In this document: positions 1 to 64,000 of the stretch, piece by piece
Numbering within the stretch: the first letter of the stretch is position 1
Layout of the letters: each line of letters begins with the position of its first letter
Origin: Companilactobacillus ginsenosidimutans
GTDB taxonomy: Bacteria; Bacillota; Bacilli; Lactobacillales; Lactobacillaceae
Assembly (NCBI RefSeq): GCF_001050475.1
Contig: NZ_CP012034.1
Location: 2,232,001-2,296,000, forward strand
DNA: 64,000 bases
Direction: 5' to 3'
The notes under the pieces: model-generated
Database searches by the model: none
Seen by the model: only the letters and a program-made list of their open reading frames with translations
Told to the model about the DNA's origin: nothing
Position numbers and translations under genes: made by a program

Positions 1-21
1 TTTATTTTAATTTTGTTAAAA

Positions 22-64
22 CGTGGGACATATTCCATTTTTATGGATATGTTCTTTTTTTTTG
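22..64 (+). terminator. Terminator of a gene left of the window
   Basis: An imperfect stem (ACATAT-TCCA against TGGATATGT) is followed by nine T. It would end a plus-strand transcript that begins outside the window. Confidence 0.6.
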
Positions 65-147
65 CGTTTTTCTGCTTTGTTTTTTTATTTTTTTACTTAG
101 GAAGTTTCTTATTGCTTACGATTTTATGTTGTGCTACGTCAAAATAA

Positions 148-173
148 AAAAGACCTGAATTTTCAGGTCTTTA
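148..173 (-). terminator. Terminator of the CorC/HlyC-like gene
   Basis: Perfect stem AAGACCTGAA/TTCAGGTCTT, followed on the minus strand by a T-rich tract. It overlaps the stop codon of the gene. Confidence 0.8.
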
Positions 174-1598
174 TTTATTTTCTTCGTTTTTATTGTTGTC
201 TGACTTATCTTTGTCTTCGTCTAGGTCATCTATTGTTGTTAGTGAGGCTAGGTTGTCTTGTCTTGCTACTTCTTTGTTGTTGATGGTTACTTTGAACCAG
301 TCGGCGAATCCGTGATCGAATTCTGCTACTCGGAAGTGGAAGTTATCTAAATCAAACTCGGAATCTTGTCCGATATTTGGTAGTTTATCCAAGATGTAGC
401 CACCTACTGTGATGATGTCTGATTCTTGGAAGGCTTTGATGTCGGTTCTGAAATATCTTTCGAAATCATATAAGGTTGTTTTACCTGAAACGTTGAATGA
501 TTTATCGTCATTTTGAACGATGTATTCATCGGAAACGACGTCAATTTCATCTTTAACGGTACCAAATAATTCTTCGTAAATATCCTTATCTGTGACGATA
601 CCACTTGTCCCACCGTATTCATCGACTACGATTACGATTGGGGTTTGTTTCTTGATCATCTTAGATAGAATATCTTGAATTGGCATTGTTTCGGGAACGG
701 TATTTACTGATCTTAAAATTCTGCTAATTCCAACGCTGCCATCTACTTGGTTTTGGCGGACGATGTCATACGCATAAACGTATCCTAAAACTTTATCTTT
801 ATCATTGTCTGCAACAACTGGGAATCTTGAGAAACCTTGTTGTAAGTAGTCTTTGATAACGTCACTTACTTTATCAGTGATGTCGACGACGTATAAACTA
901 GTTCTATCGACCATGATATCTTTGGCAACTTTATCGTTTAATTCGAAAGCACGTTCCATTAAGGCAACATCGTTTTGATCCATGTCGCCACCTTGAATGG
1001 ATGATTTGGATAAGCTCAAAATTTCTGATTGTGAGAAAACTTCATTTTCTGAATCAGCTGGTTGTAGTCCGATTAAACGAACAATACCGTTTGATGATGA
1101 GTTTAATAACCAAACGAATGGATAGGCTATTGTGTGGAAAGCTTTTAATGGGGTAACGACTAACATTAGCATTTGCATAGGCTTATCGATTGAAATGTTT
1201 TTTGGAACAATTTCAGTCAAGACAACCTCAAAGTATGTTAGTAAGAGAACACCAATGATTGAACCAATGATGTGCATTCCGTTACCGTTGTTGGATAGGT
1301 GAACTAGTCCGAATAAATCGACAAGCAAATATTCAATCGTAGATTCACCAATCCAACCTAAAATAATACCAGCGATACTTGTACCAACTTGAGTGGTTGA
1401 TAAGTATTCGTTTAAATTATTGACCATATTAAGGGAACGCTTAAGCTTAGCTATATTGCCATTCCCTTTTTCAATGGCGTCTTCAAGCTGACTTGGTCTG
1501 GTCTGCACCAAAGCGAACTCAGCCGCGACACAGAAGAAAGCAAATATAAAGGTAATTAGAATAATTATAAAATTACCGGTTATCTCTGAACTTGACAA
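171..1598 (-). CDS. CorC/HlyC-family membrane protein (CNNM, CBS pair, CorC domains)
   Basis: Membrane protein of 475 residues, usual for the hemolysin-C/CorC family, which is linked to Mg2+/Co2+ homeostasis. An N-terminal DUF21/CNNM domain (about residues 5-190) carries three to four hydrophobic segments. Two CBS domains follow (about 205-340), with the typical VVDEYGGTSGIVT stretch. The C-terminal CorC_HlyC domain (about 355-435) precedes an acidic, lysine-rich tail. The family name hemolysin is historical, and no toxin role is implied. The gene stands alone with its own terminator. The domain call is firm; the exact ion is unknown. Confidence 0.92.
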   Translation of the reverse strand: MSSSEITGNFIIILITFIFAFFCVAAEFALVQTRPSQLEDAIEKGNGNIAKLKRSLNMVNNLNEYLSTTQVGTSIAGIILGWIGESTIEYLLVDLFGLVHLSNNGNGMHIIGSIIGVLLLTYFEVVLTEIVPKNISIDKPMQMLMLVVTPLKAFHTIAYPFVWLLNSSSNGIVRLIGLQPADSENEVFSQSEILSLSKSSIQGGDMDQNDVALMERAFELNDKVAKDIMVDRTSLYVVDITDKVSDVIKDYLQQGFSRFPVVADNDKDKVLGYVYAYDIVRQNQVDGSVGISRILRSVNTVPETMPIQDILSKMIKKQTPIVIVVDEYGGTSGIVTDKDIYEELFGTVKDEIDVVSDEYIVQNDDKSFNVSGKTTLYDFERYFRTDIKAFQESDIITVGGYILDKLPNIGQDSEFDLDNFHFRVAEFDHGFADWFKVTINNKEVARQDNLASLTTIDDLDEDKDKSDNNKNEENK

Positions 1599-1642
1599 TA
1601 CAGAAACCTCTTTTCTAGTTAAGAAGGATTATACACTAAAGA

Positions 1643-1664
1643 AAAGCCGACGTGCGTCGGCTTA
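1643..1664 (-). terminator. Terminator of the CAP-domain gene
   Basis: Stem AAGCCGAC/GTCGGCTT with loop GTGC, followed by TTTTCTTT when read on the minus strand. Confidence 0.8.
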
Positions 1665-1670
1665 ATCAAT

Positions 1671-2801
1671 TTAATTACTATTTGTGGTAGATTGTTCAGT
1701 TGCAACCTCATCAGAAGTATTTCCAGGAACACCGTTGCCTTTTTCTGAGAAAGTTTTGAACGTATAAGTATAGCTTGGCATATTATCACTATTTAGTCCA
1801 CTCACAGCGACTTGATATTGCGAGTGATCGTTAATTGTGACATTAGCAGGTGGTAAGAAACTGAGAACAGTGCTTGCGTATGCTGCACTACCAAAGGAAC
1901 TAGGAGAAACTGTACCAGTAGTTCCATCAGTTAAATTAGTTACAGTAATAGTAGATGAATCTGTCACGATATCTTTTAGTTGAGAAAATGTGATCGACCA
2001 AGGAATTTGAGTTGTACCGCTGTCTGCAGTTAATTCTTCAACTGGGAAAAGTCCATCACCTGGATAATTTACAGTTGCAGCAGCTGGGGCCCTATATTGA
2101 TCAGCACCATTTTTCACTAAGACACTTTCATATGTACGTCCAGCAGTAGCCTTAGCAATTCCCACACCAACAGTTGATAAGAATGGTGACAAGAACCAGG
2201 CACGGTGTCCAGCATCCATTCCAGAAATATTAGTGTTATCAATCATCAATTCACGGATAGGTGAGCTAATTGATTTAGGAAATCCAAAGTACAGATTACT
2301 AGAAGCAGTTCCAAAAATAGCACGATTCCAATATAAATCGGGTAGACCAATAGGTTTAGTAGTATTAGTAAGTCCATGCTGATCTTTATACGGATCAGAT
2401 TCCGCATCAGCCATAACGGCAGATGAAATCTGAGCCAAAGTATTTGAATCGCCATATGATGTAATTGCTGGTAGTCCAGATAATGAACGATAATAATTAA
2501 TCCAAGCGACAGATTGATTTATCGTTGAAGGTGCCAAAACACCAGGGTTAAAGGTATCAGCAAAAACAGGTGTCTCAGTATAATCTGGAGTTTCAGTGTC
2601 ACCAGCCGTGAGATCAGCGTATTGTTTTTGATAAGCCATAACAGTTTCTTTTTCAGAAGTTATATAGTTAGTATTAGTTTGATTAGTGGCTGTGACAGTT
2701 GCACTATTATCAGCCGCGTCGATAGTTTGGATGGGTGTTGAAACGGAAGTAGCAAGTAGTAATGCTATAACGGCTCCAACAAACAATCGATTCCTCTTCA
2801 T
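1671..2801 (-). CDS. Secreted CAP (SCP-like) domain protein
   Basis: Protein of 376 residues with a clear signal peptide (KR, a hydrophobic run, then AAD near residue 31). A Thr/Gln-rich spacer follows, then a CAP/SCP domain (about 95-235) with INYYRSLSGL near its start and GHRAWFLSP near its end. CAP proteins are extracellular, and the bacterial members have mostly unknown roles at the cell surface. The C-terminal part (about 250-350) looks like a beta-rich accessory domain. There is no LPXTG motif or membrane anchor, so the protein is probably released or loosely wall-bound. Confidence 0.85.
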   Translation of the reverse strand: MKRNRLFVGAVIALLLATSVSTPIQTIDAADNSATVTATNQTNTNYITSEKETVMAYQKQYADLTAGDTETPDYTETPVFADTFNPGVLAPSTINQSVAWINYYRSLSGLPAITSYGDSNTLAQISSAVMADAESDPYKDQHGLTNTTKPIGLPDLYWNRAIFGTASSNLYFGFPKSISSPIRELMIDNTNISGMDAGHRAWFLSPFLSTVGVGIAKATAGRTYESVLVKNGADQYRAPAAATVNYPGDGLFPVEELTADSGTTQIPWSITFSQLKDIVTDSSTITVTNLTDGTTGTVSPSSFGSAAYASTVLSFLPPANVTINDHSQYQVAVSGLNSDNMPSYTYTFKTFSEKGNGVPGNTSDEVATEQSTTNSN

Positions 2802-2984
2802 ATTTTATCCTCTAAAAATGTATTTTTACTCTTATATTATAACGAATTTTTCGGTAGAATTGTACATTAGGTGCATATCGTTATAAATATTTTCATTTTA
2901 TTGGAATATTTGTTTTTATTAGTTGATATAATGAATTATAATTTTTATAATTAAATGGAGAGATTAGCTTGGGGGAATGGCATT
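2802..2984. promoter_or_regulatory. Divergent promoter region between the CAP gene and the HTH coiled-coil gene
   Basis: AT-rich spacer. On the plus strand GATATAATG gives a good -10 about 55 bases before the proposed TTG start. I see no strong -35 or operator. Confidence 0.4.
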
Positions 2985-3617
2985 TTGACAAATACTAAAA
3001 CGAATAAATTTTTAACGCCGGCTCAGGCAGCCGATATATTGGGGATCAGTGTTGCCACACTGCGTAAATATTCATTAATTGTCGAACATTCAACAAATGA
3101 CGGAGGTTATTTCGAACGTAACAAACAAAATAACCGTCTGTACACACAGAAAAATCTTGATGACTTTAACAAGATGGTTGAATTAGGACACGGACCAAAA
3201 ATGACACTACAGACTGCAGCAGCACAAATATATCCAGTATCAGATGCAGCCAAAGCAACAAATGGGGACAATAACGGCACAACACATAATGCTCAAGTGG
3301 CAAATTTGGAAAACACTATCAAAGAGTTGCGAGCAAACATCGAGCAACAAGACAGAGTAATCCAAAACTTAAGCAAAAAAGTAATAAAACTCCAAGAAGG
3401 CAAAGCAGACGACAATACAAAATCTGAAAAAGACACCAAATATTCAGAGTATCTAGCAAAAGTCCGAGACGCCAAAGCCAAAAAAGACAAAGCAGATAGT
3501 GTAAAAACATCAAGCAGTTCAAAAGATGGAGAAAATTCAAAACTACAAACACTAGTTAACATGCAAGTCGGTGAACAGAAAAAAGGCAAACATTGGTGGG
3601 ATAGATTCATGAAATAA
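2985..3617 (+). CDS. HTH coiled-coil protein resembling RocS/RacA chromosome-segregation factors
   Basis: I place the start at TTG 2985 because GGGGGAA lies seven bases upstream. An in-frame ATG at 2955 has no ribosome binding site. The product is about 210 residues. It has a MerR/excisionase-like winged HTH (LTPAQAADILGISVATLRKY), a flexible linker, a coiled coil (about residues 105-140), a highly charged Lys/Asp/Ser region, and a C-terminal tip KGKHWWDRFMK that could bind membrane as an amphipathic patch. That order (DNA-binding HTH, coiled coil, membrane-binding tip) is known from RocS of pneumococcus and RacA of Bacillus. The function is inferred from architecture only. Confidence 0.6.
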   Translation: MTNTKTNKFLTPAQAADILGISVATLRKYSLIVEHSTNDGGYFERNKQNNRLYTQKNLDDFNKMVELGHGPKMTLQTAAAQIYPVSDAAKATNGDNNGTTHNAQVANLENTIKELRANIEQQDRVIQNLSKKVIKLQEGKADDNTKSEKDTKYSEYLAKVRDAKAKKDKADSVKTSSSSKDGENSKLQTLVNMQVGEQKKGKHWWDRFMK

Positions 3618-3623
3618 AAGAGC

Positions 3624-3735
3624 CAAAAACAAAACGAACTTGACCCATGCATATAAGATGGCCATAGCGGAGAGGGGTGCGTAACACCCCCGCAGCTCTG
3701 GACAGCTTATATGTGTGGGTCAGTTTTGTTTTTAG
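3624..3735 (+). repeat. Family II structured repeat, copy E1
   Basis: Core CATAGCGGAGAGGGGTGCGT and ACACCCCCGCAGCTCT sits between long complementary arms (GACCCATGCATATAAG with CTTATATGTGTGGGTC, and AAACAAAAC with GTTTTGTTT). It ends in TTTAGCGTTTC. The adjacent copy E2 has the same core with different but still paired arms. No coding potential. Confidence 0.85.
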
Positions 3736-3751
3736 CGTTTCAAAACTAGAG

Positions 3752-3871
3752 CCAAAAAAAACACGCACTTAAACACGGAACATAAGACGCCCATAGCGGA
3801 GAGGGGTGCGTAACACCCCCGCAGCTCTGAGCGCCTTATGTGTAGTGTTTAGTGTTTTTTTTAGCGTTTCC
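3752..3871 (+). repeat. Family II structured repeat, copy E2
   Basis: Same core and same TTTAGCGTTTC end as E1, about 130 bp downstream in the same orientation. The arms are ACATAAG with CTTATGT, plus outer AAAAAACAC-type and GTGTTTTTT-type tracts. The arms differ from E1 yet remain complementary. Confidence 0.85.
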
Positions 3872-4003
3872 GCAACATAAAAGTGAACAAAGGAGAAAAC
3901 AAATCATCCTAAAAAAAGTTCGTTCACCACAAACACACAAAATTAAATCAATCTGTAACAAACAGTGAACCAAGAACTTGATCCAAGAACCTAACCAAAA
4001 TAA

Positions 4004-4037
4004 AGAAAGGCCACATCCAAATGGATGTGGCCTTTTC
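4004..4037. terminator. Bidirectional terminator between E2 and the RpiR gene
   Basis: Perfect stem AAGGCCACATCC/GGATGTGGCCTT with loop AAAT. A T-rich run follows on the plus strand, and TTTCTTTATTTT follows on the minus strand. Confidence 0.85.
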
Positions 4038-4063
4038 CTTAGCCCTAAAACTTGAATACCAAT

Positions 4064-4918
4064 CTACCCCTTACCAACTCTCGTCTGATTAATAGTATCC
4101 CGAATCTCCTTAAACACAGAGCTAGTCTGCTTTTCATCATGCACAGCAGTAATCATAAACAAAGTATCCACCAAACTAATCTGAGCGATAATAGCATGCA
4201 AAGCCTCATTCTGATATTTAGTCTCATCGGAAATAGACAACAAGCAAACATCAACTAAGTTAGTCAAAGTAGAATTCCCGTAACTAGTAATACCAATAAT
4301 CTTCACATGATTTTTTCTAAGCTCAGAAACAATCTGCAAAGTATCCTGATTTTCTCCACTGTGAGAAATAACGACTGCACAATCTTGATCAGTCATCTTA
4401 GTAGCCATCATCAGTTGCATATGAAAATCCATCGTAAAATAAGGCTTCTTATCAGAACGCAAAAATTTATGAAATCCATCTTGTGCCACAATACCAGAAG
4501 CGCCAATTCCGAAGAATCCAATGGATTGGCAGCTATCAATGATATCGGTTGCTGCTTTTAATTGATCCTCAGTCAAAACCTGTTCAGTCGCAGTCAAGGT
4601 AGATATATTACCATTGAATATTTTCTGAGTCATAGCTAAGTATGAATCGTTAGCAGTTATATCTTGAAAAAGTGTGCCGTTGTTTTGTTCACCAGATGTT
4701 AGCAAGCTTAATTTGAAGTCTTGAAAACTTTGATAACCTAACATCTTTGCAAATCGAGAAATTGAAGATATAGAAACATTAGCATCTTCAGCCAAGTCAT
4801 TAATCGTCAGCCCAGAATCAAACGTGTTGTTTTCTAAAATGTAATCTGCAATTTCTTTATATGTTCCCTTGAGATTATGATAGTAGCTTTGTATAACGTA
4901 ATTTATATTATTTGCCAT
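4064..4918 (-). CDS. RpiR-family regulator of the gluconate genes
   Basis: I choose ATG 4918 because CGGAG lies nine bases upstream; the longer reading frame has no such site. The product is 284 residues. The N-terminal RpiR HTH (about 1-75) includes YKEIADYILEN and NVSISSISRFAKMLGY. The SIS sugar-phosphate-binding domain (about 110-250) includes GIGASGIVAQD and VVISHSGENQDT. RpiR proteins sense phosphosugars. The gene is divergent from gnd-gntK-gntP, and two identical inverted palindromes lie in the shared promoter. Control of gluconate use through 6-phosphogluconate is therefore the likely role. Confidence 0.85.
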   Translation of the reverse strand: MANNINYVIQSYYHNLKGTYKEIADYILENNTFDSGLTINDLAEDANVSISSISRFAKMLGYQSFQDFKLSLLTSGEQNNGTLFQDITANDSYLAMTQKIFNGNISTLTATEQVLTEDQLKAATDIIDSCQSIGFFGIGASGIVAQDGFHKFLRSDKKPYFTMDFHMQLMMATKMTDQDCAVVISHSGENQDTLQIVSELRKNHVKIIGITSYGNSTLTNLVDVCLLSISDETKYQNEALHAIIAQISLVDTLFMITAVHDEKQTSSVFKEIRDTINQTRVGKG

Positions 4919-4962
4919 AGTATTTTCTCCGTGATTATAAAGTACCACATAATTTATATAAA

Positions 4963-4975
4963 GAAAATATTTTTC
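4963..4975 (+). promoter_or_regulatory. Operator 1 (probable RpiR site)
   Basis: GAAAATATTTTTC. This is the exact reverse complement of operator 2, with centres 32 bp apart (about three helical turns). It lies upstream of the gnd -35 and between the divergent genes. Confidence 0.6.
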
Positions 4976-4985
4976 ATGATATTAG

Positions 4986-5014
4986 TTGATTGTTGAAAAA
5001 TATTTTCGTATAAT
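4986..5014 (+). promoter_or_regulatory. gnd promoter with operator 2 in the spacer
   Basis: TTGATT, a 17-base spacer, then TATAAT. The spacer contains GAAAAATATTTTC (4995-5007). A repressor bound there would block RNA polymerase directly, which suits an inducible gluconate operon. Confidence 0.7.
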
Positions 5015-5051
5015 GAATTCTGTTGAAAGCAATTACATGGGAGATGTACAT

Positions 5052-5951
5052 ATGAAATTAGCAATGATTGGTTTAGGTAAGATGGGAATCAACCTAACAG
5101 AAAACTTAATTAGGAACAACAATTCGGTTGTGGCCTTTGATTTAAACGAAGACTCAAAGAAAGATGCAGCTAAATTAGGGGCAGAGGTTGCCGACAGTTT
5201 AGAAGATGCAGTCGTAAAATTAGATCAACAAAAAATTGTTTGGGTAATGTTGCCAGCCGGTAAACCAACTAACAGTACCATCGACCAACTTAGTCAATTG
5301 CTAAATAAGGATGACATTGTTATTGATGGTGGAAATACATTTTACGAAGACTCACTTCGTCATAACGAAATTTTGAAAGCTAATGGAATTAACTTTTTCG
5401 ATGCCGGAACTTCTGGTGGTATGAGTGGCGCAAATCATGACGGAAACTTCATGATTGGTGGCGACAACGCTGAAGTATTCAAGACAATTGAACCAATTTT
5501 TGAAGGAATCGCTCAAAAAGATGGTTACCTATATACCGGAAAAGCTGGTTCAGGTCACTACTTAAAGATGGTCCACAACGGTATCGAATATGGAATGATG
5601 CAATCAATCGCTGAAGGATTCGATGTTTTGGAACACAGTGATTTCAACTATGACAACGAAGCAGTCGCAAAAGTTTGGTCAAATGGCTCAGTTATTCGCG
5701 GCTGGTTGATGGAATTAGCAGAATCAGCTTTCTCAAAGGACCCTCAATTAGATGAACTAAAAGGTGTCATGCACTCATCTGGTGAAGGTAAATGGACATT
5801 GGACGAAGCCTTGAAGCTTCAAGTTCCAACACCTGTTATCGCCCTTTCATTGATGATGAGATATCGTTCAATGGAAGACGATACATTTACTGGGAAAGTC
5901 GTTGCAGCATTAAGAAATGAATTTGGCGGACACGACGTCGACAAGAAGTAG
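5052..5951 (+). CDS. gnd: 6-phosphogluconate dehydrogenase, short decarboxylating type
   Basis: Oxidises and decarboxylates 6-phosphogluconate to ribulose 5-phosphate in the cytoplasm. The start at 5052 follows GGGAG, giving 299 residues, the length of the short YqeC/GntZ-type enzymes rather than the 470-residue Gnd. It has the Rossmann motif GLGKMGINL, the substrate loop GTSGGMSGA, and HYLKMVHNGIEYGMMQ with the catalytic Lys and Asn. It is the first gene of gnd-gntK-gntP, so gluconate is imported, phosphorylated and decarboxylated by one cluster. Confidence 0.92.
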   Translation: MKLAMIGLGKMGINLTENLIRNNNSVVAFDLNEDSKKDAAKLGAEVADSLEDAVVKLDQQKIVWVMLPAGKPTNSTIDQLSQLLNKDDIVIDGGNTFYEDSLRHNEILKANGINFFDAGTSGGMSGANHDGNFMIGGDNAEVFKTIEPIFEGIAQKDGYLYTGKAGSGHYLKMVHNGIEYGMMQSIAEGFDVLEHSDFNYDNEAVAKVWSNGSVIRGWLMELAESAFSKDPQLDELKGVMHSSGEGKWTLDEALKLQVPTPVIALSLMMRYRSMEDDTFTGKVVAALRNEFGGHDVDKK

Positions 5952-5969
5952 AAGCAGGAGGAAATACTA

Positions 5970-7520
5970 ATGGATTATATGATTGGTGCCGATATCGGTA
6001 CAACTAGCACAAAAGCAGTTTTGTATGACATGAAGGGTAAAGTTATCGCCTATGCCAACAAGGGTTATCAATTATATCAAGATACACCCGATATGGCTGA
6101 AGAAGATCCAGAAGATATTTTTGATGCGATTGTCGAAGTCCTTGGTCAAGTTATTCGTAAGGGAAAAGTTAAACCAGGTGAATTGAAGGGCGTTTCGTTC
6201 TCATCAGCCATGCACAGTTTGATTTTGATGGATAAAGACGATCAACCTTTAACACGCGCTATTACTTGGGCTGACAACCGTGCTGCTAAGTATAGTGAAG
6301 AATTGAAAGATAACGGTCAAGGTGCAGAAATTTATGCGAAGACCGGTACTCCGATTCATCCAATGGCACCATTGTCAAAAATTCTTTGGTTGAAAAATGA
6401 GAAACCAGATTTATTCAATCAAGCTAAGAAATTTATTGATTTGAAAACTTATGTGTTTTTCCGTTTATTCGGAGTTTACAAGATGGAATACTCAATTGCT
6501 TCAGCAACTGGTATGTTCAACATCTTCGACTTGAAGTGGGAACCACAAGCACTCGAATTACTCGGATTGACTGAAGACCGTTTGCCAGAATTAGTTGAAC
6601 CAACTGACTCAATCAAAGGAATCAATCCAAGTTATGGAAACCTATTAAATATTTCAGAAGACGTACCATTTGTCTTTGGTGCTAGTGATGGTGTCTTATC
6701 AAACCTTGGTGTTAACGCGATCGGCCCTGGTGTCGTAGCAGTCACAATCGGTACTTCAGGTGCCGTTCGTGTAGTTGTCGATAAACCAGTTGTTGATCCA
6801 AATGGTAGATTATTCTGTTATGCCTTAACTAAGGACAAGTGGGTCGTTGGTGGACCAGTTAATAACGGTGGAATTGTCTTCCGTTGGGTTCGTGATCAGT
6901 TATTTGGACCAGAAAAGATTACAGCTGAACAAATGCAAGTTTCTTCATATGATATTTTGACTCAAATTGCTGAAAAGATTCCAGCTGGTTCAGATGGATT
7001 ATTATTCCATCCCTATCTGGGTGGAGAACGTGCTCCAATTTGGAATGCCTACGCACGTGGTTCATTCTTCGGATTAACGCGTCAACATACACGTGCTCAT
7101 ATGGTCCGTTCAGCTCTTGAAGGTATCGTCTACAACTTGTACATGGTTATGTTGATGATTGAAGGAGTTGCTGGCAAGCCTAAGAGCATTCAAGCTACAG
7201 GTGGATTCGCACGTTCAGCACTTTGGAGACAAATGCTGGCTGATATTTTCGAACAAGATGTTACTATTCCAGAAAGTTTTGAAAGTTCATGTCTTGGAGC
7301 AGCTGTTCTAGGGATGTATTCATTAGGCTACATTGATGATCTTTCAGAAGTTAAAAACATGGTTGGTGTTACAAATGTTCATCACCCTGAAGAAAAGAAT
7401 TTTGAAGTATATCGTGAATTACTACCAATCTGGATTCGTCTATCAAAGACATTGTCACCAGAATACAAGAGTATTGCTGAATTCCAGAAGAAACATATGA
7501 AAGAGCACCAAGAAAAATAA
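5970..7520 (+). CDS. gntK: Gluconokinase, FGGY family
   Basis: Phosphorylates gluconate to 6-phosphogluconate with ATP. It has 516 residues, usual for FGGY gluconokinases. The N-terminal phosphate loop is GADIGTTSTKAVLYD (from residue 5). The nucleotide-side motif is TIGTSGAVRVV, and the FGGY signature region is near ATGGFARSALWRQMLADIF. AGGAGG precedes the start, and the gene follows gnd after 18 bases. Sequence alone cannot fully exclude another FGGY sugar, but gnd and gntP on either side make gluconate very likely. Confidence 0.92.
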   Translation: MDYMIGADIGTTSTKAVLYDMKGKVIAYANKGYQLYQDTPDMAEEDPEDIFDAIVEVLGQVIRKGKVKPGELKGVSFSSAMHSLILMDKDDQPLTRAITWADNRAAKYSEELKDNGQGAEIYAKTGTPIHPMAPLSKILWLKNEKPDLFNQAKKFIDLKTYVFFRLFGVYKMEYSIASATGMFNIFDLKWEPQALELLGLTEDRLPELVEPTDSIKGINPSYGNLLNISEDVPFVFGASDGVLSNLGVNAIGPGVVAVTIGTSGAVRVVVDKPVVDPNGRLFCYALTKDKWVVGGPVNNGGIVFRWVRDQLFGPEKITAEQMQVSSYDILTQIAEKIPAGSDGLLFHPYLGGERAPIWNAYARGSFFGLTRQHTRAHMVRSALEGIVYNLYMVMLMIEGVAGKPKSIQATGGFARSALWRQMLADIFEQDVTIPESFESSCLGAAVLGMYSLGYIDDLSEVKNMVGVTNVHHPEEKNFEVYRELLPIWIRLSKTLSPEYKSIAEFQKKHMKEHQEK

Positions 7521-7544
7521 CTCGTCTAACGACGAGTTTTAATA
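7518..7544 (+). terminator. Weak hairpin between gntK and gntP
   Basis: AACTCGTC-TAAC-GACGAGTT followed by TTAATAAT. The weak T tract suggests partial termination or mRNA stabilisation rather than a full stop. Confidence 0.45.
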
Positions 7545-7554
7545 ATAATCGGAA

Positions 7555-7569
7555 TGTAAACGGTTACTT
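7555..7569 (+). promoter_or_regulatory. cre site (CcpA) before gntP
   Basis: ATGTAAACGGTTACT matches the catabolite-responsive element consensus WTGNAANCGNWNNCW at every position. It lies 20 bases before the gntP start, so glucose repression of the permease is likely. Confidence 0.65.
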
Positions 7570-7589
7570 AAATTAGGGAGGATTTTCTT

Positions 7590-8942
7590 ATGCCATTTCT
7601 TGTCTTAGTATTAGGAATTGCTTTGTTACTATTCTTAATTATCAAGGTTAAGTTAAATACTTTTGTATCCTTGGTTGTTACGTCAATCGCTGTAGGTATT
7701 GGTCTTGGTATTCCCATGACCAAAATAGCCACCAGTATCCAAGATGGTATTGGTAGTCAATTAGGTGAATTGTCAATTGTCTTCGGTTTCGGAGCCATGC
7801 TCGGTAGGCTGGTTGCTGACGCCGGTGGTGCCTATCGAATTGCCCACACATTAATTCAAAAATTCGGTAAAAAGAGATTACAATTAGCTATTGTTTTAGC
7901 TTCATTTATTATCGGTATTGCTTTGTTCTTCGAAGTTGGTATGGTTCTGTTAGTTCCAATCGTCTTCGCAATCGCCATTGAAGCTGGAGTTTCAATTATG
8001 TACTTGGGAATTCCTATGGCAGCTGCACTTTCGGTAACTCACGGATTCTTGCCACCACATCCAGCACCAACAGCTATTAGTGCAGTGCTTGGTGCCAGTG
8101 CAGGACACGTCTTACTTTACGGAATTATCGTTGCCATTCCAGCAGTTATTATCGCTGGACCTTTGTACACCAAAGTTGCTAGGAAAATTGTTCCAGATGC
8201 CTTTGATAGAACAGGTAATTTGTCAGCATTAGGTCCTCAAAAAGAATTTAAACTTGATGAGACACCAGGATTTGGTATTTCAGTTCTAACATCATTATTC
8301 CCAGTTATCTTGATGGCCATCACAACTATTTATCAACTAGTATTTAACGGCGGACATTTGCCAAAGAACCCAACAATGTTGGATTCCATCATTGCTTTTA
8401 TTGGTACACCAGCAATTTCAATGACAATCTCACTATTAATTGCCATGTACACAATGGGTTGGGCACGTCGTTTCAAAACACCACAAATCATGCACACAGT
8501 TGAAGAAGCTGTTAAATCAATCGCCATGTTGCTACTAGTAATCGGTGGTGGTGGAGCCTTCAAACAAGTCTTAATTGACGGTGGAGTCGGTGATGCCGTA
8601 ATGAACTTGTTCTCAGGAACAAACATGTCACCACTAATTCTAGGTTGGTTAATCGCCGTAGTCCTAAGAATCGCCTTAGGATCAGCCACAGTCGCATCAC
8701 TAACAGCAGCCGGATTAGTTCTTCCACTAATGCAGTCAGCTGGAGTAAATCCAGCCTTGATGGTATTAGCAGTCGGAGCAGGATCACTTGCCGCATCACA
8801 CGTTAACGATGCCGGATTCTGGATGTTTAGAGAATATTTTGATTTAACAATCAAAGAAACATTACTTACATGGACAGTTTTGGAAACCATCATTTCCGTA
8901 GTCGGAATAATCGGAGTCCTATTACTAAGTCTCGTATTGTAA
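7590..8942 (+). CDS. gntP: Gluconate permease, GntP family
   Basis: Integral membrane symporter of 450 residues with about 12-14 hydrophobic segments. GntP-family features include FGFGAMLGRLVADAGGAYR, HGFLPPHPAPTA, and the C-terminal ASHVNDAGFWMFREYFDLT. It imports gluconate with protons and supplies the kinase upstream. AGGGAGG precedes the ATG. Codon use changes along the gene: T-ending codons dominate early, while A- and C-ending codons dominate the last third. Confidence 0.93.
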   Translation: MPFLVLVLGIALLLFLIIKVKLNTFVSLVVTSIAVGIGLGIPMTKIATSIQDGIGSQLGELSIVFGFGAMLGRLVADAGGAYRIAHTLIQKFGKKRLQLAIVLASFIIGIALFFEVGMVLLVPIVFAIAIEAGVSIMYLGIPMAAALSVTHGFLPPHPAPTAISAVLGASAGHVLLYGIIVAIPAVIIAGPLYTKVARKIVPDAFDRTGNLSALGPQKEFKLDETPGFGISVLTSLFPVILMAITTIYQLVFNGGHLPKNPTMLDSIIAFIGTPAISMTISLLIAMYTMGWARRFKTPQIMHTVEEAVKSIAMLLLVIGGGGAFKQVLIDGGVGDAVMNLFSGTNMSPLILGWLIAVVLRIALGSATVASLTAAGLVLPLMQSAGVNPALMVLAVGAGSLAASHVNDAGFWMFREYFDLTIKETLLTWTVLETIISVVGIIGVLLLSLVL

Positions 8943-8945
8943 ACA

Positions 8946-8978
8946 CCAAGAGGTCGTCGAAAGATGGCCTCTTTTTTG
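8946..8978 (+). terminator. Terminator of the gluconate operon
   Basis: AAGAGGTC and GGCCTCTT stems with a ten-base loop, followed by TTTTTT. Confidence 0.8.
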
Positions 8979-9016
8979 GTATGCTTAAAAGATATTAAAT
9001 TCAAGGGATGTTCCTT

Positions 9017-9430
9017 ATGAAAAAGTTTTACACGTTTTTGATTATTTTTATTGGCGCTTCAATTGGTGGTAGCTTGCGCTATTTAATCGGTCTAATGTTC
9101 ACTGTTAGTTCAGGCTTTCCGTGGGGAACACTCTTCGTGAATTTGACAGGAGCATTCGTATTGCCACTATTGATCCACTATTTGCATGATAAATTTCACT
9201 TGCAAGTTGACACAGTTTTATCGTTAACAACAGGTTTACTTGGGGCGTACACGACATTTTCAACATTTACGGCTGATACTTATAAGTTGTTTCAGACATC
9301 AAATTACATGATGTTGTCCGGATATTTGATTGCCACATTGTTAGGTGGATTCCTATGCGCTATTTTTGGTAACTACTTGGCTGCCAATTTGGCCACAAAA
9401 GAATATTTGCGCGAAAAAAAAGAAAGCTAG
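9017..9430 (+). CDS. crcB: Fluoride channel FluC/CrcB, copy 1
   Basis: Small channel that exports fluoride. The start at 9017 is preferred because AAGGGA lies about nine bases upstream, giving 137 residues. Four hydrophobic helices are visible, with the family signatures GGSLRYLIGL, WGTLFVNLTGAF and GAYTTFSTFTADT. A second crcB lies 1.8 kb downstream. Lactobacilli often carry two genes, but usually adjacent. Here an MFS-HxlR pair on the other strand lies between them. No fluoride riboswitch is visible in the short leader. Confidence 0.92.
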   Translation: MKKFYTFLIIFIGASIGGSLRYLIGLMFTVSSGFPWGTLFVNLTGAFVLPLLIHYLHDKFHLQVDTVLSLTTGLLGAYTTFSTFTADTYKLFQTSNYMMLSGYLIATLLGGFLCAIFGNYLAANLATKEYLREKKES

Positions 9431-9451
9431 GATTTTTATCCTGCTTTCTAA
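9419..9451. terminator. Shared terminator of crcB copy 1 and the HxlR gene
   Basis: AGAAAGC-AGGAT and ATCC-GCTTTCT stems overlap the crcB stop codon and the last bases of the convergent HxlR gene's downstream region. Confidence 0.65.
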
Positions 9452-9834
9452 TTAGCTTTTTCTTCGATGTCAGTTTCTGGATCATCATCAAGTAAAACTA
9501 TTGATTCGCCATTTTTTCGACGACGACAAATATCTTCTTCACCCCATTTACATAGTTGAAATAGAAGGTCATTCAAAGTTTTACCGTAATCAGTCAATGA
9601 ATATTCCACTTTGGGTGGGACTTGTTCATAAACTTTTCGATTGATGATACCACTATTTTCCAGCTCGCGAAGTTGCTCGGTTAGAACTTTCTGAGTGATA
9701 TTGGGGATGACACGACGTAATTCGCCGGTTCGCATCGTTCCACGTTTAAGATGACAGAGAATGAGTGGCTTCCATTTTCCACCAATGACATCAATTGTTG
9801 CTTCAACTCCAATGTTATAAACGCATTGTTTCAA
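9448..9834 (-). CDS. HxlR-family transcriptional regulator
   Basis: Winged-helix regulator of 128 residues. It starts at TTG with AAAGGGGA upstream. The HxlR domain spans most of the protein (GGKWKPLILCHLKRG and TQKVLTEQLRELENSGII). Cys4 (MKQC) sits where HxlR-type thiol or electrophile sensors such as YodB and HypR keep their reactive cysteine. It lies downstream of an MFS pump on the same strand. A perfect 16-bp palindrome in its promoter region suggests self-control. Confidence 0.85.
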   Translation of the reverse strand: MKQCVYNIGVEATIDVIGGKWKPLILCHLKRGTMRTGELRRVIPNITQKVLTEQLRELENSGIINRKVYEQVPPKVEYSLTDYGKTLNDLLFQLCKWGEEDICRRRKNGESIVLLDDDPETDIEEKAN

Positions 9835-9873
9835 GTGAATTTCCCCTTTACATGTTGGTATGATTGAATTTCA

Positions 9874-9889
9874 TATTAACATGTTAATA
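9874..9889. promoter_or_regulatory. Perfect palindrome, probable HxlR operator
   Basis: TATTAACATGTTAATA, fully self-complementary, in the 70-base gap between the pump and regulator genes. Close variants occur at the promoters around 13418-13435 and 13477-13493. Confidence 0.5.
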
Positions 9890-9904
9890 AGAGAAATTAC
9901 AGAA

Positions 9905-11089
9905 TTATTGTTTTTCAGCGGAAACGCTGCGCATTAGATAGAAAATCAGTAAGATTCCGATTACTAACATTGCGATTCCCATCCAAGGTGTCATCGCAAT
10001 CATATCGTTTGAAGCTGCGAATCCACCGACAGTTGAGCCGATGATAATTCCAATGTTGAAAGCTGAGATATTTAATGATGATGCTAGATTAACTTCAGAA
10101 GGTGTTAGTTCCTCTGCCAACTGCAACATGTAAAGCTGTAATCCTGGAACGTTCATGAAGGCGAACAATCCCATTAGAAGTACCGCAACAAGCCCAAAGT
10201 AGTGCGTATTTAGACTAATCCAAACGAGGAATAGAGCGACTCCCAAACCAACAAACATTTTTAACAAAGCATTTAGTGGTTTGACATTGGCAAGTCGACC
10301 ACCAAGAGTATTTCCTATGGCGACCGCTAGTCCATAAACAACTAGGATGATGACGATAGCACTGTCAGACCAGCCCATTTGGTTTTTTAAAATTGAAGAA
10401 ATGTAAGTATAAACTGGGTAAGTTGCACCATAGCCTAAAGCAGTTATCAAGATGATCAACAACAATTTTGGTTGTTTCAAAATACGCCAGAAACCACTGG
10501 CATTACTAGGTTGAGCCTTTGGTAAATTCTTTGGAACGAGGATAATGCTGCCAATCATTCCAATTAATCCTAAGAGGATCAAGAAAATAAATGAGCTACG
10601 CCAGTTTAAAATTTGACCAATGTAAGTTCCTAGTGGAACACCGGTAACCGTTGCAACTGTTAATCCAGTGAACATTACCGCAATTGCTGATGCTCGTTTG
10701 TTAGGTGCAACCACATCTGCAGCAACAACTGAAGCAATCGTCATAAATAAGCCGTGTGCTAAAGCGGATATAATTCTACCTATTAGTAAGATGATAAAAG
10801 TAGGTGCCAATGCGGCAATCGTGTTTCCGATGATGAAACTTATCATGATGCCAATTAGCAAATTTTTACGATTAAATTTTGTAGTCAAAGTAGTTAAAAT
10901 CGGTGCTCCAAGCATGACTCCCATGGCGTACAAAGAAACAGTCAAGCCTGCTTGGGCAATTGTTACATCAAAAGATTTGATAATTAGTGGCATAATTCCA
11001 ACACTGATGAACTCGGCACTTCCGATGGCGAAGGCACTAATTGCCAAAGCTGCTAAAGTCCATGTTGGAGAAATTTTTTTATTTTGCAT
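9905..11089 (-). CDS. MFS drug/metabolite efflux transporter (DHA1, AraJ/YdhP-like)
   Basis: Proton-driven transporter of about 394 residues with 12 hydrophobic helices. The start at 11089 has AGGGAG upstream. Motifs include FAIGSAEFISVGIMPLI in helix 1 and GRIISALAHGLFM in helix 4, as in the AraJ/YdhP/PbuE group of efflux pumps. The substrate cannot be told from sequence. Co-orientation with the thiol-type HxlR regulator suggests export of a toxic or reactive compound. Confidence 0.85.
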   Translation of the reverse strand: MQNKKISPTWTLAALAISAFAIGSAEFISVGIMPLIIKSFDVTIAQAGLTVSLYAMGVMLGAPILTTLTTKFNRKNLLIGIMISFIIGNTIAALAPTFIILLIGRIISALAHGLFMTIASVVAADVVAPNKRASAIAVMFTGLTVATVTGVPLGTYIGQILNWRSSFIFLILLGLIGMIGSIILVPKNLPKAQPSNASGFWRILKQPKLLLIILITALGYGATYPVYTYISSILKNQMGWSDSAIVIILVVYGLAVAIGNTLGGRLANVKPLNALLKMFVGLGVALFLVWISLNTHYFGLVAVLLMGLFAFMNVPGLQLYMLQLAEELTPSEVNLASSLNISAFNIGIIIGSTVGGFAASNDMIAMTPWMGIAMLVIGILLIFYLMRSVSAEKQ

Positions 11090-11164
11090 GTTTTTCACTC
11101 CCTATGTTTAATATCTAAACGACAAAAATTAATTATAAGGGTGAAAAAATTTTAAACAATTACG

Positions 11165-11196
11165 CACTTAAAAGTGGGATAGGTACTTAAAAGTAC
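11165..11196 (+). promoter_or_regulatory. Two near-palindromes before crcB copy 2
   Basis: ACTTAAAAGT occurs twice, 19 bases apart, each flanked by further pairing bases (CACTTAAAAGTG and GTACTTAAAAGTAC). The second ends just before the GGAGG of crcB. It may be a tandem operator or two small mRNA hairpins. Confidence 0.4.
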
Positions 11197-11210
11197 TCAT
11201 GGAGGAAAAT

Positions 11211-11552
11211 ATGAACGTATTGTTAGTAGCGCTTGGATCAACAGTCGGCGCATGTTTTAGAAATGAGCTTACTGTTGCATCTCGAAAGACTAAAATAGAT
11301 TTTCCATGGATGACTTTATTGATTAATATTGCAGGTTCGTTCATTTTAGGGCTCGTAACTGCTAAAATTAATAACAAAGCTATGTTGTTGTTTTTAGGTA
11401 CAGGAATTTGCGGTGGATTCACAACATTTGGTACATTCAATTTTGAATTAAGTCAGTTGTGGTTCCAAAAGCGGTACGTGAGCTGTTTTGTATATTTCAT
11501 TGCCGCATATGTATTTGGAATATTAGGATATATAATTGGAATGCAATTTTAA
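11211..11552 (+). CDS. crcB: Fluoride channel FluC/CrcB, copy 2
   Basis: Channel of 113 residues (start 11211, GGAGG upstream) with GSTVGACFRNEL, WMTLLINIAGSFILG and CGGFTTFGTFNFEL. It is shorter than copy 1 and typical of the second FluC subunit in Firmicutes. With copy 1 it may form a heterodimer, as in species with paired crcB genes. A DUF805 gene follows after nine bases, so the two are probably co-transcribed. Confidence 0.9.
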   Translation: MNVLLVALGSTVGACFRNELTVASRKTKIDFPWMTLLINIAGSFILGLVTAKINNKAMLLFLGTGICGGFTTFGTFNFELSQLWFQKRYVSCFVYFIAAYVFGILGYIIGMQF

Positions 11553-11561
11553 GAGGTAATT

Positions 11562-11987
11562 ATGGAAAAAGAAATTTGGAATGAAAGTGGAAAGCCAGGA
11601 TTGGTTTCATCTACTAAGTTATTTTTTAAAGATTTATTCGTTGGCGCTAAAAGAATTAGTCGTGCTGATTTCTGGTGGGGCTATCTTGGAACGACCATCT
11701 TTTTTGCAGTATTAATTGCGTTGTTTGTTTGGACGGTTACTTTAATGCCAATCAGTGATTATTATTGGAGCGCTATTTTAGGTGTCGCTGCTGCTATTTC
11801 ATTTGGATATTATTTGATTGCTATTTATAATGCTGGAATTCGCCGTTTGCATGATGTTAATTTGTCTGCTTGGTGGATGTTGTTGCTGCTATTGCCTGGT
11901 GTTGGGTATTTGGTCTTGTTGGTTTTGTGCAGTTTGGAGCAGCGTGTTGAGGGTAACAGGCATGATATGGTTTTGAATGAAGCCTAA
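11562..11987 (+). CDS. DUF805 membrane protein
   Basis: Protein of 141 residues. The DUF805 domain has the characteristic SRADFWWGYL start and IRRLHDVNLSAWW motif, with three to four hydrophobic helices. The function is unknown. It follows crcB after nine bases with AGAGG before the ATG. Its 3' half is extremely G+T-rich on the coding strand: by hand count the 60 bases 11881-11940 contain only 10 A or C. This part adjoins a family I repeat. Confidence 0.8.
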   Translation: MEKEIWNESGKPGLVSSTKLFFKDLFVGAKRISRADFWWGYLGTTIFFAVLIALFVWTVTLMPISDYYWSAILGVAAAISFGYYLIAIYNAGIRRLHDVNLSAWWMLLLLLPGVGYLVLLVLCSLEQRVEGNRHDMVLNEA

Positions 11988-12003
11988 GTATTAGTTGGTT
12001 GAT

Positions 12004-12181
12004 GTTCACTTCCGATTCCGGAAGAAAATCGATTTTACGGCCTGGAACGCTGCCGACGCCATTTGAAGGCTTTTCAAAGTGCGAAAAGTCTCCAAACTGG
12101 TCTTTTACTAACCCGACTTCGTCGGCTAAGTAAAATTTGGCGGCTGAGGCCAAATCGATTTTCTTCCTCCATCTGGGGTTG
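12004..12181 (+). repeat. Family I structured repeat, copy A1
   Basis: Begins GTTCACTTCCGATTCCGG. The outer arms GGAAGAAAATCGATTT and AAATCGATTTTCTTCC pair fully. Between them are TGGAACGCTG, a hairpin (ATTTGAAGGCTTTTC with GAAAAGTCTCCAAAC) and a second hairpin (CCGAC-TTC-GTCGG extended by TTTTACTAA and AAGTAAAA). Together they form a three-way-junction shape. Non-coding. Confidence 0.88.
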
Positions 12182-12305
12182 AGCTGGAATTTATTTGGGC
12201 TCATATCTGTTTTGGATTTTTGAGTTTATTGTTTGTATGCGTGCTCTGTTTGGGGTGAAACCTTAGGCCCTAAGACATTTAAGGAAGAATTGAAGTTAAA
12301 AACTT

Positions 12306-12344
12306 AAAGAGCGTGGAGAATTTTTCTTCTCTACGCTCTTTTTT
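12306..12344. terminator. Bidirectional terminator
   Basis: Stem AGAGCGTGGAGAA/TTCTCTACGCTCT with a T-rich loop and T run. It separates the crcB-DUF805 transcript from the convergent dehydrogenase gene. Confidence 0.75.
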
Positions 12345-12393
12345 GGAGGGTTTTATTTTTATTTGTGTTACGTTTGCCTCTTTTATAGTAGAA

Positions 12394-12520
12394 ACGCCCA
12401 AAAGCACACTGAGTCCGAGGTCCTAAGTCATCCAGGCTGCGGGGTGTTACGCACCGCCTCTCCGCTATGGGCTTCTTTAGGACCCGGCCTCAAGGGCGTG
12501 TGCTTTTGGGCTTCGCTTTT
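12394..12520 (-). repeat. Family II structured repeat, copy E3
   Basis: Read on the minus strand it contains CATAGCGGAGAGGCGGTGCG and ACACCCCGCAGC, the core of E1/E2. One core pair is changed on both sides, so pairing is kept. The outer arms GCCCAAAAGCACAC and GTGTGCTTTTGGGC are perfectly paired, and the end is GGGCGTTTC. It abuts the stop codon of the next gene. Confidence 0.85.
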
Positions 12521-13387
12521 TTACCACCAAAGTTTAACAAGTGCTTGTGTTCCTAAATCTCCAAGTCCTTTATCATCGACTAATTCTTCATAAAGTTTTT
12601 CTGCTTGTTTGGTTGCGGGTAGGTTTAGTCCCATTTTTTTACTTTCATCTAATGCTATTCTCAGATCTTTTAGGAAGTGTTTTGAATAAAATCCTGGTTT
12701 GAAGTCTCCGGATAGTATTCTTGGGACGTAGTTTTCCATGCTCCAGTTGTCGGCTCCTCCGCCTTCTAGGGTGGTTAGGACGTCTTGGAGGTTTAGGTTG
12801 GCTGCTTTTGCGTATACTAACATTTCGGTTAGGCCGGTCATCGTTCCTGCTATCATTATTTGGTTGGCCATTTTTGTATTTTGTCCTGCTCCGTAACTTC
12901 CGAAGTAGTGGTTGGATTGGCCTATTATTTCCCAGATTGGTTTTAGTTCTTGGTAGGATTTTTTTGATCCACCGACCATGATTGTTAGTTTACCGTCTCT
13001 AGCGCCTACATCACCGCCGGAAACGGGAGCATCTAAACATTCTACTCCCATTGATTCAGCTTTTTTACCTAATTCTTTAGCTAGGGTGGGGGTGCTTGTT
13101 GTCATGTCTACTATGGTTTGGCCGGATTTTAGACTGGCAAATATTCCGGTTGATTCGTCTAGGTATACATCTTTGACATCTTGAGGAAAACCGACCATAG
13201 TAAAGATGATATCGACGTTTTCGGTTAGTTCTTTAGGGTTCTTGAACCATTTGGCTCCGGCTTTTAAAAGTGGCTCGGCCTTTGATTCAGTTCTTGTATA
13301 AACTGAAACGTCATAGTTAGCTTTCAATAAATTGTTAATGATTCCACTGCCCATGACACCAGTTCCAACAAATCCAATTTTTTCCAT
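12521..13387 (-). CDS. NAD(P)-dependent beta-hydroxyacid dehydrogenase
   Basis: Oxidoreductase of 288 residues from the 3-hydroxyisobutyrate/tartronate-semialdehyde/succinic-semialdehyde reductase family. It shows the Rossmann motif GFVGTGVMGSGI, the substrate loop DAPVSGGDVGA, the catalytic Lys region GAGQNTKMANQIMIAGTM, and the cofactor-proximal KDLRIALDES. The exact substrate is not determined. CGGAGG precedes the ATG. Its 3' half is strongly biased in base use (G+T-rich on the plus strand), matching the flanking repeats rather than its own 5' end. Confidence 0.88.
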   Translation of the reverse strand: MEKIGFVGTGVMGSGIINNLLKANYDVSVYTRTESKAEPLLKAGAKWFKNPKELTENVDIIFTMVGFPQDVKDVYLDESTGIFASLKSGQTIVDMTTSTPTLAKELGKKAESMGVECLDAPVSGGDVGARDGKLTIMVGGSKKSYQELKPIWEIIGQSNHYFGSYGAGQNTKMANQIMIAGTMTGLTEMLVYAKAANLNLQDVLTTLEGGGADNWSMENYVPRILSGDFKPGFYSKHFLKDLRIALDESKKMGLNLPATKQAEKLYEELVDDKGLGDLGTQALVKLWW

Positions 13388-13417
13388 TGAAATTACCTCC
13401 GAAATGACTGATTATAA

Positions 13418-13493
13418 AATTAACATCAGTTTAACATGTAAATTTGTAAAACTGCATAAAGCCGTCTTGTGAAATCATATTAACATGTAATAT
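13418..13493. promoter_or_regulatory. Divergent promoter with two TTAACATGTAA sites
   Basis: TTTAACATGTAAA lies near the promoter of the dehydrogenase gene. ATTAACATGTAAT sits inside the 18-base spacer of TTGTGA...TATAAT, which reads into yitT. Both resemble the palindrome before the HxlR gene 3.6 kb away, which suggests a shared regulator. Confidence 0.45.
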
Positions 13494-13527
13494 AATTTTA
13501 AGAATACATAATATGGGGGTGGCTGCA

Positions 13528-14379
13528 TTGGCCATTTTTAAAGGTTATCCAAAACAAATTTTAGCAGCTGTTTTCTACGGAATTACCTCAGCTATGGGAA
13601 TTCAGTTATTGCTGCAACCGTCAAAAATCTATACCAGTGGCGTCATGGGTGCGTCACAACTGCTCGTCAACTTGCTCGATAAATTCGTGCACCTAAGCAC
13701 CGAAGTTTATTTCTGGTATTTCTTACTCAACGTACCATTAATAATCTTGTCATGGAAGAAGTTAGGGAAAAAGTTTACTGTCCTATCACTGATTTCAATT
13801 GTGTCAGCTTCCGTATTTATATTATTCATTCCTTTGCACCCAATTACAAACGATCCAATGTTAGCTTCAATTTTTGGTGGAGCAATGGTCGGAGTTGGTT
13901 CCGGTGTTTGTTTCCGCTACGGATTTTCAACCGGTGGAACAGATATTATCGCTTTAATTATCCAAAAGAGTCGTGGCGGTACAGTTGGCCAAGTGGGATT
14001 CACAGTTAATGCAATTATCATCGTCATCGCCGGAATGGTATTCGGCTGGGAATTAGCTTTATACAGTATGGTTTCAATTTTTATTACGAATATTGTTATC
14101 GACAGAATGTACATTCAACAACAAAAAATTACCGTGGTTATATATTCACATAGCATCGATGAAATTTCTAAAGAGTTGTTGAAGACACTTAACCGTGGAA
14201 TTACCATGGATTACAATTTGACCGGAGCATATTCAGGAGAACAAATTGGCTCAATGACAATGGTAGTCACGAAGTTCCAACTTTTCTTCATTAAACAAAC
14301 AGTTCAAAAAATCGATCCAAATGCGTTTATTAACATCCAACCAACAATTGGAATAATGGGTAAATTCAGCGACAACTAA
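13528..14379 (+). CDS. YitT-family membrane protein (DUF161/DUF2179)
   Basis: I prefer the TTG start at 13528, placed just after GGGGGTGG, over the ATG at 13513 that overlaps that site. About 283 residues. Five hydrophobic helices (ITSAMGIQLLLQPSKIYTSG, GFSTGGTDIIALIIQKS) make up the YitT domain. A soluble DUF2179 domain at the C-terminus has the FINIQPTIGIMG ending. The biochemical role is unknown; related proteins have been proposed as transporters. Confidence 0.85.
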   Translation: MAIFKGYPKQILAAVFYGITSAMGIQLLLQPSKIYTSGVMGASQLLVNLLDKFVHLSTEVYFWYFLLNVPLIILSWKKLGKKFTVLSLISIVSASVFILFIPLHPITNDPMLASIFGGAMVGVGSGVCFRYGFSTGGTDIIALIIQKSRGGTVGQVGFTVNAIIIVIAGMVFGWELALYSMVSIFITNIVIDRMYIQQQKITVVIYSHSIDEISKELLKTLNRGITMDYNLTGAYSGEQIGSMTMVVTKFQLFFIKQTVQKIDPNAFINIQPTIGIMGKFSDN

Positions 14380-14410
14380 AAAATCCAAGACATTTGTCTT
14401 GGATTTTTTG
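14378..14410. terminator. Bidirectional terminator between yitT and the NAD(P)-binding protein gene
   Basis: AAAATCCAAGACA and TGTCTTGGATTTT stem with a T run on both sides. Confidence 0.85.
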
Positions 14411-14417
14411 TTGGAAA

Positions 14418-15059
14418 TTATTTAATTGCATCGGTAATAGGTTCGTCACCGGTTGCGAATTCATATTCTTTTTTAATTGTTGAAGGTGTCTCGATTACTT
14501 GCATGATGGCTTTTGCAACATCTATACGAGGTACGGATCCAGCTTCGTTTTTACCAGTGAGTTTGATTTTTCCAACTGATTCTTCATCAGTCAACCCACC
14601 TGGGTGAAGGATTGTGTAATCCAAATTTGTACCACGCAAGTGTTCATCAGCATAATGCTTTGCGATGTAGTAAGGTCTGATACCAGAGGCTTCCCACTTA
14701 CTACGATTTTCACTGAACATTGCACTGACCATGATATAACGCTTGATACCGACGGCTTCAGCAACCATCATAGTTTTAATTGCACCATCGAGATCGATTT
14801 CCATTGTTAAATCGTAACCAGCGCCACCGGCACCTGCCGTGAATACAAGAACATCAGCGCCTGAAGCAACAATTGAATCGTGAATTGAATCAAGTGAAGC
14901 TGTCAAATCAATAAATTGTGTTGGAATATTGTTAGCTTGATAAGCATCAATTTGCTTTTGACTACGTAAACCAGCAACGAAATCAATGTTGTGTGATTGT
15001 AATTCACCAATTAATAAATGACCTACTTTACCGTGTGCACCAATAATAAGTACTTTCAT
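14418..15059 (-). CDS. NAD(P)-binding (atypical SDR) protein
   Basis: Protein of 213 residues starting at ATG 15059, with GGGAGG upstream. The glycine-rich motif IIGAHGKVGHLL starts at residue 5, as in the YwnB/SDR_a5 group. A mid-domain YYIAKHYADEHL and LDYTILHPGGLTDE follow. Members bind NAD(P) and act as reductases or redox-linked regulators. The substrate is unknown. It is divergent from an FMN reductase gene, in a stretch rich in redox genes. Confidence 0.85.
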   Translation of the reverse strand: MKVLIIGAHGKVGHLLIGELQSHNIDFVAGLRSQKQIDAYQANNIPTQFIDLTASLDSIHDSIVASGADVLVFTAGAGGAGYDLTMEIDLDGAIKTMMVAEAVGIKRYIMVSAMFSENRSKWEASGIRPYYIAKHYADEHLRGTNLDYTILHPGGLTDEESVGKIKLTGKNEAGSVPRIDVAKAIMQVIETPSTIKKEYEFATGDEPITDAIK

Positions 15060-15154
15060 ATGCAAGACCTCCCATTTACCTTAACTGTACCAACAAAAAA
15101 TAAATTTTGCTAGTATAAACAATATCGTTATAATTGTAAGAGAGGAGGATGCCC

Positions 15155-15919
15155 ATGAAAATATTAGGTATATTAGCATCGCACAAAGAACACGGTCTCA
15201 ACGCAGAATTGCTAGACAATGTTTTAGACAACGTCGATGAGGGTGTTGAAACAGAAACAATTTATTTGGAAAATTATGACATTACACCTCATAAATATCA
15301 CCAAGAGAACGAAGTATTGGATGAATTATCTCAGAAACTCATGGATGCTGACGTTTGGGTTTTCAGTGCACCAACATATTGGCGAGAGGCACCAGGGTTA
15401 TTGAAGAATTTCTTCGATTGTATGCGACCAAAATTCGTATACTTCAAAGAAAATGGTGATACGATCCCTGGACCATTCAAAGATAAACACTACTTGAGTC
15501 TCTCATCTTGTTATATGAGTACGACCGAAAACTTCCTAACCGGGATCACAGACGAGACATTCAAGACAATTGATCGAGTAATGTCAGCAGCCGGAGTAAT
15601 CAAAACCGGCGAAATCGTCCTACCAAACACATTTGGAATGAAAGAAATTCCACAGAAGAAGAAAGATTTGTGTGCAAAGTACGGTCACAAGATTTCACAA
15701 AAACAAGAAAAGGATGATTTAACCATGAAAAGATATATTCAACTATTCTTCATGATTGCAGTCATGGCCCTAGTAACCATGGGAATCCAAGTACCATTAA
15801 AAGCAATCATGCCAATGGATAATTTCTGGATCAACTACGCCAGTTTCACCGTAATATTCTTCGTTCTACTCGGTGCAATTCTGCATTACGTAACATTTGT
15901 TAAGCATCGTAGACGTTAA
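15155..15919 (+). CDS. NAD(P)H-dependent FMN reductase-like protein with a two-helix membrane tail
   Basis: About 254 residues; the start at 15155 has GAGGAGG seven bases upstream. Residues 1-175 are a flavodoxin-like NADPH-dependent FMN reductase (ILGILASHKEHGLNAELLDN, VFSAPTYWREAPGLLKNFFD). After a charged linker, residues about 190-250 form two hydrophobic helices, starting at a Met-Lys-Arg that looks like a former start (MKRYIQLFFMIAVMALVTMG). The tail resembles DUF2798 membrane proteins. The fusion would hold the flavoenzyme at the membrane. There is no frameshift signal. Confidence 0.8.
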   Translation: MKILGILASHKEHGLNAELLDNVLDNVDEGVETETIYLENYDITPHKYHQENEVLDELSQKLMDADVWVFSAPTYWREAPGLLKNFFDCMRPKFVYFKENGDTIPGPFKDKHYLSLSSCYMSTTENFLTGITDETFKTIDRVMSAAGVIKTGEIVLPNTFGMKEIPQKKKDLCAKYGHKISQKQEKDDLTMKRYIQLFFMIAVMALVTMGIQVPLKAIMPMDNFWINYASFTVIFFVLLGAILHYVTFVKHRRR

Positions 15920-16012
15920 GATTTTTTTGTATGTTTTTAGTTTGAGTACAAGTGTAATTTCGATAAACGGGTTTATGGCAATACTTCTTGTGGGGTATTG
16001 CTATTTTTGTGG

Positions 16013-16175
16013 GTTCACTGCCGTCCTCCGGTCAGGTTTTTGGGGGCCGTGGACGCTGTGGGCACGTTCGGAATCCACAGTGCGGTATCCCGAAGCGGCC
16101 TTCTTGTAAGCATGCCCTTTGGCATGCAAACAAGAATATCACGGCTTTGGCCCCCAAAAACCTGACCTGCGGACT
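16013..16175 (+). repeat. Family I structured repeat, copy B1
   Basis: Starts GTTCACTGCCGTCCTCCGG and ends GGACTA. Arms GGTCAGGTTTTTGGGGGCC and GGCCCCCAAAAACCTGACC pair over 19 bases without a mismatch. Internal hairpins are CTGTGG/CCACAG and TTCTTGT-AA-GCATGCC with its complement. Same plan as A1 with a different arm sequence. Confidence 0.88.
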
Positions 16176-16369
16176 AGGGACTCAGATGTATTGCTTGTTT
16201 GGGTGGGGTGGGATGTTCACTTCAATGTTTCTGAATACTGTTAGTTGCTGGGGAAGACATATTATAATTTGATTATGAAATATATTTGTAAGCTAGTTGA
16301 GTCCTAACCTAAGGAACGGATTTGAATTAGACTGGTTCGAATATAGAACATCCATGAAATCAGTCCAAT
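16176..16369. other. Spacer between family I copies B1 and B2
   Basis: No gene or RNA is recognised. The first part is G+T-rich and holds another GTTCACTTC at about 16214 that is not followed by a complete repeat. The rest is AT-rich. Confidence 0.4.
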
Positions 16370-16405
16370 AAAAAAAGAGAAACACCAAATGTACTGGAGT
16401 TTCTC
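16370..16405 (-). terminator. Terminator of the tpx transcript
   Basis: Read on the minus strand: GAGAAACTCCA, loop, TGGTGTTTCTC, then seven T. It is 230 bases after the tpx stop, so copy B2 would lie in the tpx 3' untranslated RNA. Confidence 0.7.
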
Positions 16406-16431
16406 AGTTGAATTGAGATGTAAATGTTATC

Positions 16432-16604
16432 TAGCCCGTAGGTTCGTTTCGCCGGGGGTGCAGCCGTGGAGTTGTTGTTGACGTGCCATGGGGCGCGTTT
16501 ACAACAAAGGTGAGTTTTGAGATTTTTCGGGCTTTGAAAAAGCTCAAAATCGCCTCACAGCGTTCCCATCCCCCGCCGAAACTAACCGGAGGGCGACAGT
16601 GAAC
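16432..16604 (-). repeat. Family I structured repeat, copy B2
   Basis: Minus orientation: GTTCACTGTCGCCCTCCGG at the right end and GGGCTA at the left. The arms GTTAGTTTCGGCGGGGG and CCCCCGGCGAAACGAAC pair with one mismatch. Internal hairpins are TTTTGAGCTTTTTC/GAAAAATCTCAAAA and GTTGTTG-type/CAACAAC-type. Confidence 0.85.
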
Positions 16605-16635
16605 ATCAACAGCTGCAATCAACGACGACCAAACT

Positions 16636-17130
16636 CTAGTTCATTTCGTTTAGTTGATCGAGAACCTTGTCATAACTTGGCTCGTTTGTTTCTTCTGACA
16701 ACACCTCAGAGTAAATAACCTGCTTGTTAGTATCAACAACCCACACCGAACGAGCAAGAATACCCATATCGTTAATCAAAAGATTAGTACTCTTACCAAA
16801 GTTTTGGCTAACATCAGAAAGCATCTTCATGTTCTTAACGCCTTCAGCTGCACACCAATTACTTTGTTCTTCTATAGTATTAGTCGAAATAGTAACAAAA
16901 TTGATTTCCTCGTGGCCGTCAACTTCGCTGTTAAATTTCTTAGTTTGAATGCTGCAAACACTGGTATTAATATTTGGAACGACACTAATTAGAAGCGGCT
17001 TGTCCAAAAGGTCAGTGAGCTTAACCTTGTTATCATCCTTATCCTTGACCGTGAAGTCTGGGAAAATGTCACCAACGTAAGGAGCCTCGCCTGATGTAGT
17101 AACTGCCTCGCCTTTAAATGTTAAATCCAT
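16636..17130 (-). CDS. tpx: Thiol peroxidase
   Basis: Peroxiredoxin of the Tpx subfamily that reduces hydroperoxides using thioredoxin. The start at 17130 has AAAGGTG upstream, giving 164 residues, the family length. The peroxidatic cysteine lies in NTSVCSIQTKKFN. The resolving cysteine lies in NWCAAEG, where most relatives have RWCGAEG. It fits the redox genes nearby. A family I repeat lies in its predicted 3' untranslated region. Confidence 0.93.
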   Translation of the reverse strand: MDLTFKGEAVTTSGEAPYVGDIFPDFTVKDKDDNKVKLTDLLDKPLLISVVPNINTSVCSIQTKKFNSEVDGHEEINFVTISTNTIEEQSNWCAAEGVKNMKMLSDVSQNFGKSTNLLINDMGILARSVWVVDTNKQVIYSEVLSEETNEPSYDKVLDQLNEMN

Positions 17131-17221
17131 AAAATTCACACCTTTCTTTTACCTATTAAGTATAGTGGAAATCAATTTTAAAAAACAGAAATATGATTAC
17201 GTTTGCAAAAATGTTTATCCA

Positions 17222-18028
17222 TTAATTTTCTAACATTTTCTTCATTATTGGAACCTTGCCTAAATCACTAATCTGGTCTCCAGAGACTACGACGGTATTT
17301 GCTGGAGAATTAGCTAATTGGGAGAAGGCATTGATTGTTTGATTTTGGAAATAACCTTCTTTAGCTTGGTTCAAACTTTCGTTCATTTGACCAATACGAT
17401 AACTTTCTGCATCAGCTCTTGTTCTAGTAGCTTTAGCTTGAGCCTCAGCAGTAGCAATCAAGGCATCATTTTTAGCTTTAGTAGTAAGTTCAATACTCTT
17501 AGCTTCGCCTTCAGCCTTAGCAATTGCGGCAATTCTTTCACGATCGGCTTTTAACTGCTTATCCATTGAATCTTGAATTGAGGCGGTTGGCTTCAACTCG
17601 TCAATATTAATACGATCAACGTTGATGCCATAAGTATTTGTTAAGTCCCCAATAGCAGTTGCGAGTTCCTGGTTAATTTTTGAAGTTGATCCAAGAGCTT
17701 CATTTAAGTCCATACGACCGATGATATCACGTAAATGACCACGAACTAATTGTGACATTGACTCAACTGAATCAGTATTTTCGTAACGATATTTAACGGC
17801 ATCTGTCACATGATAGTTCAATGTTACACTAGCGCGGACATCGGCGTTATCTTTTGTAATAATGGAGTAATCAGGCAGTTTGAGTGGATTCATGGCTAAA
17901 CTGACTGCATAAATTTTTTGAATGAACGGAACGTAAAAATGTAATCCTGCATCAACACTGTGGTGATATTTACCTAAAAGTTCAACAAGTCCTTTATGAT
18001 TTTGATGTACTATTTTTATACCAAACAT
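17222..18028 (-). CDS. SPFH/stomatin-like protein without a membrane segment
   Basis: Protein of 268 residues with an SPFH (band 7) domain (about 5-165: GLHFYVPFIQKIYAVSLAMN, DNADVRASVTLNYHV, RGHLRDIIGRMDLNEAL). A long Ala/Glu/Lys coiled coil follows (about 170-235). Relatives normally begin with a transmembrane helix, but none is present and the start is well supported by AAGGAG. It lies ten bases after a small gene whose C-terminus resembles NfeD, the usual stomatin partner. It probably builds a membrane-associated scaffold. Confidence 0.85.
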   Translation of the reverse strand: MFGIKIVHQNHKGLVELLGKYHHSVDAGLHFYVPFIQKIYAVSLAMNPLKLPDYSIITKDNADVRASVTLNYHVTDAVKYRYENTDSVESMSQLVRGHLRDIIGRMDLNEALGSTSKINQELATAIGDLTNTYGINVDRINIDELKPTASIQDSMDKQLKADRERIAAIAKAEGEAKSIELTTKAKNDALIATAEAQAKATRTRADAESYRIGQMNESLNQAKEGYFQNQTINAFSQLANSPANTVVVSGDQISDLGKVPIMKKMLEN

Positions 18029-18038
18029 ATTAATCTCC

Positions 18039-18362
18039 TTATTTAAGTTCTTCTAATGTAAGTATGTTTCCGTTTGCCTCTATAATAGTGTATAAACTAT
18101 CTTCATTAATCGACTTCGTGTTTGCCAAGATATAACGGTAATAGATTCCGTTGACTGAAACGAGACCACTATCAGTTAAAATGTCACTCCCTTGGATAGT
18201 GCGTCCAACAAACTGTCGGCCTTCTAATGATTCGTTCTTGGTGCTTTTTTCAAGAAGGTGCACTATGTAATTGTTAACACTGCGACTTTCGGTTTTTGCT
18301 CGAGCAGCAATTTGATCGTACAAAGCTTGATCAAGTCTTAATAGAAATTTTTTATCTGCCAT
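18039..18362 (-). CDS. Ribbon-helix-helix protein with an NfeD-like OB-fold C-terminus
   Basis: Protein of 107 residues. Residues 1-40 look like an Arc/MetJ-type ribbon-helix-helix DNA-binding domain (KKFLLRLDQALYDQIAARAK, then SVNNYIVHLLEKS). Residues about 52-106 are beta-rich and follow the pattern of the NfeD OB-fold: G-R-T near 55, GLVSVNGIYYRYI, then DSLYTIIEANGNILTLEEL. NfeD proteins pair with stomatins, and an SPFH gene follows after ten bases. A DNA-binding/NfeD fusion is not an arrangement I know. The OB assignment is inference. No clear ribosome binding site precedes the ATG, so a leaderless mRNA is possible. Confidence 0.6.
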   Translation of the reverse strand: MADKKFLLRLDQALYDQIAARAKTESRSVNNYIVHLLEKSTKNESLEGRQFVGRTIQGSDILTDSGLVSVNGIYYRYILANTKSINEDSLYTIIEANGNILTLEELK

Positions 18363-18384
18363 ATCATAATGATATCACTATGAT
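18363..18384. promoter_or_regulatory. Near-perfect 22-bp palindrome at the start of the RHH gene
   Basis: ATCATAATGAT followed by ATCACTATGAT; the halves are complementary except at one pair of positions. It touches the start codon of the ribbon-helix-helix gene, which suggests autoregulation. Confidence 0.5.
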
Positions 18385-18492
18385 AGTATTTTGTGAAATT
18401 GTGAAACCGCTTATATTCATTATTTAGTTTACTTTTTCAATCAAATGATTTATAAATTTTTATATAATAAATTATCAGAAAAGAGAATCAGC

Positions 18493-19029
18493 ATGGAATT
18501 GACTGGTGAAAAAATTATCATAAGAAACTTTGAAGAATCGGACTTTGAAGTCTTCTCACAATTAGTCCAAGATCAAAGTAATCACGAAACAGCAGGATTA
18601 GAATATTCATTAAATAAAAACAATTCGAGAGATATTTTTAATAAATATTTAGTTCTTGCCAACACTTATGTTATTGCTTTAAAATCGAGTCACAAGATGC
18701 TCGGCATTATTGAACTGAATGAACGGGGAGTATCTGATGGTTTAGACAAGACTAGAGAGATTGGATTTGTGATTTCTTCAGATCAACGAAACCACGGATA
18801 TGCTAGTGAGGCTATTAAGCTCATGCTAAGTCATTCATTCAATACGCTGCATCTTACGGAAGTATGGGCTTCGGTGAAGACAACTAACCCTGTGCCGCAA
18901 GCTCTACTTTCAAAGTTAGGGTTTAAATACATTTATCAAGTCAGTCAGGATCCATTACATTTGGAATCTGAAGACAAGATGTTGAAGTATTATTTGCTTA
19001 AGAACGAAAACGGGGGCGTGAATGAATAA
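18493..19029 (+). CDS. GNAT N-acetyltransferase, RimJ/RimL type
   Basis: About 178 residues from ATG 18493 (AAGAGA upstream; the longer frame starts without a site). It has GEKIIIRNFEESDFEVF at the N-terminus and the acetyl-CoA loop GFVISSDQRNHGYASEAI. The final strand is VWASVKTTNPVPQALLSKLG. RimJ/RimL-type enzymes acetylate protein N-termini or small amines using acetyl-CoA. The substrate cannot be assigned. Confidence 0.85.
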   Translation: MELTGEKIIIRNFEESDFEVFSQLVQDQSNHETAGLEYSLNKNNSRDIFNKYLVLANTYVIALKSSHKMLGIIELNERGVSDGLDKTREIGFVISSDQRNHGYASEAIKLMLSHSFNTLHLTEVWASVKTTNPVPQALLSKLGFKYIYQVSQDPLHLESEDKMLKYYLLKNENGGVNE

Positions 19030-19101
19030 TTCACCTGTTTTTTTATCAATTTATTTATCAATTGATAAATGAAAATTTATAAGGAAGGAGAGGATGCTAT
19101 A

Positions 19102-19608
19102 TTGCGAAAGGGATCACGGCGAAGAACCAATAATCGAGGCAAGGTTGCTTTAATGTTTGTCTGTTCATCAATCATTGTGGGAATGGTTGGTGGGTTGAGT
19201 ATCAATATGGCCCAATCCGATACGGGCAAAAACCCTCAATTCATTGAGCAGTCGGGTTCTATGTATAAGAACTCCAACGTTTCCGTAGAAGTTGTCGACA
19301 AAAAAGGCAATGGAGGAAATGGGACAACCACCCATCCGGGTTCAAAACCCGGACTAAAGCCTGGTGGGAATCATGGTAGTGGATCAAATGTTGGCCACGG
19401 TGGTGATTCAAGTTCAAATAATGGAGCAAGATCTGGCAATAACGTGGATGGAAACGACGAGACACCAGCAGTGATCGTCGACGAATATGGGAATAACGAA
19501 TTTCCACAAACCGGAGCCGAAAAAGATAATCTAAGCCTGATAGGAGCGGTGATGCTAGGGGCACCCGCACTATTACTCGCAGTCAAAAAGCTAATACAAT
19601 TATCTTAA
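19102..19608 (+). CDS. Small LPXTG-type wall-anchored protein of the WxL cluster
   Basis: The start is probably TTG 19102, about ten bases after AAGGAAGGAGAGG, giving 168 residues that begin with a basic signal peptide (RKGSRRR, then a hydrophobic run). A Gly/Asn/Ser/His-rich low-complexity middle (about 60-120) follows. The end is FPQTGAEKDN, a sortase motif variant, then a hydrophobic helix and a short KK tail. Such small LPXTG proteins commonly accompany WxL genes, and this one is first in the cluster. Confidence 0.8.
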   Translation: MRKGSRRRTNNRGKVALMFVCSSIIVGMVGGLSINMAQSDTGKNPQFIEQSGSMYKNSNVSVEVVDKKGNGGNGTTTHPGSKPGLKPGGNHGSGSNVGHGGDSSSNNGARSGNNVDGNDETPAVIVDEYGNNEFPQTGAEKDNLSLIGAVMLGAPALLLAVKKLIQLS

Positions 19609-19749
19609 TATCAAAATAAGGTTCAAAATTATATAAAAATATTCGAAAATAATGGTTTAAATTTTAAATTTATTCTGATAACATCGATTTGTAGTAAAAA
19701 AAGCAATACAAAATAAATTTTTGAAAAATTCTAGGGAGGAATTTTTAAA
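19609..19749 (+). promoter_or_regulatory. AT-rich leader of the WxL gene
   Basis: 140 bases, very AT-rich, ending in a strong AGGGAGGA before the WxL start. A separate promoter for the abundant surface protein is likely, but I cannot choose between several possible -10 sites. Confidence 0.35.
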
Positions 19750-20526
19750 ATGAAATATTCAAAAACAGCATTATTAAGCACAATCGCAGCAGCAGGTATG
19801 GTAATTAGTGGAATCGCTCCACAAACAGTTTCAGCCGCAACTTCAGCATATGATAATGAAGGCAAATTGGTAACAGGTGGACAATCAGTTAACATCGCTG
19901 ATGGTGCTTATTCTGATCCAACACAAGGTGCTAAGGCTACTTCAACAGCGAATGTAACAGTAATTTCAGGTTTCCTTTCATTGGAAGCTGTTCCCGATTT
20001 TAGCTTTGGGAGAGCTATTTCAGGTTCAATTGCCAAACTAGATCAAGGTGAAGAACACGCCATTCCATCTGAAGACGGTAATTCAGACGGTATTCTCCGA
20101 GTTGTTGAATCTCGAGATAAGAAAACATCAAGCGATACTTCAAGCTCCAAAGCAACAAATCAGGGTTTCGAAGTCACAGCGACCATTGGTAAATTTACTG
20201 GAGATGACAATAAACCAGTTGATGGATTCATTTTAAACTTGGCTCCTCAATCATTTAACAATACTGATGGGAAACCAAGCGGTTTGTCAACAAAAGCACT
20301 TACTTTGAATCCAGATAATGACTCAACAGCAACAGGTAGTATTTTGAACGTTAAAGATACTGATGAGGTTAAGGGTAGTTATCAAGCTGTATTTAATTCA
20401 GCAAATGCTGCTACGTTGAAAGTTCCAGATGCTGCAACTGCAGGTAAAGATGGCAAAGATGGTATTTCAAAATATAAAGGTGTAATTACATGGACACTAA
20501 ATGCTAAGGCATCAGGCACAGCATAA
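19750..20526 (+). CDS. WxL-domain surface protein
   Basis: Secreted protein of 258 residues: signal peptide (KYSKTALLSTIAAAG, cleavage near VSAAT), then a WxL domain over most of the length. It has LEAVPDFSFGRAI near the first conserved region and YKGVITWTLNAKA, carrying the second W-x-L motif (WTL), at the end. WxL domains bind peptidoglycan non-covalently and pair with DUF916/DUF3324 proteins, three of which follow. A terminator separates it from them, so it may be expressed at a higher level. Confidence 0.9.
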   Translation: MKYSKTALLSTIAAAGMVISGIAPQTVSAATSAYDNEGKLVTGGQSVNIADGAYSDPTQGAKATSTANVTVISGFLSLEAVPDFSFGRAISGSIAKLDQGEEHAIPSEDGNSDGILRVVESRDKKTSSDTSSSKATNQGFEVTATIGKFTGDDNKPVDGFILNLAPQSFNNTDGKPSGLSTKALTLNPDNDSTATGSILNVKDTDEVKGSYQAVFNSANAATLKVPDAATAGKDGKDGISKYKGVITWTLNAKASGTA

Positions 20527-20574
20527 GCATAATTAAAAATTAAATTTTTATGTAACAAAACTCAAACCAAAGCA

Positions 20575-20609
20575 TCAAAAAAAGCCACTACTATTTGTAG
20601 TGGCTTTTG
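20575..20609 (+). terminator. Terminator after the WxL gene
   Basis: AAAGCCACTAC-TATTT-GTAGTGGCTTT stem and T run. Partial read-through could feed the DUF916 genes. Confidence 0.8.
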
Positions 20610-20653
20610 GTTCGAATTGAAATTTTCTATATTTTAACCTATGGAGGGTACCG

Positions 20654-21739
20654 ATGACACGACTTTTTAGAAAAATATTCCTTGGATTAGCACTTATTTT
20701 CAGTATTGTGGGCGCTATGAATTTTACCGAAATTGCTCAGGCTGGGACGTCTGGTGATTATACTTTGAAGCCTGCGACTGATAATGGATCTAAGGTTAAT
20801 ATTGACGGTGGATTTTACTTGATTAAGGGAAATCCTGGTGAGACGGTCGATGTTAAGGTAGATGTTTTCAATACTAGTGATACTGAAAGACAATTTATTG
20901 TTTCGATTAATACTGCATACACTAGTGATGATGGTCAGCCTGCTTATGATTCTAGCAAGGTTTCTGACCCTAATTTGAAGATTCAAATGCATAACTTGGT
21001 TCAAAATAATGGTCAGATTGTGGCTGTCGCTGGAAATAAGTCAACACAAGCAATTTTAAAAGTGAAGATTCCTGATCAACACTATACAGGCTTTTTGATG
21101 GGTGGATTGAACGTTCAACCTTATCATGAAAAAGCTAAGGGTACTGTTACCGAAAATGGTACGTTGATTAAGAACAAATTTAGCTATTCATTGCCAATTC
21201 AGATGGCACAGCTTGGATCACAAAACGATGATGTTAATTATAAAATTAATCGCGTTGTTCCTAAAATTGTAAATACTAGTGTCGGTAAAGAAGTTGGTGT
21301 GGCTGCAAATGTCGCCAACACTAAGAATGCTTTCTTACCAGATTTATCTTCAAAAGCAGTTATCACAAAGTATGGTGATTCTAAGTTCAAAATGACTGAA
21401 AAGAAGGATGGCCAGTCAATGGCGCCAACTTCTAACTACAATTACACAGTTAGCTGGGGCAAGACTCCTTTGCGTGCCGGAAAATATCACATCAAAATGA
21501 CATATTCTGGAAGCTCAGTTAGAACTTGGGTACTCGATAAAGATTTCGTAATCACTGATGCACAAGCTGCTAAATATAACAATTTAGCCGGTCACAAGCC
21601 AAATTACTTGTGGCTATACATTCTACTCGGGGTGCTATTACTAGCCCTCATTCTCGGACTGGGCATCTTCCTAGGTAAAAAGAATAGCAAAGGTACAGAG
21701 AACAACAGCATGAATAGACGTTCTCGCAGACGACGTTAA
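20654..21739 (+). CDS. DUF916/DUF3324 cell-surface protein 1 (WxL-interacting)
   Basis: Membrane-anchored surface protein of 361 residues: signal peptide (about 1-30), DUF916 Ig-like domain (about 35-155, FYLIKGNPGETVDVKVDVFN), DUF3324 (about 165-300), one C-terminal transmembrane helix (YLWLYILLGVLLLALILGLG) and a very basic tail (RRSRRRR). The family is known to bind WxL proteins, peptidoglycan or host matrix. It is first of three tandem paralogues, with ATGGAGGG before the start. Confidence 0.9.
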   Translation: MTRLFRKIFLGLALIFSIVGAMNFTEIAQAGTSGDYTLKPATDNGSKVNIDGGFYLIKGNPGETVDVKVDVFNTSDTERQFIVSINTAYTSDDGQPAYDSSKVSDPNLKIQMHNLVQNNGQIVAVAGNKSTQAILKVKIPDQHYTGFLMGGLNVQPYHEKAKGTVTENGTLIKNKFSYSLPIQMAQLGSQNDDVNYKINRVVPKIVNTSVGKEVGVAANVANTKNAFLPDLSSKAVITKYGDSKFKMTEKKDGQSMAPTSNYNYTVSWGKTPLRAGKYHIKMTYSGSSVRTWVLDKDFVITDAQAAKYNNLAGHKPNYLWLYILLGVLLLALILGLGIFLGKKNSKGTENNSMNRRSRRRR

Positions 21740-21742
21740 AAA

Positions 21743-22723
21743 ATGATTTCGCAAAAAGGTATATTTATCCTAACTGCTTTCATAGCCGTCATTATGGCAC
21801 TTTTGCTTAATACTAAAGTTGTTAAGGCCGATATTCACAGCGTATCGGTCACTCCTTTAGTTGAAAACACACAAGAACCAGATCGTTTTGAAATTTCCGG
21901 CGAACCAGGATCAGAGCACACTTTAAAATTATCAATTACTAATTTTGGTATTGAAACACTCGATATTAAAATACAACCGACAAACGCAACTACTAGTCCA
22001 AATGGTGACATAGATATTGGAGAAAGCGTGGTTGCGGGAGATTATGGATTGAGAACTTCCTTTGCGGAAATGACTCAGCCACAAATGATTCGGTTGAAAA
22101 AGAATCAGACAAGAAATGTGACTTTTAAAGTGAAATTGCCAGACCAACAACTTAATGGAACTGTAATTGGTGGCTTCAGTATTTTTGACGAGAAGCATCC
22201 GAATGCTGGTCATTCGGGAGTTGGAGTGTATTTTGGCGCTCAAGAAACTTCCAATAAGCATTCAATTAAATTGCAGGGAATTACACCCGAAGTACATAAC
22301 TCACAACCATTTTTATCAGTTAATTTAGCCAATTATGAGGCTAAAACTTTGGAAAATACTACATTCCAAGTCAAAATAAAGAAGAACAATTGGTACAACA
22401 AACTAGGCATTAATAATAACGTTGATGTCCAAGATGTCCATTTTGCTAAAATTGCTCCGAATTCCAAAATTCCGATTGAATTTAATCAGAAACAAACTCC
22501 AATCCAATCTGGAAATTACTTGGTAGAGGGAGTTGCCAAAAATGGCAAGCAAACTTGGAATTTTAAGCAAAATTATCATGTTGATGGGCTTGCTGCCCAA
22601 TTGGTCAACAAACAATCCAAGAATCTTATATACGATAAGACTGGTTTTTACGTAACGATTATTGGAATTTTGACAGGAGTTATTATTTTAGTATTTTGGG
22701 GAATTGCTTATCAAAGGAGATAG
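21743..22723 (+). CDS. DUF916/DUF3324 cell-surface protein 2
   Basis: 326 residues with the same plan as its neighbour: signal peptide, DUF916 (RFEISGEPGSEHTLKLSITN), DUF3324, a C-terminal helix and a short YQRR tail. It starts three bases after the previous stop and has a poor ribosome binding site, so translation is probably coupled to gene 1. It is quite diverged from genes 1 and 3, so this is not a recent duplication. Confidence 0.88.
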   Translation: MISQKGIFILTAFIAVIMALLLNTKVVKADIHSVSVTPLVENTQEPDRFEISGEPGSEHTLKLSITNFGIETLDIKIQPTNATTSPNGDIDIGESVVAGDYGLRTSFAEMTQPQMIRLKKNQTRNVTFKVKLPDQQLNGTVIGGFSIFDEKHPNAGHSGVGVYFGAQETSNKHSIKLQGITPEVHNSQPFLSVNLANYEAKTLENTTFQVKIKKNNWYNKLGINNNVDVQDVHFAKIAPNSKIPIEFNQKQTPIQSGNYLVEGVAKNGKQTWNFKQNYHVDGLAAQLVNKQSKNLIYDKTGFYVTIIGILTGVIILVFWGIAYQRR

Positions 22724-22726
22724 AAT

Positions 22727-23746
22727 TTGAATAAATTTTTTCTACTATTATCCATTCTTGTAGGATTTGGGACAGTCGCAATGACCACCCAGACTGTGCA
22801 AGCGGATGATGACCAAAACAACAAATCATACTCGATTCAGGCCGTATTGCCTGATAACCAATTAAATAAAAATGTGTCTTATTACGATCTTCAGGTGAAG
22901 CCGAACCAGCCTTCAAAACTTGGAGTAGTAATTAGTAATACCGGATCCGAAAAAATAACCGTCCAAGCTGAAATTAACAATGCCTATACAACCGATGCGG
23001 CTATGATAGGCTACGATAAATATTCAGCCAAGATTTATAAGAGTGAAACACCATCATTAAGTTCCCTAATTGATGGAAAACGGAAGAAGTCAGTCACATT
23101 AGATGCAGGTCAATCAAAACAAATTGATTTCACAGTTAACTCTCCAAAAAATGAATTCCGCGGAATTATTTTGGGTGGTGTCACAACTACAGCAATGGTG
23201 AGTTCATCCACTAATAAAAAAGTGGGAGTCTCTAATCAGATTCGCTACGTCAAAGGAGTTGTTCTGCACTCAAAGGACGAAGTGGTCGATCCAGAGATGC
23301 ACTTACAAAGTGCGGCACCAAAGGCATTTAATGATGTGGTTGGAATTGGCTATTTGATGGACAATACTGCGCCAATCAATATTAATGATGTAAAAATCAA
23401 AGCAACGATTAGTCATAAGAGCATGAAAAATATTGAATACTCGCAAAAAGATTTACAAATTGCGCCTAATTCAAAATTTGACTATTTTATTCCAGTTAAA
23501 CATTTGAAACCTGGGATTTATTCAACTAAGTTGACGGTAACTAGTAAAGCTGGCTACTCGAAAACTTTTAATAATAAATTGAAAGTTACACAAGGTTCAA
23601 TTGAAGCACTCGATGAAACTAAGCAGGTGACAACTTCACACAGTGGCTTGATTTATACAATCATTGGCCTGTTTGTAGTATTGATAGTTGGACTCTGGTT
23701 CTTCATGTACACGACAGGGAAGCGTATTGGCTTCCGTAAAAAATAA
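22727..23746 (+). CDS. DUF916/DUF3324 cell-surface protein 3
   Basis: 339 residues starting at TTG, with AAAGGAGA eight bases upstream and overlapping the end of gene 2. Signal peptide, DUF916 (YYDLQVKPNQPSKLGVVISN), DUF3324 with LKPGIYSTKLTVTSKAGYSK, C-terminal helix and KRIGFRKK tail. Three tandem WxL-interacting proteins with only one WxL protein suggest partners encoded elsewhere or specialised roles. Confidence 0.88.
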   Translation: MNKFFLLLSILVGFGTVAMTTQTVQADDDQNNKSYSIQAVLPDNQLNKNVSYYDLQVKPNQPSKLGVVISNTGSEKITVQAEINNAYTTDAAMIGYDKYSAKIYKSETPSLSSLIDGKRKKSVTLDAGQSKQIDFTVNSPKNEFRGIILGGVTTTAMVSSSTNKKVGVSNQIRYVKGVVLHSKDEVVDPEMHLQSAAPKAFNDVVGIGYLMDNTAPININDVKIKATISHKSMKNIEYSQKDLQIAPNSKFDYFIPVKHLKPGIYSTKLTVTSKAGYSKTFNNKLKVTQGSIEALDETKQVTTSHSGLIYTIIGLFVVLIVGLWFFMYTTGKRIGFRKK

Positions 23747-23792
23747 AAAAAACAACCGTCTAAAGATGCAATTGACGGTTGTTTTTTTCGAA
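23744..23792. terminator. Shared terminator of the WxL cluster and the Mga-like gene
   Basis: AAACAACCGTC and GACGGTTGTTT stem with T runs on both strands. The left half overlaps the 3' end of the convergent regulator gene. Confidence 0.8.
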
Positions 23793-25277
23793 GTTTCTTT
23801 GTAATTTGTCTGTGTAAATTTGATAAAGACGAACCAATAGGTAGATGTAATCTGTACGAACGGCGGTTGAGTTCCATGGGATTACGATTAGGTCATCTGG
23901 ATATTTATCTCGACCTTCATAGTCAGGGAAAATATCGAGTGTAGTTATCAAAATATCGACATCATCATACTCAGCGTTTGTTACGATCTTGATGAATTCC
24001 ATTGACATCAAGTTGTGCAAAATCAATCCGGAAACTGGATTTCCTGAGTCAACGATAACTTTAACGTGTAGCATATCGTCATCACTTACGGCCATAATGT
24101 GGTTAATTAAAACCTTATACAAGTCATGTGCGATACTTTCAGCACTGTTACTAATAGCTTGGAATTCAGGGTCGGTTAACCCATCGAAGAAGTCATAGAT
24201 ATTCACATAAATTGAAGTCAAAGTTTTGAAATCTGCGGGGCTTCTAGTGTAAGAACCAAGTTTAATGGGAGCTTCATGTGCAAAAATATGATAGAAGGTA
24301 ATGTCGTGAATGATGTCATCGGCTAATTTACCCAATGCTTCAGGATCGTTAGTGATTCTGAAGTTATCACCATATTTATCTTTCAAGAAGTCGATAAATT
24401 TGTAAGCTAAGTAAACGAACCTTTGATCAGCAATATCTTGAGCTGATGGTATTTTTGGGAAAAGAAATCTTGATGGTAAGAACGTAAAGTCTTTTAGAGT
24501 GTTTAATAGTTTATTTTCGTTATCCAATTTATCCATTGGTACGATAGAATAATCTTCACGTGTGATTAATTCTTTTCCAATTGTTTTGTTACCAAAAACT
24601 TCATTGTAACCAGACATCGTGTCGAGGTACCGATGTTTGATGAGTCTGATTCTAGAAATAGCAACAAGAATTTCCATTTGAAGTTTCATTACTGGGTTGT
24701 ATGGGGGATTATCGTCTCGACTAACAATTTTGTCTACAGCGTCTTGTTGAACAATTCTGAAAGGCCATTCTAGGACATGGAAGGTATACCAGTAGATAAA
24801 GTATGCCAGCCATCTGATGTTTTTCTCGTCACCCTTAAGCTCTAAGGTTGTATTAGAAATTTTGATGCCAAAGTTTTTAAGTAACTTTCTGAAGTTCGAC
24901 ATACGACGATTTAGTGTTGATTTACTTGTGAAATGTGAGTTACTGAAGTTTTCAAATGTCGGGTTTGCGTTTGTGAATCCATAGTCAAAAGCTTGGAAAA
25001 CTATAGAATTTTTAAATAGAAACAGCCGATACCTATCAATAGAGATTTTATCAAATTCAATTGATTCGATTTTTGCTGATTTTTTTTGCAAGGCCGGATT
25101 AAAATCGAAAATATCGTCTAATAAGGCTTGAAAAATGTTGTAAGTTTTTTGATAGGTGAAATGTAGTCTGTTTCCTATCGTACTAAGGTTCAATTGAATC
25201 TTTGGTAAAGATTTTATAACCGTCAACATTTGATATTTTTCGACATCCTGTTTGCCTAAAAAAACCGTCTCGAGCAT
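23760..25277 (-). CDS. Mga-like HTH regulator
   Basis: Protein of 505 residues with the Mga helix-turn-helix layout. An N-terminal HTH (about 10-70: KIQLNLSTIGNRLHFTYQKT) is followed by a second one (SKSTLNRRMSNFRKLLKNFG). The middle region is PRD-like, and an EIIB-like domain lies near the C-terminus (VKVIVDSGNPVSGLILHNLM, ILITTLDIFPDY). Mga-type regulators control surface proteins in streptococci and enterococci. Convergent placement beside the WxL genes suggests it regulates them. GGGGGTGA precedes the start. Confidence 0.8.
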   Translation of the reverse strand: MLETVFLGKQDVEKYQMLTVIKSLPKIQLNLSTIGNRLHFTYQKTYNIFQALLDDIFDFNPALQKKSAKIESIEFDKISIDRYRLFLFKNSIVFQAFDYGFTNANPTFENFSNSHFTSKSTLNRRMSNFRKLLKNFGIKISNTTLELKGDEKNIRWLAYFIYWYTFHVLEWPFRIVQQDAVDKIVSRDDNPPYNPVMKLQMEILVAISRIRLIKHRYLDTMSGYNEVFGNKTIGKELITREDYSIVPMDKLDNENKLLNTLKDFTFLPSRFLFPKIPSAQDIADQRFVYLAYKFIDFLKDKYGDNFRITNDPEALGKLADDIIHDITFYHIFAHEAPIKLGSYTRSPADFKTLTSIYVNIYDFFDGLTDPEFQAISNSAESIAHDLYKVLINHIMAVSDDDMLHVKVIVDSGNPVSGLILHNLMSMEFIKIVTNAEYDDVDILITTLDIFPDYEGRDKYPDDLIVIPWNSTAVRTDYIYLLVRLYQIYTDKLQRNFEKNNRQLHL

Positions 25278-25341
25278 AAATAATCACCCCCGGATGCGCT
25301 TTCTTATAAAAATTATTGTAACATTTAATTAGTGCCAGTAC

Positions 25342-25370
25342 TTGCGACAACCATTACTTTTCTTTATAAT
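25342..25370 (+). promoter_or_regulatory. Promoter of the riboswitch-lysP transcript
   Basis: TTGCGA, 17 bases, TATAAT, about 12 bases before the conserved start of the lysine aptamer. Confidence 0.7.
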
Positions 25371-25382
25371 GTTGTACATGCA

Positions 25383-25542
25383 GATAGAGGCGCGTTAATC
25401 ATCAGTAATGATTTAGAGCAGTAGGTGCTTTGATAAATCATGAAAGGAATTAATGCCGAAGCTACTTTTGTCCCTACAACAAAAGAGCTGGGTCGTTACT
25501 CAACAAGTAACGGACTGTCGCACGTTGGTGCGTTGAGCTATT
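25383..25542 (+). promoter_or_regulatory. Lysine riboswitch (L box) aptamer
   Basis: The conserved strings GATAGAGG(C)GCG, AGTAA, GAAAGGAA, GCCGAAGC, GCTGGGTCG, GGACTGTC and the closing GAGCTATT occur in lysine-aptamer order and spacing. Known function: lysine binding favours the downstream terminator. Confidence 0.88.
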
Positions 25543-25564
25543 GATCATTTGGATAACAATACAA

Positions 25565-25607
25565 TCCTTATTGTCAGTGGTTTTTTTCTGATAATAAGGT
25601 TTTTTTG
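25565..25607 (+). terminator. Riboswitch-controlled terminator
   Basis: CCTTATTGTCAG and CTGATAATAAGG pair around a T-rich loop and are followed by seven T. It lies 26 bases before the permease start. Confidence 0.85.
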
Positions 25608-25633
25608 TATTCAAAGCAGATAGGGGAAAGAAA

Positions 25634-27079
25634 ATGGAAAATACAGATGTAAACCGGTCGCTGAAGACTCGCCATTTGTCCATGATTGCGCTTGGTGGCT
25701 CAATCGGAACTGGACTTTTTGTTGCAAGTGGTTCGTCGATTTCAACAGCCGGACCAGGTGGTGCTTTAATTGCCTATGTTGCAATTGGTATCATGGTTTA
25801 CTTTTTAATGACCAGTTTGGGAGAGATGGCAACTTACATGCCTGTTACTGGTTCATTCGCAACATATGCAACAAAGTTTATTGATCCTGCGTTAGGTTTC
25901 GCATTAGGTTGGAACTATTGGTTCAACTGGGCGATTACCTTGGCTGTCGATTTATCAACGATTTCAATCGTTATTAAATATTGGTTCCCATCATGGGATT
26001 CCTGGAAGATCAGTTTAACTTTCTTAGTCGTATTATTTGTAATTAATATTGTTTCAGTCGGCTCGTTCGGTGAAACTGAGTATTGGCTAGCTTCCATCAA
26101 GGTTACTGCCGTTATTGTCTTCCTGATTGTCGGTATTCTAAGTATTTTAGGTATTCTAGGTAATCAACACTTTGTTGGTCTAACAAACTTTACCTATAAA
26201 AAAGCACCATTTGTAGGTGGGGTTCCCGCTATTCTAAGTGTATTCGTTGTTGCTGGGTTCTCCTTCCAAGGTACCGAGTTAATTGGTATCACAGCTGGTG
26301 AATCAGCAACTCCAGAAAAGAGTATTCCTAAGGCTATCAAACAAGTCTTTTGGAGAATTCTTTTGTTCTACATTTTATCAATTGCTGTTATTGGTGCATT
26401 GATCCCTTATACAAGTCCAAACTTGTTAGGATCAGGTGCTACTGACATCGCAATCAGTCCCTTCACGATTGTATTTAATAAAGTTGGTATTCCATTGGCT
26501 GCCGGAGTTATGAATGCGGTTATTTTAACCTCAGTTATTTCAGCTGCTAATTCCGGACTATATGCAGCTAGTCGTATGCTTTGGTCAATGAGTAAGCAAG
26601 AAATGGCTCCTAAGGCTTTCCAAAGAACTAATAACCGTGGTGTGCCATTGTTCTCATTGATTTTGACTGCTGTTGTTGGTGGAATTGCGTTATTCACAAG
26701 TTTGTATGGTAACCAATTTTATCAATTGTTAGTTGCTGCCAGTGGTTTAACTGGATTTATTGCCTGGCTGGGAATAGCTTTCTCACATTATCGTTTCAGA
26801 AAAGCTTATTTATTCCACGGCTACAGCCTTGATGATCTGAAATATAAAGCTAAGTGGTTCCCATTTGGGCCTATCTTAGCAATTGTCCTTGGTATCATCA
26901 TTATCATCGGACAAGATGTTCGTTCATTGGTCGACTTCAATGTGATCAAATTGCTTGTTAGTTACTCAGGCTTGATCTTGTTGTTCCTTTGCTGGATCTA
27001 CTACAAAGTTAGATACAAGACTAAGTTCCTAGACTTGAAAGATATTGACATTGAAGCTGCTAAGAAACATAAGTATTAA
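25634..27079 (+). CDS. lysP: Lysine permease, APC family
   Basis: Membrane permease of 481 residues with 12 hydrophobic helices. The N-terminal SLKTRHLSMIALGGSIGTGL and the helix 6 region GFSFQGTELIGITAGE are typical of the LysP/AAT branch of amino acid permeases. The lysine riboswitch and terminator directly upstream identify lysine as the substrate and show that excess lysine shuts off expression. AGGGGAAAG precedes the ATG. Confidence 0.9.
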   Translation: MENTDVNRSLKTRHLSMIALGGSIGTGLFVASGSSISTAGPGGALIAYVAIGIMVYFLMTSLGEMATYMPVTGSFATYATKFIDPALGFALGWNYWFNWAITLAVDLSTISIVIKYWFPSWDSWKISLTFLVVLFVINIVSVGSFGETEYWLASIKVTAVIVFLIVGILSILGILGNQHFVGLTNFTYKKAPFVGGVPAILSVFVVAGFSFQGTELIGITAGESATPEKSIPKAIKQVFWRILLFYILSIAVIGALIPYTSPNLLGSGATDIAISPFTIVFNKVGIPLAAGVMNAVILTSVISAANSGLYAASRMLWSMSKQEMAPKAFQRTNNRGVPLFSLILTAVVGGIALFTSLYGNQFYQLLVAASGLTGFIAWLGIAFSHYRFRKAYLFHGYSLDDLKYKAKWFPFGPILAIVLGIIIIIGQDVRSLVDFNVIKLLVSYSGLILLFLCWIYYKVRYKTKFLDLKDIDIEAAKKHKY

Positions 27080-27149
27080 AATATTGAAAATTAGGTTCAT
27101 TTAATTTAAGATATAGGTAAATATAAAAGCTAATAAGTTACCTACTAAT

Positions 27150-27337
27150 GAATTTTTCAGAGAAGCGATGGTTGGTGAGAATCGTGAAAATTCTATTCCA
27201 GTATCTTGGCTGACGGGTAATTCCGTTCGGTTGGATTCGATAAAATCCCTCAAGAGCAGTGTGCAATTGTATGCTGAAACTGGGTGGTACCGCGAATGAC
27301 CGATTCGTCCCTTTTTAGGGATGTTTCGGTCTTTTTT
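27150..27337 (+). promoter_or_regulatory. T-box riboswitch of serS with terminator
   Basis: Stem I contains the conserved GATGGTTGGTGAGAATC. The T-box TGGGTGGTACCGCG is at 27281-27294. A terminator (GACCGA...TCCC with GGGA...TTCGGTC and six T) ends at 27337. The TCC followed by A at about 27197 is my candidate serine specifier, but I could not fold the RNA. Uncharged tRNA-Ser would allow read-through into serS. Confidence 0.88.
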
Positions 27338-27363
27338 ATTGGCTTTTTATACCAGAGGCATAA

Positions 27364-27473
27364 GCAAGTGCGTTAAAAGCCTGAGCATAGCCTAGGTAGG
27401 GGAATTGCTGACGGAGTCAGTGATTTCACTACCGTAGCTAAGCGGAGGGCTTTGCACTTGTGTTGCCGTTTAC
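27364..27473 (+). repeat. Family II structured repeat, copy F, inside the serS leader
   Basis: Outer arms GCAAGTGC/GCACTTG and AAAGCC/GGCTTT. The core runs from TGAGCATAGC (27382) to AGCTAAGCGG (27445), 64 bases, the same length as in copy C. An inner CTGAC-GGA-GTCAG hairpin is present, and it ends GCCGTTTAC. It lies between the T-box terminator and the serS start, so it is transcribed with serS. Confidence 0.75.
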
Positions 27474-27498
27474 AACGTTTATAGAGAAGGAGAAAAAT

Positions 27499-28788
27499 AT
27501 GTTAGATATTAAGTTGATCAGAAAAGATCCTGATTGGGCTAAAACAAAATTAGCCGCTAGAGGAGTCAAAGCTGAACAAATCGACGAATTGTTGGGTTAT
27601 GACAAAGATCGTCGTGAGTTGCTAGTTCAAACAGAAACTCTTAAGGAAAAGAGAAACAAAGTTTCCCAAGAAATTTCTACTAAGAAACGTAACAAGGAAA
27701 ATGCTGATCAAGAAATTGCTGACATGAAACAAGTTGGTACTGACATCAAGGAACTTGATGCCAAGCTTGAAGAGACTGAAGGGAAGATGAATTACATCTT
27801 AGTTCGTCTACCTAACTGGCCTGATGATTCAGTTCCGGTTGGTCCTGATGAAAGTACTAACAAAGAAATCCGTAAGTGGGGAGATATTCCTACAGAAGGA
27901 TTCAAACCAAAGCACCACTGGGATATTGGTGAAGAATTAGGTATTCTTGACTTTGATCAAGCAACTAAGGTTGCTGGTAGTCGTTTCGTATATTACTTGG
28001 GTATGGGTGCCCGTCTTGAACGTGCTGTCTATAACTTTATGCTTGATGAACATCAAAAAGATGGTTACACCGAAGTTATTCCTCCATACTTGGTAAATAA
28101 CGAAGCTATGTTTGGAACAAGTCAATTCCCTAAGTTTACTGAAGATGTTTATACAGTAATGGTTGATGAAAACCCATTAACTTTGATTCCTACAGCTGAA
28201 GTTCCATTGACTAACTACTTTGCAGGTAAGATTCTTGATGAAAAGGACCTTCCTAAATACGTTACAGCTCTAACTCCTTGTTTCCGTTCAGAAGCTGGTA
28301 GTGCCGGCCGTGATACTCGTGGATTGATTCGTATGCACCAATTCAATAAGGTTGAAATGGTTAAAGTTACTAAGCCTGAGGATTCATTTGATGAATTGGA
28401 AAAATTAACAGCTAACGCAGAAAACATTTTGCAAAAGTTGAACTTGGCTTACCACGTTATCGTCTTATCAAGTGGGGATGCAAGTTTCTCATCAACTAAG
28501 ACTTATGACCTTGAAGTTTGGCTTCCAGGACAAGAGAAGTATCGTGAAGTTTCAAGTTGTTCAAACTGTCTAGATTTCCAAGCTCGTCGTGCTCACATTC
28601 GTTATCGCGATGAAAACGGTAAGACACAACTAGCTCACACTTTGAATGGATCAGGTTTAGCATGTGGTAGAATTGTTGCAGCTATTCTTGAAAACTATCA
28701 AAATGAAGATGGTTCAGTTACAATTCCTGACGTTCTTGTGCCATACATGGGTGGAGTAACAAAAATCACTAAAGAGAATGCCATCTAA
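27499..28788 (+). CDS. serS: Seryl-tRNA synthetase
   Basis: Charges tRNA-Ser with serine. 429 residues from ATG 27499 (GAGAAGGAG upstream). The N-terminal coiled-coil tRNA-binding arm (about 25-100) is rich in Lys/Glu. The class II core has motif 2 [20 protein letters not shown] and motif 3 [17 protein letters not shown]. It is controlled by the T-box upstream. A family II repeat separates that control element from the gene. Confidence 0.97.
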
Positions 28789-28847
28789 CTTGAATTAATC
28801 AAATTAGATTGATAGAATTTAATAGTTCCGCTTGGAGCTATTAATAT

Positions 28848-28920
28848 GCCAGTTTAGCTCAGTTGGTAGAGCATCGGTATCGTAAACCGGCGGTCACAGG
28901 TTCAAATCCTGCAACTGGCA
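28848..28920 (+). tRNA. tRNA-Thr (anticodon CGT)
   Basis: 73 bases. Acceptor GCCAGTT/AACTGGC with discriminator A, D arm GCTCAGTTGGTAGAGC, anticodon loop ATCGTAA (CGT), T arm ACAGGTTCAAATCCTGC (with the usual TTCAAATC loop). CCA is not encoded. Confidence 0.95.
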
Positions 28921-28925
28921 GAGAA

Positions 28926-28955
28926 GAAGTCATATTCGTGTGGCTTTTTTATTTT
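28926..28955 (+). terminator. Terminator after tRNA-Thr
   Basis: AAGTCATA and TGTGGCTT pair with G-U help and are followed by TTTTTT. Confidence 0.65.
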
Positions 28956-28969
28956 GCCTAAATACCAAA

Positions 28970-29009
28970 AAATGAGCTCGCAACAAACCGGTTGGGGGAA
29001 CTCATTTTA
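28970..29009 (-). terminator. Terminator of the 58-residue peptide gene
   Basis: AATGAGTTC and GAGCTCATT stem, then TTTTTTGG when read on the minus strand. Confidence 0.6.
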
Positions 29010-29019
29010 GAAAATCCAT

Positions 29020-29196
29020 TTATTCTTCGGCTACTTTAAAGTGATGCAATCCATGATGGCGGTGATGACAGGTTTTGTGTTCTTGATGATTTATTTCAAT
29101 CTTGAACAGTTTTGTAAGAATACGAATTTGTAAAACAAATCCCAGAACTGTAGTAATCATTTGGAGAAGTAAAATCAATTCAAATTTTTTCTTCAT
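29020..29196 (-). CDS. Small membrane peptide with histidine-rich tail
   Basis: 58 residues, well supported as a gene by GAGGTGA eight bases before the ATG and by its own terminator. It starts MKKKFELILLLQMITTVLGF, a single membrane helix with a basic start. A short amphipathic segment follows, then a tail with eight His in about 18 residues (CHHRHHGLHHF). The tail could bind a metal such as Zn, Ni or Cu, or interact with a nucleotide, but that is inference. I do not recognise the family. Confidence 0.65.
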   Translation of the reverse strand: MKKKFELILLLQMITTVLGFVLQIRILTKLFKIEINHQEHKTCHHRHHGLHHFKVAEE

Positions 29197-29443
29197 ACCA
29201 GCTCACCTCATCTCTTTATTTACTTAATAGTAGTCTATTTCTGCTGAAAACGCTATCAAATATGACGTGTTTTATAGGAAAACTTCATATTTTTTATAAT
29301 TTTGTGCAAAAAAATAAGTTTGCCCGAGGAAAGCAAACTCATTTCATTGATGTGAATAATATCGATCGCTAATGAAATATCAGTAGAATGATAAGGCAGC
29401 GGATTTTGAAGAGCCATAGCTTGTCAAAAAGAGGGATTTTATT
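29197..29443. other. Intergenic stretch with one hairpin
   Basis: No gene recognised. A hairpin AGTTTGC/GCAAACT (29316-29337), followed by TTATTTTTTT on the minus strand, looks like a terminator for an unidentified minus-strand transcript. Confidence 0.4.
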
Positions 29444-29539
29444 ATGAAGTTCTGTTCGAATCAGCCCAATTCATCAAACAGAGCTTGTATTTTTTTAAGA
29501 TATATTATAGGAATGAGCTGGTACCAGATCAGCGATTGA
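29444..29539 (+). CDS. Possible 31-residue peptide
   Basis: A short frame, MKFCSNQPNSSNRACIFLRY and 11 more residues, with GAGGG eight bases before the ATG. A hairpin with six T (about 29559-29597) follows. It could equally be part of a small RNA. Length and composition give little support. Confidence 0.25.
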   Translation: MKFCSNQPNSSNRACIFLRYIIGMSWYQISD

Positions 29540-29558
29540 GGGGGGATATTATTCACCA

Positions 29559-29597
29559 AGTGGTAAAGAGGATGGATACCACGTAGGTTTTTTAGAT
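29559..29597 (+). terminator. Terminator-like hairpin upstream of nox
   Basis: ACC-AGTGGTA and TACCACGTAGGT stem with one interruption, then TTTTTT. Suggests a short plus-strand transcript ends here. Confidence 0.5.
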
Positions 29598-29716
29598 TAA
29601 ATAATAGGGGAGTCTTCAAATATCATTCCGTTTCCTTATCACAATTCATAGTATATGACCAAATTATGCAAAACTTTATTCAATTTAGATAAGAATATTT
29701 ATATACATATATTATA

Positions 29717-29732
29717 TGTGAAAATATTCCCA
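29717..29732 (+). promoter_or_regulatory. Possible Rex site upstream of nox
   Basis: TGTGAAAATATTCCCA keeps one good half of the Rex consensus (TTGTGA...TCACAA) and a weak second half. A Rex site would tie nox to the NADH/NAD+ ratio. Weak match. Confidence 0.3.
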
Positions 29733-29817
29733 AAATGTATTGCATTCTTTATAAAATGGGTATAATATTTCATATATATTAATAGTTAAAGTTATCACAA
29801 AGATTGGAAGGTATACT

Positions 29818-31173
29818 ATGAAAGTAAGTATTATTGGATGTACACACGCAGGAACATTTACAGCTATGAATATTTTGAAGCAACATCCTGATTGGGAAGT
29901 AGATGTTTTCGAACGTAATGATAATCTATCTTTCTTATCATGTGGAATCGCGCTCTGGGTAAGTGATAGAGTATCTGATCCAAACAAGATGTTTTACGCA
30001 AGCCCTGATGATTTAGCAAAAATGGGTGCCACAATGTATATGAAACATGATGTAACAAATATTGATTTTGATAATAAAAATGTTACAGCTAAGAACCTTG
30101 AAACCGGTGAAACTTTTTCACAAAGTTACGATAAATTAGTTCTTACAACAGGCTCTGCACCTATAGTACCTAACATCCCCGGAATTCATTCTGACCGTGT
30201 TGCCTTGTGTAAAAACTGGACTAATGCCAATGAATTAAGAGAAAATTCTGATAAAATCAAGAGTGCCATCGTTATTGGTGCCGGATATATCGGTGCTGAA
30301 TTGGCCGAAGGATACTCACATCTTGGCAAAGAAACTACTTTAATTGATGCTTTACCAGATGTTTTGTCAAAGAACTTTGATGTTAACATGTCAAAAGTTG
30401 CTGAGAAGGATTACCTCGACAACGGAGTTACACTTGGTCTCGGTGAAAAAGTTGAGTCATTTGAAGACAATGCTGATGGTACAGTTACCGTAAATACTGA
30501 CAAAAATTCATACACTGCTGACATTGCTGTCGCATGTATTGGATTCCGTCCTAACACTGATTTATACAAAGATGAATTTGAAACATTGCCAAATGGTGCT
30601 TTGATTGTTGACAAGTATATGCACACAAGCAAACCTGACGTCTTTTCTGCCGGTGATGCCGCATCTGTTTTCTACAATCCAACACAAGATAACCAATACA
30701 TTCCTTTAGCAACAAATGCCGTAAGACAAGGAATTTTAGTGGCAAAAAATATTGAAAAAGATACAATGAAATATATGGGAACACAATCAAGTTCTGCCGT
30801 TGAATTATTTGGTAGATCTTATGCATCAAGTGGTTTGACTGTCGGACACGCAAAGGTTCTTGGTAAAAATGTTGAATCTGTAACATTTGAAGACAACTAT
30901 CGTCCTGAATTTATGTTGACTACTACGCCTGTACTTATGAATTTGGTATGGGATCCTGAAACTAGAGAAATTATGGGTGGTGCTTTGACAAGTATGTACG
31001 ATATTGCTCAATCCGCTAACTTGATTTCTGTGGCTATTCAAAAGAAAATGACTATTGACGAGTTATCTATGGTTGACTTCTTGTTCCAACCTAATTTTGA
31101 TAAACCGGTTAATTATGTAAGTGCCTTGGCAGGGGCAGCTGTTGAGAAAGCTGATTCAAAAGAGTCGGTTTAG
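29818..31173 (+). CDS. nox: NADH oxidase, water-forming type
   Basis: FAD enzyme of 451 residues that oxidises NADH with O2, regenerating NAD+. The FAD motif is IIGCTHAGT (His10 conserved). The redox-active Cys42 lies in FLSCGIAL. The NADH motif is VIGAGYIGAELAE, and the second FAD motif is DVFSAGDAA. The GCTHAGT start and CGIALWV follow water-forming Nox of enterococci rather than NADH peroxidase. GGAAGG precedes the ATG. Confidence 0.92.
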   Translation: MKVSIIGCTHAGTFTAMNILKQHPDWEVDVFERNDNLSFLSCGIALWVSDRVSDPNKMFYASPDDLAKMGATMYMKHDVTNIDFDNKNVTAKNLETGETFSQSYDKLVLTTGSAPIVPNIPGIHSDRVALCKNWTNANELRENSDKIKSAIVIGAGYIGAELAEGYSHLGKETTLIDALPDVLSKNFDVNMSKVAEKDYLDNGVTLGLGEKVESFEDNADGTVTVNTDKNSYTADIAVACIGFRPNTDLYKDEFETLPNGALIVDKYMHTSKPDVFSAGDAASVFYNPTQDNQYIPLATNAVRQGILVAKNIEKDTMKYMGTQSSSAVELFGRSYASSGLTVGHAKVLGKNVESVTFEDNYRPEFMLTTTPVLMNLVWDPETREIMGGALTSMYDIAQSANLISVAIQKKMTIDELSMVDFLFQPNFDKPVNYVSALAGAAVEKADSKESV

Positions 31174-31206
31174 CTGTTGCCAGGATTTGGTCTCAACAGC
31201 AGCTTT

Positions 31207-31243
31207 AATGGGATTCGGTCGTAAAGATCGAGTCCTTTTTTTT
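31207..31243 (+). terminator. Terminator of nox
   Basis: GGATTCGGTC and GATCGAGTCC pair (two G-U), then eight T. Confidence 0.8.
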
Positions 31244-31268
31244 TGCGTGTGGTTAAAAGATTTGATAG

Positions 31269-31445
31269 TGGGAGGGTGCCGATTCCGGGAGAAAATCGAT
31301 TTTTGGGCTGGAACGCGGTGAATCGACTTGAAGCTAATTGCAAGGGGCGCAATCATCTCCAAGCTCGATTTTATTCTAAGTGTGCTTCGCGCACTAAGAA
31401 TAACCCCACCGCTGAGCCCAAATCGATTTTCTCCCGGAATCTGGG
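31269..31445 (+). repeat. Family I structured repeat, copy A2
   Basis: GTGCCGATTCCGGGAG start. Arms GAGAAAATCGATTTTTGGGCT and AGCCCAAATCGATTTTCTC pair closely. The TGGAACGC element and a TTATTCTAAGTG/GCACTAAGAATAA hairpin follow. The first internal hairpin differs from A1 but still pairs (CTTGAAG-type with CTCCAAG-type). Confidence 0.83.
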
Positions 31446-31591
31446 GTGGCGCTCTGTTTGTTTTTCGTGCGCTGGTTTCGATTTTTGTGGGCGTTCCGAT
31501 TGGTGCTGGCTTTTTTCGTCTGTTTAATACAACTTTTGCTGTGGTTTCCTGCGGTTTAAACCGACATTAAAATTAAAGGCAAAATCAAAAT

Positions 31592-31790
31592 CAAGTGCTT
31601 GCTTATTCTTCGAATGTCGCGGTTCAAGATCTGGATCAAGTTCAAGTTCAAGTTCAAGGTCAAGTTCAAGTTCAAGTTCAAGTGCTGTGCTTATTCTTCG
31701 AATGTCGCGGTTCAAGATCTGAATCTAGTTCAAAATCTAGTTCAAGATCAAGTGCGGGCTTATTCTTCGAATTACGCAGTTCAAGTTCTG
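31592..31790 (+). repeat. Nested tandem repeat with TTCAAG hexamers
   Basis: GCTTATTCTTCGAATGTCGC starts at 31600 and 31689, and a variant starts at 31758 (units of about 89 and 69 bases). Each is followed by TTCAAGATCT. The first unit then runs into an array of TTCAAG/TCAAGT hexamers (about 31631-31682). No long frame with a ribosome binding site uses it, so I treat it as non-coding. Confidence 0.8.
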
Positions 31791-31993
31791 GTGATGATTT
31801 TGATTTGTGTTTCGCAATTTATGTTCTTGGGTGTTGTTTTGAGTTCCAGAATCTGGGAATTTATTTGTTGTTTTCTTCTCTTAAAACGTTTTCATAATTG
31901 TGCAATGGACTTTAAATTTAAGTGTTGAAGTCTTTTGAGTTGGTTTGGTTTACAATAATATTACAATTATCAATTTTGGAGGATTAATATCCA

Positions 31994-34531
31994 ATGCGTA
32001 AACATCGGAGTTTATATTATCTTGGGGCTTTTGCTATTAACTTGGTTATTATTGCTGCTATTTTCTGGAGCGCTCATTTGGTGCCTTTTGGGGATAACAA
32101 CTTTTTGAGTAGTGATCTTGGTACTCAGTATCTTGATTTTTTGACGGAGCTTCGTCGTCAGCTGGTTAATAATAATCTTCATTTATATTTATTTAGTCAG
32201 TCGTTGGGAGATAATTTCTTTCCTATAATAAGTTATTATCTGCTTTCGCCTTTTAATCTTTTGTTGGTGCTTTTTAAGAGTAGTCAGATTCCGATTGCTG
32301 CTGATATTTTGATTATGTTGAAGATTTCGGCTATGGGTGTGACTATGGCTTTGTTTATCAGCAAATACTTCAAAAAGATTTCGCTATTTAATTATGTTTT
32401 TACTATTTCTTATAGTTTTTGCGGATTTGTTGCTTCTTATTTTTATGATCTGATGTGGCTTGATGCGTTGATTATGCTGCCATTGGTTGCTATTGGGATT
32501 ATTAAGATTATTGATGAAGGTAAGGTTTGGCCTTATTATTTTTCGTTGCTGTTTGCAATTATTTTCAATTATTATCTTGGTTACATGACTTGTTTCTTCG
32601 CTTTGGCTTTTTTCATTTATCTTGCTATGGAAAGAAATTTATTCCAAAAGGATAATCGCTGGATGGTTATTACTAAGTATGGTGTGAGTTCCTTACTTGC
32701 TGGTATGAGTTCCGCGGTTGTTTTGATGCCTACTTTTGCAGGGATGCTTAATACTGGGAAAAGTTCGTTTGACTTATCTAATTATTTACCATCATTGAGA
32801 TTCGGCTTTGAAGCTTTTACTCAACTGGGGGTTGGTGGAAATACTTTCCTTCAAAGGCTGCATCATGGTCCTTCAGTCTTCATGACTTCAACTGTTCTTA
32901 TTTTGCTATTGAGTTATTTCTTTAGTGCCAAGATTTCTCAAAAGGATAAGAATCACTCGGCTATTTTTATTGGAATCTTAGTTCTTAGCATGATGGTCAC
33001 TACTTTCAACACTATTTGGCACATGTTTCAAAATCCGGCTGGATTTCCATTTAGAAATAGTTTCATTTTCACTTTTGTTTGTATTTTTATTGCCTATAAA
33101 GCTTTCGATGGTGGTGTATTCAAGGAACGGATGGCTCTAATTAGAGCTACGTCTACCGCTGGGATTTTGATTTGTATTGGTTATACAACTCTTTGGTTGA
33201 TTCCTAAATTGATTGAGAAGATGAACTTTGAAACTCCTGATAATACTACTAATGGTTATTATTTCTGGATTTCAATTTTCTTCATTCTACTTTCAGGATT
33301 GTTGCTTTACCTCTATGGGAAAAATAGTCGATACTCAATTCTGATTTTAATTGTGGTCGCTTTAGAAGTTGGTGCTAACTTTAATTCAGTTATAGCTACG
33401 GCTGATTTTGGTAGTCAACGTGCTTATAGCCACGCTTATAATGCTGAAAGTGAAGCTCTCACCAATGCTAAAAATTTGAGTGCTCCTGGACATCGAATGG
33501 TTGTTTCAAAGTCTGGTATTAATAAAGCCTTTCCTGAACAATACAACAACTATAATGATCCAATGCTGTTTGATATTAATGGATTGAGTTTGTACAGTTC
33601 GACTTTGAATCAGCAAACTTTGATGACTTTAAATAATTTAGGTTATTTCAGTAAGAATGTTCGTCGAATCAGTCATGCTGGTGGGACGGAACTGACTAAT
33701 GCGTTATTTGGAATTAATTACAATATTCGTCAAGAAAACAATAAGTATCATATTATCGATAATTATGATGCACCAACGATGGCCTTCATGGTTAGCCCTG
33801 ATGTTTATGACTTCCAAATGTTACCTATGAGAGCCTTGGATAATCAAGATAGATTATGGCAGGCTTTGACTGGTACTAATACGGAATTCATGCCGGCGGC
33901 ACAAATCAATTCAATGCAGAAAACTAGACATCATCAGAAGAAGACTTTTAACTACAAATTAACTACTACTGCCTCTGGTGTTTTGTATTTCTACGTTTCG
34001 CCAATGAATTATGATCAATCTACTATTTATGTGAATAGCAAGAAACTTAAAACTTCGCAAGTCATGATTGAGAATCAAGCGGTTATGGAGCTTGGTAAGT
34101 TTAATGAAGGTGAAAATGTTAATGTGAAAATCCGTACTAGAAGTCCTTTAAGTTTGAATCCTGAATATTTCCGGACTTTGAATGCAGAAACTTTCTTACA
34201 ATCTAAAAAAGTTTTCAAACAGAATTCTTTGAAAATTTCATCAGATTTGAAGCACGATACGATTGTTGGAAAAATAAATGTAAAAACTGCGAGTCCGTTA
34301 TTAGTCAGTGTGCCTTATGACAAGGGATGGCAAGCATTTGACAATGGTAAAGAAGTAAGAATTAATAAGGTCGTTGGTAATTTGATGGCTGTTGATTTGA
34401 AACAGGGTCATCACAAAATTCAACTTAAATATGTCGTTCCAGGATTGAAAATGGGATGGATAATCTCGGCAATCTCTGTCTTACTTTTTGTAATTTTCCA
34501 AATTTATGTAAAATTTCTTGAAAAAAATTAA
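31994..34531 (+). CDS. YfhO-family membrane glycosyltransferase
   Basis: 845 residues with about 13 hydrophobic helices in the first 480 residues (SSDLGTQYLDFLTELRRQL in the first loop, SYYLLSPFNLLLVLF, FYDLMWLDALIMLPLVAIGI), a large extracellular part, and a final helix. YfhO proteins of Firmicutes work with a GtrB/CsbB-type enzyme to add sugars to teichoic acids. A CsbB-like gene is at 52577. GGAGG is 11 bases upstream. The first kilobase is strongly G+T-rich, and this fades downstream. Confidence 0.88.
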   Translation: MRKHRSLYYLGAFAINLVIIAAIFWSAHLVPFGDNNFLSSDLGTQYLDFLTELRRQLVNNNLHLYLFSQSLGDNFFPIISYYLLSPFNLLLVLFKSSQIPIAADILIMLKISAMGVTMALFISKYFKKISLFNYVFTISYSFCGFVASYFYDLMWLDALIMLPLVAIGIIKIIDEGKVWPYYFSLLFAIIFNYYLGYMTCFFALAFFIYLAMERNLFQKDNRWMVITKYGVSSLLAGMSSAVVLMPTFAGMLNTGKSSFDLSNYLPSLRFGFEAFTQLGVGGNTFLQRLHHGPSVFMTSTVLILLLSYFFSAKISQKDKNHSAIFIGILVLSMMVTTFNTIWHMFQNPAGFPFRNSFIFTFVCIFIAYKAFDGGVFKERMALIRATSTAGILICIGYTTLWLIPKLIEKMNFETPDNTTNGYYFWISIFFILLSGLLLYLYGKNSRYSILILIVVALEVGANFNSVIATADFGSQRAYSHAYNAESEALTNAKNLSAPGHRMVVSKSGINKAFPEQYNNYNDPMLFDINGLSLYSSTLNQQTLMTLNNLGYFSKNVRRISHAGGTELTNALFGINYNIRQENNKYHIIDNYDAPTMAFMVSPDVYDFQMLPMRALDNQDRLWQALTGTNTEFMPAAQINSMQKTRHHQKKTFNYKLTTTASGVLYFYVSPMNYDQSTIYVNSKKLKTSQVMIENQAVMELGKFNEGENVNVKIRTRSPLSLNPEYFRTLNAETFLQSKKVFKQNSLKISSDLKHDTIVGKINVKTASPLLVSVPYDKGWQAFDNGKEVRINKVVGNLMAVDLKQGHHKIQLKYVVPGLKMGWIISAISVLLFVIFQIYVKFLEKN

Positions 34532-36242
<1,711 letters not shown>

Positions 36243-36257
36243 CAGGGGGATTAAATC

Positions 36258-36977
36258 ATGCATGATAGTTTAATGTTACAACTTGTTGGGGAGTTCATAG
36301 GTACTGCCGTACTTATTATCCTTGGTGATGGCGTTGTTGCCGCTGTTACTTTGAACAAGTCAAAAGCTAAAGGTGCCGGCTGGGTCGCAATTGCCCTTGG
36401 CTGGGGTCTTGCAATCACAATTGCGGTATACTGTGCCGCATTCTTAAGTCCAGCTCACTTGAATCCTGCCGTATCACTCGGTATGGCCATTGCTGGTAAA
36501 TTTAGTTGGGCATATGTTATTCCTTATAGTATTGCTCAAATTCTTGGTGGTGTCCTTGGTGGTATCATCGTATGGGCATTCTACTATGACCAATTTAAAG
36601 AGACAGATGATTCAGATGCAATCTTGACTATTTTCGCAACTGCACCTGCTATCAGAAGATATGGAATGAACTTCCTATCAGAATTTATTGGTACATGTGT
36701 ACTTATGTTTGCTTTACTTGCATTTACAAGAGGTAACTTTACAGAAGGTCTAAATCCAATCGCTGTTGGTTTATTGATCACATCAATCGGTTTCTCACTT
36801 GGTGGGACAACAGGTTATGCTATCAACCCAGCCAGAGATCTTGGACCAAGAATTGCTCACGCTATTATGCCAGTTCCAAACAAAGGAACATCAGATTGGG
36901 CATATAGTTGGGTTCCTATTCTTGGACCTATGCTAGGTGGAGCACTTGGTGCTGCATTATTCGTTTTGATTCCTTAA
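36258..36977 (+). CDS. glpF: Glycerol facilitator (aquaglyceroporin)
   Basis: Channel of 239 residues with six helices and two half-helices carrying the NPA motifs: HLNPAVSLG (Asn68) and AINPARDLGPR. The Asp after the second NPA-R is typical of glycerol-conducting members. It passes glycerol to the kinases encoded on both sides. AGGGGG precedes the start, 15 bases after glpK. Confidence 0.93.
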   Translation: MHDSLMLQLVGEFIGTAVLIILGDGVVAAVTLNKSKAKGAGWVAIALGWGLAITIAVYCAAFLSPAHLNPAVSLGMAIAGKFSWAYVIPYSIAQILGGVLGGIIVWAFYYDQFKETDDSDAILTIFATAPAIRRYGMNFLSEFIGTCVLMFALLAFTRGNFTEGLNPIAVGLLITSIGFSLGGTTGYAINPARDLGPRIAHAIMPVPNKGTSDWAYSWVPILGPMLGGALGAALFVLIP

Positions 36978-36996
36978 TCATAAGTTTTAAAAAACT

Positions 36997-37025
36997 AAGA
37001 AAGGGTGGAAACGCCTTTTCTTTTT
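36997..37025 (+). terminator. Hairpin between glpF and glpK2
   Basis: AAGAAAGG and CCTTTTCTT stem followed by TTTT. Likely partial termination, lowering glpK2 expression. Confidence 0.55.
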
Positions 37026-37046
37026 AATTTTCAGGAGTGTTAAATA

Positions 37047-38549
37047 ATGGAGAAGAAATACATTTTAGCAATCGATGAGGGTACTACTACTGCCAGGGCA
37101 ATTATTTTTGACCACAGTGGTAGAAAGATTGTTACTGCACGTCATCACATTCGTCAAATTTTGCCTAATCCAGGTTGGGTCGAACATGATGCTAACGAAA
37201 TTTGGAACGCTGTTCAATCATCAATCGCCACTGCCTTTATCGAATCAGGTGTTAAACCTGACGAAATCGAGTCAATCGGTATAGCTAATCAGCGTGAAAC
37301 TACAGTAATCTGGGATAAAACAACTGGACTACCAATTTACAACGCTGTCGTTTGGCAATCACGTCAAACAGCCCAATTAGCAAATGATTTGATTAAAGCT
37401 GGTCACAAAGAAGAAATCCACAAGAAAACTGGATTAATTATTAGTCCATATTTCTCAGCTACAAAAGTTCGCTGGATTTTAGACCACGTCAAAGGCGCCC
37501 AAGAACGTGCTGAAAAAGGTGATTTATTATTTGGAACAATTAATACTTGGCTACTTTGGAAACTTACTGGTGGCGAAAGCTTCTTAACGGATTACGCCAA
37601 TGCTAGTCGTACAATGTTGTTCAATATCAACACACTTGACTGGGATGACGACTTACTTAAGATGTTGAACATTCCTAGAAAAATGCTTCCAGAAGTTCGT
37701 TCAAACGCTGAAAACTTTGGTTCAACTAAGAACTACCATTTCTATGGATCAAAAGTCCCTATCACAGGTATGACAGGTTCACAACAAGCTTCATTGTTCG
37801 GACAAATGGCTTTTGACAAAGGTAACGTTAAGAATACTTACGGTACTGGTGCCTTCGCTGTTATGAATACAGGTGAAGAGCCTGCTTTGTCAGATAATAA
37901 TTTGTTAACAACTATTGCCTACGGTGTTAATGGAAAAGTTAATTATGCGTTGGAAGGTAGTATTTTCGTTGCCGGAGCAGCTTTGCAATGGTTACGTGAT
38001 GGTTTGAGAATGATTAAAGCAACTCCTGACTCAGAAGTTGCTGCGAAGAGATCAACAGATATGGATGAAGTATACGTTGTACCTGCATTCTCTGGTTTAG
38101 GTGCTCCTTATTGGGATGATGAGGCCCGTGGTACTGTCTTTGGACTAACACGTGGATCAAATCAAGATGACTTTATTAAGGCAACACTACAATCAATCGC
38201 TTATCAAACAAAAGATGTTATCGATACAATGAGTTCAGATTCAGATATTCCAATTGACGTGTTAAAAGTCGATGGTGGTGCTTCTGCCAACGATTATTTG
38301 ATGCAATTCCAATCAGATATCTTGAATATCCCATTGCAACGTTCATCAGAACTTGAAACAACAGCTTTAGGTGTTGCATTCCTAGCAGGTATCGGTTCAG
38401 GCTTCTGGAAAGATATCGATCAAATTAAAGAAAATTATCATGCCGGAGATACATTTGAACCTAAGATGGATGATAAAATTCGTAATAATTTATATTCAGG
38501 ATGGAAGGAAGCCGTTACAGCAACAATGGCCTTCAAGCACACTAAATAA
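37047..38549 (+). CDS. Glycerol kinase paralogue lacking the catalytic aspartate
   Basis: 500 residues, closely related to GlpK1 and alignable without gaps through residue 250. It keeps the phosphate loop, Arg83, Glu84, Trp103, Tyr135 and the HPr-target His231. The catalytic base is changed: [13 protein letters not shown] has Ser at 245 (codon TCA at 37779) where active GlpK has Asp. Asp133 and Asp166 are also replaced, by Ser and Asn. The frame is intact, so this is a conserved protein with lost or altered chemistry rather than a pseudogene. It may regulate or join GlpK1, or sense glycerol. Confidence 0.9.
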
Positions 38550-38558
38550 CAAATTAAT

Positions 38559-38592
38559 AAGAATCCAAATTAAAGGATTCTTATTTTTTTTT
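38559..38592 (+). terminator. Terminator of the glp cluster
   Basis: AAGAATCC and GGATTCTT stem followed by a long T run. Confidence 0.85.
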
Positions 38593-38633
38593 GCTTATAT
38601 CACTGGATTTTCCAGTTAATAATTAAAATTGCT

Positions 38634-38662
38634 TTGACATCGGAAATGGAAGAGTTTAATAT
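38634..38662 (+). promoter_or_regulatory. Promoter of the peptide transporter gene
   Basis: TTGACA, 17 bases, TAATAT; 36 bases before the start codon. Confidence 0.7.
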
Positions 38663-38697
38663 TTATTTATCGTTGTGATATGTTAGGAGAATTATAA

Positions 38698-40173
38698 ATG
38701 GATGCGAAAAAAGACCGAGGTTTCTTAGGACAACCTTTAGGTTTAAGAACTTTATTTCTAACTGAATTCTGGGAAAGATTCAGTTACTATGGTATGCGTG
38801 CCATCTTGCTTTTCTACATGTATTTTGCTGTAGAAAAAGGTGGATTAGGCATGGACCAAACTACCGCCGCCTCAATCATGGCTATCTATGGTGCCATGGT
38901 TTATATGACAGGTGTTGTCGGTGGTTGGATTAGTGATAGAATTCTGGGACCTAGAAGAACCGTATTCTGGGGTGGTGTTCTCATCATGTTCGGACACATT
39001 GTGCTCTCTCTTCCAATTGGAGAGGGCGGATTGTTCGGTTCAATCGTCTTAATCACATTAGGTACTGGTTTATTGAAACCAAATGTATCTGATATGGTTG
39101 GTAGTTTGTATACAGAAAAAGATCCAAGACGTGATTCTGGATTCAGTATTTACGTCATGGGTATCAACTTAGGTTCATTGTTTGCACCAATGGTCGTACA
39201 ATGGACAGCAGCTAAATTTAATTACCACGCAGGTTTCTCATTAGCCGCAATTGGTATGTTCATTGGTTTGATTGTTTACTGGATTGACGGAAGAAAGTAT
39301 CTTCCCGAAGATGGATTACATGCTCCTGATCCAATCAACACTGATGAGCGTTCAAAAGCAATTTCACGCTTAGTTTATGGTTTAGTTGCCGTGGCAGTCA
39401 TCGTTATTGTAATGTTCTTTACACATACTCTAACAATTGAAAATGCCATTAACATTATTAGTGCATTGGGTATAATTTTGCCTATTATTTACTTTGTAGT
39501 AATGCTTAGAAGTAAAAAAGTAACCAAGATTGAAAGATCTAGAGTTATAGCTTATATTCCTTTGTTCATCGCTGCCGTTGTTTTCTGGGCAATTGAAGAA
39601 CAAGGATCAGTTATCATGGCTCTATTAGTGGCTGAACAAACACAATTACACTTTGCAGGATTTAACTTGCAACCAGGTTCATTCCAGTCACTTAACCCAT
39701 TCTTCATCATTATTTATACACCATTCTTCGCCTGGTTCTGGATAAAATTAGGTAAGAGACAACCATCATCACCAAGCAAGTTCTGGATGGGATTAGTATT
39801 TACAGCAGCTTCATACTTCTTACTAGTTCTACCATTAATGAACATTTCAGCAGGTGATAAAATTAGTCCACTCTGGTTAGTAGGACAATGGGCCCTAATT
39901 GAAGTAGGTGAAATGCTGATATCTCCAGTTGGACTATCAGCAACCACAAAATTAGCGCCAAAAGCATTCTCGTCACAAATGATGAGTATGTGGTTCCTAG
40001 CCGACTCAGCCGGACAATCAATAAATGCCCAGCTAGTTAAACTCTTCAAACCAGGAGTACCAAGTAACGAAATGGCCTTCTTCGGAATAACAGCCATAGT
40101 CGTATTAATTACAGGTATACTATTGGCAATCTTAGTACCTAAGATCAAGCCATTAATGAAGGGTGTTAATTAA
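38698..40173 (+). CDS. dtpT: Di-/tripeptide:proton symporter, POT family
   Basis: Imports di- and tripeptides with protons. 491 residues and about 14 helices. The POT signature ExxER is in LTEFWERFSYYGMRAIL, with GGWISDRILGPRR and ETTERGY-equivalent loop AIEEQGSVIMALLVAEQTQL. TTAGGAG precedes the start. A+C content on the coding strand rises along the gene (hand count: 18 of 60 bases at 38881-38940, 37 of 60 at 40021-40080), toward the family I repeat A3. Confidence 0.92.
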   Translation: MDAKKDRGFLGQPLGLRTLFLTEFWERFSYYGMRAILLFYMYFAVEKGGLGMDQTTAASIMAIYGAMVYMTGVVGGWISDRILGPRRTVFWGGVLIMFGHIVLSLPIGEGGLFGSIVLITLGTGLLKPNVSDMVGSLYTEKDPRRDSGFSIYVMGINLGSLFAPMVVQWTAAKFNYHAGFSLAAIGMFIGLIVYWIDGRKYLPEDGLHAPDPINTDERSKAISRLVYGLVAVAVIVIVMFFTHTLTIENAINIISALGIILPIIYFVVMLRSKKVTKIERSRVIAYIPLFIAAVVFWAIEEQGSVIMALLVAEQTQLHFAGFNLQPGSFQSLNPFFIIIYTPFFAWFWIKLGKRQPSSPSKFWMGLVFTAASYFLLVLPLMNISAGDKISPLWLVGQWALIEVGEMLISPVGLSATTKLAPKAFSSQMMSMWFLADSAGQSINAQLVKLFKPGVPSNEMAFFGITAIVVLITGILLAILVPKIKPLMKGVN

Positions 40174-40198
40174 TAACATTTAAATAGTATTAAAATCA

Positions 40199-40239
40199 AA
40201 GATGATAGAAGGGAAATACACCTTCAATCATCTTTTTTT
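40199..40239 (+). terminator. Terminator of dtpT
   Basis: GATGAT-AGAAGG and CCTTCAATCATC stem, then seven T. Confidence 0.75.
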
Positions 40240-40353
40240 GAATCATCATCATTTGAATTTGTTTTTCTACAAATAAAACATGCCATACAGACAAAAATTT
40301 AGTACGCAAATAAAACTGCTCACAAACAAAAAAAGAATTTTATTTAACTGTCA

Positions 40354-40524
40354 TTAGATGTAGGAAGAAAATCGATTTGGGCTCAGCAGCCAAATTTTAC
40401 TTAGTCGACGAAGTCGCCTTAGTAAAAGACCCAGTTTGGAGACTTTTCGGTCTTTGAAAAGCCTTCAAATGGTGTCGGCAGCGTTCCAGCCCGTCAAAAT
40501 CGATTTCCTTCCGGAATCGGAAAT
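40354..40524 (-). repeat. Family I structured repeat, copy A3
   Basis: Minus orientation: CCGATTCCGGAAGGAAATCG at the right and CGATTTTCTTCC at the left. It contains the TGGAACGCTGCCGACACCAT element, the GAAGGCTTTTC hairpin and the CTAAGTAAAATTTGGCTGCTGAG side in the same order as A1. It is not in an obvious transcript: the dtpT terminator lies before it, and tRNA genes read the other way. Confidence 0.86.
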
Positions 40525-40633
40525 AATCCTCAAAACTAAATTTTTCCCCAATCCAACTAACAAAAATAGCAAATAACACTTGAAATTTACCAATATCTTC
40601 GGTAATATATTTTAAGTCGAAAGATGATATTTC

Positions 40634-40716
40634 GGAGGGGTAGCGAAGTCTGGCTAAACGCGGCGGACTGTAAATCCGCTCCTTCGGGTTCGGTGGTTCG
40701 AATCCACTCCCCTCCA
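40634..40716 (+). tRNA. tRNA-Tyr (anticodon GTA)
   Basis: 83 bases. Acceptor GGAGGGG/CCCCTCC with discriminator A, anticodon loop ACTGTAAAT region with GTA, long variable arm, T arm GGTTCGAATCC. CCA not encoded. Confidence 0.95.
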
Positions 40717-40721
40717 TTTAT

Positions 40722-40793
40722 TGGGTTATAGCCAAGCGGTAAGGCAACAGGTTTTGATCCTGTCATGCGCTGGTTCGAATCCAGCTAACCCAA
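40722..40793 (+). tRNA. tRNA-Gln (anticodon TTG)
   Basis: 72 bases. Acceptor TGGGTTA/TAACCCA, D arm GCCAAGCGGTAAGGC, anticodon loop TTTTGAT with TTG, T arm CTGGTTCGAATCCAG. It follows tRNA-Tyr by five bases, so they are co-transcribed. Confidence 0.95.
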
Positions 40794-40800
40794 TATATTA

Positions 40801-40834
40801 AAAAAGGACCGATATTTATCGGTCCTTTTTTTTC
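40801..40834 (+). terminator. Terminator of the tRNA-Tyr/Gln unit
   Basis: AAAAAGGACCGATA and TATCGGTCCTTTTT stem with a T run. Confidence 0.9.
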
Positions 40835-40903
40835 TAAATTTGTTAATTTACTGTATAATCAAACTGCAGTACAGCTTTTTAAACTTGAGGGGGAGGGTTT
40901 AAG

Positions 40904-41605
40904 ATGAAGGTCCCTGTTTATATTCAAATTCATAATCGAATCAAAAAAGAAATCGAAGAAGGTAAGTGGGCCGTCGGCGCGCGTATTCCGTCTGAGCGTA
41001 AACTTGCTGATGAATTTGACGTAAGTAGGATGACTCTTCGACAAGCCATTCAAACTCTAGTTGATGAAGGAATTCTACAACGCCAAGTTGGTTCAGGTAC
41101 TTATGTTGCTAGTAGCAAAGTCCAGGAAAAGATGTCTGGAACTACTAGTTTTACAGAAATTACCGAGAATCAAGGGAAGCGTCCATCCAGTAGAACAGTT
41201 TCCTATCATTTAGCTGATCCATCTTTAAGCGAGATGGAAAAATTGCAACTACATGAAGGTGATGAAGTATTGCGGATGGAACGTATCCGTTTTGCTGATA
41301 ATCAACCAATCTGTTTTGAAGTTGCTACAATTCCCAGCAGCATCGTTGAAAATCTTGATAAACAAGACATCACATCTTCATTATATAAAGCACTTGAGGA
41401 AAAGGCTGGTTTGAAGCTTGGAAAAGCAAACCAGACTGTTTCAGCAATGCTTGCCTCAGAAAAAATTGCAACTTTATTGAATGTTAAACGCGGTTCAGCA
41501 ATTCTTAGACTGCGTCAAGTTACTATGTTAGATGACGGTCTACCATTCGAATATGTCCGCTCTCAATACGTTGGGGAACGTTTTGAGTTTTACCTAGAAA
41601 GATAA
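40904..41605 (+). CDS. GntR-family regulator with UTRA domain (HutC subfamily)
   Basis: 233 residues. The N-terminal GntR winged helix (about 5-70) has IPSERKLADEFDVSRMTLRQ and LQRQVGSGTYVA. The UTRA ligand-binding domain fills about 85-230 (RMERIRFADNQPICFEVATI, LDDGLPFEYVRSQYVGERFE). HutC-type regulators sense small metabolites, often amino sugars. No sugar operon is adjacent, so the target is unknown. GAGGGGGAGGG precedes the ATG. Confidence 0.88.
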   Translation: MKVPVYIQIHNRIKKEIEEGKWAVGARIPSERKLADEFDVSRMTLRQAIQTLVDEGILQRQVGSGTYVASSKVQEKMSGTTSFTEITENQGKRPSSRTVSYHLADPSLSEMEKLQLHEGDEVLRMERIRFADNQPICFEVATIPSSIVENLDKQDITSSLYKALEEKAGLKLGKANQTVSAMLASEKIATLLNVKRGSAILRLRQVTMLDDGLPFEYVRSQYVGERFEFYLER

Positions 41606-41683
41606 TATATTTATGTTGTTCAGTTCATATATGAGTTAATATATATTTAACTGTCCATTCAAATTATTCATTGGGAGTATTAT

Positions 41684-43078
41684 ATGCAAAGTTTTATTAG
41701 ACGATACAGCATTTTCTTAATGCTGTATATTATTTTTCAACCCGTATTAGATGCCATTACCGGCGTAATGACCAAAGCTCATCTAAGCGCTACACTTGGA
41801 ATTTTTGTCAGAGTTATAGTCATGGCAGTCACTGTTGTCTTTTTGTTAATGTACGTTCTATTAAATAGAAACACCAAAAAAGGTTTCGCAATAATAGGTT
41901 ACTTCGTACTTCTAGCATTAATGTCAGCAATAAGTTTATTTGTAAATTACAAACAAAAACAACTATTTGTTCCAGGGTTAGAGCTAACAGCTTTGGCCAA
42001 AAGTCTTTACTACCCAGTCATGCTATTTGCTTATTATTTCGCATTTGAAGAACTACACCGAGATGGTATTTTATCCAAATACTTTCCAAAAGTGGTTTTC
42101 TATGCTGTAAATATAATTTCCATCGTCATGATTGCGGCTCACTTTACCAATTCTGGATTTAGCTCTTATTCGTACTATAAACTCGGGGAAAGTGGCTGGT
42201 TCTTCGCCGCCAACGAATTGAGTGCAATCGTCTCAATCTCATTCCCAATTTTAGTATGGTACGCAACCGATAAGCTCACTAATGCAAAAAGGTGGTATTA
42301 CTGGATAACTGTTGTAATGGCTATCTATTCCGCTTTACTCATTGGTACAAAGGGTGCATTTATTGCAATCATCTTCGGTACAATCATGGGACTACTAGCA
42401 GCCTTTATCCAAAGAATCCATCACCAAGGGGATGTAAAGCATCTCAATGGAATGATAGTTCTGATGGTCGCAACCTTAATAGGTATCGGTGTAGCCTATC
42501 CTATGATGGCTGTAGCCAAGACTTCAGAGCTACATGAAGAAATGATCAAGGATAAGAAAAAACGTGCCAAAACGAAGAAGGGCCTTAATAAAGACCAAAA
42601 GAAATATGTTGAAACTAACAAATATGTTTCTTATCTTCTTAGTGGTAGAACAATTTACTTTGAGAATGCTCAACACAATTTCAGTAAAGCAACTCCAGCT
42701 CAAAAGATTTTTGGGATGGGATATGCTACTAGTTTCAAGAAGGTTAAGCATGCCAAGTTAGTTGAGATGGATTATATCGATATTCTCTTCCAATTTGGAT
42801 TCTTAGGAGCAATTGTCTACATGTTGCCACTTATCTATAGTTTCATTTACTTGTTGATCTTATTCTTCAGACACTTTGGTTCAATGTGGTCATTCAAGTG
42901 GGCAATGTTGGTTGCCAGTGTTCTATTAGGATTTGGTATGGCGTTGTTAACCGGTCACGTTATCGAAGCTCCATCAGTAAGTATTTATTTCGTGACATCA
43001 CTAGCATTTGCTATCTATAATGCAAAACTATTTAATAAAAATAAAAAAGATCCTGTCGAATTAGACGTAATGGAATAA
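41684..43078 (+). CDS. O-antigen-ligase-like polysaccharide membrane protein
   Basis: 464 residues with about 11-12 helices and a large loop (about 275-320) rich in Lys, typical of the Wzy/WaaL-like superfamily. GESGWFFAANELSAIVSISF and the loop-end GMGYATSFKK are in the expected places. Such proteins polymerise or transfer surface glycans at the outer face of the membrane. Nearby TagA and GT4 genes support a role in wall polysaccharide or teichoic acid, but the substrate is unknown. Confidence 0.75.
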   Translation: MQSFIRRYSIFLMLYIIFQPVLDAITGVMTKAHLSATLGIFVRVIVMAVTVVFLLMYVLLNRNTKKGFAIIGYFVLLALMSAISLFVNYKQKQLFVPGLELTALAKSLYYPVMLFAYYFAFEELHRDGILSKYFPKVVFYAVNIISIVMIAAHFTNSGFSSYSYYKLGESGWFFAANELSAIVSISFPILVWYATDKLTNAKRWYYWITVVMAIYSALLIGTKGAFIAIIFGTIMGLLAAFIQRIHHQGDVKHLNGMIVLMVATLIGIGVAYPMMAVAKTSELHEEMIKDKKKRAKTKKGLNKDQKKYVETNKYVSYLLSGRTIYFENAQHNFSKATPAQKIFGMGYATSFKKVKHAKLVEMDYIDILFQFGFLGAIVYMLPLIYSFIYLLILFFRHFGSMWSFKWAMLVASVLLGFGMALLTGHVIEAPSVSIYFVTSLAFAIYNAKLFNKNKKDPVELDVME

Positions 43079-43079
43079 C

Positions 43080-43120
43080 TAAAAAGTTCAACTTTCAATC
43101 CGAAAGTTGAACTTTTTTTG
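43080..43120 (+). terminator. Terminator of the O-antigen-ligase-like gene
   Basis: AAAAAGTTCAACTTTC and GAAAGTTGAACTTTTT stem with T run. Confidence 0.9.
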
Positions 43121-43151
43121 TGCTATTTTGAACTTTTTTAAAAATATTTTA

Positions 43152-43165
43152 AGTAGGCGCTTTCA
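43152..43165 (-). promoter_or_regulatory. cre-like site before the SLAP protein gene
   Basis: Minus-strand TGAAAGCGCCTACT matches the cre core at all but one position. It is 140 bases before the gene, so the link is tentative. Confidence 0.4.
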
Positions 43166-43306
43166 CCGGTATATTAATATTTATAGCATACTCATAATAA
43201 AAAACTAATGATATGCATTAATAAAATACTTGATAATCATATTTCCGCATGATAAGTTATTTACGTAAACAAAATTAATGAGCAAGCAACTAGAGGAGGA
43301 AACGAC

Positions 43307-44788
43307 ATGAAAAAATCTATAAAATACGCTGGATTTGCTGCCGCAACCCTAATAGCTGCCGCACCAGTTGCAGCACCTATTTTAAATGCTACATCAATGG
43401 CACCAAATACTGAAAACACAGCAAAGGCATCATTTGGTACATCAACACAGGAGGATGCATACAACACCTTCGATTCAACATTTAAAAACTACAACAGTGC
43501 AACACAACTTGATTTCGTACATGGTGCAACATTCGCACTATTACAATCACAAAATCGACTACCATATTCAGCAGAAATGGTAAATGGTATCTTAAGACCA
43601 CTACATCCACAATATCAATCATCACTTAACGACTTGAGTGTTGTAGCATTACTAAATCAAATCGTTTTCGTAGTAGTTCCAGCTGATGGACAAACAACAT
43701 CAGAATGGCAAACAGCTATGAGAGCAGCCGGACAACACGGTGGACAAGTTAACTATCGTATCGTTGGATTGGCAATGTCAGACGTTGCGGACCATGCATT
43801 ATGGTCAAACCAGCAATTAGTTAAATACTTCGAACCAGTTAAATTGAATGGTAAAGCATTAGATAAGACAGTTTATGCCAAGACTTCAGTAACACAACAA
43901 GAAGTTCACGCAATGAACATCAACTTTGAAACACCAGTAGACGGCTATGTAGGGCAATCTAAATCAGATTTCAGCACAACAGGCAAATATCCTATAACTA
44001 TTCAAGATAATTTAGGAAACAAAGTTGACCCGCAAGACGTAACATCAACATTCTTTAACGGTTTAGACTTAGCAACGATTATTAACGGAACAACACTTCC
44101 AAAAGCTGGAAAAGTTGTTCAAAAGATGACAGTTAAGTTCAACCGTAACGAATACAACGCACTGTTCAACGACTTAGATCAAATTACGATCAACGGCGAA
44201 GAATACAGTGGCGGACTCCTATCAAAAGTTTGGGACAAAGTAAACAACTCCGTAACATTGACACGTCAAATCGATGTAACGCTAGACAATTACACAGATA
44301 AAGACATCAAGGGAGTAGTTACAACACCAATAGTAAACATGGGTGACAGCTCAATCGTGACACACATGTATGACGGCAAAGGAAACAGAATTTCAGGCCG
44401 TGCCTTAGCACAAGGTACAGACTGGTATACAGATACAAAACGCCTAAACAACAACACAGGTGAAGTAATGTACCGTGTATCAACAAATGAATGGGTAAAA
44501 GCGGCTGACATCTCATACGCCGACAAAGACACAGATACAGACACAGGCGACACAGCAGGTTTAACAGACATCACAAACCTACCAGCAAATTCAACAGTAA
44601 CATTAGATGGACCAGCAGGATTCGTATACTCACTATATGGATCAGACGGTAAGACTGCTTCAAGAGGCCTAGCAGGTGACTCAGCTTGGTTAGCAGATAA
44701 ACAAGCAAAAGACTCAAATGGAAACGTATATTACAGAGTTTCTACTAATGAGTGGATTATGCAAGGAACAGGAGTGACATTGAAATAG
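43307..44788 (+). CDS. Secreted surface protein with two C-terminal SLAP-like domains
   Basis: 493 residues: signal peptide (KKSIKYAGFAAATLIAAAPV), an N-terminal domain of unknown fold (about 45-190), a beta-rich middle (about 195-340), and two SLAP-like repeats of about 55 residues. The repeats are HMYDGKGNRISGRALAQGTD...YRVSTNEWVK and YSLYGSDGKTASRGLAGDSA...YRVSTNEWIM. SLAP domains hold S-layer and related proteins to the wall. AGAGGAGG precedes the ATG. The last third is very A+C-rich. Confidence 0.82.
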   Translation: MKKSIKYAGFAAATLIAAAPVAAPILNATSMAPNTENTAKASFGTSTQEDAYNTFDSTFKNYNSATQLDFVHGATFALLQSQNRLPYSAEMVNGILRPLHPQYQSSLNDLSVVALLNQIVFVVVPADGQTTSEWQTAMRAAGQHGGQVNYRIVGLAMSDVADHALWSNQQLVKYFEPVKLNGKALDKTVYAKTSVTQQEVHAMNINFETPVDGYVGQSKSDFSTTGKYPITIQDNLGNKVDPQDVTSTFFNGLDLATIINGTTLPKAGKVVQKMTVKFNRNEYNALFNDLDQITINGEEYSGGLLSKVWDKVNNSVTLTRQIDVTLDNYTDKDIKGVVTTPIVNMGDSSIVTHMYDGKGNRISGRALAQGTDWYTDTKRLNNNTGEVMYRVSTNEWVKAADISYADKDTDTDTGDTAGLTDITNLPANSTVTLDGPAGFVYSLYGSDGKTASRGLAGDSAWLADKQAKDSNGNVYYRVSTNEWIMQGTGVTLK

Positions 44789-44804
44789 AGAGTGATAAAA
44801 ATAG

Positions 44805-44924
44805 AGAGTGGAGAAAGCCGGGAAAAGTTGAGCATAGCGAAGAGGAGCGATTGATGCGGTTTATGCATCCATCGATGTTCGAAGCTAAGCGGTGACTTTT
44901 GGCTTTCGAAACTCGTTTCCACCA
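44805..44924 (+). repeat. Family II structured repeat, copy C
   Basis: Arms GTGGAGAAAGCC-AAAAGT and ACTTTTGGCTTT-TTTCCAC pair. The core from TGAGCATAGC (44829) to AGCTAAGCGG (44892) is 64 bases, as in copy F, with an inner CGATTGATG/CATCCATCG hairpin. It contains CATAGCGAAGAGG, close to E1-E3, and ends ACTCGTTTCC. Confidence 0.75.
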
Positions 44925-45226
44925 TATCGTCAGAACGGTTAACAACCCAAGTCGATAGCAAAGAAATTCCCCGGAGCAAACAGCAGAGGGCAATTTCTCA
45001 ACCATAGCACCAGCACCAAAACGCATCACTCAACACCAACAAAAAAATAACCACCTTCAAAATTCACAACTCAACAAGCGCACCACCCTCAAAATTCTCA
45101 AACCCAACAAAAGCACCACAACTACCACGAACTATCAAATGAATTCTCAACCTCAAAGAAATCCTCAGGGAATTTCCAACAAAATTCTCAACCCTCAAAA
45201 TTCTCAAAACTCTTAGGTAAACCTCA
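44925..45226. other. A+C-rich non-coding stretch with CTCAAAATTCTCAA copies
   Basis: No gene recognised. One hairpin (GAAATTCCCC/GGGCAATTTC, about 44964-44998). From about 45000 the plus strand is nearly free of G (hand count 45061-45120: 27 A, 23 C, 7 T, 3 G). CTCAAAATTCTCAA occurs twice exactly, with several partial copies. Confidence 0.55.
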
Positions 45227-45227
45227 A

Positions 45228-45268
45228 ATAAAAAATGATCATCTCCCAGCGAAGATGATCATTTTTTC
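45228..45268. terminator. Bidirectional terminator at the tagA end
   Basis: AAAAATGATCATCT and AGATGATCATTTTT stem around CCCAGCGA, with T or A runs on both sides. Confidence 0.85.
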
Positions 45269-45278
45269 ATGTCTTAAA

Positions 45279-46004
45279 TTATTTATTACGTTTTTCTTTT
45301 TGAATTAACATCAAATACTTAGGAATGGCGAACATACGTCCAATACGTGTAGGCTCCTTAACTAAACGGTAGAACCATTCTAAGCTCAACTTTTGGATTA
45401 TTTCAGGTGCACGTTTCTTAGTTCCAGAAAAGACATCAAAACTTCCACCGACACCAATCCAAACAGCAGTACAACGGTCTCGATATTTATTGATGAAGTA
45501 TTCTTGCTTAGGTGAACCAAGAGCAACCAAAACAATATCAGGTTGTTTCTCCTCAATATCAGCAGCAACCATGCCATTATCATTGAAATAACCGTCATGG
45601 TAACCGACTAAATCAATCCCAGTGAATTCTCGCTTGATTCTATCGGCGCTTGCCTTGATTACTTCTGGTTTAGCCCCTAATAAATATACTTTTAAATGCT
45701 TTTTATTAGCTTGTTCAATTAAGAACATCAATGTGTCAAAACCGGTAATTCGTTCATGCATTGGAGTACCAAGCATATTTGCGCCTTTGATAATACCAAT
45801 TCCGTCAGGGATCACGTAGTCGGCATTATTGACAATATTTGAAAAACGATTGTTATTTCTAGCAGACAGAACAATTTCTGGATTTGGAGTAACAATAAAT
45901 TTGTTGGCTTTATTATCCAAGTCTGTACTAATTAATTCATGAAACTGTTTTTCCGTGAAATTATCGAATTCAGTTCCCAAAATATCTATTCTATTTTTGT
46001 GCAT
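45279..46004 (-). CDS. tagA: WecB/TagA/CpsF glycosyltransferase
   Basis: Transfers N-acetylmannosamine to lipid-linked GlcNAc in teichoic acid linkage-unit synthesis, or acts in a related exopolysaccharide step. The start at 46004 has AAAGGAGA, giving 241 residues, the family length. GT26 motifs: FIVTPNPEIVLSARNN, YVIPDGIGIIKGANMLG, VALGSPKQEYFI, WIGVGGSFDVFSG. It is divergent from a GT4 gene across only 56 bases. The exact acceptor is not shown by sequence. Confidence 0.88.
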   Translation of the reverse strand: MHKNRIDILGTEFDNFTEKQFHELISTDLDNKANKFIVTPNPEIVLSARNNNRFSNIVNNADYVIPDGIGIIKGANMLGTPMHERITGFDTLMFLIEQANKKHLKVYLLGAKPEVIKASADRIKREFTGIDLVGYHDGYFNDNGMVAADIEEKQPDIVLVALGSPKQEYFINKYRDRCTAVWIGVGGSFDVFSGTKKRAPEIIQKLSLEWFYRLVKEPTRIGRMFAIPKYLMLIQKEKRNK

Positions 46005-46060
46005 ACGTATCTCCTTTACTGTATTATTATACACGAGAACGAAAAATTGAGAGGTGCTAC

Positions 46061-47134
46061 ATGCGGGTCTTACATATAAATGCAGGTAACGAGGATGGTG
46101 GCGCAAGAACTTACATCATTAATCTGATGAAAGGCCAAGAATCCACTGATGTCGATGCCACTTTAATGACATTCGAAGAAGGTCCAGTTGCGAGAATGGC
46201 TCGTGATAATGGGCTTCACGTAGTTGTTATGCCACAAAAACGTCAAATTGATTTATCGATTTTGACACCATTAGTTACTTACATAAATGATCATCATATA
46301 GACGTGGTTCATACACATGGACCTCGTGCCAATTTTATTATGTCTTTAGTAAAAAATCGTATCAAGGCAACTTGGGTGACGACTGTTCACTCTGATCCTC
46401 GAATCGATTTTTCAGGACTAAAGGGAAAAATCTTTTTGAAGTTAAACGTCAGAGCATTGAAACAAGCTGATTATATTTTTTACATGAATCCAGATTTGGT
46501 TGCTTATTTCAATTCATTGCACATTTCAAAAAACAAAACCGATGAAGTATTCAACGCCATTGATTTTAAGCAAGCAATTCCAGAACCTCAGCGTCAAAAA
46601 CACTTTAGCTTGTTAATGATTGCTCGACTAGTCGAAGTAAAGAATCATGCGATGACGCTTCAAGCCTTATCAAAATTAGACTTTGACTTCAAAATGATTT
46701 TTGTCGGGGATGGGCCATTGATGGGTGAGCTCAAGCAACAGACTCATCAATTAGGCTTAGATAAAAAAGTTCAGTTCGTCGGTTTCCACGAGAATACCGG
46801 AGATTATTACGATGAATGTGACGTATCAATGCTTACTTCTAACTCTGAAAGTTTGCCAACGGTATACTTGGAATCAGCACTTCATGGCCGTCCAGTTATC
46901 GCCACAAATGTTGGTGCAACTAGCAAGGTTATTAATGATAAAACTGGCTGGTTAATTCAACCTGGTAGCGTCTCCGAATTAGCAGAAGCATTGAATGACG
47001 CCCATAAAGAATGGGAAAATGATAATTTAGACTCAAAAGGTATGGAACTCTATTCAGAAACCAAGAGTAGCTATTCAATTGAAAAATTAGCCGAAGCAGT
47101 AAAACTAGGCTACAAAGCTGCCCTGCACGCATAG
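46061..47134 (+). CDS. GT4 glycosyltransferase
   Basis: Retaining GT-B enzyme of 357 residues. The N-terminal domain has NAGNEDGGARTYIINLMKG and DVVHTHGPRANFI. The C-terminal donor domain has MIARLVEVKNHAMTLQA, the EX7E region ESLPTVYLESALHGRPVIAT, and KTGWLIQPG. It belongs to a surface-glycan gene group with tagA and the ligase-like protein. The sugar and acceptor are unknown. GAGAGGTG precedes the start. Confidence 0.87.
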   Translation: MRVLHINAGNEDGGARTYIINLMKGQESTDVDATLMTFEEGPVARMARDNGLHVVVMPQKRQIDLSILTPLVTYINDHHIDVVHTHGPRANFIMSLVKNRIKATWVTTVHSDPRIDFSGLKGKIFLKLNVRALKQADYIFYMNPDLVAYFNSLHISKNKTDEVFNAIDFKQAIPEPQRQKHFSLLMIARLVEVKNHAMTLQALSKLDFDFKMIFVGDGPLMGELKQQTHQLGLDKKVQFVGFHENTGDYYDECDVSMLTSNSESLPTVYLESALHGRPVIATNVGATSKVINDKTGWLIQPGSVSELAEALNDAHKEWENDNLDSKGMELYSETKSSYSIEKLAEAVKLGYKAALHA

Positions 47135-47180
47135 TCATGTTAAAATGGTAACAATATTACCAAAAAATAAGGGAGAAATG

Positions 47181-48653
47181 ATGACTCAAAATTTGAATCG
47201 TGATCTTACTTTACATACAGATTATTACGAATTAAATATGATGTATACATATTGGAAGAAGGGAATTCACAATCGTCGTTCCGTTTTTGAATGCTACTTT
47301 AGAAAGTTGCCATTTGATAATGGATACGCAATTTTTGCAGGTCTAGAACATGCTGTTGATTATCTAAAAACTTTGTCATTCTCAGATGATGACATTGATT
47401 ACTTGAGAGAGTACGGAGAATTCGATGAAGAATTCTTACGCTGGTTAAAGGATTTAACTTTTAGTTGTACAATTCGTTCAGCTAAAGAAGGAGATTTGGT
47501 TTTCAACGAAGAACCAATTTTCCAAGTTGAAGGTCCTTTGGCACAAGCAACTCTTATTGAAACAGCAATTTTAAACATCATTAATTTTCAAACTTTGATT
47601 GCTACTAAAGCAGCACGTATTAAGACTGTCTGTGGTGACAATCCCGTCTTAGAATTTGGTTCAAGACGTGCTCAAGAAGTTGATGCTGCCATTTGGGGTA
47701 GTCGTGCTTCTTACATCGGTGGTTTTGATGCCACAAGTAACGTTCTTGCCGGAAAAATGTTTGGCATTCCTATTTCGGGAACACATGCACATGCATTAGT
47801 TCAAGCTTACCAAAATGAATATTTAGCATTTAAAGCCTATGCTGAAACACACAAAAATTGTGTCTTTTTAGTTGATACATATGACACATTAAAGAGTGGT
47901 GTTCCTAGTGCTATTCGTGTTGCCAAAGAATTTGGCGACAAAATTAATTTCCAAGGTGTCAGAATTGATTCTGGTGATATGGCTTATATTTCTAAGCGAG
48001 TCCGTGAGCAATTGGATGAAGCTGGATTTACTGACGCTAAGATTTATGCATCAAATGATTTAGACGAAAAAACTGTTTTAAACTTAAAGATGCAAGATGC
48101 CAAGATTGATGTCTGGGGAATCGGAACTAAGAATATTACTGCTTTCGATCAGCCAGCACTTGGTGCAGTTTACAAGTTAGTAAGTATTGAAGATGAAAAA
48201 GGTAACATGCTTGATACTTTGAAGTTGTCTAGTAATGCTGCCAAAATTTCAACTCCAGGCAAAAAACAAGTTTGGAGGATTACTAATAAAGACAAGAACG
48301 ATAAGTCTGAGGGAGATTACGTTTCACTATTTAACGAAGATCCTCGTCAACACAATTCACTCTACATGTTCCATCCACAATACACTTACATCAATAAGAC
48401 TGTTGAAAACTTTGATGCAAAACCATTGCTTCAAGATATCTACAAAGATGGTAAATTAGTTTACGATTTTCCATCAGTTCAAGAAATTCATCAGTATTGT
48501 GCAGATAATTTGGATTCATTATGGGATGAATACAAACGTCTCTTGAACCCACAAATTTATCCAGTAGATCTATCTTCAAAACTTTACAGCCACCGTATGA
48601 AATATATTGAAAAAGTACGTAACGACGTAAACAATATTAAAGTTGGTGATTAG
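47181..48653 (+). CDS. pncB: Nicotinate phosphoribosyltransferase
   Basis: First step of the Preiss-Handler route: nicotinate plus PRPP to NaMN. 490 residues from ATG 47181 (AAGGGAG eight bases upstream; ATG 47178 is an alternative). It has [40 protein letters not shown] and the phosphate-binding [13 protein letters not shown]. nadE starts two bases after the stop, so the pair makes NAD from nicotinate with a NadD encoded elsewhere. Confidence 0.95.
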
Positions 48654-48655
48654 GA

Positions 48656-49471
48656 ATGCGACCATTACAAAAGGAAATTATTGAATTCGAAAAAACACTA
48701 CCAGAAATTGATGCTGAAAAAGAAATCCGCCGTTCAGTAGATTTTTTAAAAAATTATCTACTCAAGAATAAAGGACTTAAGACCTTAGTATTAGGTATTT
48801 CTGGTGGACAAGACTCCACTTTAGCCGGAAAGTTATCTGAAATTGCTATGACTGAGCTTCGCCAAGAAACAGGTGACAATGAATATCAATTCGTCGCCGT
48901 TCGTCTACCATATGGTGAACAAGCAGATGAATCAGACGCCATGCAAGCAATTGAATGGATGGAAGCCGACCAAGTAGTCCGCGTAAACATCAAAAAAAGC
49001 GTTGACGAAATGGTCAACGCTTTGGAAGCCAACGGAGTAGGAATTTCTGACTTCAACAAAGGCAATATCAAAGCACGTACCAGAATGATTGCTCAATACG
49101 GAGTAGCCGGCGAAAACGCCGGTGTCGTTGTAGGAACAGATCATGCAGCTGAAAACATAACCGGTTTTTACACCAAATTTGGTGACGGAGCAGCAGACGT
49201 AACGCCACTATTCAGATTAGACAAGCGCCAAGGTAAGAAATTACTAAAGAAATTAAACGCACCAACCAATTTATACGAAAAAACACCTACCGCTGACTTG
49301 GAAGAAGACCGTCCAAGCTTACCTGATGAGAAAGCCCTAGGCGTAACATACACAAACATCGATGATTATCTAGAAGGAAAAGATGTACCAGAAGAAGCAG
49401 CAGAGAAAATCGAAGCATGGTACAAGAAAACAGCTCACAAGAGAAGATCACCTTATACAGTATTTGATTAA
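48656..49471 (+). CDS. nadE: NAD synthetase, ammonia-dependent
   Basis: Converts NaAD to NAD with ATP and ammonia. 271 residues, the ammonia-dependent length with no glutaminase domain. The PP-loop is [17 protein letters not shown], and [20 protein letters not shown] is the family signature. C-terminal [15 protein letters not shown]. It is translationally coupled to pncB (two-base gap, weak own site). Confidence 0.95.
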
Positions 49472-49603
49472 ATGACTAAGGGGTTGAACCAAAAGAATCG
49501 GTTTTAATATTTGGTACTCCACGTAATTTTGGATGCGAAGCGGCAAAGCATTCACGATGACACTCAAGTTATCACGTAGTTTCATTGAAGTGAGAGGAAA
49601 ATC
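49472..49603. other. Intergenic segment before repeat D
   Basis: No gene recognised. Contains small inverted repeats (ATGCGAAGCGGCAAAGCAT) that may be a decayed repeat copy. Confidence 0.35.
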
Positions 49604-49787
49604 GAGCCGGAAGGAGCAAGAAATACAGGTAGCAGTGAAAGTGGAATTAAGGCGAGAGCCTTAATTCCACAGGACGAGTTTTGAAATTCGCGAACCGTGC
49701 GAAGTTCAAAACCGAGATTGAAGACCGCACTTCGGCTTCAATCGGTCCCACCGCAACCTGAATTTCTTGCTCCTGCAGGCGGCATCC
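49604..49787 (-). repeat. Family I structured repeat, copy D (four-way form)
   Basis: Minus orientation: GATGCCGCCTGCAGGAGC start and CTTCCGGCTC end. The arms GAGCAAGAAATTCAGGTTGC and its counterpart pair with one mismatch. Three internal hairpins: GATTGAAG/CTTCAATC, GGTTTTGAAC/GTTCAAAACC-type, and GTGGAATTAAGGC-TCTC-GCCTTAATTCCAC (13 perfect pairs). It has one more hairpin than other copies. Confidence 0.78.
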
Positions 49788-49831
49788 TTAGCCTCCAACC
49801 CCAAACAATATATAATTAAATTTATCCAAAA

Positions 49832-49866
49832 TAGGACATTCATTTTTTCGAATGTTCTTTTTTTAT
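49832..49866 (+). terminator. Terminator after nadE and repeat D
   Basis: GGACATTC and GAATGTTC stem around a T-rich loop, then seven T. Confidence 0.75.
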
Positions 49867-49913
49867 AATTAAATTTCCGTGATAGAATACTTCGTAAGAA
49901 AGAGGTGTTCTAC

Positions 49914-51101
49914 ATGAAAAATCCAGTTGAATTAATGAACCCCGAAGTCGTTGCAATCAAGCAACAAGAAATTTTTAAATTCAATGCGTTAGCTAAAGCA
50001 AATTCAGGCGTAGTCAATATGACCGTTGGTGAACCAAACTTCCCAACACCTGACCATATTAAATTGGCCGCAATTCGTGCAATCATGAACGACGACACAA
50101 AATATACAGTTCCTGAAGGAGATCACGATTTACTTCGTGCAGCCTCAAATTATTTGCATGAAAAATACGGATTGAATTACGACCCAGAGTCCGAAATGAT
50201 TACCACACTGGGTGTTACTGAGGGTGTGTTCTCAACATTAAATGCTCTTTTGGATGAAGGTGATGAGGTATTAATTCCTGCACCTTGCTATACAATTTAT
50301 GGACCAGATACGAATTTTGACCATTCAAAACCAGTTTATTTGGACACTTCCAAGACAGAATTTAAAGTGATGCCAGAACAATTAGATGAGCTTCTAAGTA
50401 CTCATCCAAGAATCAAGGTGTTTCTATTCAACTATCCAAATAATCCAACAGGCGTCACATATAACAAGCAAGAGCTAGAAAATCTTGCTGCAGTCCTTTC
50501 AAAATATGATGTCTTTGTAATTAGTGACGAAATTTATAGTGAGTTAACTTATAATTCAAAACACTATTCATTCGCTAAAATTTTGCCAAAACAAACAATT
50601 TTATTGAATGGCGTTTCTAAGTCACATGCCATGACCGGTTGGAGAATTGGGATTGCTTGCGCACCAAAAGAAATCATTAGTCAAATCAATAAAATTCATG
50701 AGTTGGCAACAACTGCTGTTTCAACAATTTCTCAAGCAGCAGCAACTGAAGCTTATACAAATGGATTCGATGATCCAATGAAAATGCGTGACGAATATAA
50801 ACAACGACGTGACGTTTTGTTGTCTGGACTAGAAAAATTAGATTTCTATTGTCCAATTCCAGATGGAGCATTTTACTTATTTGCAAAAATTCCCGAAGGA
50901 TTAAATCAAGATGATGTCACATTTGCTAAGGATTTATTGAAGAAAGAAGGCTTAGCAATCTTGCCAGGAAGTTTCTTCGGTGAAGGCGGATCCGGTCACC
51001 TACGACTGAGTTATGCCGCAAGTATGGAAAGTATCCAAAACGCTTTGGTAAAATTAAGGGATTATGTAACAAACTACGCAAGTAGCAAGGAACAAATTTA
51101 A
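49914..51101 (+). CDS. Class I/II PLP aminotransferase (aromatic or PatA-like)
   Basis: 395 residues from ATG 49914 (AGAGGTG upstream). Fold type I aminotransferase: NMTVGEPNFPTPDHIK, NYPNNPTGVTY, ISDEIYSELTY, and the PLP-binding Lys in NGVSKSHAMTGWRIG. The C-terminus has LPGSFFGEGGSGHLRLSYAA. It is closest in feel to AraT/PatA enzymes that act on aromatic amino acids or acetyl-diaminopimelate. The substrate cannot be fixed from sequence. Confidence 0.88.
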   Translation: MKNPVELMNPEVVAIKQQEIFKFNALAKANSGVVNMTVGEPNFPTPDHIKLAAIRAIMNDDTKYTVPEGDHDLLRAASNYLHEKYGLNYDPESEMITTLGVTEGVFSTLNALLDEGDEVLIPAPCYTIYGPDTNFDHSKPVYLDTSKTEFKVMPEQLDELLSTHPRIKVFLFNYPNNPTGVTYNKQELENLAAVLSKYDVFVISDEIYSELTYNSKHYSFAKILPKQTILLNGVSKSHAMTGWRIGIACAPKEIISQINKIHELATTAVSTISQAAATEAYTNGFDDPMKMRDEYKQRRDVLLSGLEKLDFYCPIPDGAFYLFAKIPEGLNQDDVTFAKDLLKKEGLAILPGSFFGEGGSGHLRLSYAASMESIQNALVKLRDYVTNYASSKEQI

Positions 51102-51129
51102 GTATCATCAAGTTTTTATAGGGGGAAAA

Positions 51130-52593
51130 ATGATCAATAAATTCCAAAAGACCATAAGTTGGATAACACTAGTTTGTGTAGCCTTATTTACAACTGTCGT
51201 GTTCGTTCAAATGTGGCACAATTTATTCAAAAATTATTTTCCATTTAATCCTGGAAGATATGCGGGCTTATTAATTGTCGGATTAATACTCGTATTAGTT
51301 GTAGGATTTATCCTTTACAAATTGAAGGATGACAATCGGGTCACAAACCGTGTCATCCTTTTAGTTTTGCTTGCGATATTCGCTGTTGTTGGGATAATGT
51401 GGATAAACTTTGTACCGAATACGCAGTTAAGTGACTTTGGAGGATTTTGGAGCCACGCAAAAGATGTTCTAGACGGTAAAAAAATATATCATTTTGACAA
51501 TGATTATTTTGCTAAATGGGCTTATCAAACTGGATATTTAGCTTACGTTGTTGGAGCAACGAAAATCTTCGGATATCACATTGCAGCAATTCAATATTTG
51601 AATGTGTTATACCAAGTTCTAATCTTGTGGGTTGTATATGAATTAGTAGTAAAAATTTTCGATAATATAAAAATGGCCAGATTATCAGTACTTTTATTGA
51701 TGATCAACTTGGACTGGTTTGCTTTAAACAGTCAAGCAGACAACCAATACTTAGGTTCACTATTATTTTTAACGACATTTTATTTGATTTTACAAGACAA
51801 GTATTGGACTTATATATTAGCTGGATTAACACTCGCACTTGGCTCGATCATCAGACCAATTGGACCGGTAATTATTGCAGGTATTGTTGTTTTTGCGTTG
51901 GTTTACATGTTTATGCGCAACAACAAGTTTCAGTTAAGCGGGATCTATAAATTGTTAGTTGTTTTAGCTGTTTATTTCGTTATTTTTAGTGGTGCAGGGA
52001 TGTTAATTAAATCCTCTGGACTCAATGAGTATGGACTTTCAAACCGAGATACAGAATGGAAATTTGTTATTGGTCTCGATGAAAATTCTAAAGGTGTCTA
52101 TGATACGGCACTAGTTAATTCATTTGATATGAATCAAAGTCGAGCTAAAGTGTTGAAACAAGAAAAGGAAGTTGTGCATGAACACGTGGAACAGCTAAAC
52201 AAAACTCATGGCTGGTTCAATCTTTTTCAGGCAAAATTAGCAACACTTTGGTCGAAGCGTGCAACCGGTATCGATTTCACTGGAATAGAAGTTAACCATT
52301 CACCTGTGACCGTTAATGTTGTGCAGTTTGTCGGCTATGTTGGATCAATTTTGACGATAATTTTCTCGTGGATTGGTTCATTAAAATTGTTTAAATTTAA
52401 CTATAAAAATGGACTTTTCCTATTGTTATTACCACTTATGGCGTTTGTAATAGTACAATTGTTAATTGAAGTACAAGGTAGATATCGAATCGAATTTATT
52501 CCGGTTTTAGCAGTGTTAGGTGGGACTGGATTGTACACAATTTTCGATTGGATCAAAACGAGTTGGAGTGGGAGACATGGCAGAAGCATTTAA
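51130..52593 (+). CDS. GT-C type membrane glycosyltransferase
   Basis: 487 residues with about 12 helices and a first outer loop holding SDFGGFWSHAKDVLDGKKIY. The Asp there fits the catalytic loop of GT-C enzymes (GT39/ArnT-like). A soluble loop (about 300-385) precedes the last helices. It overlaps the next gene, a polyprenol-phosphate glycosyltransferase, by 17 bases. The pair probably makes a lipid-linked sugar and transfers it to a surface polymer outside. Confidence 0.75.
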   Translation: MINKFQKTISWITLVCVALFTTVVFVQMWHNLFKNYFPFNPGRYAGLLIVGLILVLVVGFILYKLKDDNRVTNRVILLVLLAIFAVVGIMWINFVPNTQLSDFGGFWSHAKDVLDGKKIYHFDNDYFAKWAYQTGYLAYVVGATKIFGYHIAAIQYLNVLYQVLILWVVYELVVKIFDNIKMARLSVLLLMINLDWFALNSQADNQYLGSLLFLTTFYLILQDKYWTYILAGLTLALGSIIRPIGPVIIAGIVVFALVYMFMRNNKFQLSGIYKLLVVLAVYFVIFSGAGMLIKSSGLNEYGLSNRDTEWKFVIGLDENSKGVYDTALVNSFDMNQSRAKVLKQEKEVVHEHVEQLNKTHGWFNLFQAKLATLWSKRATGIDFTGIEVNHSPVTVNVVQFVGYVGSILTIIFSWIGSLKLFKFNYKNGLFLLLLPLMAFVIVQLLIEVQGRYRIEFIPVLAVLGGTGLYTIFDWIKTSWSGRHGRSI

Positions 52594-53554
52594 GTTAGGT
52601 ATTGTAGTTCCTTGTTATAACGAAGAAGAAGTTCTTCCCGAAACTACCAAGGAACTAACTCATATTATTAGTAATTTAGTTAATGATCACAAAATTACTT
52701 CTGATAGTAAAATTGTTTTCGTTGACGATGGAAGTAAAGATAAAACTTGGTCGATGATTGATGATTTCTCGCAACAAAATGATTTTGTCTCAGGGGTCAA
52801 ATTAAGTCGTAATTTCGGTCACCAAGGTGCACTATTGGCTGGAGTTACTAGCGCATCCGCAAGTTGTGATGCTGTGGTTACGATTGACGCTGATTTACAA
52901 GATGATGTAAATGCTATTCCAAAAATGGTTGATGAATTTATTGCAGGCAGTGAAGTTGTCTATGGTGTTAGAAACAATCGTGATACTGACAGCTCATTTA
53001 AACGTGGAACTGCTGAAGCTTTTTACAAATTCATGGGTTGGCTAGGTGTCAAATTGGTGCCTGATTCTGCAGACTTTAGATTAATGAGTAAGCGTGCCTG
53101 TGAAGTTCTGCTGAGTTACAAGGAGACTAACTTGTTCTTACGAGGAATTGTTCCTTTAGTTGGTTTTAAGTCTGCGAAAGTTTATTATGCACGAAAAGAA
53201 AGATTTGCTGGAACATCCAAGTATCCATTGCGTAAAATGCTGAAGTTTGCGATCGATGGAATTACATCATTTTCAATCGTACCAATCAAAATGATTATGG
53301 GACTAGGATTTTTAATCGTCTTAATCAGTATTGGCCTGTTAATTTATACAATCGTTCAAAAAGCTCACGGTAATGTTGTAAGTGGTTGGGCATCGATGAT
53401 GATTTCTATTTGGGCACTTGGCGGTGTACAATTAATTTGTATTAGTGTTATCGGCGAGTATGTCGGTAAAATTTTCAGCGAAGTCAAACAACGTCCAAGA
53501 TTTACTATCGAACGTGATATTTATACTGAAAAAACTTTAAAAGAAGAAAAATAG
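52577..53554 (+). CDS. Polyprenol-phosphate glycosyltransferase, GtrB/CsbB type
   Basis: 325 residues from ATG 52577 (GGGAG upstream). GT2 domain with VVPCYNEEEVLPETTKEL, VFVDDGSKDKTW and TIDADLQDD (the DXD-type metal site). The GtrB/DPM1-like C-terminus has two helices (IVPIKMIMGLGFLIVLISIG, MISIWALGGVQLICISVIGE) and ends EVKQRPRFTIE. It loads a sugar on undecaprenyl phosphate. Possible partners are the overlapping GT-C protein and YfhO at 31994. Confidence 0.9.
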   Translation: MAEAFKLGIVVPCYNEEEVLPETTKELTHIISNLVNDHKITSDSKIVFVDDGSKDKTWSMIDDFSQQNDFVSGVKLSRNFGHQGALLAGVTSASASCDAVVTIDADLQDDVNAIPKMVDEFIAGSEVVYGVRNNRDTDSSFKRGTAEAFYKFMGWLGVKLVPDSADFRLMSKRACEVLLSYKETNLFLRGIVPLVGFKSAKVYYARKERFAGTSKYPLRKMLKFAIDGITSFSIVPIKMIMGLGFLIVLISIGLLIYTIVQKAHGNVVSGWASMMISIWALGGVQLICISVIGEYVGKIFSEVKQRPRFTIERDIYTEKTLKEEK

Positions 53555-53564
53555 AGGTAATTTT

Positions 53565-54002
53565 ATGAATCCAGCACAAAAACGAGCTGTTCAATATTCA
53601 GGTTTAATTAACCGATTAGTGTCAACAATTCAAGAAAACCAAGATTTGTTGAATCCTGAATTTGAAATTTTACGTAAAGCTTTAGATCGTGACCAAGTTG
53701 ATAAAGTCGATCCAGTCAGATACAAACGTTACCAACATGATTTTGAAAAGGGAGCAGTTGACTACAAGAAGTTAGCTGATCAATTGAAAAAGGGCAAAGC
53801 TCCTGCAAGATTGATGGGAATCCATTTGTCACTAGTTTCGTCATTCAACAAATATGTTGAGGGATGCGAAATGATGAGTGAAAGTATCAATGATGACCAA
53901 ACAATCGACCGTCAAAAATTTGATGATGCAGAGAAGATCCAAGATGAGAATATGGATAAATTCTCTAAATTGATGCAAAAAATGGCAGCAATGGGTCAAT
54001 AA
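53565..54002 (+). CDS. Conserved-looking helical protein of unknown function
   Basis: 145 residues, soluble, almost entirely helical and highly charged, with no signal peptide. I do not recognise the family. It starts after GAGGTAA and overlaps the sprT start by one base (TAATG), so the two are translated together. The ending EKIQDENMDKFSKLMQKMAA is coiled-coil-like. Confidence 0.7.
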   Translation: MNPAQKRAVQYSGLINRLVSTIQENQDLLNPEFEILRKALDRDQVDKVDPVRYKRYQHDFEKGAVDYKKLADQLKKGKAPARLMGIHLSLVSSFNKYVEGCEMMSESINDDQTIDRQKFDDAEKIQDENMDKFSKLMQKMAAMGQ

Positions 54003-54469
54003 TGACTGATCAAGAATTAACAGAGTTAGTAAAAAAGGTTTCCCAAGAAAATTTTGGGAAACCTTTTATTCATAAAGCAAATTTTAATTCTCGCTTGCAG
54101 ACGACTGGTGGCCGTTTTCACTTGAGGGATCGACATATCGATATCAATCCGAAAATGTATCAAATATACGGGCAAGACGTTTTAGTCGGGATTATTAAGC
54201 ATGAACTGTGTCATTATCATTTATATAATGCTGGATTGCCTTCACAACATCGTGATCGAGAGTTTAAAGTACTTCTGCAACAAGTTGGCGGGTTACGATT
54301 TGCTCCAAGCGTAAAGCAAATTTCACGTCATCGCAGAATTCATGTATACGAATGTACAAAATGTGGAACTATTTATCGAAGAGTCAGAAAACTTGATACA
54401 AAGCGATATGTCTGTGGAAAATGTCGAGGAAAACTCAAATTTCTCAATGATATTGAATTATCTTCTTGA
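54002..54469 (+). CDS. SprT-like metalloprotease domain protein
   Basis: 155 residues with the zinc protease motif HELCHYHL (about 76-83), followed by a zinc ribbon with two CxxC pairs (CTKCGTIYRRV and CGKCRGKLKFL). Bacterial SprT-family proteins resemble the Spartan protease but have little known function. The length matches Firmicutes SprT. Translation is coupled to the helical protein gene upstream. Confidence 0.9.
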   Translation: MTDQELTELVKKVSQENFGKPFIHKANFNSRLQTTGGRFHLRDRHIDINPKMYQIYGQDVLVGIIKHELCHYHLYNAGLPSQHRDREFKVLLQQVGGLRFAPSVKQISRHRRIHVYECTKCGTIYRRVRKLDTKRYVCGKCRGKLKFLNDIELSS

Positions 54470-54508
54470 TAATTTATTTTAGTATGTGTAAAATATATCT
54501 TGTTTGTT

Positions 54509-54594
54509 GCGGGTATGGCGGAATTGGCAGACGCGCAAGACTAAGGATCTTGTGGAGAATTATCTCCGTGGAAGTTCGAATCTTCTTACCCGCA
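54509..54594 (+). tRNA. tRNA-Leu (anticodon AAG)
   Basis: 86 bases. Acceptor GCGGGTA/TACCCGC with discriminator A, anticodon loop CTAAGGA (AAG), class II variable arm TGTGGAGAATTATCTCCGT, T arm GTTCGAATC. CCA not encoded. Confidence 0.93.
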
Positions 54595-54607
54595 TAAATT
54601 TAGATAG

Positions 54608-54643
54608 TAAAAAGGCTGACCTAATCAGGTCAGTCTTTTTTTG
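54608..54643. terminator. Terminator of tRNA-Leu, overlapping the convergent gene
   Basis: AGGCTGACCT and AGGTCAGTCT stem with seven T. The right half encodes the last residues of the minus-strand gene. Confidence 0.85.
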
Positions 54644-54995
54644 TCGAATTTTTTACTGTTTTAAAATTGAACAATGAGACGCCAATTGCTAATAATGCAA
54701 AGATAGTCCCAATGATTTTTACACTCATGCCAATTTTTGCGGTAGATTTATGAATAGAATTCCCCGATGGTAAAAAGTCAGGTGCAATCATACCTGATTT
54801 ATATTCTGAAGATTTTTCAGTCTTTCTAACTAAAGTTGATTCTGTGGGAGAACTATTTGTGGCCGCAAATGAGACGTCATTTGTTGCCAAGGCTAATCCG
54901 ATAGCACAAGCGATAATGATTGCTAAAATTAAACGATCAAACATTGGATATTGATCACGTTTTTTCTTAAAATCGTCTTTATTAAATCTTTTCAT
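54630..54995 (-). CDS. Small two-helix membrane protein of unknown function
   Basis: 121 residues: a basic N-terminus (KRFNKDDFKKKRDQ), a helix (LILAIIIACAIGLALATNDV), an external Ser/Thr/Lys-rich loop of about 45 residues, a second helix (IGMSVKIIGTIFALLAIGVS) and a short basic tail. I recognise no family. Its end lies inside the tRNA-Leu terminator. The ribosome binding site is weak (GTGGGAA). Confidence 0.55.
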   Translation of the reverse strand: MKRFNKDDFKKKRDQYPMFDRLILAIIIACAIGLALATNDVSFAATNSSPTESTLVRKTEKSSEYKSGMIAPDFLPSGNSIHKSTAKIGMSVKIIGTIFALLAIGVSLFNFKTVKNSTKKD

Positions 54996-55009
54996 ATTGC
55001 GTTCCCACT

Positions 55010-55108
55010 TTTTGGATCACCCGGAGGTGAATTATTTAATCCCGAAAGTATCAAATTGGGAAGAAATGGTACTTCCTAAAATGGATTATAAACCGATTGG
55101 TAGTTAAG
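55010..55108 (+). pseudogene. Possible 3' remnant of a lost gene
   Basis: A frame open from about 55001 ends at TAA 55106 and reads HPEVNYLIPKVSNWEEMVLP then KMDYKPIGS. It has natural-looking codon use but no start of its own except GTG 55028, which has no separate site. It could be the tail of a deleted gene. Weak evidence. Confidence 0.25.
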
Positions 55109-55310
55109 TAAAATTAAAAGCATTCATTACGATTCGATATAAAAAAATAAATATATCATGATGTATTGCAACGAGATTCTCATAACGTTATATTGAAGTT
55201 AACCCAAGGTGTTTTTAGAAAAATATTAAGTCCAGCTGTTTTTAAATGCTAGATATGTTCATCTTTGTTAAGGTTTCAAGCATGGGGGAATTTTAAACAC
55301 GGAGGAAATA
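55109..55310. other. AT-rich promoter region of the arylsulfotransferase-like gene
   Basis: About 200 bases. No RNA or repeat recognised. A strong CGGAGGAAA lies just before the next start. Confidence 0.35.
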
Positions 55311-56999
55311 ATGTTGAGGAAAAAACTTTCTGTAATGGCATTACTTTTGTGCTCAGTATTTTTACTACTTTCATCTTGCTCGAATAAGGAGGAACAGGAT
55401 ACAAGTAGTACCAAACTGCGGTCCACAGCCCAAATTAAAAAGAATGTCGGTTCAAAAATAGTTACGACTAGGCAAGATGTTCAAAAGAAGACCACTGAAG
55501 ATTATCAACAAGTAGTTGAGGAAGGTGATTATTCTCTTGATGATCCGTATGTCAAGGTCGATCCCTATGGAACCTCTCCCTTAACCGCATTGGCTATTTT
55601 TACAACAGCTCAAGAAGCCAAAGTATCATACACGGTTCAAGGAAAATCATCGGATACTAGTATTACTAATACTGTAAATGGTGATGCGACGATGACCCAT
55701 CAAGTCCCAATTGTTGGACTCTATGCAAATAAGAATAATGATGTGACGTTGAATATTAGTTATGAAGATGGAACTTCTGATTCAAAAACGATTCACATTA
55801 AAACTAATAAGCTTTCTAAATACGTTAAGGGGGCAAAGATTACAGTTTCTAAAAATGATAAATCTCAAATGGATATTGGCGATAATAAATTGACCTTAAT
55901 TGATCGAACGACGAAAGAGCCCTTCGCAATTGATGCCAATGGGGATGTTCGCTGGTATACAAAAAATTATTCACAACATACATTTGAAGAATTATCCAAC
56001 GGGCATATCTTGATTTTAACTAAAAAAGACATTAATTCACCGGCCTATAATGACTTGATTGAGACCGACTATTTAGGTCGGGTTTATAAAGAATATAATT
56101 TTAAAAATAAGACTAAATCATCCGATAGTGCTAATAACGGAGAAAACGATGAAACCACGTTAATTCACCATGACATTTTGGAGTTGCCAAATCATGACTT
56201 GTTGGCAACTGTTAGTGATGGATCTGAATATAAAGAAGATGTTATGGTTCAGATTTCCCACAAAACCGGTAAGGTTGTTAAAGTTATTGATTTGAAGCAA
56301 CTATTACCAAATTCACTCTATAAACATTTCAAAAAGGGCAGTGATGGGAAAAATGATTGGTTCCACCAAAATTCGCTTGAATATGACACAAATGATGATT
56401 CAATTTTAATTTCAGGTCGCAATCAGGATATGATTTTGAAGATTGATTTCGCGACAAATAAAATTATCTGGATATACAGCGGCAAGAAGAAGTCCACTTG
56501 GCCTAAGGAGTATCGTGATAAAATTTTGACTCCAACAAAAGGAACGTCAATTACTGGTGGGCAACACGCTTTGACGCGTTTGAGTGATCAAGATGGTAAT
56601 CCTGACAGTGAGGATATTCTACTTTATGACAACAATCAAAATGTTACGAATGGTGACAAAGATGCGTCGGGTAAGTATTCACAGGCGGTTCAGTACCACA
56701 TCAATACGAAAAAAATGACCATTGATGAAACTTGGGCTTATGGTAAAAGGATTGGAAAGAAGAACTTCACGTATATTATCGGCAATGCACAGCGGCTTTC
56801 TAACGACAACACCTTGATTGATTTTGGATTCAAAAACGATGGTAAGGAAAGCAATATTATTGAAGTCGATAAGAAGGGTAAGGAAGTTTTCAATGTTACT
56901 GTCGAAAACTCAGCTTCTAAAGCTTATGCCTATCGAGCTTATCGCATGAGCTTTTATAGTGATGAATATCAATTCAATGTTTTGGATGATTCAAATTAA
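55311..56999 (+). CDS. Arylsulfate sulfotransferase (ASST)-like lipoprotein
   Basis: 562 residues with a lipoprotein signal (LLLSSC at about residue 23), so anchored on the outer face. An N-terminal Ig-like domain (about 75-170) precedes a beta-propeller ASST domain (about 190-555) with IHHDILELPNHDLLATVS and DWFHQNSLEYD, where the known enzyme has active-site histidines. ASST moves sulfate between phenolic compounds without PAPS. The physiological substrate here is unknown. No DsbA-type partner is adjacent. GGAGG precedes the start. Confidence 0.83.
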   Translation: MLRKKLSVMALLLCSVFLLLSSCSNKEEQDTSSTKLRSTAQIKKNVGSKIVTTRQDVQKKTTEDYQQVVEEGDYSLDDPYVKVDPYGTSPLTALAIFTTAQEAKVSYTVQGKSSDTSITNTVNGDATMTHQVPIVGLYANKNNDVTLNISYEDGTSDSKTIHIKTNKLSKYVKGAKITVSKNDKSQMDIGDNKLTLIDRTTKEPFAIDANGDVRWYTKNYSQHTFEELSNGHILILTKKDINSPAYNDLIETDYLGRVYKEYNFKNKTKSSDSANNGENDETTLIHHDILELPNHDLLATVSDGSEYKEDVMVQISHKTGKVVKVIDLKQLLPNSLYKHFKKGSDGKNDWFHQNSLEYDTNDDSILISGRNQDMILKIDFATNKIIWIYSGKKKSTWPKEYRDKILTPTKGTSITGGQHALTRLSDQDGNPDSEDILLYDNNQNVTNGDKDASGKYSQAVQYHINTKKMTIDETWAYGKRIGKKNFTYIIGNAQRLSNDNTLIDFGFKNDGKESNIIEVDKKGKEVFNVTVENSASKAYAYRAYRMSFYSDEYQFNVLDDSN

Positions 57000-57047
57000 A
57001 AGTTTTACCATTTTAAAAATTGGACCGCACCAATTTACTAAATGATA

Positions 57048-57096
57048 TTTACTAATGAGTTTGCTGATGTTAAAATATTAAATGCAAACGATTTCA
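57048..57096 (+). promoter_or_regulatory. rbsD promoter with cre site
   Basis: TTTACT, 17 bases, TAAAAT (57071-57076). It is followed at 57082-57096 by ATGCAAACGATTTCA, a full match to the cre consensus, over the expected transcription start. CcpA would block initiation. Confidence 0.7.
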
Positions 57097-57111
57097 CAAA
57101 GGATGGATATT

Positions 57112-57507
57112 ATGAAAAAAACTAGAGTTATTAATTCTGACATTTCACGAGTAATTTCAACAATGGGACATTTCGATACACTTGGTATTGGTGACGCTGG
57201 TATGCCAGTTCCAGCTGGTACTGAAAAAATTGATTTAGCTCTTGAAGCTGGTATTCCAAGTTTCATGCAAGTTTTAGAAAATGTTTTGAGCGAACTTCAA
57301 GTTCAAAAAGTTTATCTTGCTGAAGAAATGAAAGTTCAAAATCCAGAACAATTAGCTGCAGTCAAAAAGGTTGTGGGTGACACTCCAATCGAATTTATTC
57401 CACATGAAGATATGAAAAAAGACCTTAATGACACTAAGGCATTTATTCGTACAGGTGAAGAAACACCTTATTCAAACATTCTGCTTGAAAGCGGCGTTGT
57501 ATTTTAA
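57112..57507 (+). CDS. rbsD: D-ribose pyranase
   Basis: Converts beta-pyranose ribose to the furanose form used by ribokinase. 131 residues from ATG 57112 (AAGGATGG upstream). Signatures: [17 protein letters not shown] with the catalytic His near residue 20, and C-terminal [16 protein letters not shown]. First of rbsD-rbsK. No ribose transporter is present in this window. Confidence 0.95.
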
Positions 57508-57536
57508 AAAAGTTAATTAGTTGAGGATATTTTTTT

Positions 57537-58454
57537 ATGAAAAAGATTGTAGTATTAGGTTCAATTAATGTTGATACCATTCTAAATATTTCACATTTAC
57601 CACAACCAGGAGAAACAATGCACATGCAAGATCGTTCAACTGCCGGTGGTGGAAAGGGAGCTAACCAAGCTCTAGCAGCAGTTCGTGCCGGAGCAGACAC
57701 AGCCTTCATTTCAAAAATTGGTAAAGATCACGCTGCCGATTTCATGATGAAAACTTTCGAAGAAGACGGGTTGAATTTAGATCACGTAACATTTTCTGAG
57801 ACTGAAGGAACAGGAAAGGCCTACATTTTACTTCAAGATGGTGGACAAAACAGTATTCTTGTTTACGGTGGTGCTAATGCCGACGTTACCGTTGAAGATG
57901 TAGATGCAGCAAAGGATGTAATCAAAGACGCTGATTGCATCATCGCGCAATTTGAAGTTCCAATTCCAGCAATTACTGAGGCTTTCAAGATTGCCAAAGA
58001 AAATGGAGTTCTAACATTCTTAAACCCTGCTCCAGCACCAAGTCGCAGAGACATTCCTGATGAATTATTAGGCTTAACAGATATTATTGCACCTAATGAG
58101 ACTGAAGCCGAAATCATTACAGGCGTGCATGTCGACAGTGATGAATCAATGCAAGCAGCTGCCAAAGCTATGCACGACATGGGAATTCAAACAGTATTAA
58201 TCACCGTAGGATCAAAAGGTTCATTTTATTCATTTGCGTCAGGTAAGACTGGATTTGTTAAGGCATTTAAAGTAAATGCAATTGACACAACAGCAGCCGG
58301 AGACACATTCGTAGGTGCTTTAATGGCTAAATTGAATACAGATATGAGCAACATTGAAGAAGCAATGACATATGCCAACAAATCTTCATCAATTACAGTT
58401 CAAACAAAAGGTGCTCAAAATTCAATTCCTTACGAAAAACAAGTTGAACTTTAA
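57537..58454 (+). CDS. rbsK: Ribokinase
   Basis: Phosphorylates ribose to ribose 5-phosphate. 305 residues of the PfkB family: LGSINVDTILNISHLPQPGE, the GGGKGANQALAAVRAGA signature, VTVGSKGSF, and DTTAAGDTFVGAL with the catalytic Asp. It lies 29 bases after rbsD and is probably under the same CcpA-controlled promoter. Confidence 0.95.
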   Translation: MKKIVVLGSINVDTILNISHLPQPGETMHMQDRSTAGGGKGANQALAAVRAGADTAFISKIGKDHAADFMMKTFEEDGLNLDHVTFSETEGTGKAYILLQDGGQNSILVYGGANADVTVEDVDAAKDVIKDADCIIAQFEVPIPAITEAFKIAKENGVLTFLNPAPAPSRRDIPDELLGLTDIIAPNETEAEIITGVHVDSDESMQAAAKAMHDMGIQTVLITVGSKGSFYSFASGKTGFVKAFKVNAIDTTAAGDTFVGALMAKLNTDMSNIEEAMTYANKSSSITVQTKGAQNSIPYEKQVEL

Positions 58455-58564
58455 AATTAATTTGAATCAATCACATATGACTTATTCAAATTGTAATATC
58501 AAGCAATTCTCCTTCAAATATATTATTAAAATTTGTAGCATTAAATAATTAAAATTATATGAAA

Positions 58565-58600
58565 AAACAGGATAAAATTAAATGTTTATCCTGTTTTTTG
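58565..58600 (+). terminator. Terminator of rbsDK
   Basis: AACAGGATAAA and TTTATCCTGTT stem, then six T. Confidence 0.85.
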
Positions 58601-58623
58601 ATTGTAATAAATTTGTAAGAATG

Positions 58624-58740
58624 TTAGTATAATAGTTGTATTTTTGAATGGGCAATGGGTCGAATGGTTTTAGAAGACTATGCTTCCATAACGTATCACG
58701 AAAAAATGCACAAATATTAGTTATCAGGAGGAATAGTCTG
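58624..58740 (+). promoter_or_regulatory. Cold-shock gene promoter and leader
   Basis: TAGTATAATAG gives a -10 followed by a leader of about 100 bases, long for the distance and typical of cold-inducible csp mRNAs. It ends in AGGAGGAA. Confidence 0.5.
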
Positions 58741-58941
58741 ATGGAACAAGGAACAGTTAAATGGTTTAACGCCGAAAAAGGCTATGGTTTTATTACACGC
58801 GAAGATGGTAGTGATGTATTCGTACATTTCTCAGCCATCCAAGGTGACGGTTACAAGACACTAGAAGAAGGTCAAGCAGTAACATTTGACATCGAAGATA
58901 GTGATCGTGGACCACAAGCTTCAAACGTTGTTAAAAACTAA
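58741..58941 (+). CDS. cspA: Cold-shock protein CspA family
   Basis: RNA chaperone of 66 residues: [19 protein letters not shown] includes RNP1 (KGYGFI), and VFVHFSAI includes RNP2. The start at 58741 is set by AGGAGGAA. Single-strand binding melts mRNA structure in the cold. Confidence 0.97.
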
Positions 58942-58971
58942 TTATAAATAAAATCGGATTAATAGTCCCGT

Positions 58972-59012
58972 TGAAGAAGTGTAGGCTTTTATAGCTTATG
59001 CTTCTTTTTTTG
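58972..59012 (+). terminator. Terminator of cspA
   Basis: GAAG-GTAGGCT and AGCTTATGCTTC stem with bulge, then seven T. Confidence 0.75.
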
Positions 59013-59051
59013 TATTTTTGTAGTGTGGTAATAAAACTGCAGCTTGTAGAG

Positions 59052-59230
59052 GTTCACTGCCGCCTTTCGGGGGTTGATTATTTTTTCGGGCTGGAACGCT
59101 GGCGACGCCATTTGAAGGCTTTTCAAAGCCCGAAAAGTCTCCAAACTGGGTCTTCTACTAAGCCGAGAAAATCACTCGACTAAGTAGAATTTGCCGGCTG
59201 AGCCCAAAATAATCAACCCCCGAAAGGCTA
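59052..59230 (+). repeat. Family I structured repeat, copy A4 (arm-swapped)
   Basis: GTTCACTGCCGCCTTTCGGG start and GAAAGGCTA end. The interior is almost the same as A1 (TGGAACGCTGGCGACGCCAT, GAAGGCTTTTC hairpin, TCTACTAAGCCGAG hairpin). The outer arms are CCTTTCGGGGGTTGATTATT and AATAATCAACCCCCGAAAGG, fully paired and unrelated to the A1 arms. Confidence 0.9.
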
Positions 59231-59525
59231 GGTCAAAAGCTTAAACTACTTAACGGGTGGGGGTCGTGGAGTGCTGCAGCTCCTGTTGTTCACTTCAGAT
59301 TATTTGATACTTCGTTTACTGGCCTTTTTTGGTGTGTTCACTCTAATTCTAAAAAATCGAATTCAAAACCAGACATCAAATCAGGAATGAATGTTGAGGA
59401 GCTTTTATTTACAATATCTGCAAGTTTCGAAAGTAACTGAATAATACCACTCTCAAAACGAAGGAGAGTGTGTCCCAAAATGCCCATTTTATTCAGCGTT
59501 AATAATATTTATGTCAAAGCTAGTT
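59231..59525. other. Spacer between family I copies A4 and B3
   Basis: No gene recognised. Two extra GTTCACT strings (about 59289 and 59336) without a full repeat suggest decayed or partial copies. A small ACTCTC/GAGAGT hairpin lies near 59450-59470. Confidence 0.4.
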
Positions 59526-59700
59526 TAGCCTGGAGGTCAGGTTCCGCGGGGGCCCAAGCCGTGGCGTTTTCCTTTGCTTGCCACAGGGCAAGCTTAGGAA
59601 AAAACCGAGTTTTGAGATTTTCCCGGGCTTGGAAAAGCTCAAAATCGTGTTCACAGCGACCACGGCCCTCGCGGAACCTGACCGGAAGGCGGAAGTGAAC
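59526..59700 (-). repeat. Family I structured repeat, copy B3
   Basis: Minus orientation: GTTCACTTCCGCCTTCCGG at the right and CCAGGCTA at the left. Arms GGTCAGGTTCCGCGAGGGCC and GGGCCCCCGCGGAACCTGACC pair with small changes. Hairpins TTTTGAGCTTTTCC/GGGAAAATCTCAAAA and TTTTCCT-AAGCTTGCCCTGTG-type follow. Confidence 0.87.
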
Positions 59701-59776
59701 CCTCCACCAAGTAAATATCATTAAAACTAAACTTAAGTTATAATAAACCCTAAACACACAAAAGGAAGAACCTTAG

Positions 59777-60415
59777 TTGGCCCAAAAACGTAGAACGTCT
59801 CATCGTCGTAAACGGCGTAGAAAGAATCAAAACGAGCCTATTTATATCATTATCGCAGTCGTGTTGCTCATCTTAGTTGGATTTTTCGGATATCATAAAT
59901 ATCAACAAAAACAACAAGACAACGCGACTGAACAAGTCCAAGAGGAGAAAAACGCTTTTATCAAGCAGGTCGCTCCGGAAGCTATTAAACTTGGACAACA
60001 ATATGGCGTATTGCCTAGTATCACTATTGGACAAGCTATTTTGGAAAGTGATTGGGGTAATAGTACTCTCGCAAGTAAATATAATAATTATTTTGGTATT
60101 AAAGGTACGAATCCGGATAATACGGTTGTTTTAGAAACGAAGGAATATACTAATGGTCAATGGGTTACGATAAATGGCCGATTCAGGTCTTACACTGATT
60201 TTCGTGAATCGATGAAGGATCATGCTTTATTGTTGGTCAATGGTACGACTTGGAATTCTTCGCAATATCAACAAGTAATTAGTTCGAAGGATTACATTGA
60301 AGCTGCTGTTTCATTGCAAACGGATGGATACGCGACTGACCCTGGATACACATCAAAAATAATCCATGTTATACAAAAATACGATTTAATGAAATATGAT
60401 GAAGGAATCAAGTAA
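59777..60415 (+). CDS. Membrane-anchored N-acetylglucosaminidase (GH73)
   Basis: 212 residues starting at TTG with AAAGGAAG upstream. A very basic N-terminus (RRTSHRRKRRRK) leads into one helix (IYIIIAVVLLILVGFFGY), then a GH73 domain: ITIGQAILESDWGNSTLASK with the catalytic Glu, NNYFGIKG, and a C-terminal YATDPGYTSKIIHVIQKYDL. It cuts peptidoglycan glycan strands outside the cell while staying tethered. The length is short because it has only the catalytic domain. Confidence 0.9.
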   Translation: MAQKRRTSHRRKRRRKNQNEPIYIIIAVVLLILVGFFGYHKYQQKQQDNATEQVQEEKNAFIKQVAPEAIKLGQQYGVLPSITIGQAILESDWGNSTLASKYNNYFGIKGTNPDNTVVLETKEYTNGQWVTINGRFRSYTDFRESMKDHALLLVNGTTWNSSQYQQVISSKDYIEAAVSLQTDGYATDPGYTSKIIHVIQKYDLMKYDEGIK

Positions 60416-60464
60416 CCACGCCGTTATTTATGATAAAATTTATATTAAAAATGATGGGAGATAG

Positions 60465-61049
<585 letters not shown>

Positions 61050-61068
61050 GCATTAGGAAGGTGGATTT

Positions 61069-62199
61069 ATGACTTTTATTGCACCCGGTAAGACTTTAGG
61101 GATTATCGGTAGTGGTAGTGAGACATATCTTTGTGAATTAGAAGCTAAAAGAATGGGCTTTCGTACCATTCTCTTAACTGACAAGCAAGACGACATTGCT
61201 ACTCAAGCAGCCGATAATTTTCTTGTCGGTGAATTGGAAAATCTTGATAATTTAAACGAATTGGGGCATAGAAGTGACCTTCTGTTATACATGGATGATA
61301 ACTTTGACAGCCACCTTTTAGAGAGCCTTGGCGAAAAATTTAACGTAGCCCAAGGCTCTAATTTGCTTGCTATATCTCAAGATAGATATATTGAACGAAC
61401 ATTTTTGAATGAATTGAATATCAACGTGCCACCATTTTTCTCAATTGTGACTGTTGATGATATAAAAAAAGCTGTCCAGGAGATTGGTTTTCCATGCATG
61501 ATTAAACCAATTCAGAAAAATCAAGACTTGTTGAAGCGTCACATTATGTACAACGAAGATGACGTAAAACATGTTCAAGATTTGCTTAAGAATGGGACTT
61601 ATATTCTTGAAGCATGGATTGATACAAAAGCTGAATATTCGATAATGGTCAGCAAAAGTAAGAATGGAAAAATTCATACTTTCCCAATGATTCATGAGGT
61701 GTATGACGGGACTCATTTGATGAGTGCCTACATTTCAAGGAAAAATGACCCAGCAATTGAAGCTGAAATGCAAAGAGTTGCTTTACAGGTGGCTCAAAAT
61801 ATTGACTATGTGGGAATTTTTGGTATAGGATTTATATTGTCCCAGACCGATGTCCTCTATGTTAAAAGCATTTTTCCGGGTATCAATTATGCAGCTAATG
61901 TATATCAAGAAGCGACAGGTATTTCACAATTTGAACTCCATATTAGAGCGATTTGTGATTGGCCAATCCCCGAAATTTATCCATTAGTTGATACTGCTAT
62001 CCTGAAAATTGTTGAAGGAATACTGCCACAAAGTTTGGATCTGTTACAAGAAAAAGCACAATGGAAATTTAACTACTACACTGGTTTCAAAGCGAAGAAT
62101 GAACCTGCACGAGATGTTGGCTATATCTCTTTAGTCGGAGATAGCGTCGAAAGTCTCAAGCAAGATATTCAATCAACTAAAATTTGGAGAGTAGAGTAA
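61069..62199 (+). CDS. Degenerate PurK-like ATP-grasp protein
   Basis: 376 residues with PurK layout: N-terminal [20 protein letters not shown], a middle ATP-grasp domain, and a C-terminal [17 protein letters not shown] region. Active PurK has a glycine-rich KTRRGGYDGKG loop and a metal-binding NE-APRPHNSGH motif. Here those places read [15 protein letters not shown] and [15 protein letters not shown], so ATP and metal residues appear lost. The frame is intact and well translated (AGGAAGGTGG upstream), so a non-catalytic or new function is likely. It sits five bases before purB. Confidence 0.8.
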
Positions 62200-62203
62200 A
62201 TAT

Positions 62204-63499
62204 ATGATTGACAGATATGTGACCCAAAAGATGAAGCCCATTTGGACTGATCAAAACAAATTTCAAGCATGGCTAGAAGTTGAAATAGCTTCCGTTGAAG
62301 CCTGGAGTAAGCTTGGTGAGATTCCAGCTGAAGACGTTGAAAAAATTGCTAAGAACGCAAAATTTGACGTTTCTGAGATAGCTGAGATTGAAAAAGATAC
62401 TAAGCATGATGTAGTTGCCTTTACACGTGACGTTTCAAAGTCACTAGGCGACGAAAAGAAATGGGTTCATTTTGGTTTAACATCAACAGACGTTGTTGAT
62501 ACAGCATATGGCTACTTAATGAAGCAAGCCAATGATATTATCCGCGAAGATTTAGACACTTTCCTTGAAGTAGTAAAGAACAAGGCCCTAGAGTACAAAG
62601 ATACAGTAATGATAGGTCGTACTCACGGTGTTCACGCTGAACCAACAACATTTGGTTTGGTCCTAGCAAACTGGTATTCAGAAATCAAACGAGACATCGA
62701 ACGCTTTGATCATGCCGCAAAAGGCGTTGAAGCAGGAAAAATTAGTGGTGCTGTAGGTAGTTTTGCCAACGTACCACCAGAAGTAGAAGCATTCGTTTGT
62801 GACAAATTAGGCATCAGAGCTCAAGAAGTATCAACACAAGTACTTCCAAGAGATCTACACGCTGAATACATCACAACAATGGCAATCATCGCTACCTCAG
62901 TAGAAAGATTTGCCCTTGAAGTAAGACATATGCAAAGAACCGAAGTTCGTGAAGCCGAGGAATATTTCGCAGCCGGACAAAAAGGTTCATCAGCAATGCC
63001 ACATAAAAGAAATCCAATCGGTTCAGAAAACGTAACTGGATTAGCAAGAGTAATCAGAGGACACGCACTAACAGCCATGGAAGATATTCCATTATGGCAT
63101 GAACGTGATATCTCACACAGTTCCGCAGAAAGAATCATAATTCCAGATACAACAGAACTACTAGACTACATCTTGACAAGATTTACAAAGATCACAAAAG
63201 ATCTAACAGTATTCCCAGACAAGATGAAAGAAAACATGAACATAACACACGGCCTAATCTACTCACAAAGAGTTCTACTAAAACTAGTAGAATCAGGACT
63301 AAGTAGAGAAGCAGCCTACGACATAGTACAACCATTAACAGCCAAAGTTTGGGACGAAGGAAAAGACTTCAGAACACTACTAGAAGCCGACAACCGAGTA
63401 ACAGACAACCTAACAAAAGAACAACTAGACGATGCCTTCGACTATCACTGGCACATCAAACACGTCGACGACATCTTCAGACGAGTAGGTCTAGAATAA
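62204..63499 (+). CDS. purB: Adenylosuccinate lyase
   Basis: Cleaves SAICAR and adenylosuccinate in purine synthesis. 431 residues of the fumarase/aspartase superfamily. Signatures: [35 protein letters not shown] with the catalytic His, and [19 protein letters not shown] with the catalytic Ser loop. It directly follows the PurK-like gene. Codons shift to A- and C-ending forms in the last 500 bases (hand count: 26 A+C of 60 at 62461-62520, 45 of 60 at 63361-63420). Confidence 0.97.
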
Positions 63500-63529
63500 A
63501 TTAAATAAACGCTGTGAATTCAGCAAAAA

Positions 63530-63583
63530 GAGATATGGTCGAAAACCAAGAGAAAAACAGTTTTCGACCATATTTTTGTTTTT
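63530..63583 (+). terminator. Terminator of xpt-purK2-purB
   Basis: ATATGGTCGAAAAC and GTTTTCGACCATAT stem (14 pairs), then a T-rich tract. Confidence 0.9.
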
Positions 63584-63745
63584 TAAGTGAAGTTTTTGAG
63601 TATATATTTTTTTGAGAATTTCACAACTAATGAAGCAACGATAACCATGAAATGGAAATAAAGTAACCAATGTTTATATTCCAAATATTTGGGGTATTCC
63701 CGCCGGTACAACGAAGTTAGTGACAAACTGCAAGCGAAGTGAAGC

Positions 63746-63921
63746 ACCAGATGGAGGAATGAAATCGATTTTGGGCTAAATGGCTAAATTTTACTTAGTC
63801 GAGCGAACTACTCGACTTAGTAAAAGGGGCAGCTTGAAGACTTTTCGAACTGTGAAAAGGCTCCAAGTGTCCCAGCCATGTTCCAGCCCAAAAAATCGAT
63901 TTCATTCCGGAATCGGCAGTA
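63746..63921 (-). repeat. Family I structured repeat, copy A5
   Basis: Minus orientation: ACTGCCGATTCCGGAATG at the right, CATTCCTCCATCTGG at the left. Arms GAATGAAATCGATTTT and AAAATCGATTTCATTC pair. Inside are TGGAACATGGCTGG, a GGAGCCTTTTCA/GAAAAGTCTTC-type hairpin, and TTTTACTAAGTCGAG/CTCGACTAAGTAAAA. Confidence 0.86.
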
Positions 63922-64000
63922 CTCCACCACCCATTGCAGTTTAAGCCAGTAAACAAACGTTCGTACCAGTATGAATAACCCCAAAAATTTGCTACAATAT
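63922..64000. other. Window end, no gene seen
   Basis: A+C-rich tail after repeat A5; TACAATAT at the very end could be a -10 of a gene beyond the window. Confidence 0.3.

Follow-up and report, generated by a model that had tools for sequence, protein, structure and literature searches.

The window analysed here, a stretch of 64,000 nucleotides, contains nine large structured intergenic repeats, and the question they raise is what maintains such structures: a function as RNA, folding at the level of DNA, or movement as a unit. The earlier note that singled out these repeats was right about their number. A covariance model, R1, built from 29 copies of the family (family I hereafter), five of them from the window, returned exactly these nine matches on both strands, with E-values from 4e-45 to 5e-11 and none further at E≤1. 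All of them, including the four outside the training set, lie no more than 7 nt from the coordinates first reported. The copies and the direct repeats next to them are:

12004..12176, + strand: family I copy, CCGATTCCGG subtype; R1 E 2.6e-34; about 16 nt past the stop codon of a + strand ORF (11562-11987)
16013..16177, + strand: family I copy, typical subtype; R1 E 1.3e-43; preceded by a terminator-like hairpin and T tract (by eye)
16215..16221, + strand: GTTCACT direct repeat, 37 nt past the 3′ end of copy 16013
16431..16604, − strand: family I copy; R1 E 4.1e-45; faces 16013, both in one intergenic region
31276..31444, + strand: family I copy, CCGATTCCGG subtype; R1 E 1.7e-30, outside training
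40354..40528, − strand: family I copy, CCGATTCCGG subtype; R1 E 1.4e-31, outside training; antisense to its neighbours on both sides (ORF, tRNA)
49603..49786, − strand: family I copy, subtype Ib, three inner hairpins; R1 E 4.9e-11, outside training
59052..59231, + strand: family I copy; R1 E 3.5e-39; preceded by a terminator-like hairpin (by eye)
59288..59294, + strand: GTTCACT direct repeat, 56 nt past the 3′ end of copy 59052
59525..59700, − strand: family I copy; R1 E 9.2e-45; faces 59052
63747..63924, − strand: family I copy, CCGATTCCGG subtype; R1 E 3.2e-32, outside training

Paired outer arms enclosing two inner hairpins, or three in the case of 49603, were seen in all nine copies, just as had been described. 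The proposed common ends (GTTCACT..CCGG and a 3′ end near GGCTA) apply to only part of the set: they are found in 16013 (as GACTAG), 16604, 59052 and 59700, and in 12004 GTTCACT is combined with a variant end. The CCGATTCCGG subtype (12004, 31276, 40354 and 63747) carries CCGATTCCGG at the 5′ end and lacks GGCTA, and 49603 belongs to another subtype. The unit is non-coding and about 155–195 bp long (156–180 bp in A1). It consists of a long outer stem, a junction, an inner stem whose asymmetric loop is conserved, and two or three inner hairpins, of which one or two are of type 1 (AGC..TCT mismatch) and one is of type 2 (TAA..TAA). Loops, mismatches and unpaired positions are conserved. In its own genome the unit is often followed by a tail of about 37 nt and a GTTCACT repeat; of 49 copies, 11 have GTTCACT 35–40 nt past the 3′ end and one further copy has it at 56 nt, against 0, 0 and 1 in control windows. 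The T-rich stretch in this genome starts about 15–20 nt past the 3′ end and not directly after the hairpin, which sets the unit apart from an intrinsic terminator.

The family extends far beyond the window, whereas the earlier note would have taken an absence of further copies as refuting. R1 found at least 131 matches in the 2.59-Mb genome, a lower bound because 150 of 594 candidates were scored and window copy 49603 is itself missed by that count. Sixteen of the 131 span only part of the model beyond the loss of a few end positions, 14 of them within positions 36–147. That a single bacterium from a food-related genus should carry well over 100 branched hairpins of one family is notable, and repeats of this kind also make assembly, RNA annotation and the interpretation of 3′ ends harder. 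Of 36 genomes of the genus, inferred to be Companilactobacillus, 34 have matches, G006 and G034 having none at E≤0.001. In an order-wide sample they occur in 25 of 395 genomes, all within one family (Lactobacillaceae by inference) and spanning several genera. Copy number and subtype vary widely among related species, the counts being lower bounds capped at 77, 7 or 150 scored candidates per genome. A pattern scan of genome contigs, from which records of the same or a very near genome were possibly left out, yielded 22 stretches, none from lactobacilli by title. When R1 was run on 18 of these, two viral stretches and L045, it produced 22 weak matches (top score 28.7 bits across 53 nt, E 4e-6), which we read as an effect of selection by the 5′ pattern; R1 is able to score short 5′-end matches, and therefore match lengths matter. 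Three copies searched against plasmids and one searched against phages gave no match. A stretch with an IS3-type element likewise had no near plasmid match, although relatives of its transposase, up to 51% identical, occur on plasmids. This family of branched hairpins of about 170 bp, with relatives in several genera, appears to be undescribed in the literature searched.

The high copy number and significant covariation anticipated in the earlier note were both found. Forty-eight of 50 model pairs are compensated; 92.6% of pairing cells are paired against 65.2% after shuffling, and 390 cells carry double changes against 105.7, neither value being reached in any of 500 shuffles. On one of the five shuffle measures, that of further pair types, the observed value was reached by 3 of the 500 shuffles. 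Covariation of this strength, together with the conserved loops and mismatches, is what one would expect of a structured RNA read from one strand, such as a 3′-UTR element or a small RNA that selection keeps at each locus. However, the helices do not show the large excess of G.U over A.C that such an RNA would have. Among 5484 cells in 113 copies, G.T accounts for 121 (2.2%) and A.C for 82 (1.5%), whereas lysine riboswitches of the genus (1144 cells) have 179 G.T (15.6%) and six A.C (0.5%), or 30 to 1. Subtype Ib is similar (23 copies; G.T 45, 3.3%, against A.C 25, 1.8%). Against this pattern, T.G is favoured at one junction position (17/29) and one Ib position (11/23). Judged from these alignments, the near-absence of wobble speaks against a one-strand RNA and would fit folding at the DNA level. 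Counting G.T against A.C, with riboswitches and terminators as controls, is also a simple means of separating one-strand RNA from DNA-level covariation for other candidate RNAs.

Genomic setting lends the one-strand RNA some support. The upstream ORF is on the same strand as the copy in 68 of 109 cases, and in 47 of these 68 (a raw count) the 5′ end lies no more than 38 nt past the stop codon; yet the remaining 41 of 109 copies are antisense to the upstream ORF, all these assignments coming from a crude ORF caller. Nor did Rfam offer a known family, an outcome that the earlier note would likewise have counted as refuting: in the window only a lysine riboswitch and tRNAs were recognised, and no copy reached a gathering score. 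When the search was relaxed, one window stretch and five loci yielded nothing but matches far short of gathering scores, those overlapping window copies being mir-193 (19.7 bits, E 0.14) and SCARNA7 (15.6 bits, E 0.16). Taken together, we regard a one-strand RNA as very unlikely.

An RNA device that acts from both strands, such as a bidirectional terminator, an insulator or a protector of mRNA 3′ ends, is harder to dismiss. Bidirectional terminator-like hairpins at the same loci have 27 G.T and 23 A.C among 741 cells; since they mimic the near-equality of the two mispairs, a two-strand RNA function keeps its place among the candidates, though we consider it unlikely. The location of the copies at gene ends is in its favour, and so is their order: among the 131 matches, there are 20 neighbouring pairs with starts less than 900 nt apart, and in all 20 a + copy is followed by a − copy, so that the two face each other. 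This strict order calls for an explanation in its own right. On the other hand, in the two regions inspected by eye, terminator-like hairpins sit between the copies, the T run of the tail starts some 15–20 nt too late, the conserved mismatches are not alike on both strands, and dispersal as a unit would be left unexplained.

A chromosomal DNA site bound by a host protein (gyrase, HU or a cruciform binder), comparable to BIME function and spread passively, would also agree with gene-end location and facing pairs, with DNA-level pairing and with the conserved unpaired positions. Yet G006 and G034 have no match at E≤0.001, copy number and subtype differ greatly among related species, and, judging by deletion scars, single copies seem dispensable; such a site seems to us quite unlikely.

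Twelve pairs of copies from the same genome are 91–95% identical, and their flanks, with identities of 0.53–0.68, are near the medians of 0.59. G012 has tandem units 245–251 nt apart. Across four species, a copy may be present or absent behind the same gene. Alike copies in unrelated flanks, the tandem units and the GTTCACT repeat point to a discrete mobile unit. Neither a clean empty site nor a target duplication could be demonstrated: comparing G004 with G023 brought up scars and losses, and the divergence of G012 from G014, G025 and G026 was too high for base-exact junctions. At one candidate site the copy in G004 is flanked by AAAAAT on both sides and is absent from G023. G020 has a related partial copy in the same place (98 nt, 87%), so this site may reflect loss and not insertion. 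One element is common to G004 and G023 (94% over 183 nt), which implies that activity may be slow or past. A scar pattern search of 36 genomes found 11 places in 10 genomes, against four in a backward control; only three of the 11, two of them in G012 and the third in G029, resemble hairpin scars, and the search adds little. A lost hairpin nuclease gene was rejected as the general reason why copies are tolerated: SbcD-family matches occur in all 36 genomes, 34 of them over the curated cut-off, the two below being G034, a genome without copies, and G031 (77 matches among 77 scored), where the SbcD match contains stops.

No mover of family I was found. Integron attC sites and IS200/IS605 ends are active as folded single strands of DNA in which unpaired bases are conserved, and family I would resemble them in this respect; GTTCACT does not fit the attC core motif GTTRRRY. 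The principle of folded DNA with a short conserved flank would also suit IS200/IS605 or REP-type ends moved by a Y1 transposase. However, Y1_Tnp is present in only 18 of 36 genomes. It is absent from seven copy-rich ones (76–77 matches among 77 scored) and present in G006, which has no copies. As a required mover it is thus ruled out, and as the present-day mover largely refuted; it could have been a mover in the past, but we hold this whole explanation to be highly improbable.

We therefore consider it probable, if by no means certain, that family I represents non-autonomous foldback DNA elements, BOX- or MITE-like in behaviour, whose arms are kept complementary at the DNA level. Of the three readings that the earlier note left open (RNAs, cruciform DNA sites, non-autonomous elements moved in trans), the foldback or cruciform and the mobile unit thus gain from DNA-level pairing and unrelated flanks, respectively, and the one-strand RNA loses by the wobble counts. 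Such an element would fold as a hairpin on single-stranded DNA or as a cruciform, and an enzyme acting in trans would recognise the folded form. Pairing might persist because only well-folded copies get copied, and perhaps also because hairpin-templated synthesis now and then rewrites one arm from the other. Gene-end location and facing pairs would arise because insertions are tolerated behind stop codons, and two gene ends occur only in a convergent gap.

A bolder version of the foldback reading, possible but doubtful in our view, is an old self-templating class in lactobacilli, in which folded single-stranded DNA is the active form, a host enzyme inserts it behind stops, and an arm is rewritten in each cycle; stems would therefore diversify freely yet stay perfectly paired. 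Counts of double changes speak both for and against the foldback reading. Among five disjoint pairs of copies from the same genome at ≥92% identity, double Watson-Crick changes number nine against eight one-sided ones, compared with five against 18 in eight riboswitch pairs. In G012 the counts are 6 against 17, 27 against 38 and 35 against 50; doubles are not in excess, and arm-to-arm copying is the less convincing as a general rule. Should pairing be kept at the DNA level, the family would provide a natural test for how folded DNA is recognised and for arm-to-arm correction in palindromes.

Several known systems share features with family I. In AAV-type inverted terminal repeats an outer stem likewise encloses inner hairpins, and the arms are copied from each other in replication; unlike them, family I is a dispersed chromosomal repeat of bacteria. 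MITEs are also short, non-coding, dispersed and foldback, but in family I no terminal repeats with a target duplication were established, and no parent transposon came up in the comparisons made. With REP, BIME and REPIN sequences, which go with a RAYT transposase, it shares more than 100 copies per genome and intergenic palindromes. However, REPs as described in PMC3733652 measure 20–40 bp and bear GTAG or CGTC tags, whereas family I is branched, 155–195 bp long and needs no Y1 gene; its size (156–180 bp in A1) argues against REP or REPIN membership. BOX, which occurs in Streptococcus with RUP and SPRITE, is characterised in PMC3049150 as a small modular interspersed intergenic repeat with ends that pair with one another and a variable number of modules, enriched between convergent genes. 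Family I is likewise interspersed and modular, with paired ends and two or three inner hairpins, and may be called BOX-like in plan. It differs from BOX in belonging to several genera of a different bacterial family, and in having an outer stem that is long, near-perfect and variable in sequence, as well as two hairpin types.

R1, a covariance model of family I, was made from A1, an alignment of 29 copies (five from the window, the rest from the same genome, a single contig of 2.59 Mb, and from four relatives). For one protein of this genome, the best named homologues belong to Companilactobacillus, with C. furfuricola first at 82%, and the genus is taken to be this one. The nine repeat places proposed in the earlier note proved to be real: at E ≤ 1, R1 gives exactly nine matches in the window, each near the coordinates in the note, and the four window copies outside A1 scored E 3.2e-32 (63747), 1.4e-31 (40354), 1.7e-30 (31276) and 4.9e-11 (49603). 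The note had named hundreds of copies as support, and the genome has at least 131 matches at E ≤ 1e-4 (150 of 594 candidates scored; 16 of the 131 cover R1 only partially). This number is a lower bound, because it misses window copy 49603. Since matches per 64-kb stretch average 3.3 and reach at most 11, the window is dense in family I. In the genus, R1 has matches at E ≤ 0.001 in 34 of the 36 genomes, the exceptions being G006 and G034; in 11 genomes all 77 candidates scored are matches. An order-wide search, with seven candidates scored per genome and stricter filters, found matches in 25 of 395 genomes and 8 of 80 genera; every one of these belongs to the family of the window. In the copies read from other genera the structure is conserved, but the GTTCACT start is missing. 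Searches with one copy against phages and with three against plasmids found no match.

On the motif strand, an unpaired GTTCACTGCC is followed by GYC of the outer stem, a small internal loop and the long outer stem of variable sequence; then come the junction motif GGCTGGAACGC, an inner stem, a type-1 hairpin (AGC..TCT, C facing T), a type-2 hairpin (TAA..TAA), CCACGGCTGAGCC and the other arm of the outer stem, ending in GRCTAG. The plan holds for all nine window copies and the ends given in the note for four or five of them, with subtypes differing at the 5′ end and in hairpin number. Copies 12004, 31276, 40354 and 63747 form one subtype (CCGATTCCGG), and 49603 is of subtype Ib, which has two type-1 hairpins. 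Among the copies read in the relative G004, Ib is the common form; nearly each copy there has its own outer-stem sequence, and one hairpin is nearly invariant (TCGATTTTGAGCTTTGC..GCAAATCTC). The covariation that the earlier note had suggested looking for is extensive: 48 of 50 stem pairs changed on both sides, 92.6% of cells are paired (65.2% when shuffled) and 390 are double-change cells (105.7 when shuffled). None of 500 shuffles reached the observed value on four of five measures, and 3 of 500 did on the fifth; no alignment slid by 1–3 columns came near the observed pairing.

Such pairing could be maintained in RNA or in DNA. Selection on one RNA strand would tolerate G.U but not A.C, as the lysine riboswitches of this genus show (n = 26; G.T 15.6% and A.C 0.5% of paired cells). 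Family I behaves differently.

G.T and A.C cells in sets of family I copies (percentage of paired cells)
A1: G.T 2.1%, A.C 2.1%
113 copies: G.T 2.2%, A.C 1.5%
49 copies of the window's genome: G.T 2.5%, A.C 1.7%
19 copies of other genera (L123–L137): G.T 1.6%, A.C 1.6%
33 copies of the relative G012: G.T 3.2%, A.C 2.0%
23 Ib copies: G.T 3.3%, A.C 1.8%

Without the favoured T.G junction pair, A1 has 13 G.T and 31 A.C cells. Among terminator-like hairpins, allowed at most two unpaired positions, those lacking an A tract (n = 74) show 5.4% G.T versus 1.0% A.C, and the bidirectional ones with an A tract (n = 71) 3.6% versus 3.1%. Taken with the riboswitch contrast, this bidirectional control means that the test disfavours an RNA of one strand, but not a fold required as RNA on both strands. 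We conclude with moderate confidence that family I consists of dispersed elements that fold back as DNA, and not of RNAs.

Several observations point to a discrete unit. In the 12 pairs from the window's genome that are 91–95% identical, flank identity is 0.53–0.68, at background level (medians 0.59). GTTCACT recurs 35–40 nt behind the 3′ end in 11 of 49 copies and at 56 nt in one more (0, 0 and 1 in three control windows); with one mismatch allowed, there are 19 such copies versus 2, 2 and 3. In G012, units stand in tandem, spaced 245–251 nt, and copies (L070–L074, L142–L161) have longer tails of two classes, which end in different terminator-like hairpins; an upstream leader, TTCTTTTTCAAGTTTGGTT, is common to the copies of one class. 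Behind one conserved gene, G012 carries an array directly after the stop and G014 another subtype behind a terminator-like hairpin; G025 and G026 have no family I copy there; R1 gives the same picture. G004 and G023 are 88–93% identical in large matched blocks, and R1 finds seven copies in a 20-kb stretch of G004 and one in the G023 stretch. One element common to both is 94% identical over 183 nt. By eye, two of the sites still bear short scars in G023, one of them with TTGCCG next to ACTAG. Another G004 copy is absent from G023 between AAAAAT repeats, where G020 has a related partial copy (98 nt, 87%) unscored by R1. These differences indicate that family I is gained and lost, with deletion at the foot of a hairpin as the apparent route of loss; none of the between-genome cases yielded a clean insertion site.

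How the arms stay complementary was addressed by pairing similar copies, with no copy in more than one pair, and counting the double (Watson–Crick) and one-sided changes between them.

Double to one-sided changes by identity of the paired copies (number of pairs in brackets)
≥92%: window's genome 9:8 (5), G012 6:17 (9), riboswitch 5:18 (8)
85–92%: window's genome 43:19 (12), G012 27:38 (12), riboswitch 10:22 (5)
75–85%: window's genome 113:44 (16), G012 35:50 (9), riboswitch 30:57 (8)

In the window's genome, the double changes favour a process in which one arm serves to rewrite its partner, or else selection that is very strong; between the stems of L012 and L026 (95% alike), for instance, three changes are double and one is single. 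The G012 counts lend no support to arm-to-arm rewriting, and one-sided changes there show no G.T excess over A.C (6 vs 7, 14 vs 15, 18 vs 15).

The Y1 transposase family occurs in 18 of 36 genomes; as a required mover it was rejected, being absent from seven genomes with 76–77 matches among 77 scored, and G006 has the gene without copies. SbcD-family genes exceed the curated cut-off in 34 of 36 genomes, so the presence of this nuclease gene does not keep the hairpins from persisting.

Gene context was sampled for 112 of 129 matches with a crude ORF caller (three lacked an upstream ORF). Of 109 copies, 68 share the strand of the upstream ORF and 41 are antisense to it; in 47 of the 68, the copy starts ≤38 nt behind the stop codon (median 21.5, raw distances). 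In the window's genome, G and T make up 80% of the 10 nt immediately preceding the element, versus 62% in a nearby control. Twenty neighbouring pairs among the 131 matches start within 900 nt of one another, and all 20 are ordered + then −, so that the two copies face each other, with no other order seen; 16013/16604 and 59052/59700 in the window are examples. By eye, copies 16013 and 59052 lie just behind a terminator-like hairpin, and loci L014 and L015 have such hairpins between both facing copies. In G031, L097 and L121 share a facing pair; the spacing is nearly equal and the flanks are similar, which looks like the duplication of a larger unit.

Among open-licence papers we found none on such a repeat in lactobacilli; a 2017 list, outside that scope and reportedly of 224 candidate RNAs, may already mention it. 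In its behaviour, family I most resembles BOX-type or MITE-type repeats, in a large branched form with DNA-level covariation; this is a likeness only, and we assign it to no named family. PMC3049150 treats BOX, RUP and SPRITE, and PMC2864571 judges the strand of one motif by G-U pairs and considers single-stranded DNA for another; PMC13155455, PMC2267715 and PMC3733652 are further literature.

Other repeats accompany family I. The same IS3-type element interrupts three copies of the window's genome near the junction, always oriented alike with respect to the copy (L009:8634, +; L017:4079, −; L032:3792, −), after CCGTGGT, CTGGAA and CTGTG. Several copies contain, inside their first inner hairpin, a second and smaller repeat that reads GAACGTAYGAGCT..AACAGT..GTTGGCTACGCCAACGAACA or the complement of this (L009:2555−, L010:942+, L013:1556−, L030:2840−, L038:1545+; L081 and L083 in G030). 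Between the first window copy and the next gene, 12398–12510 also looks by eye like a long foldback, AAGCACAC..GTGTGCTT enclosing an inner hairpin, and is unmatched by R1. Behind copy 31276, 31585–31800 holds TCAAGT-type short tandem repeats and a unit with GCTTATTCTTCGAAT three times.
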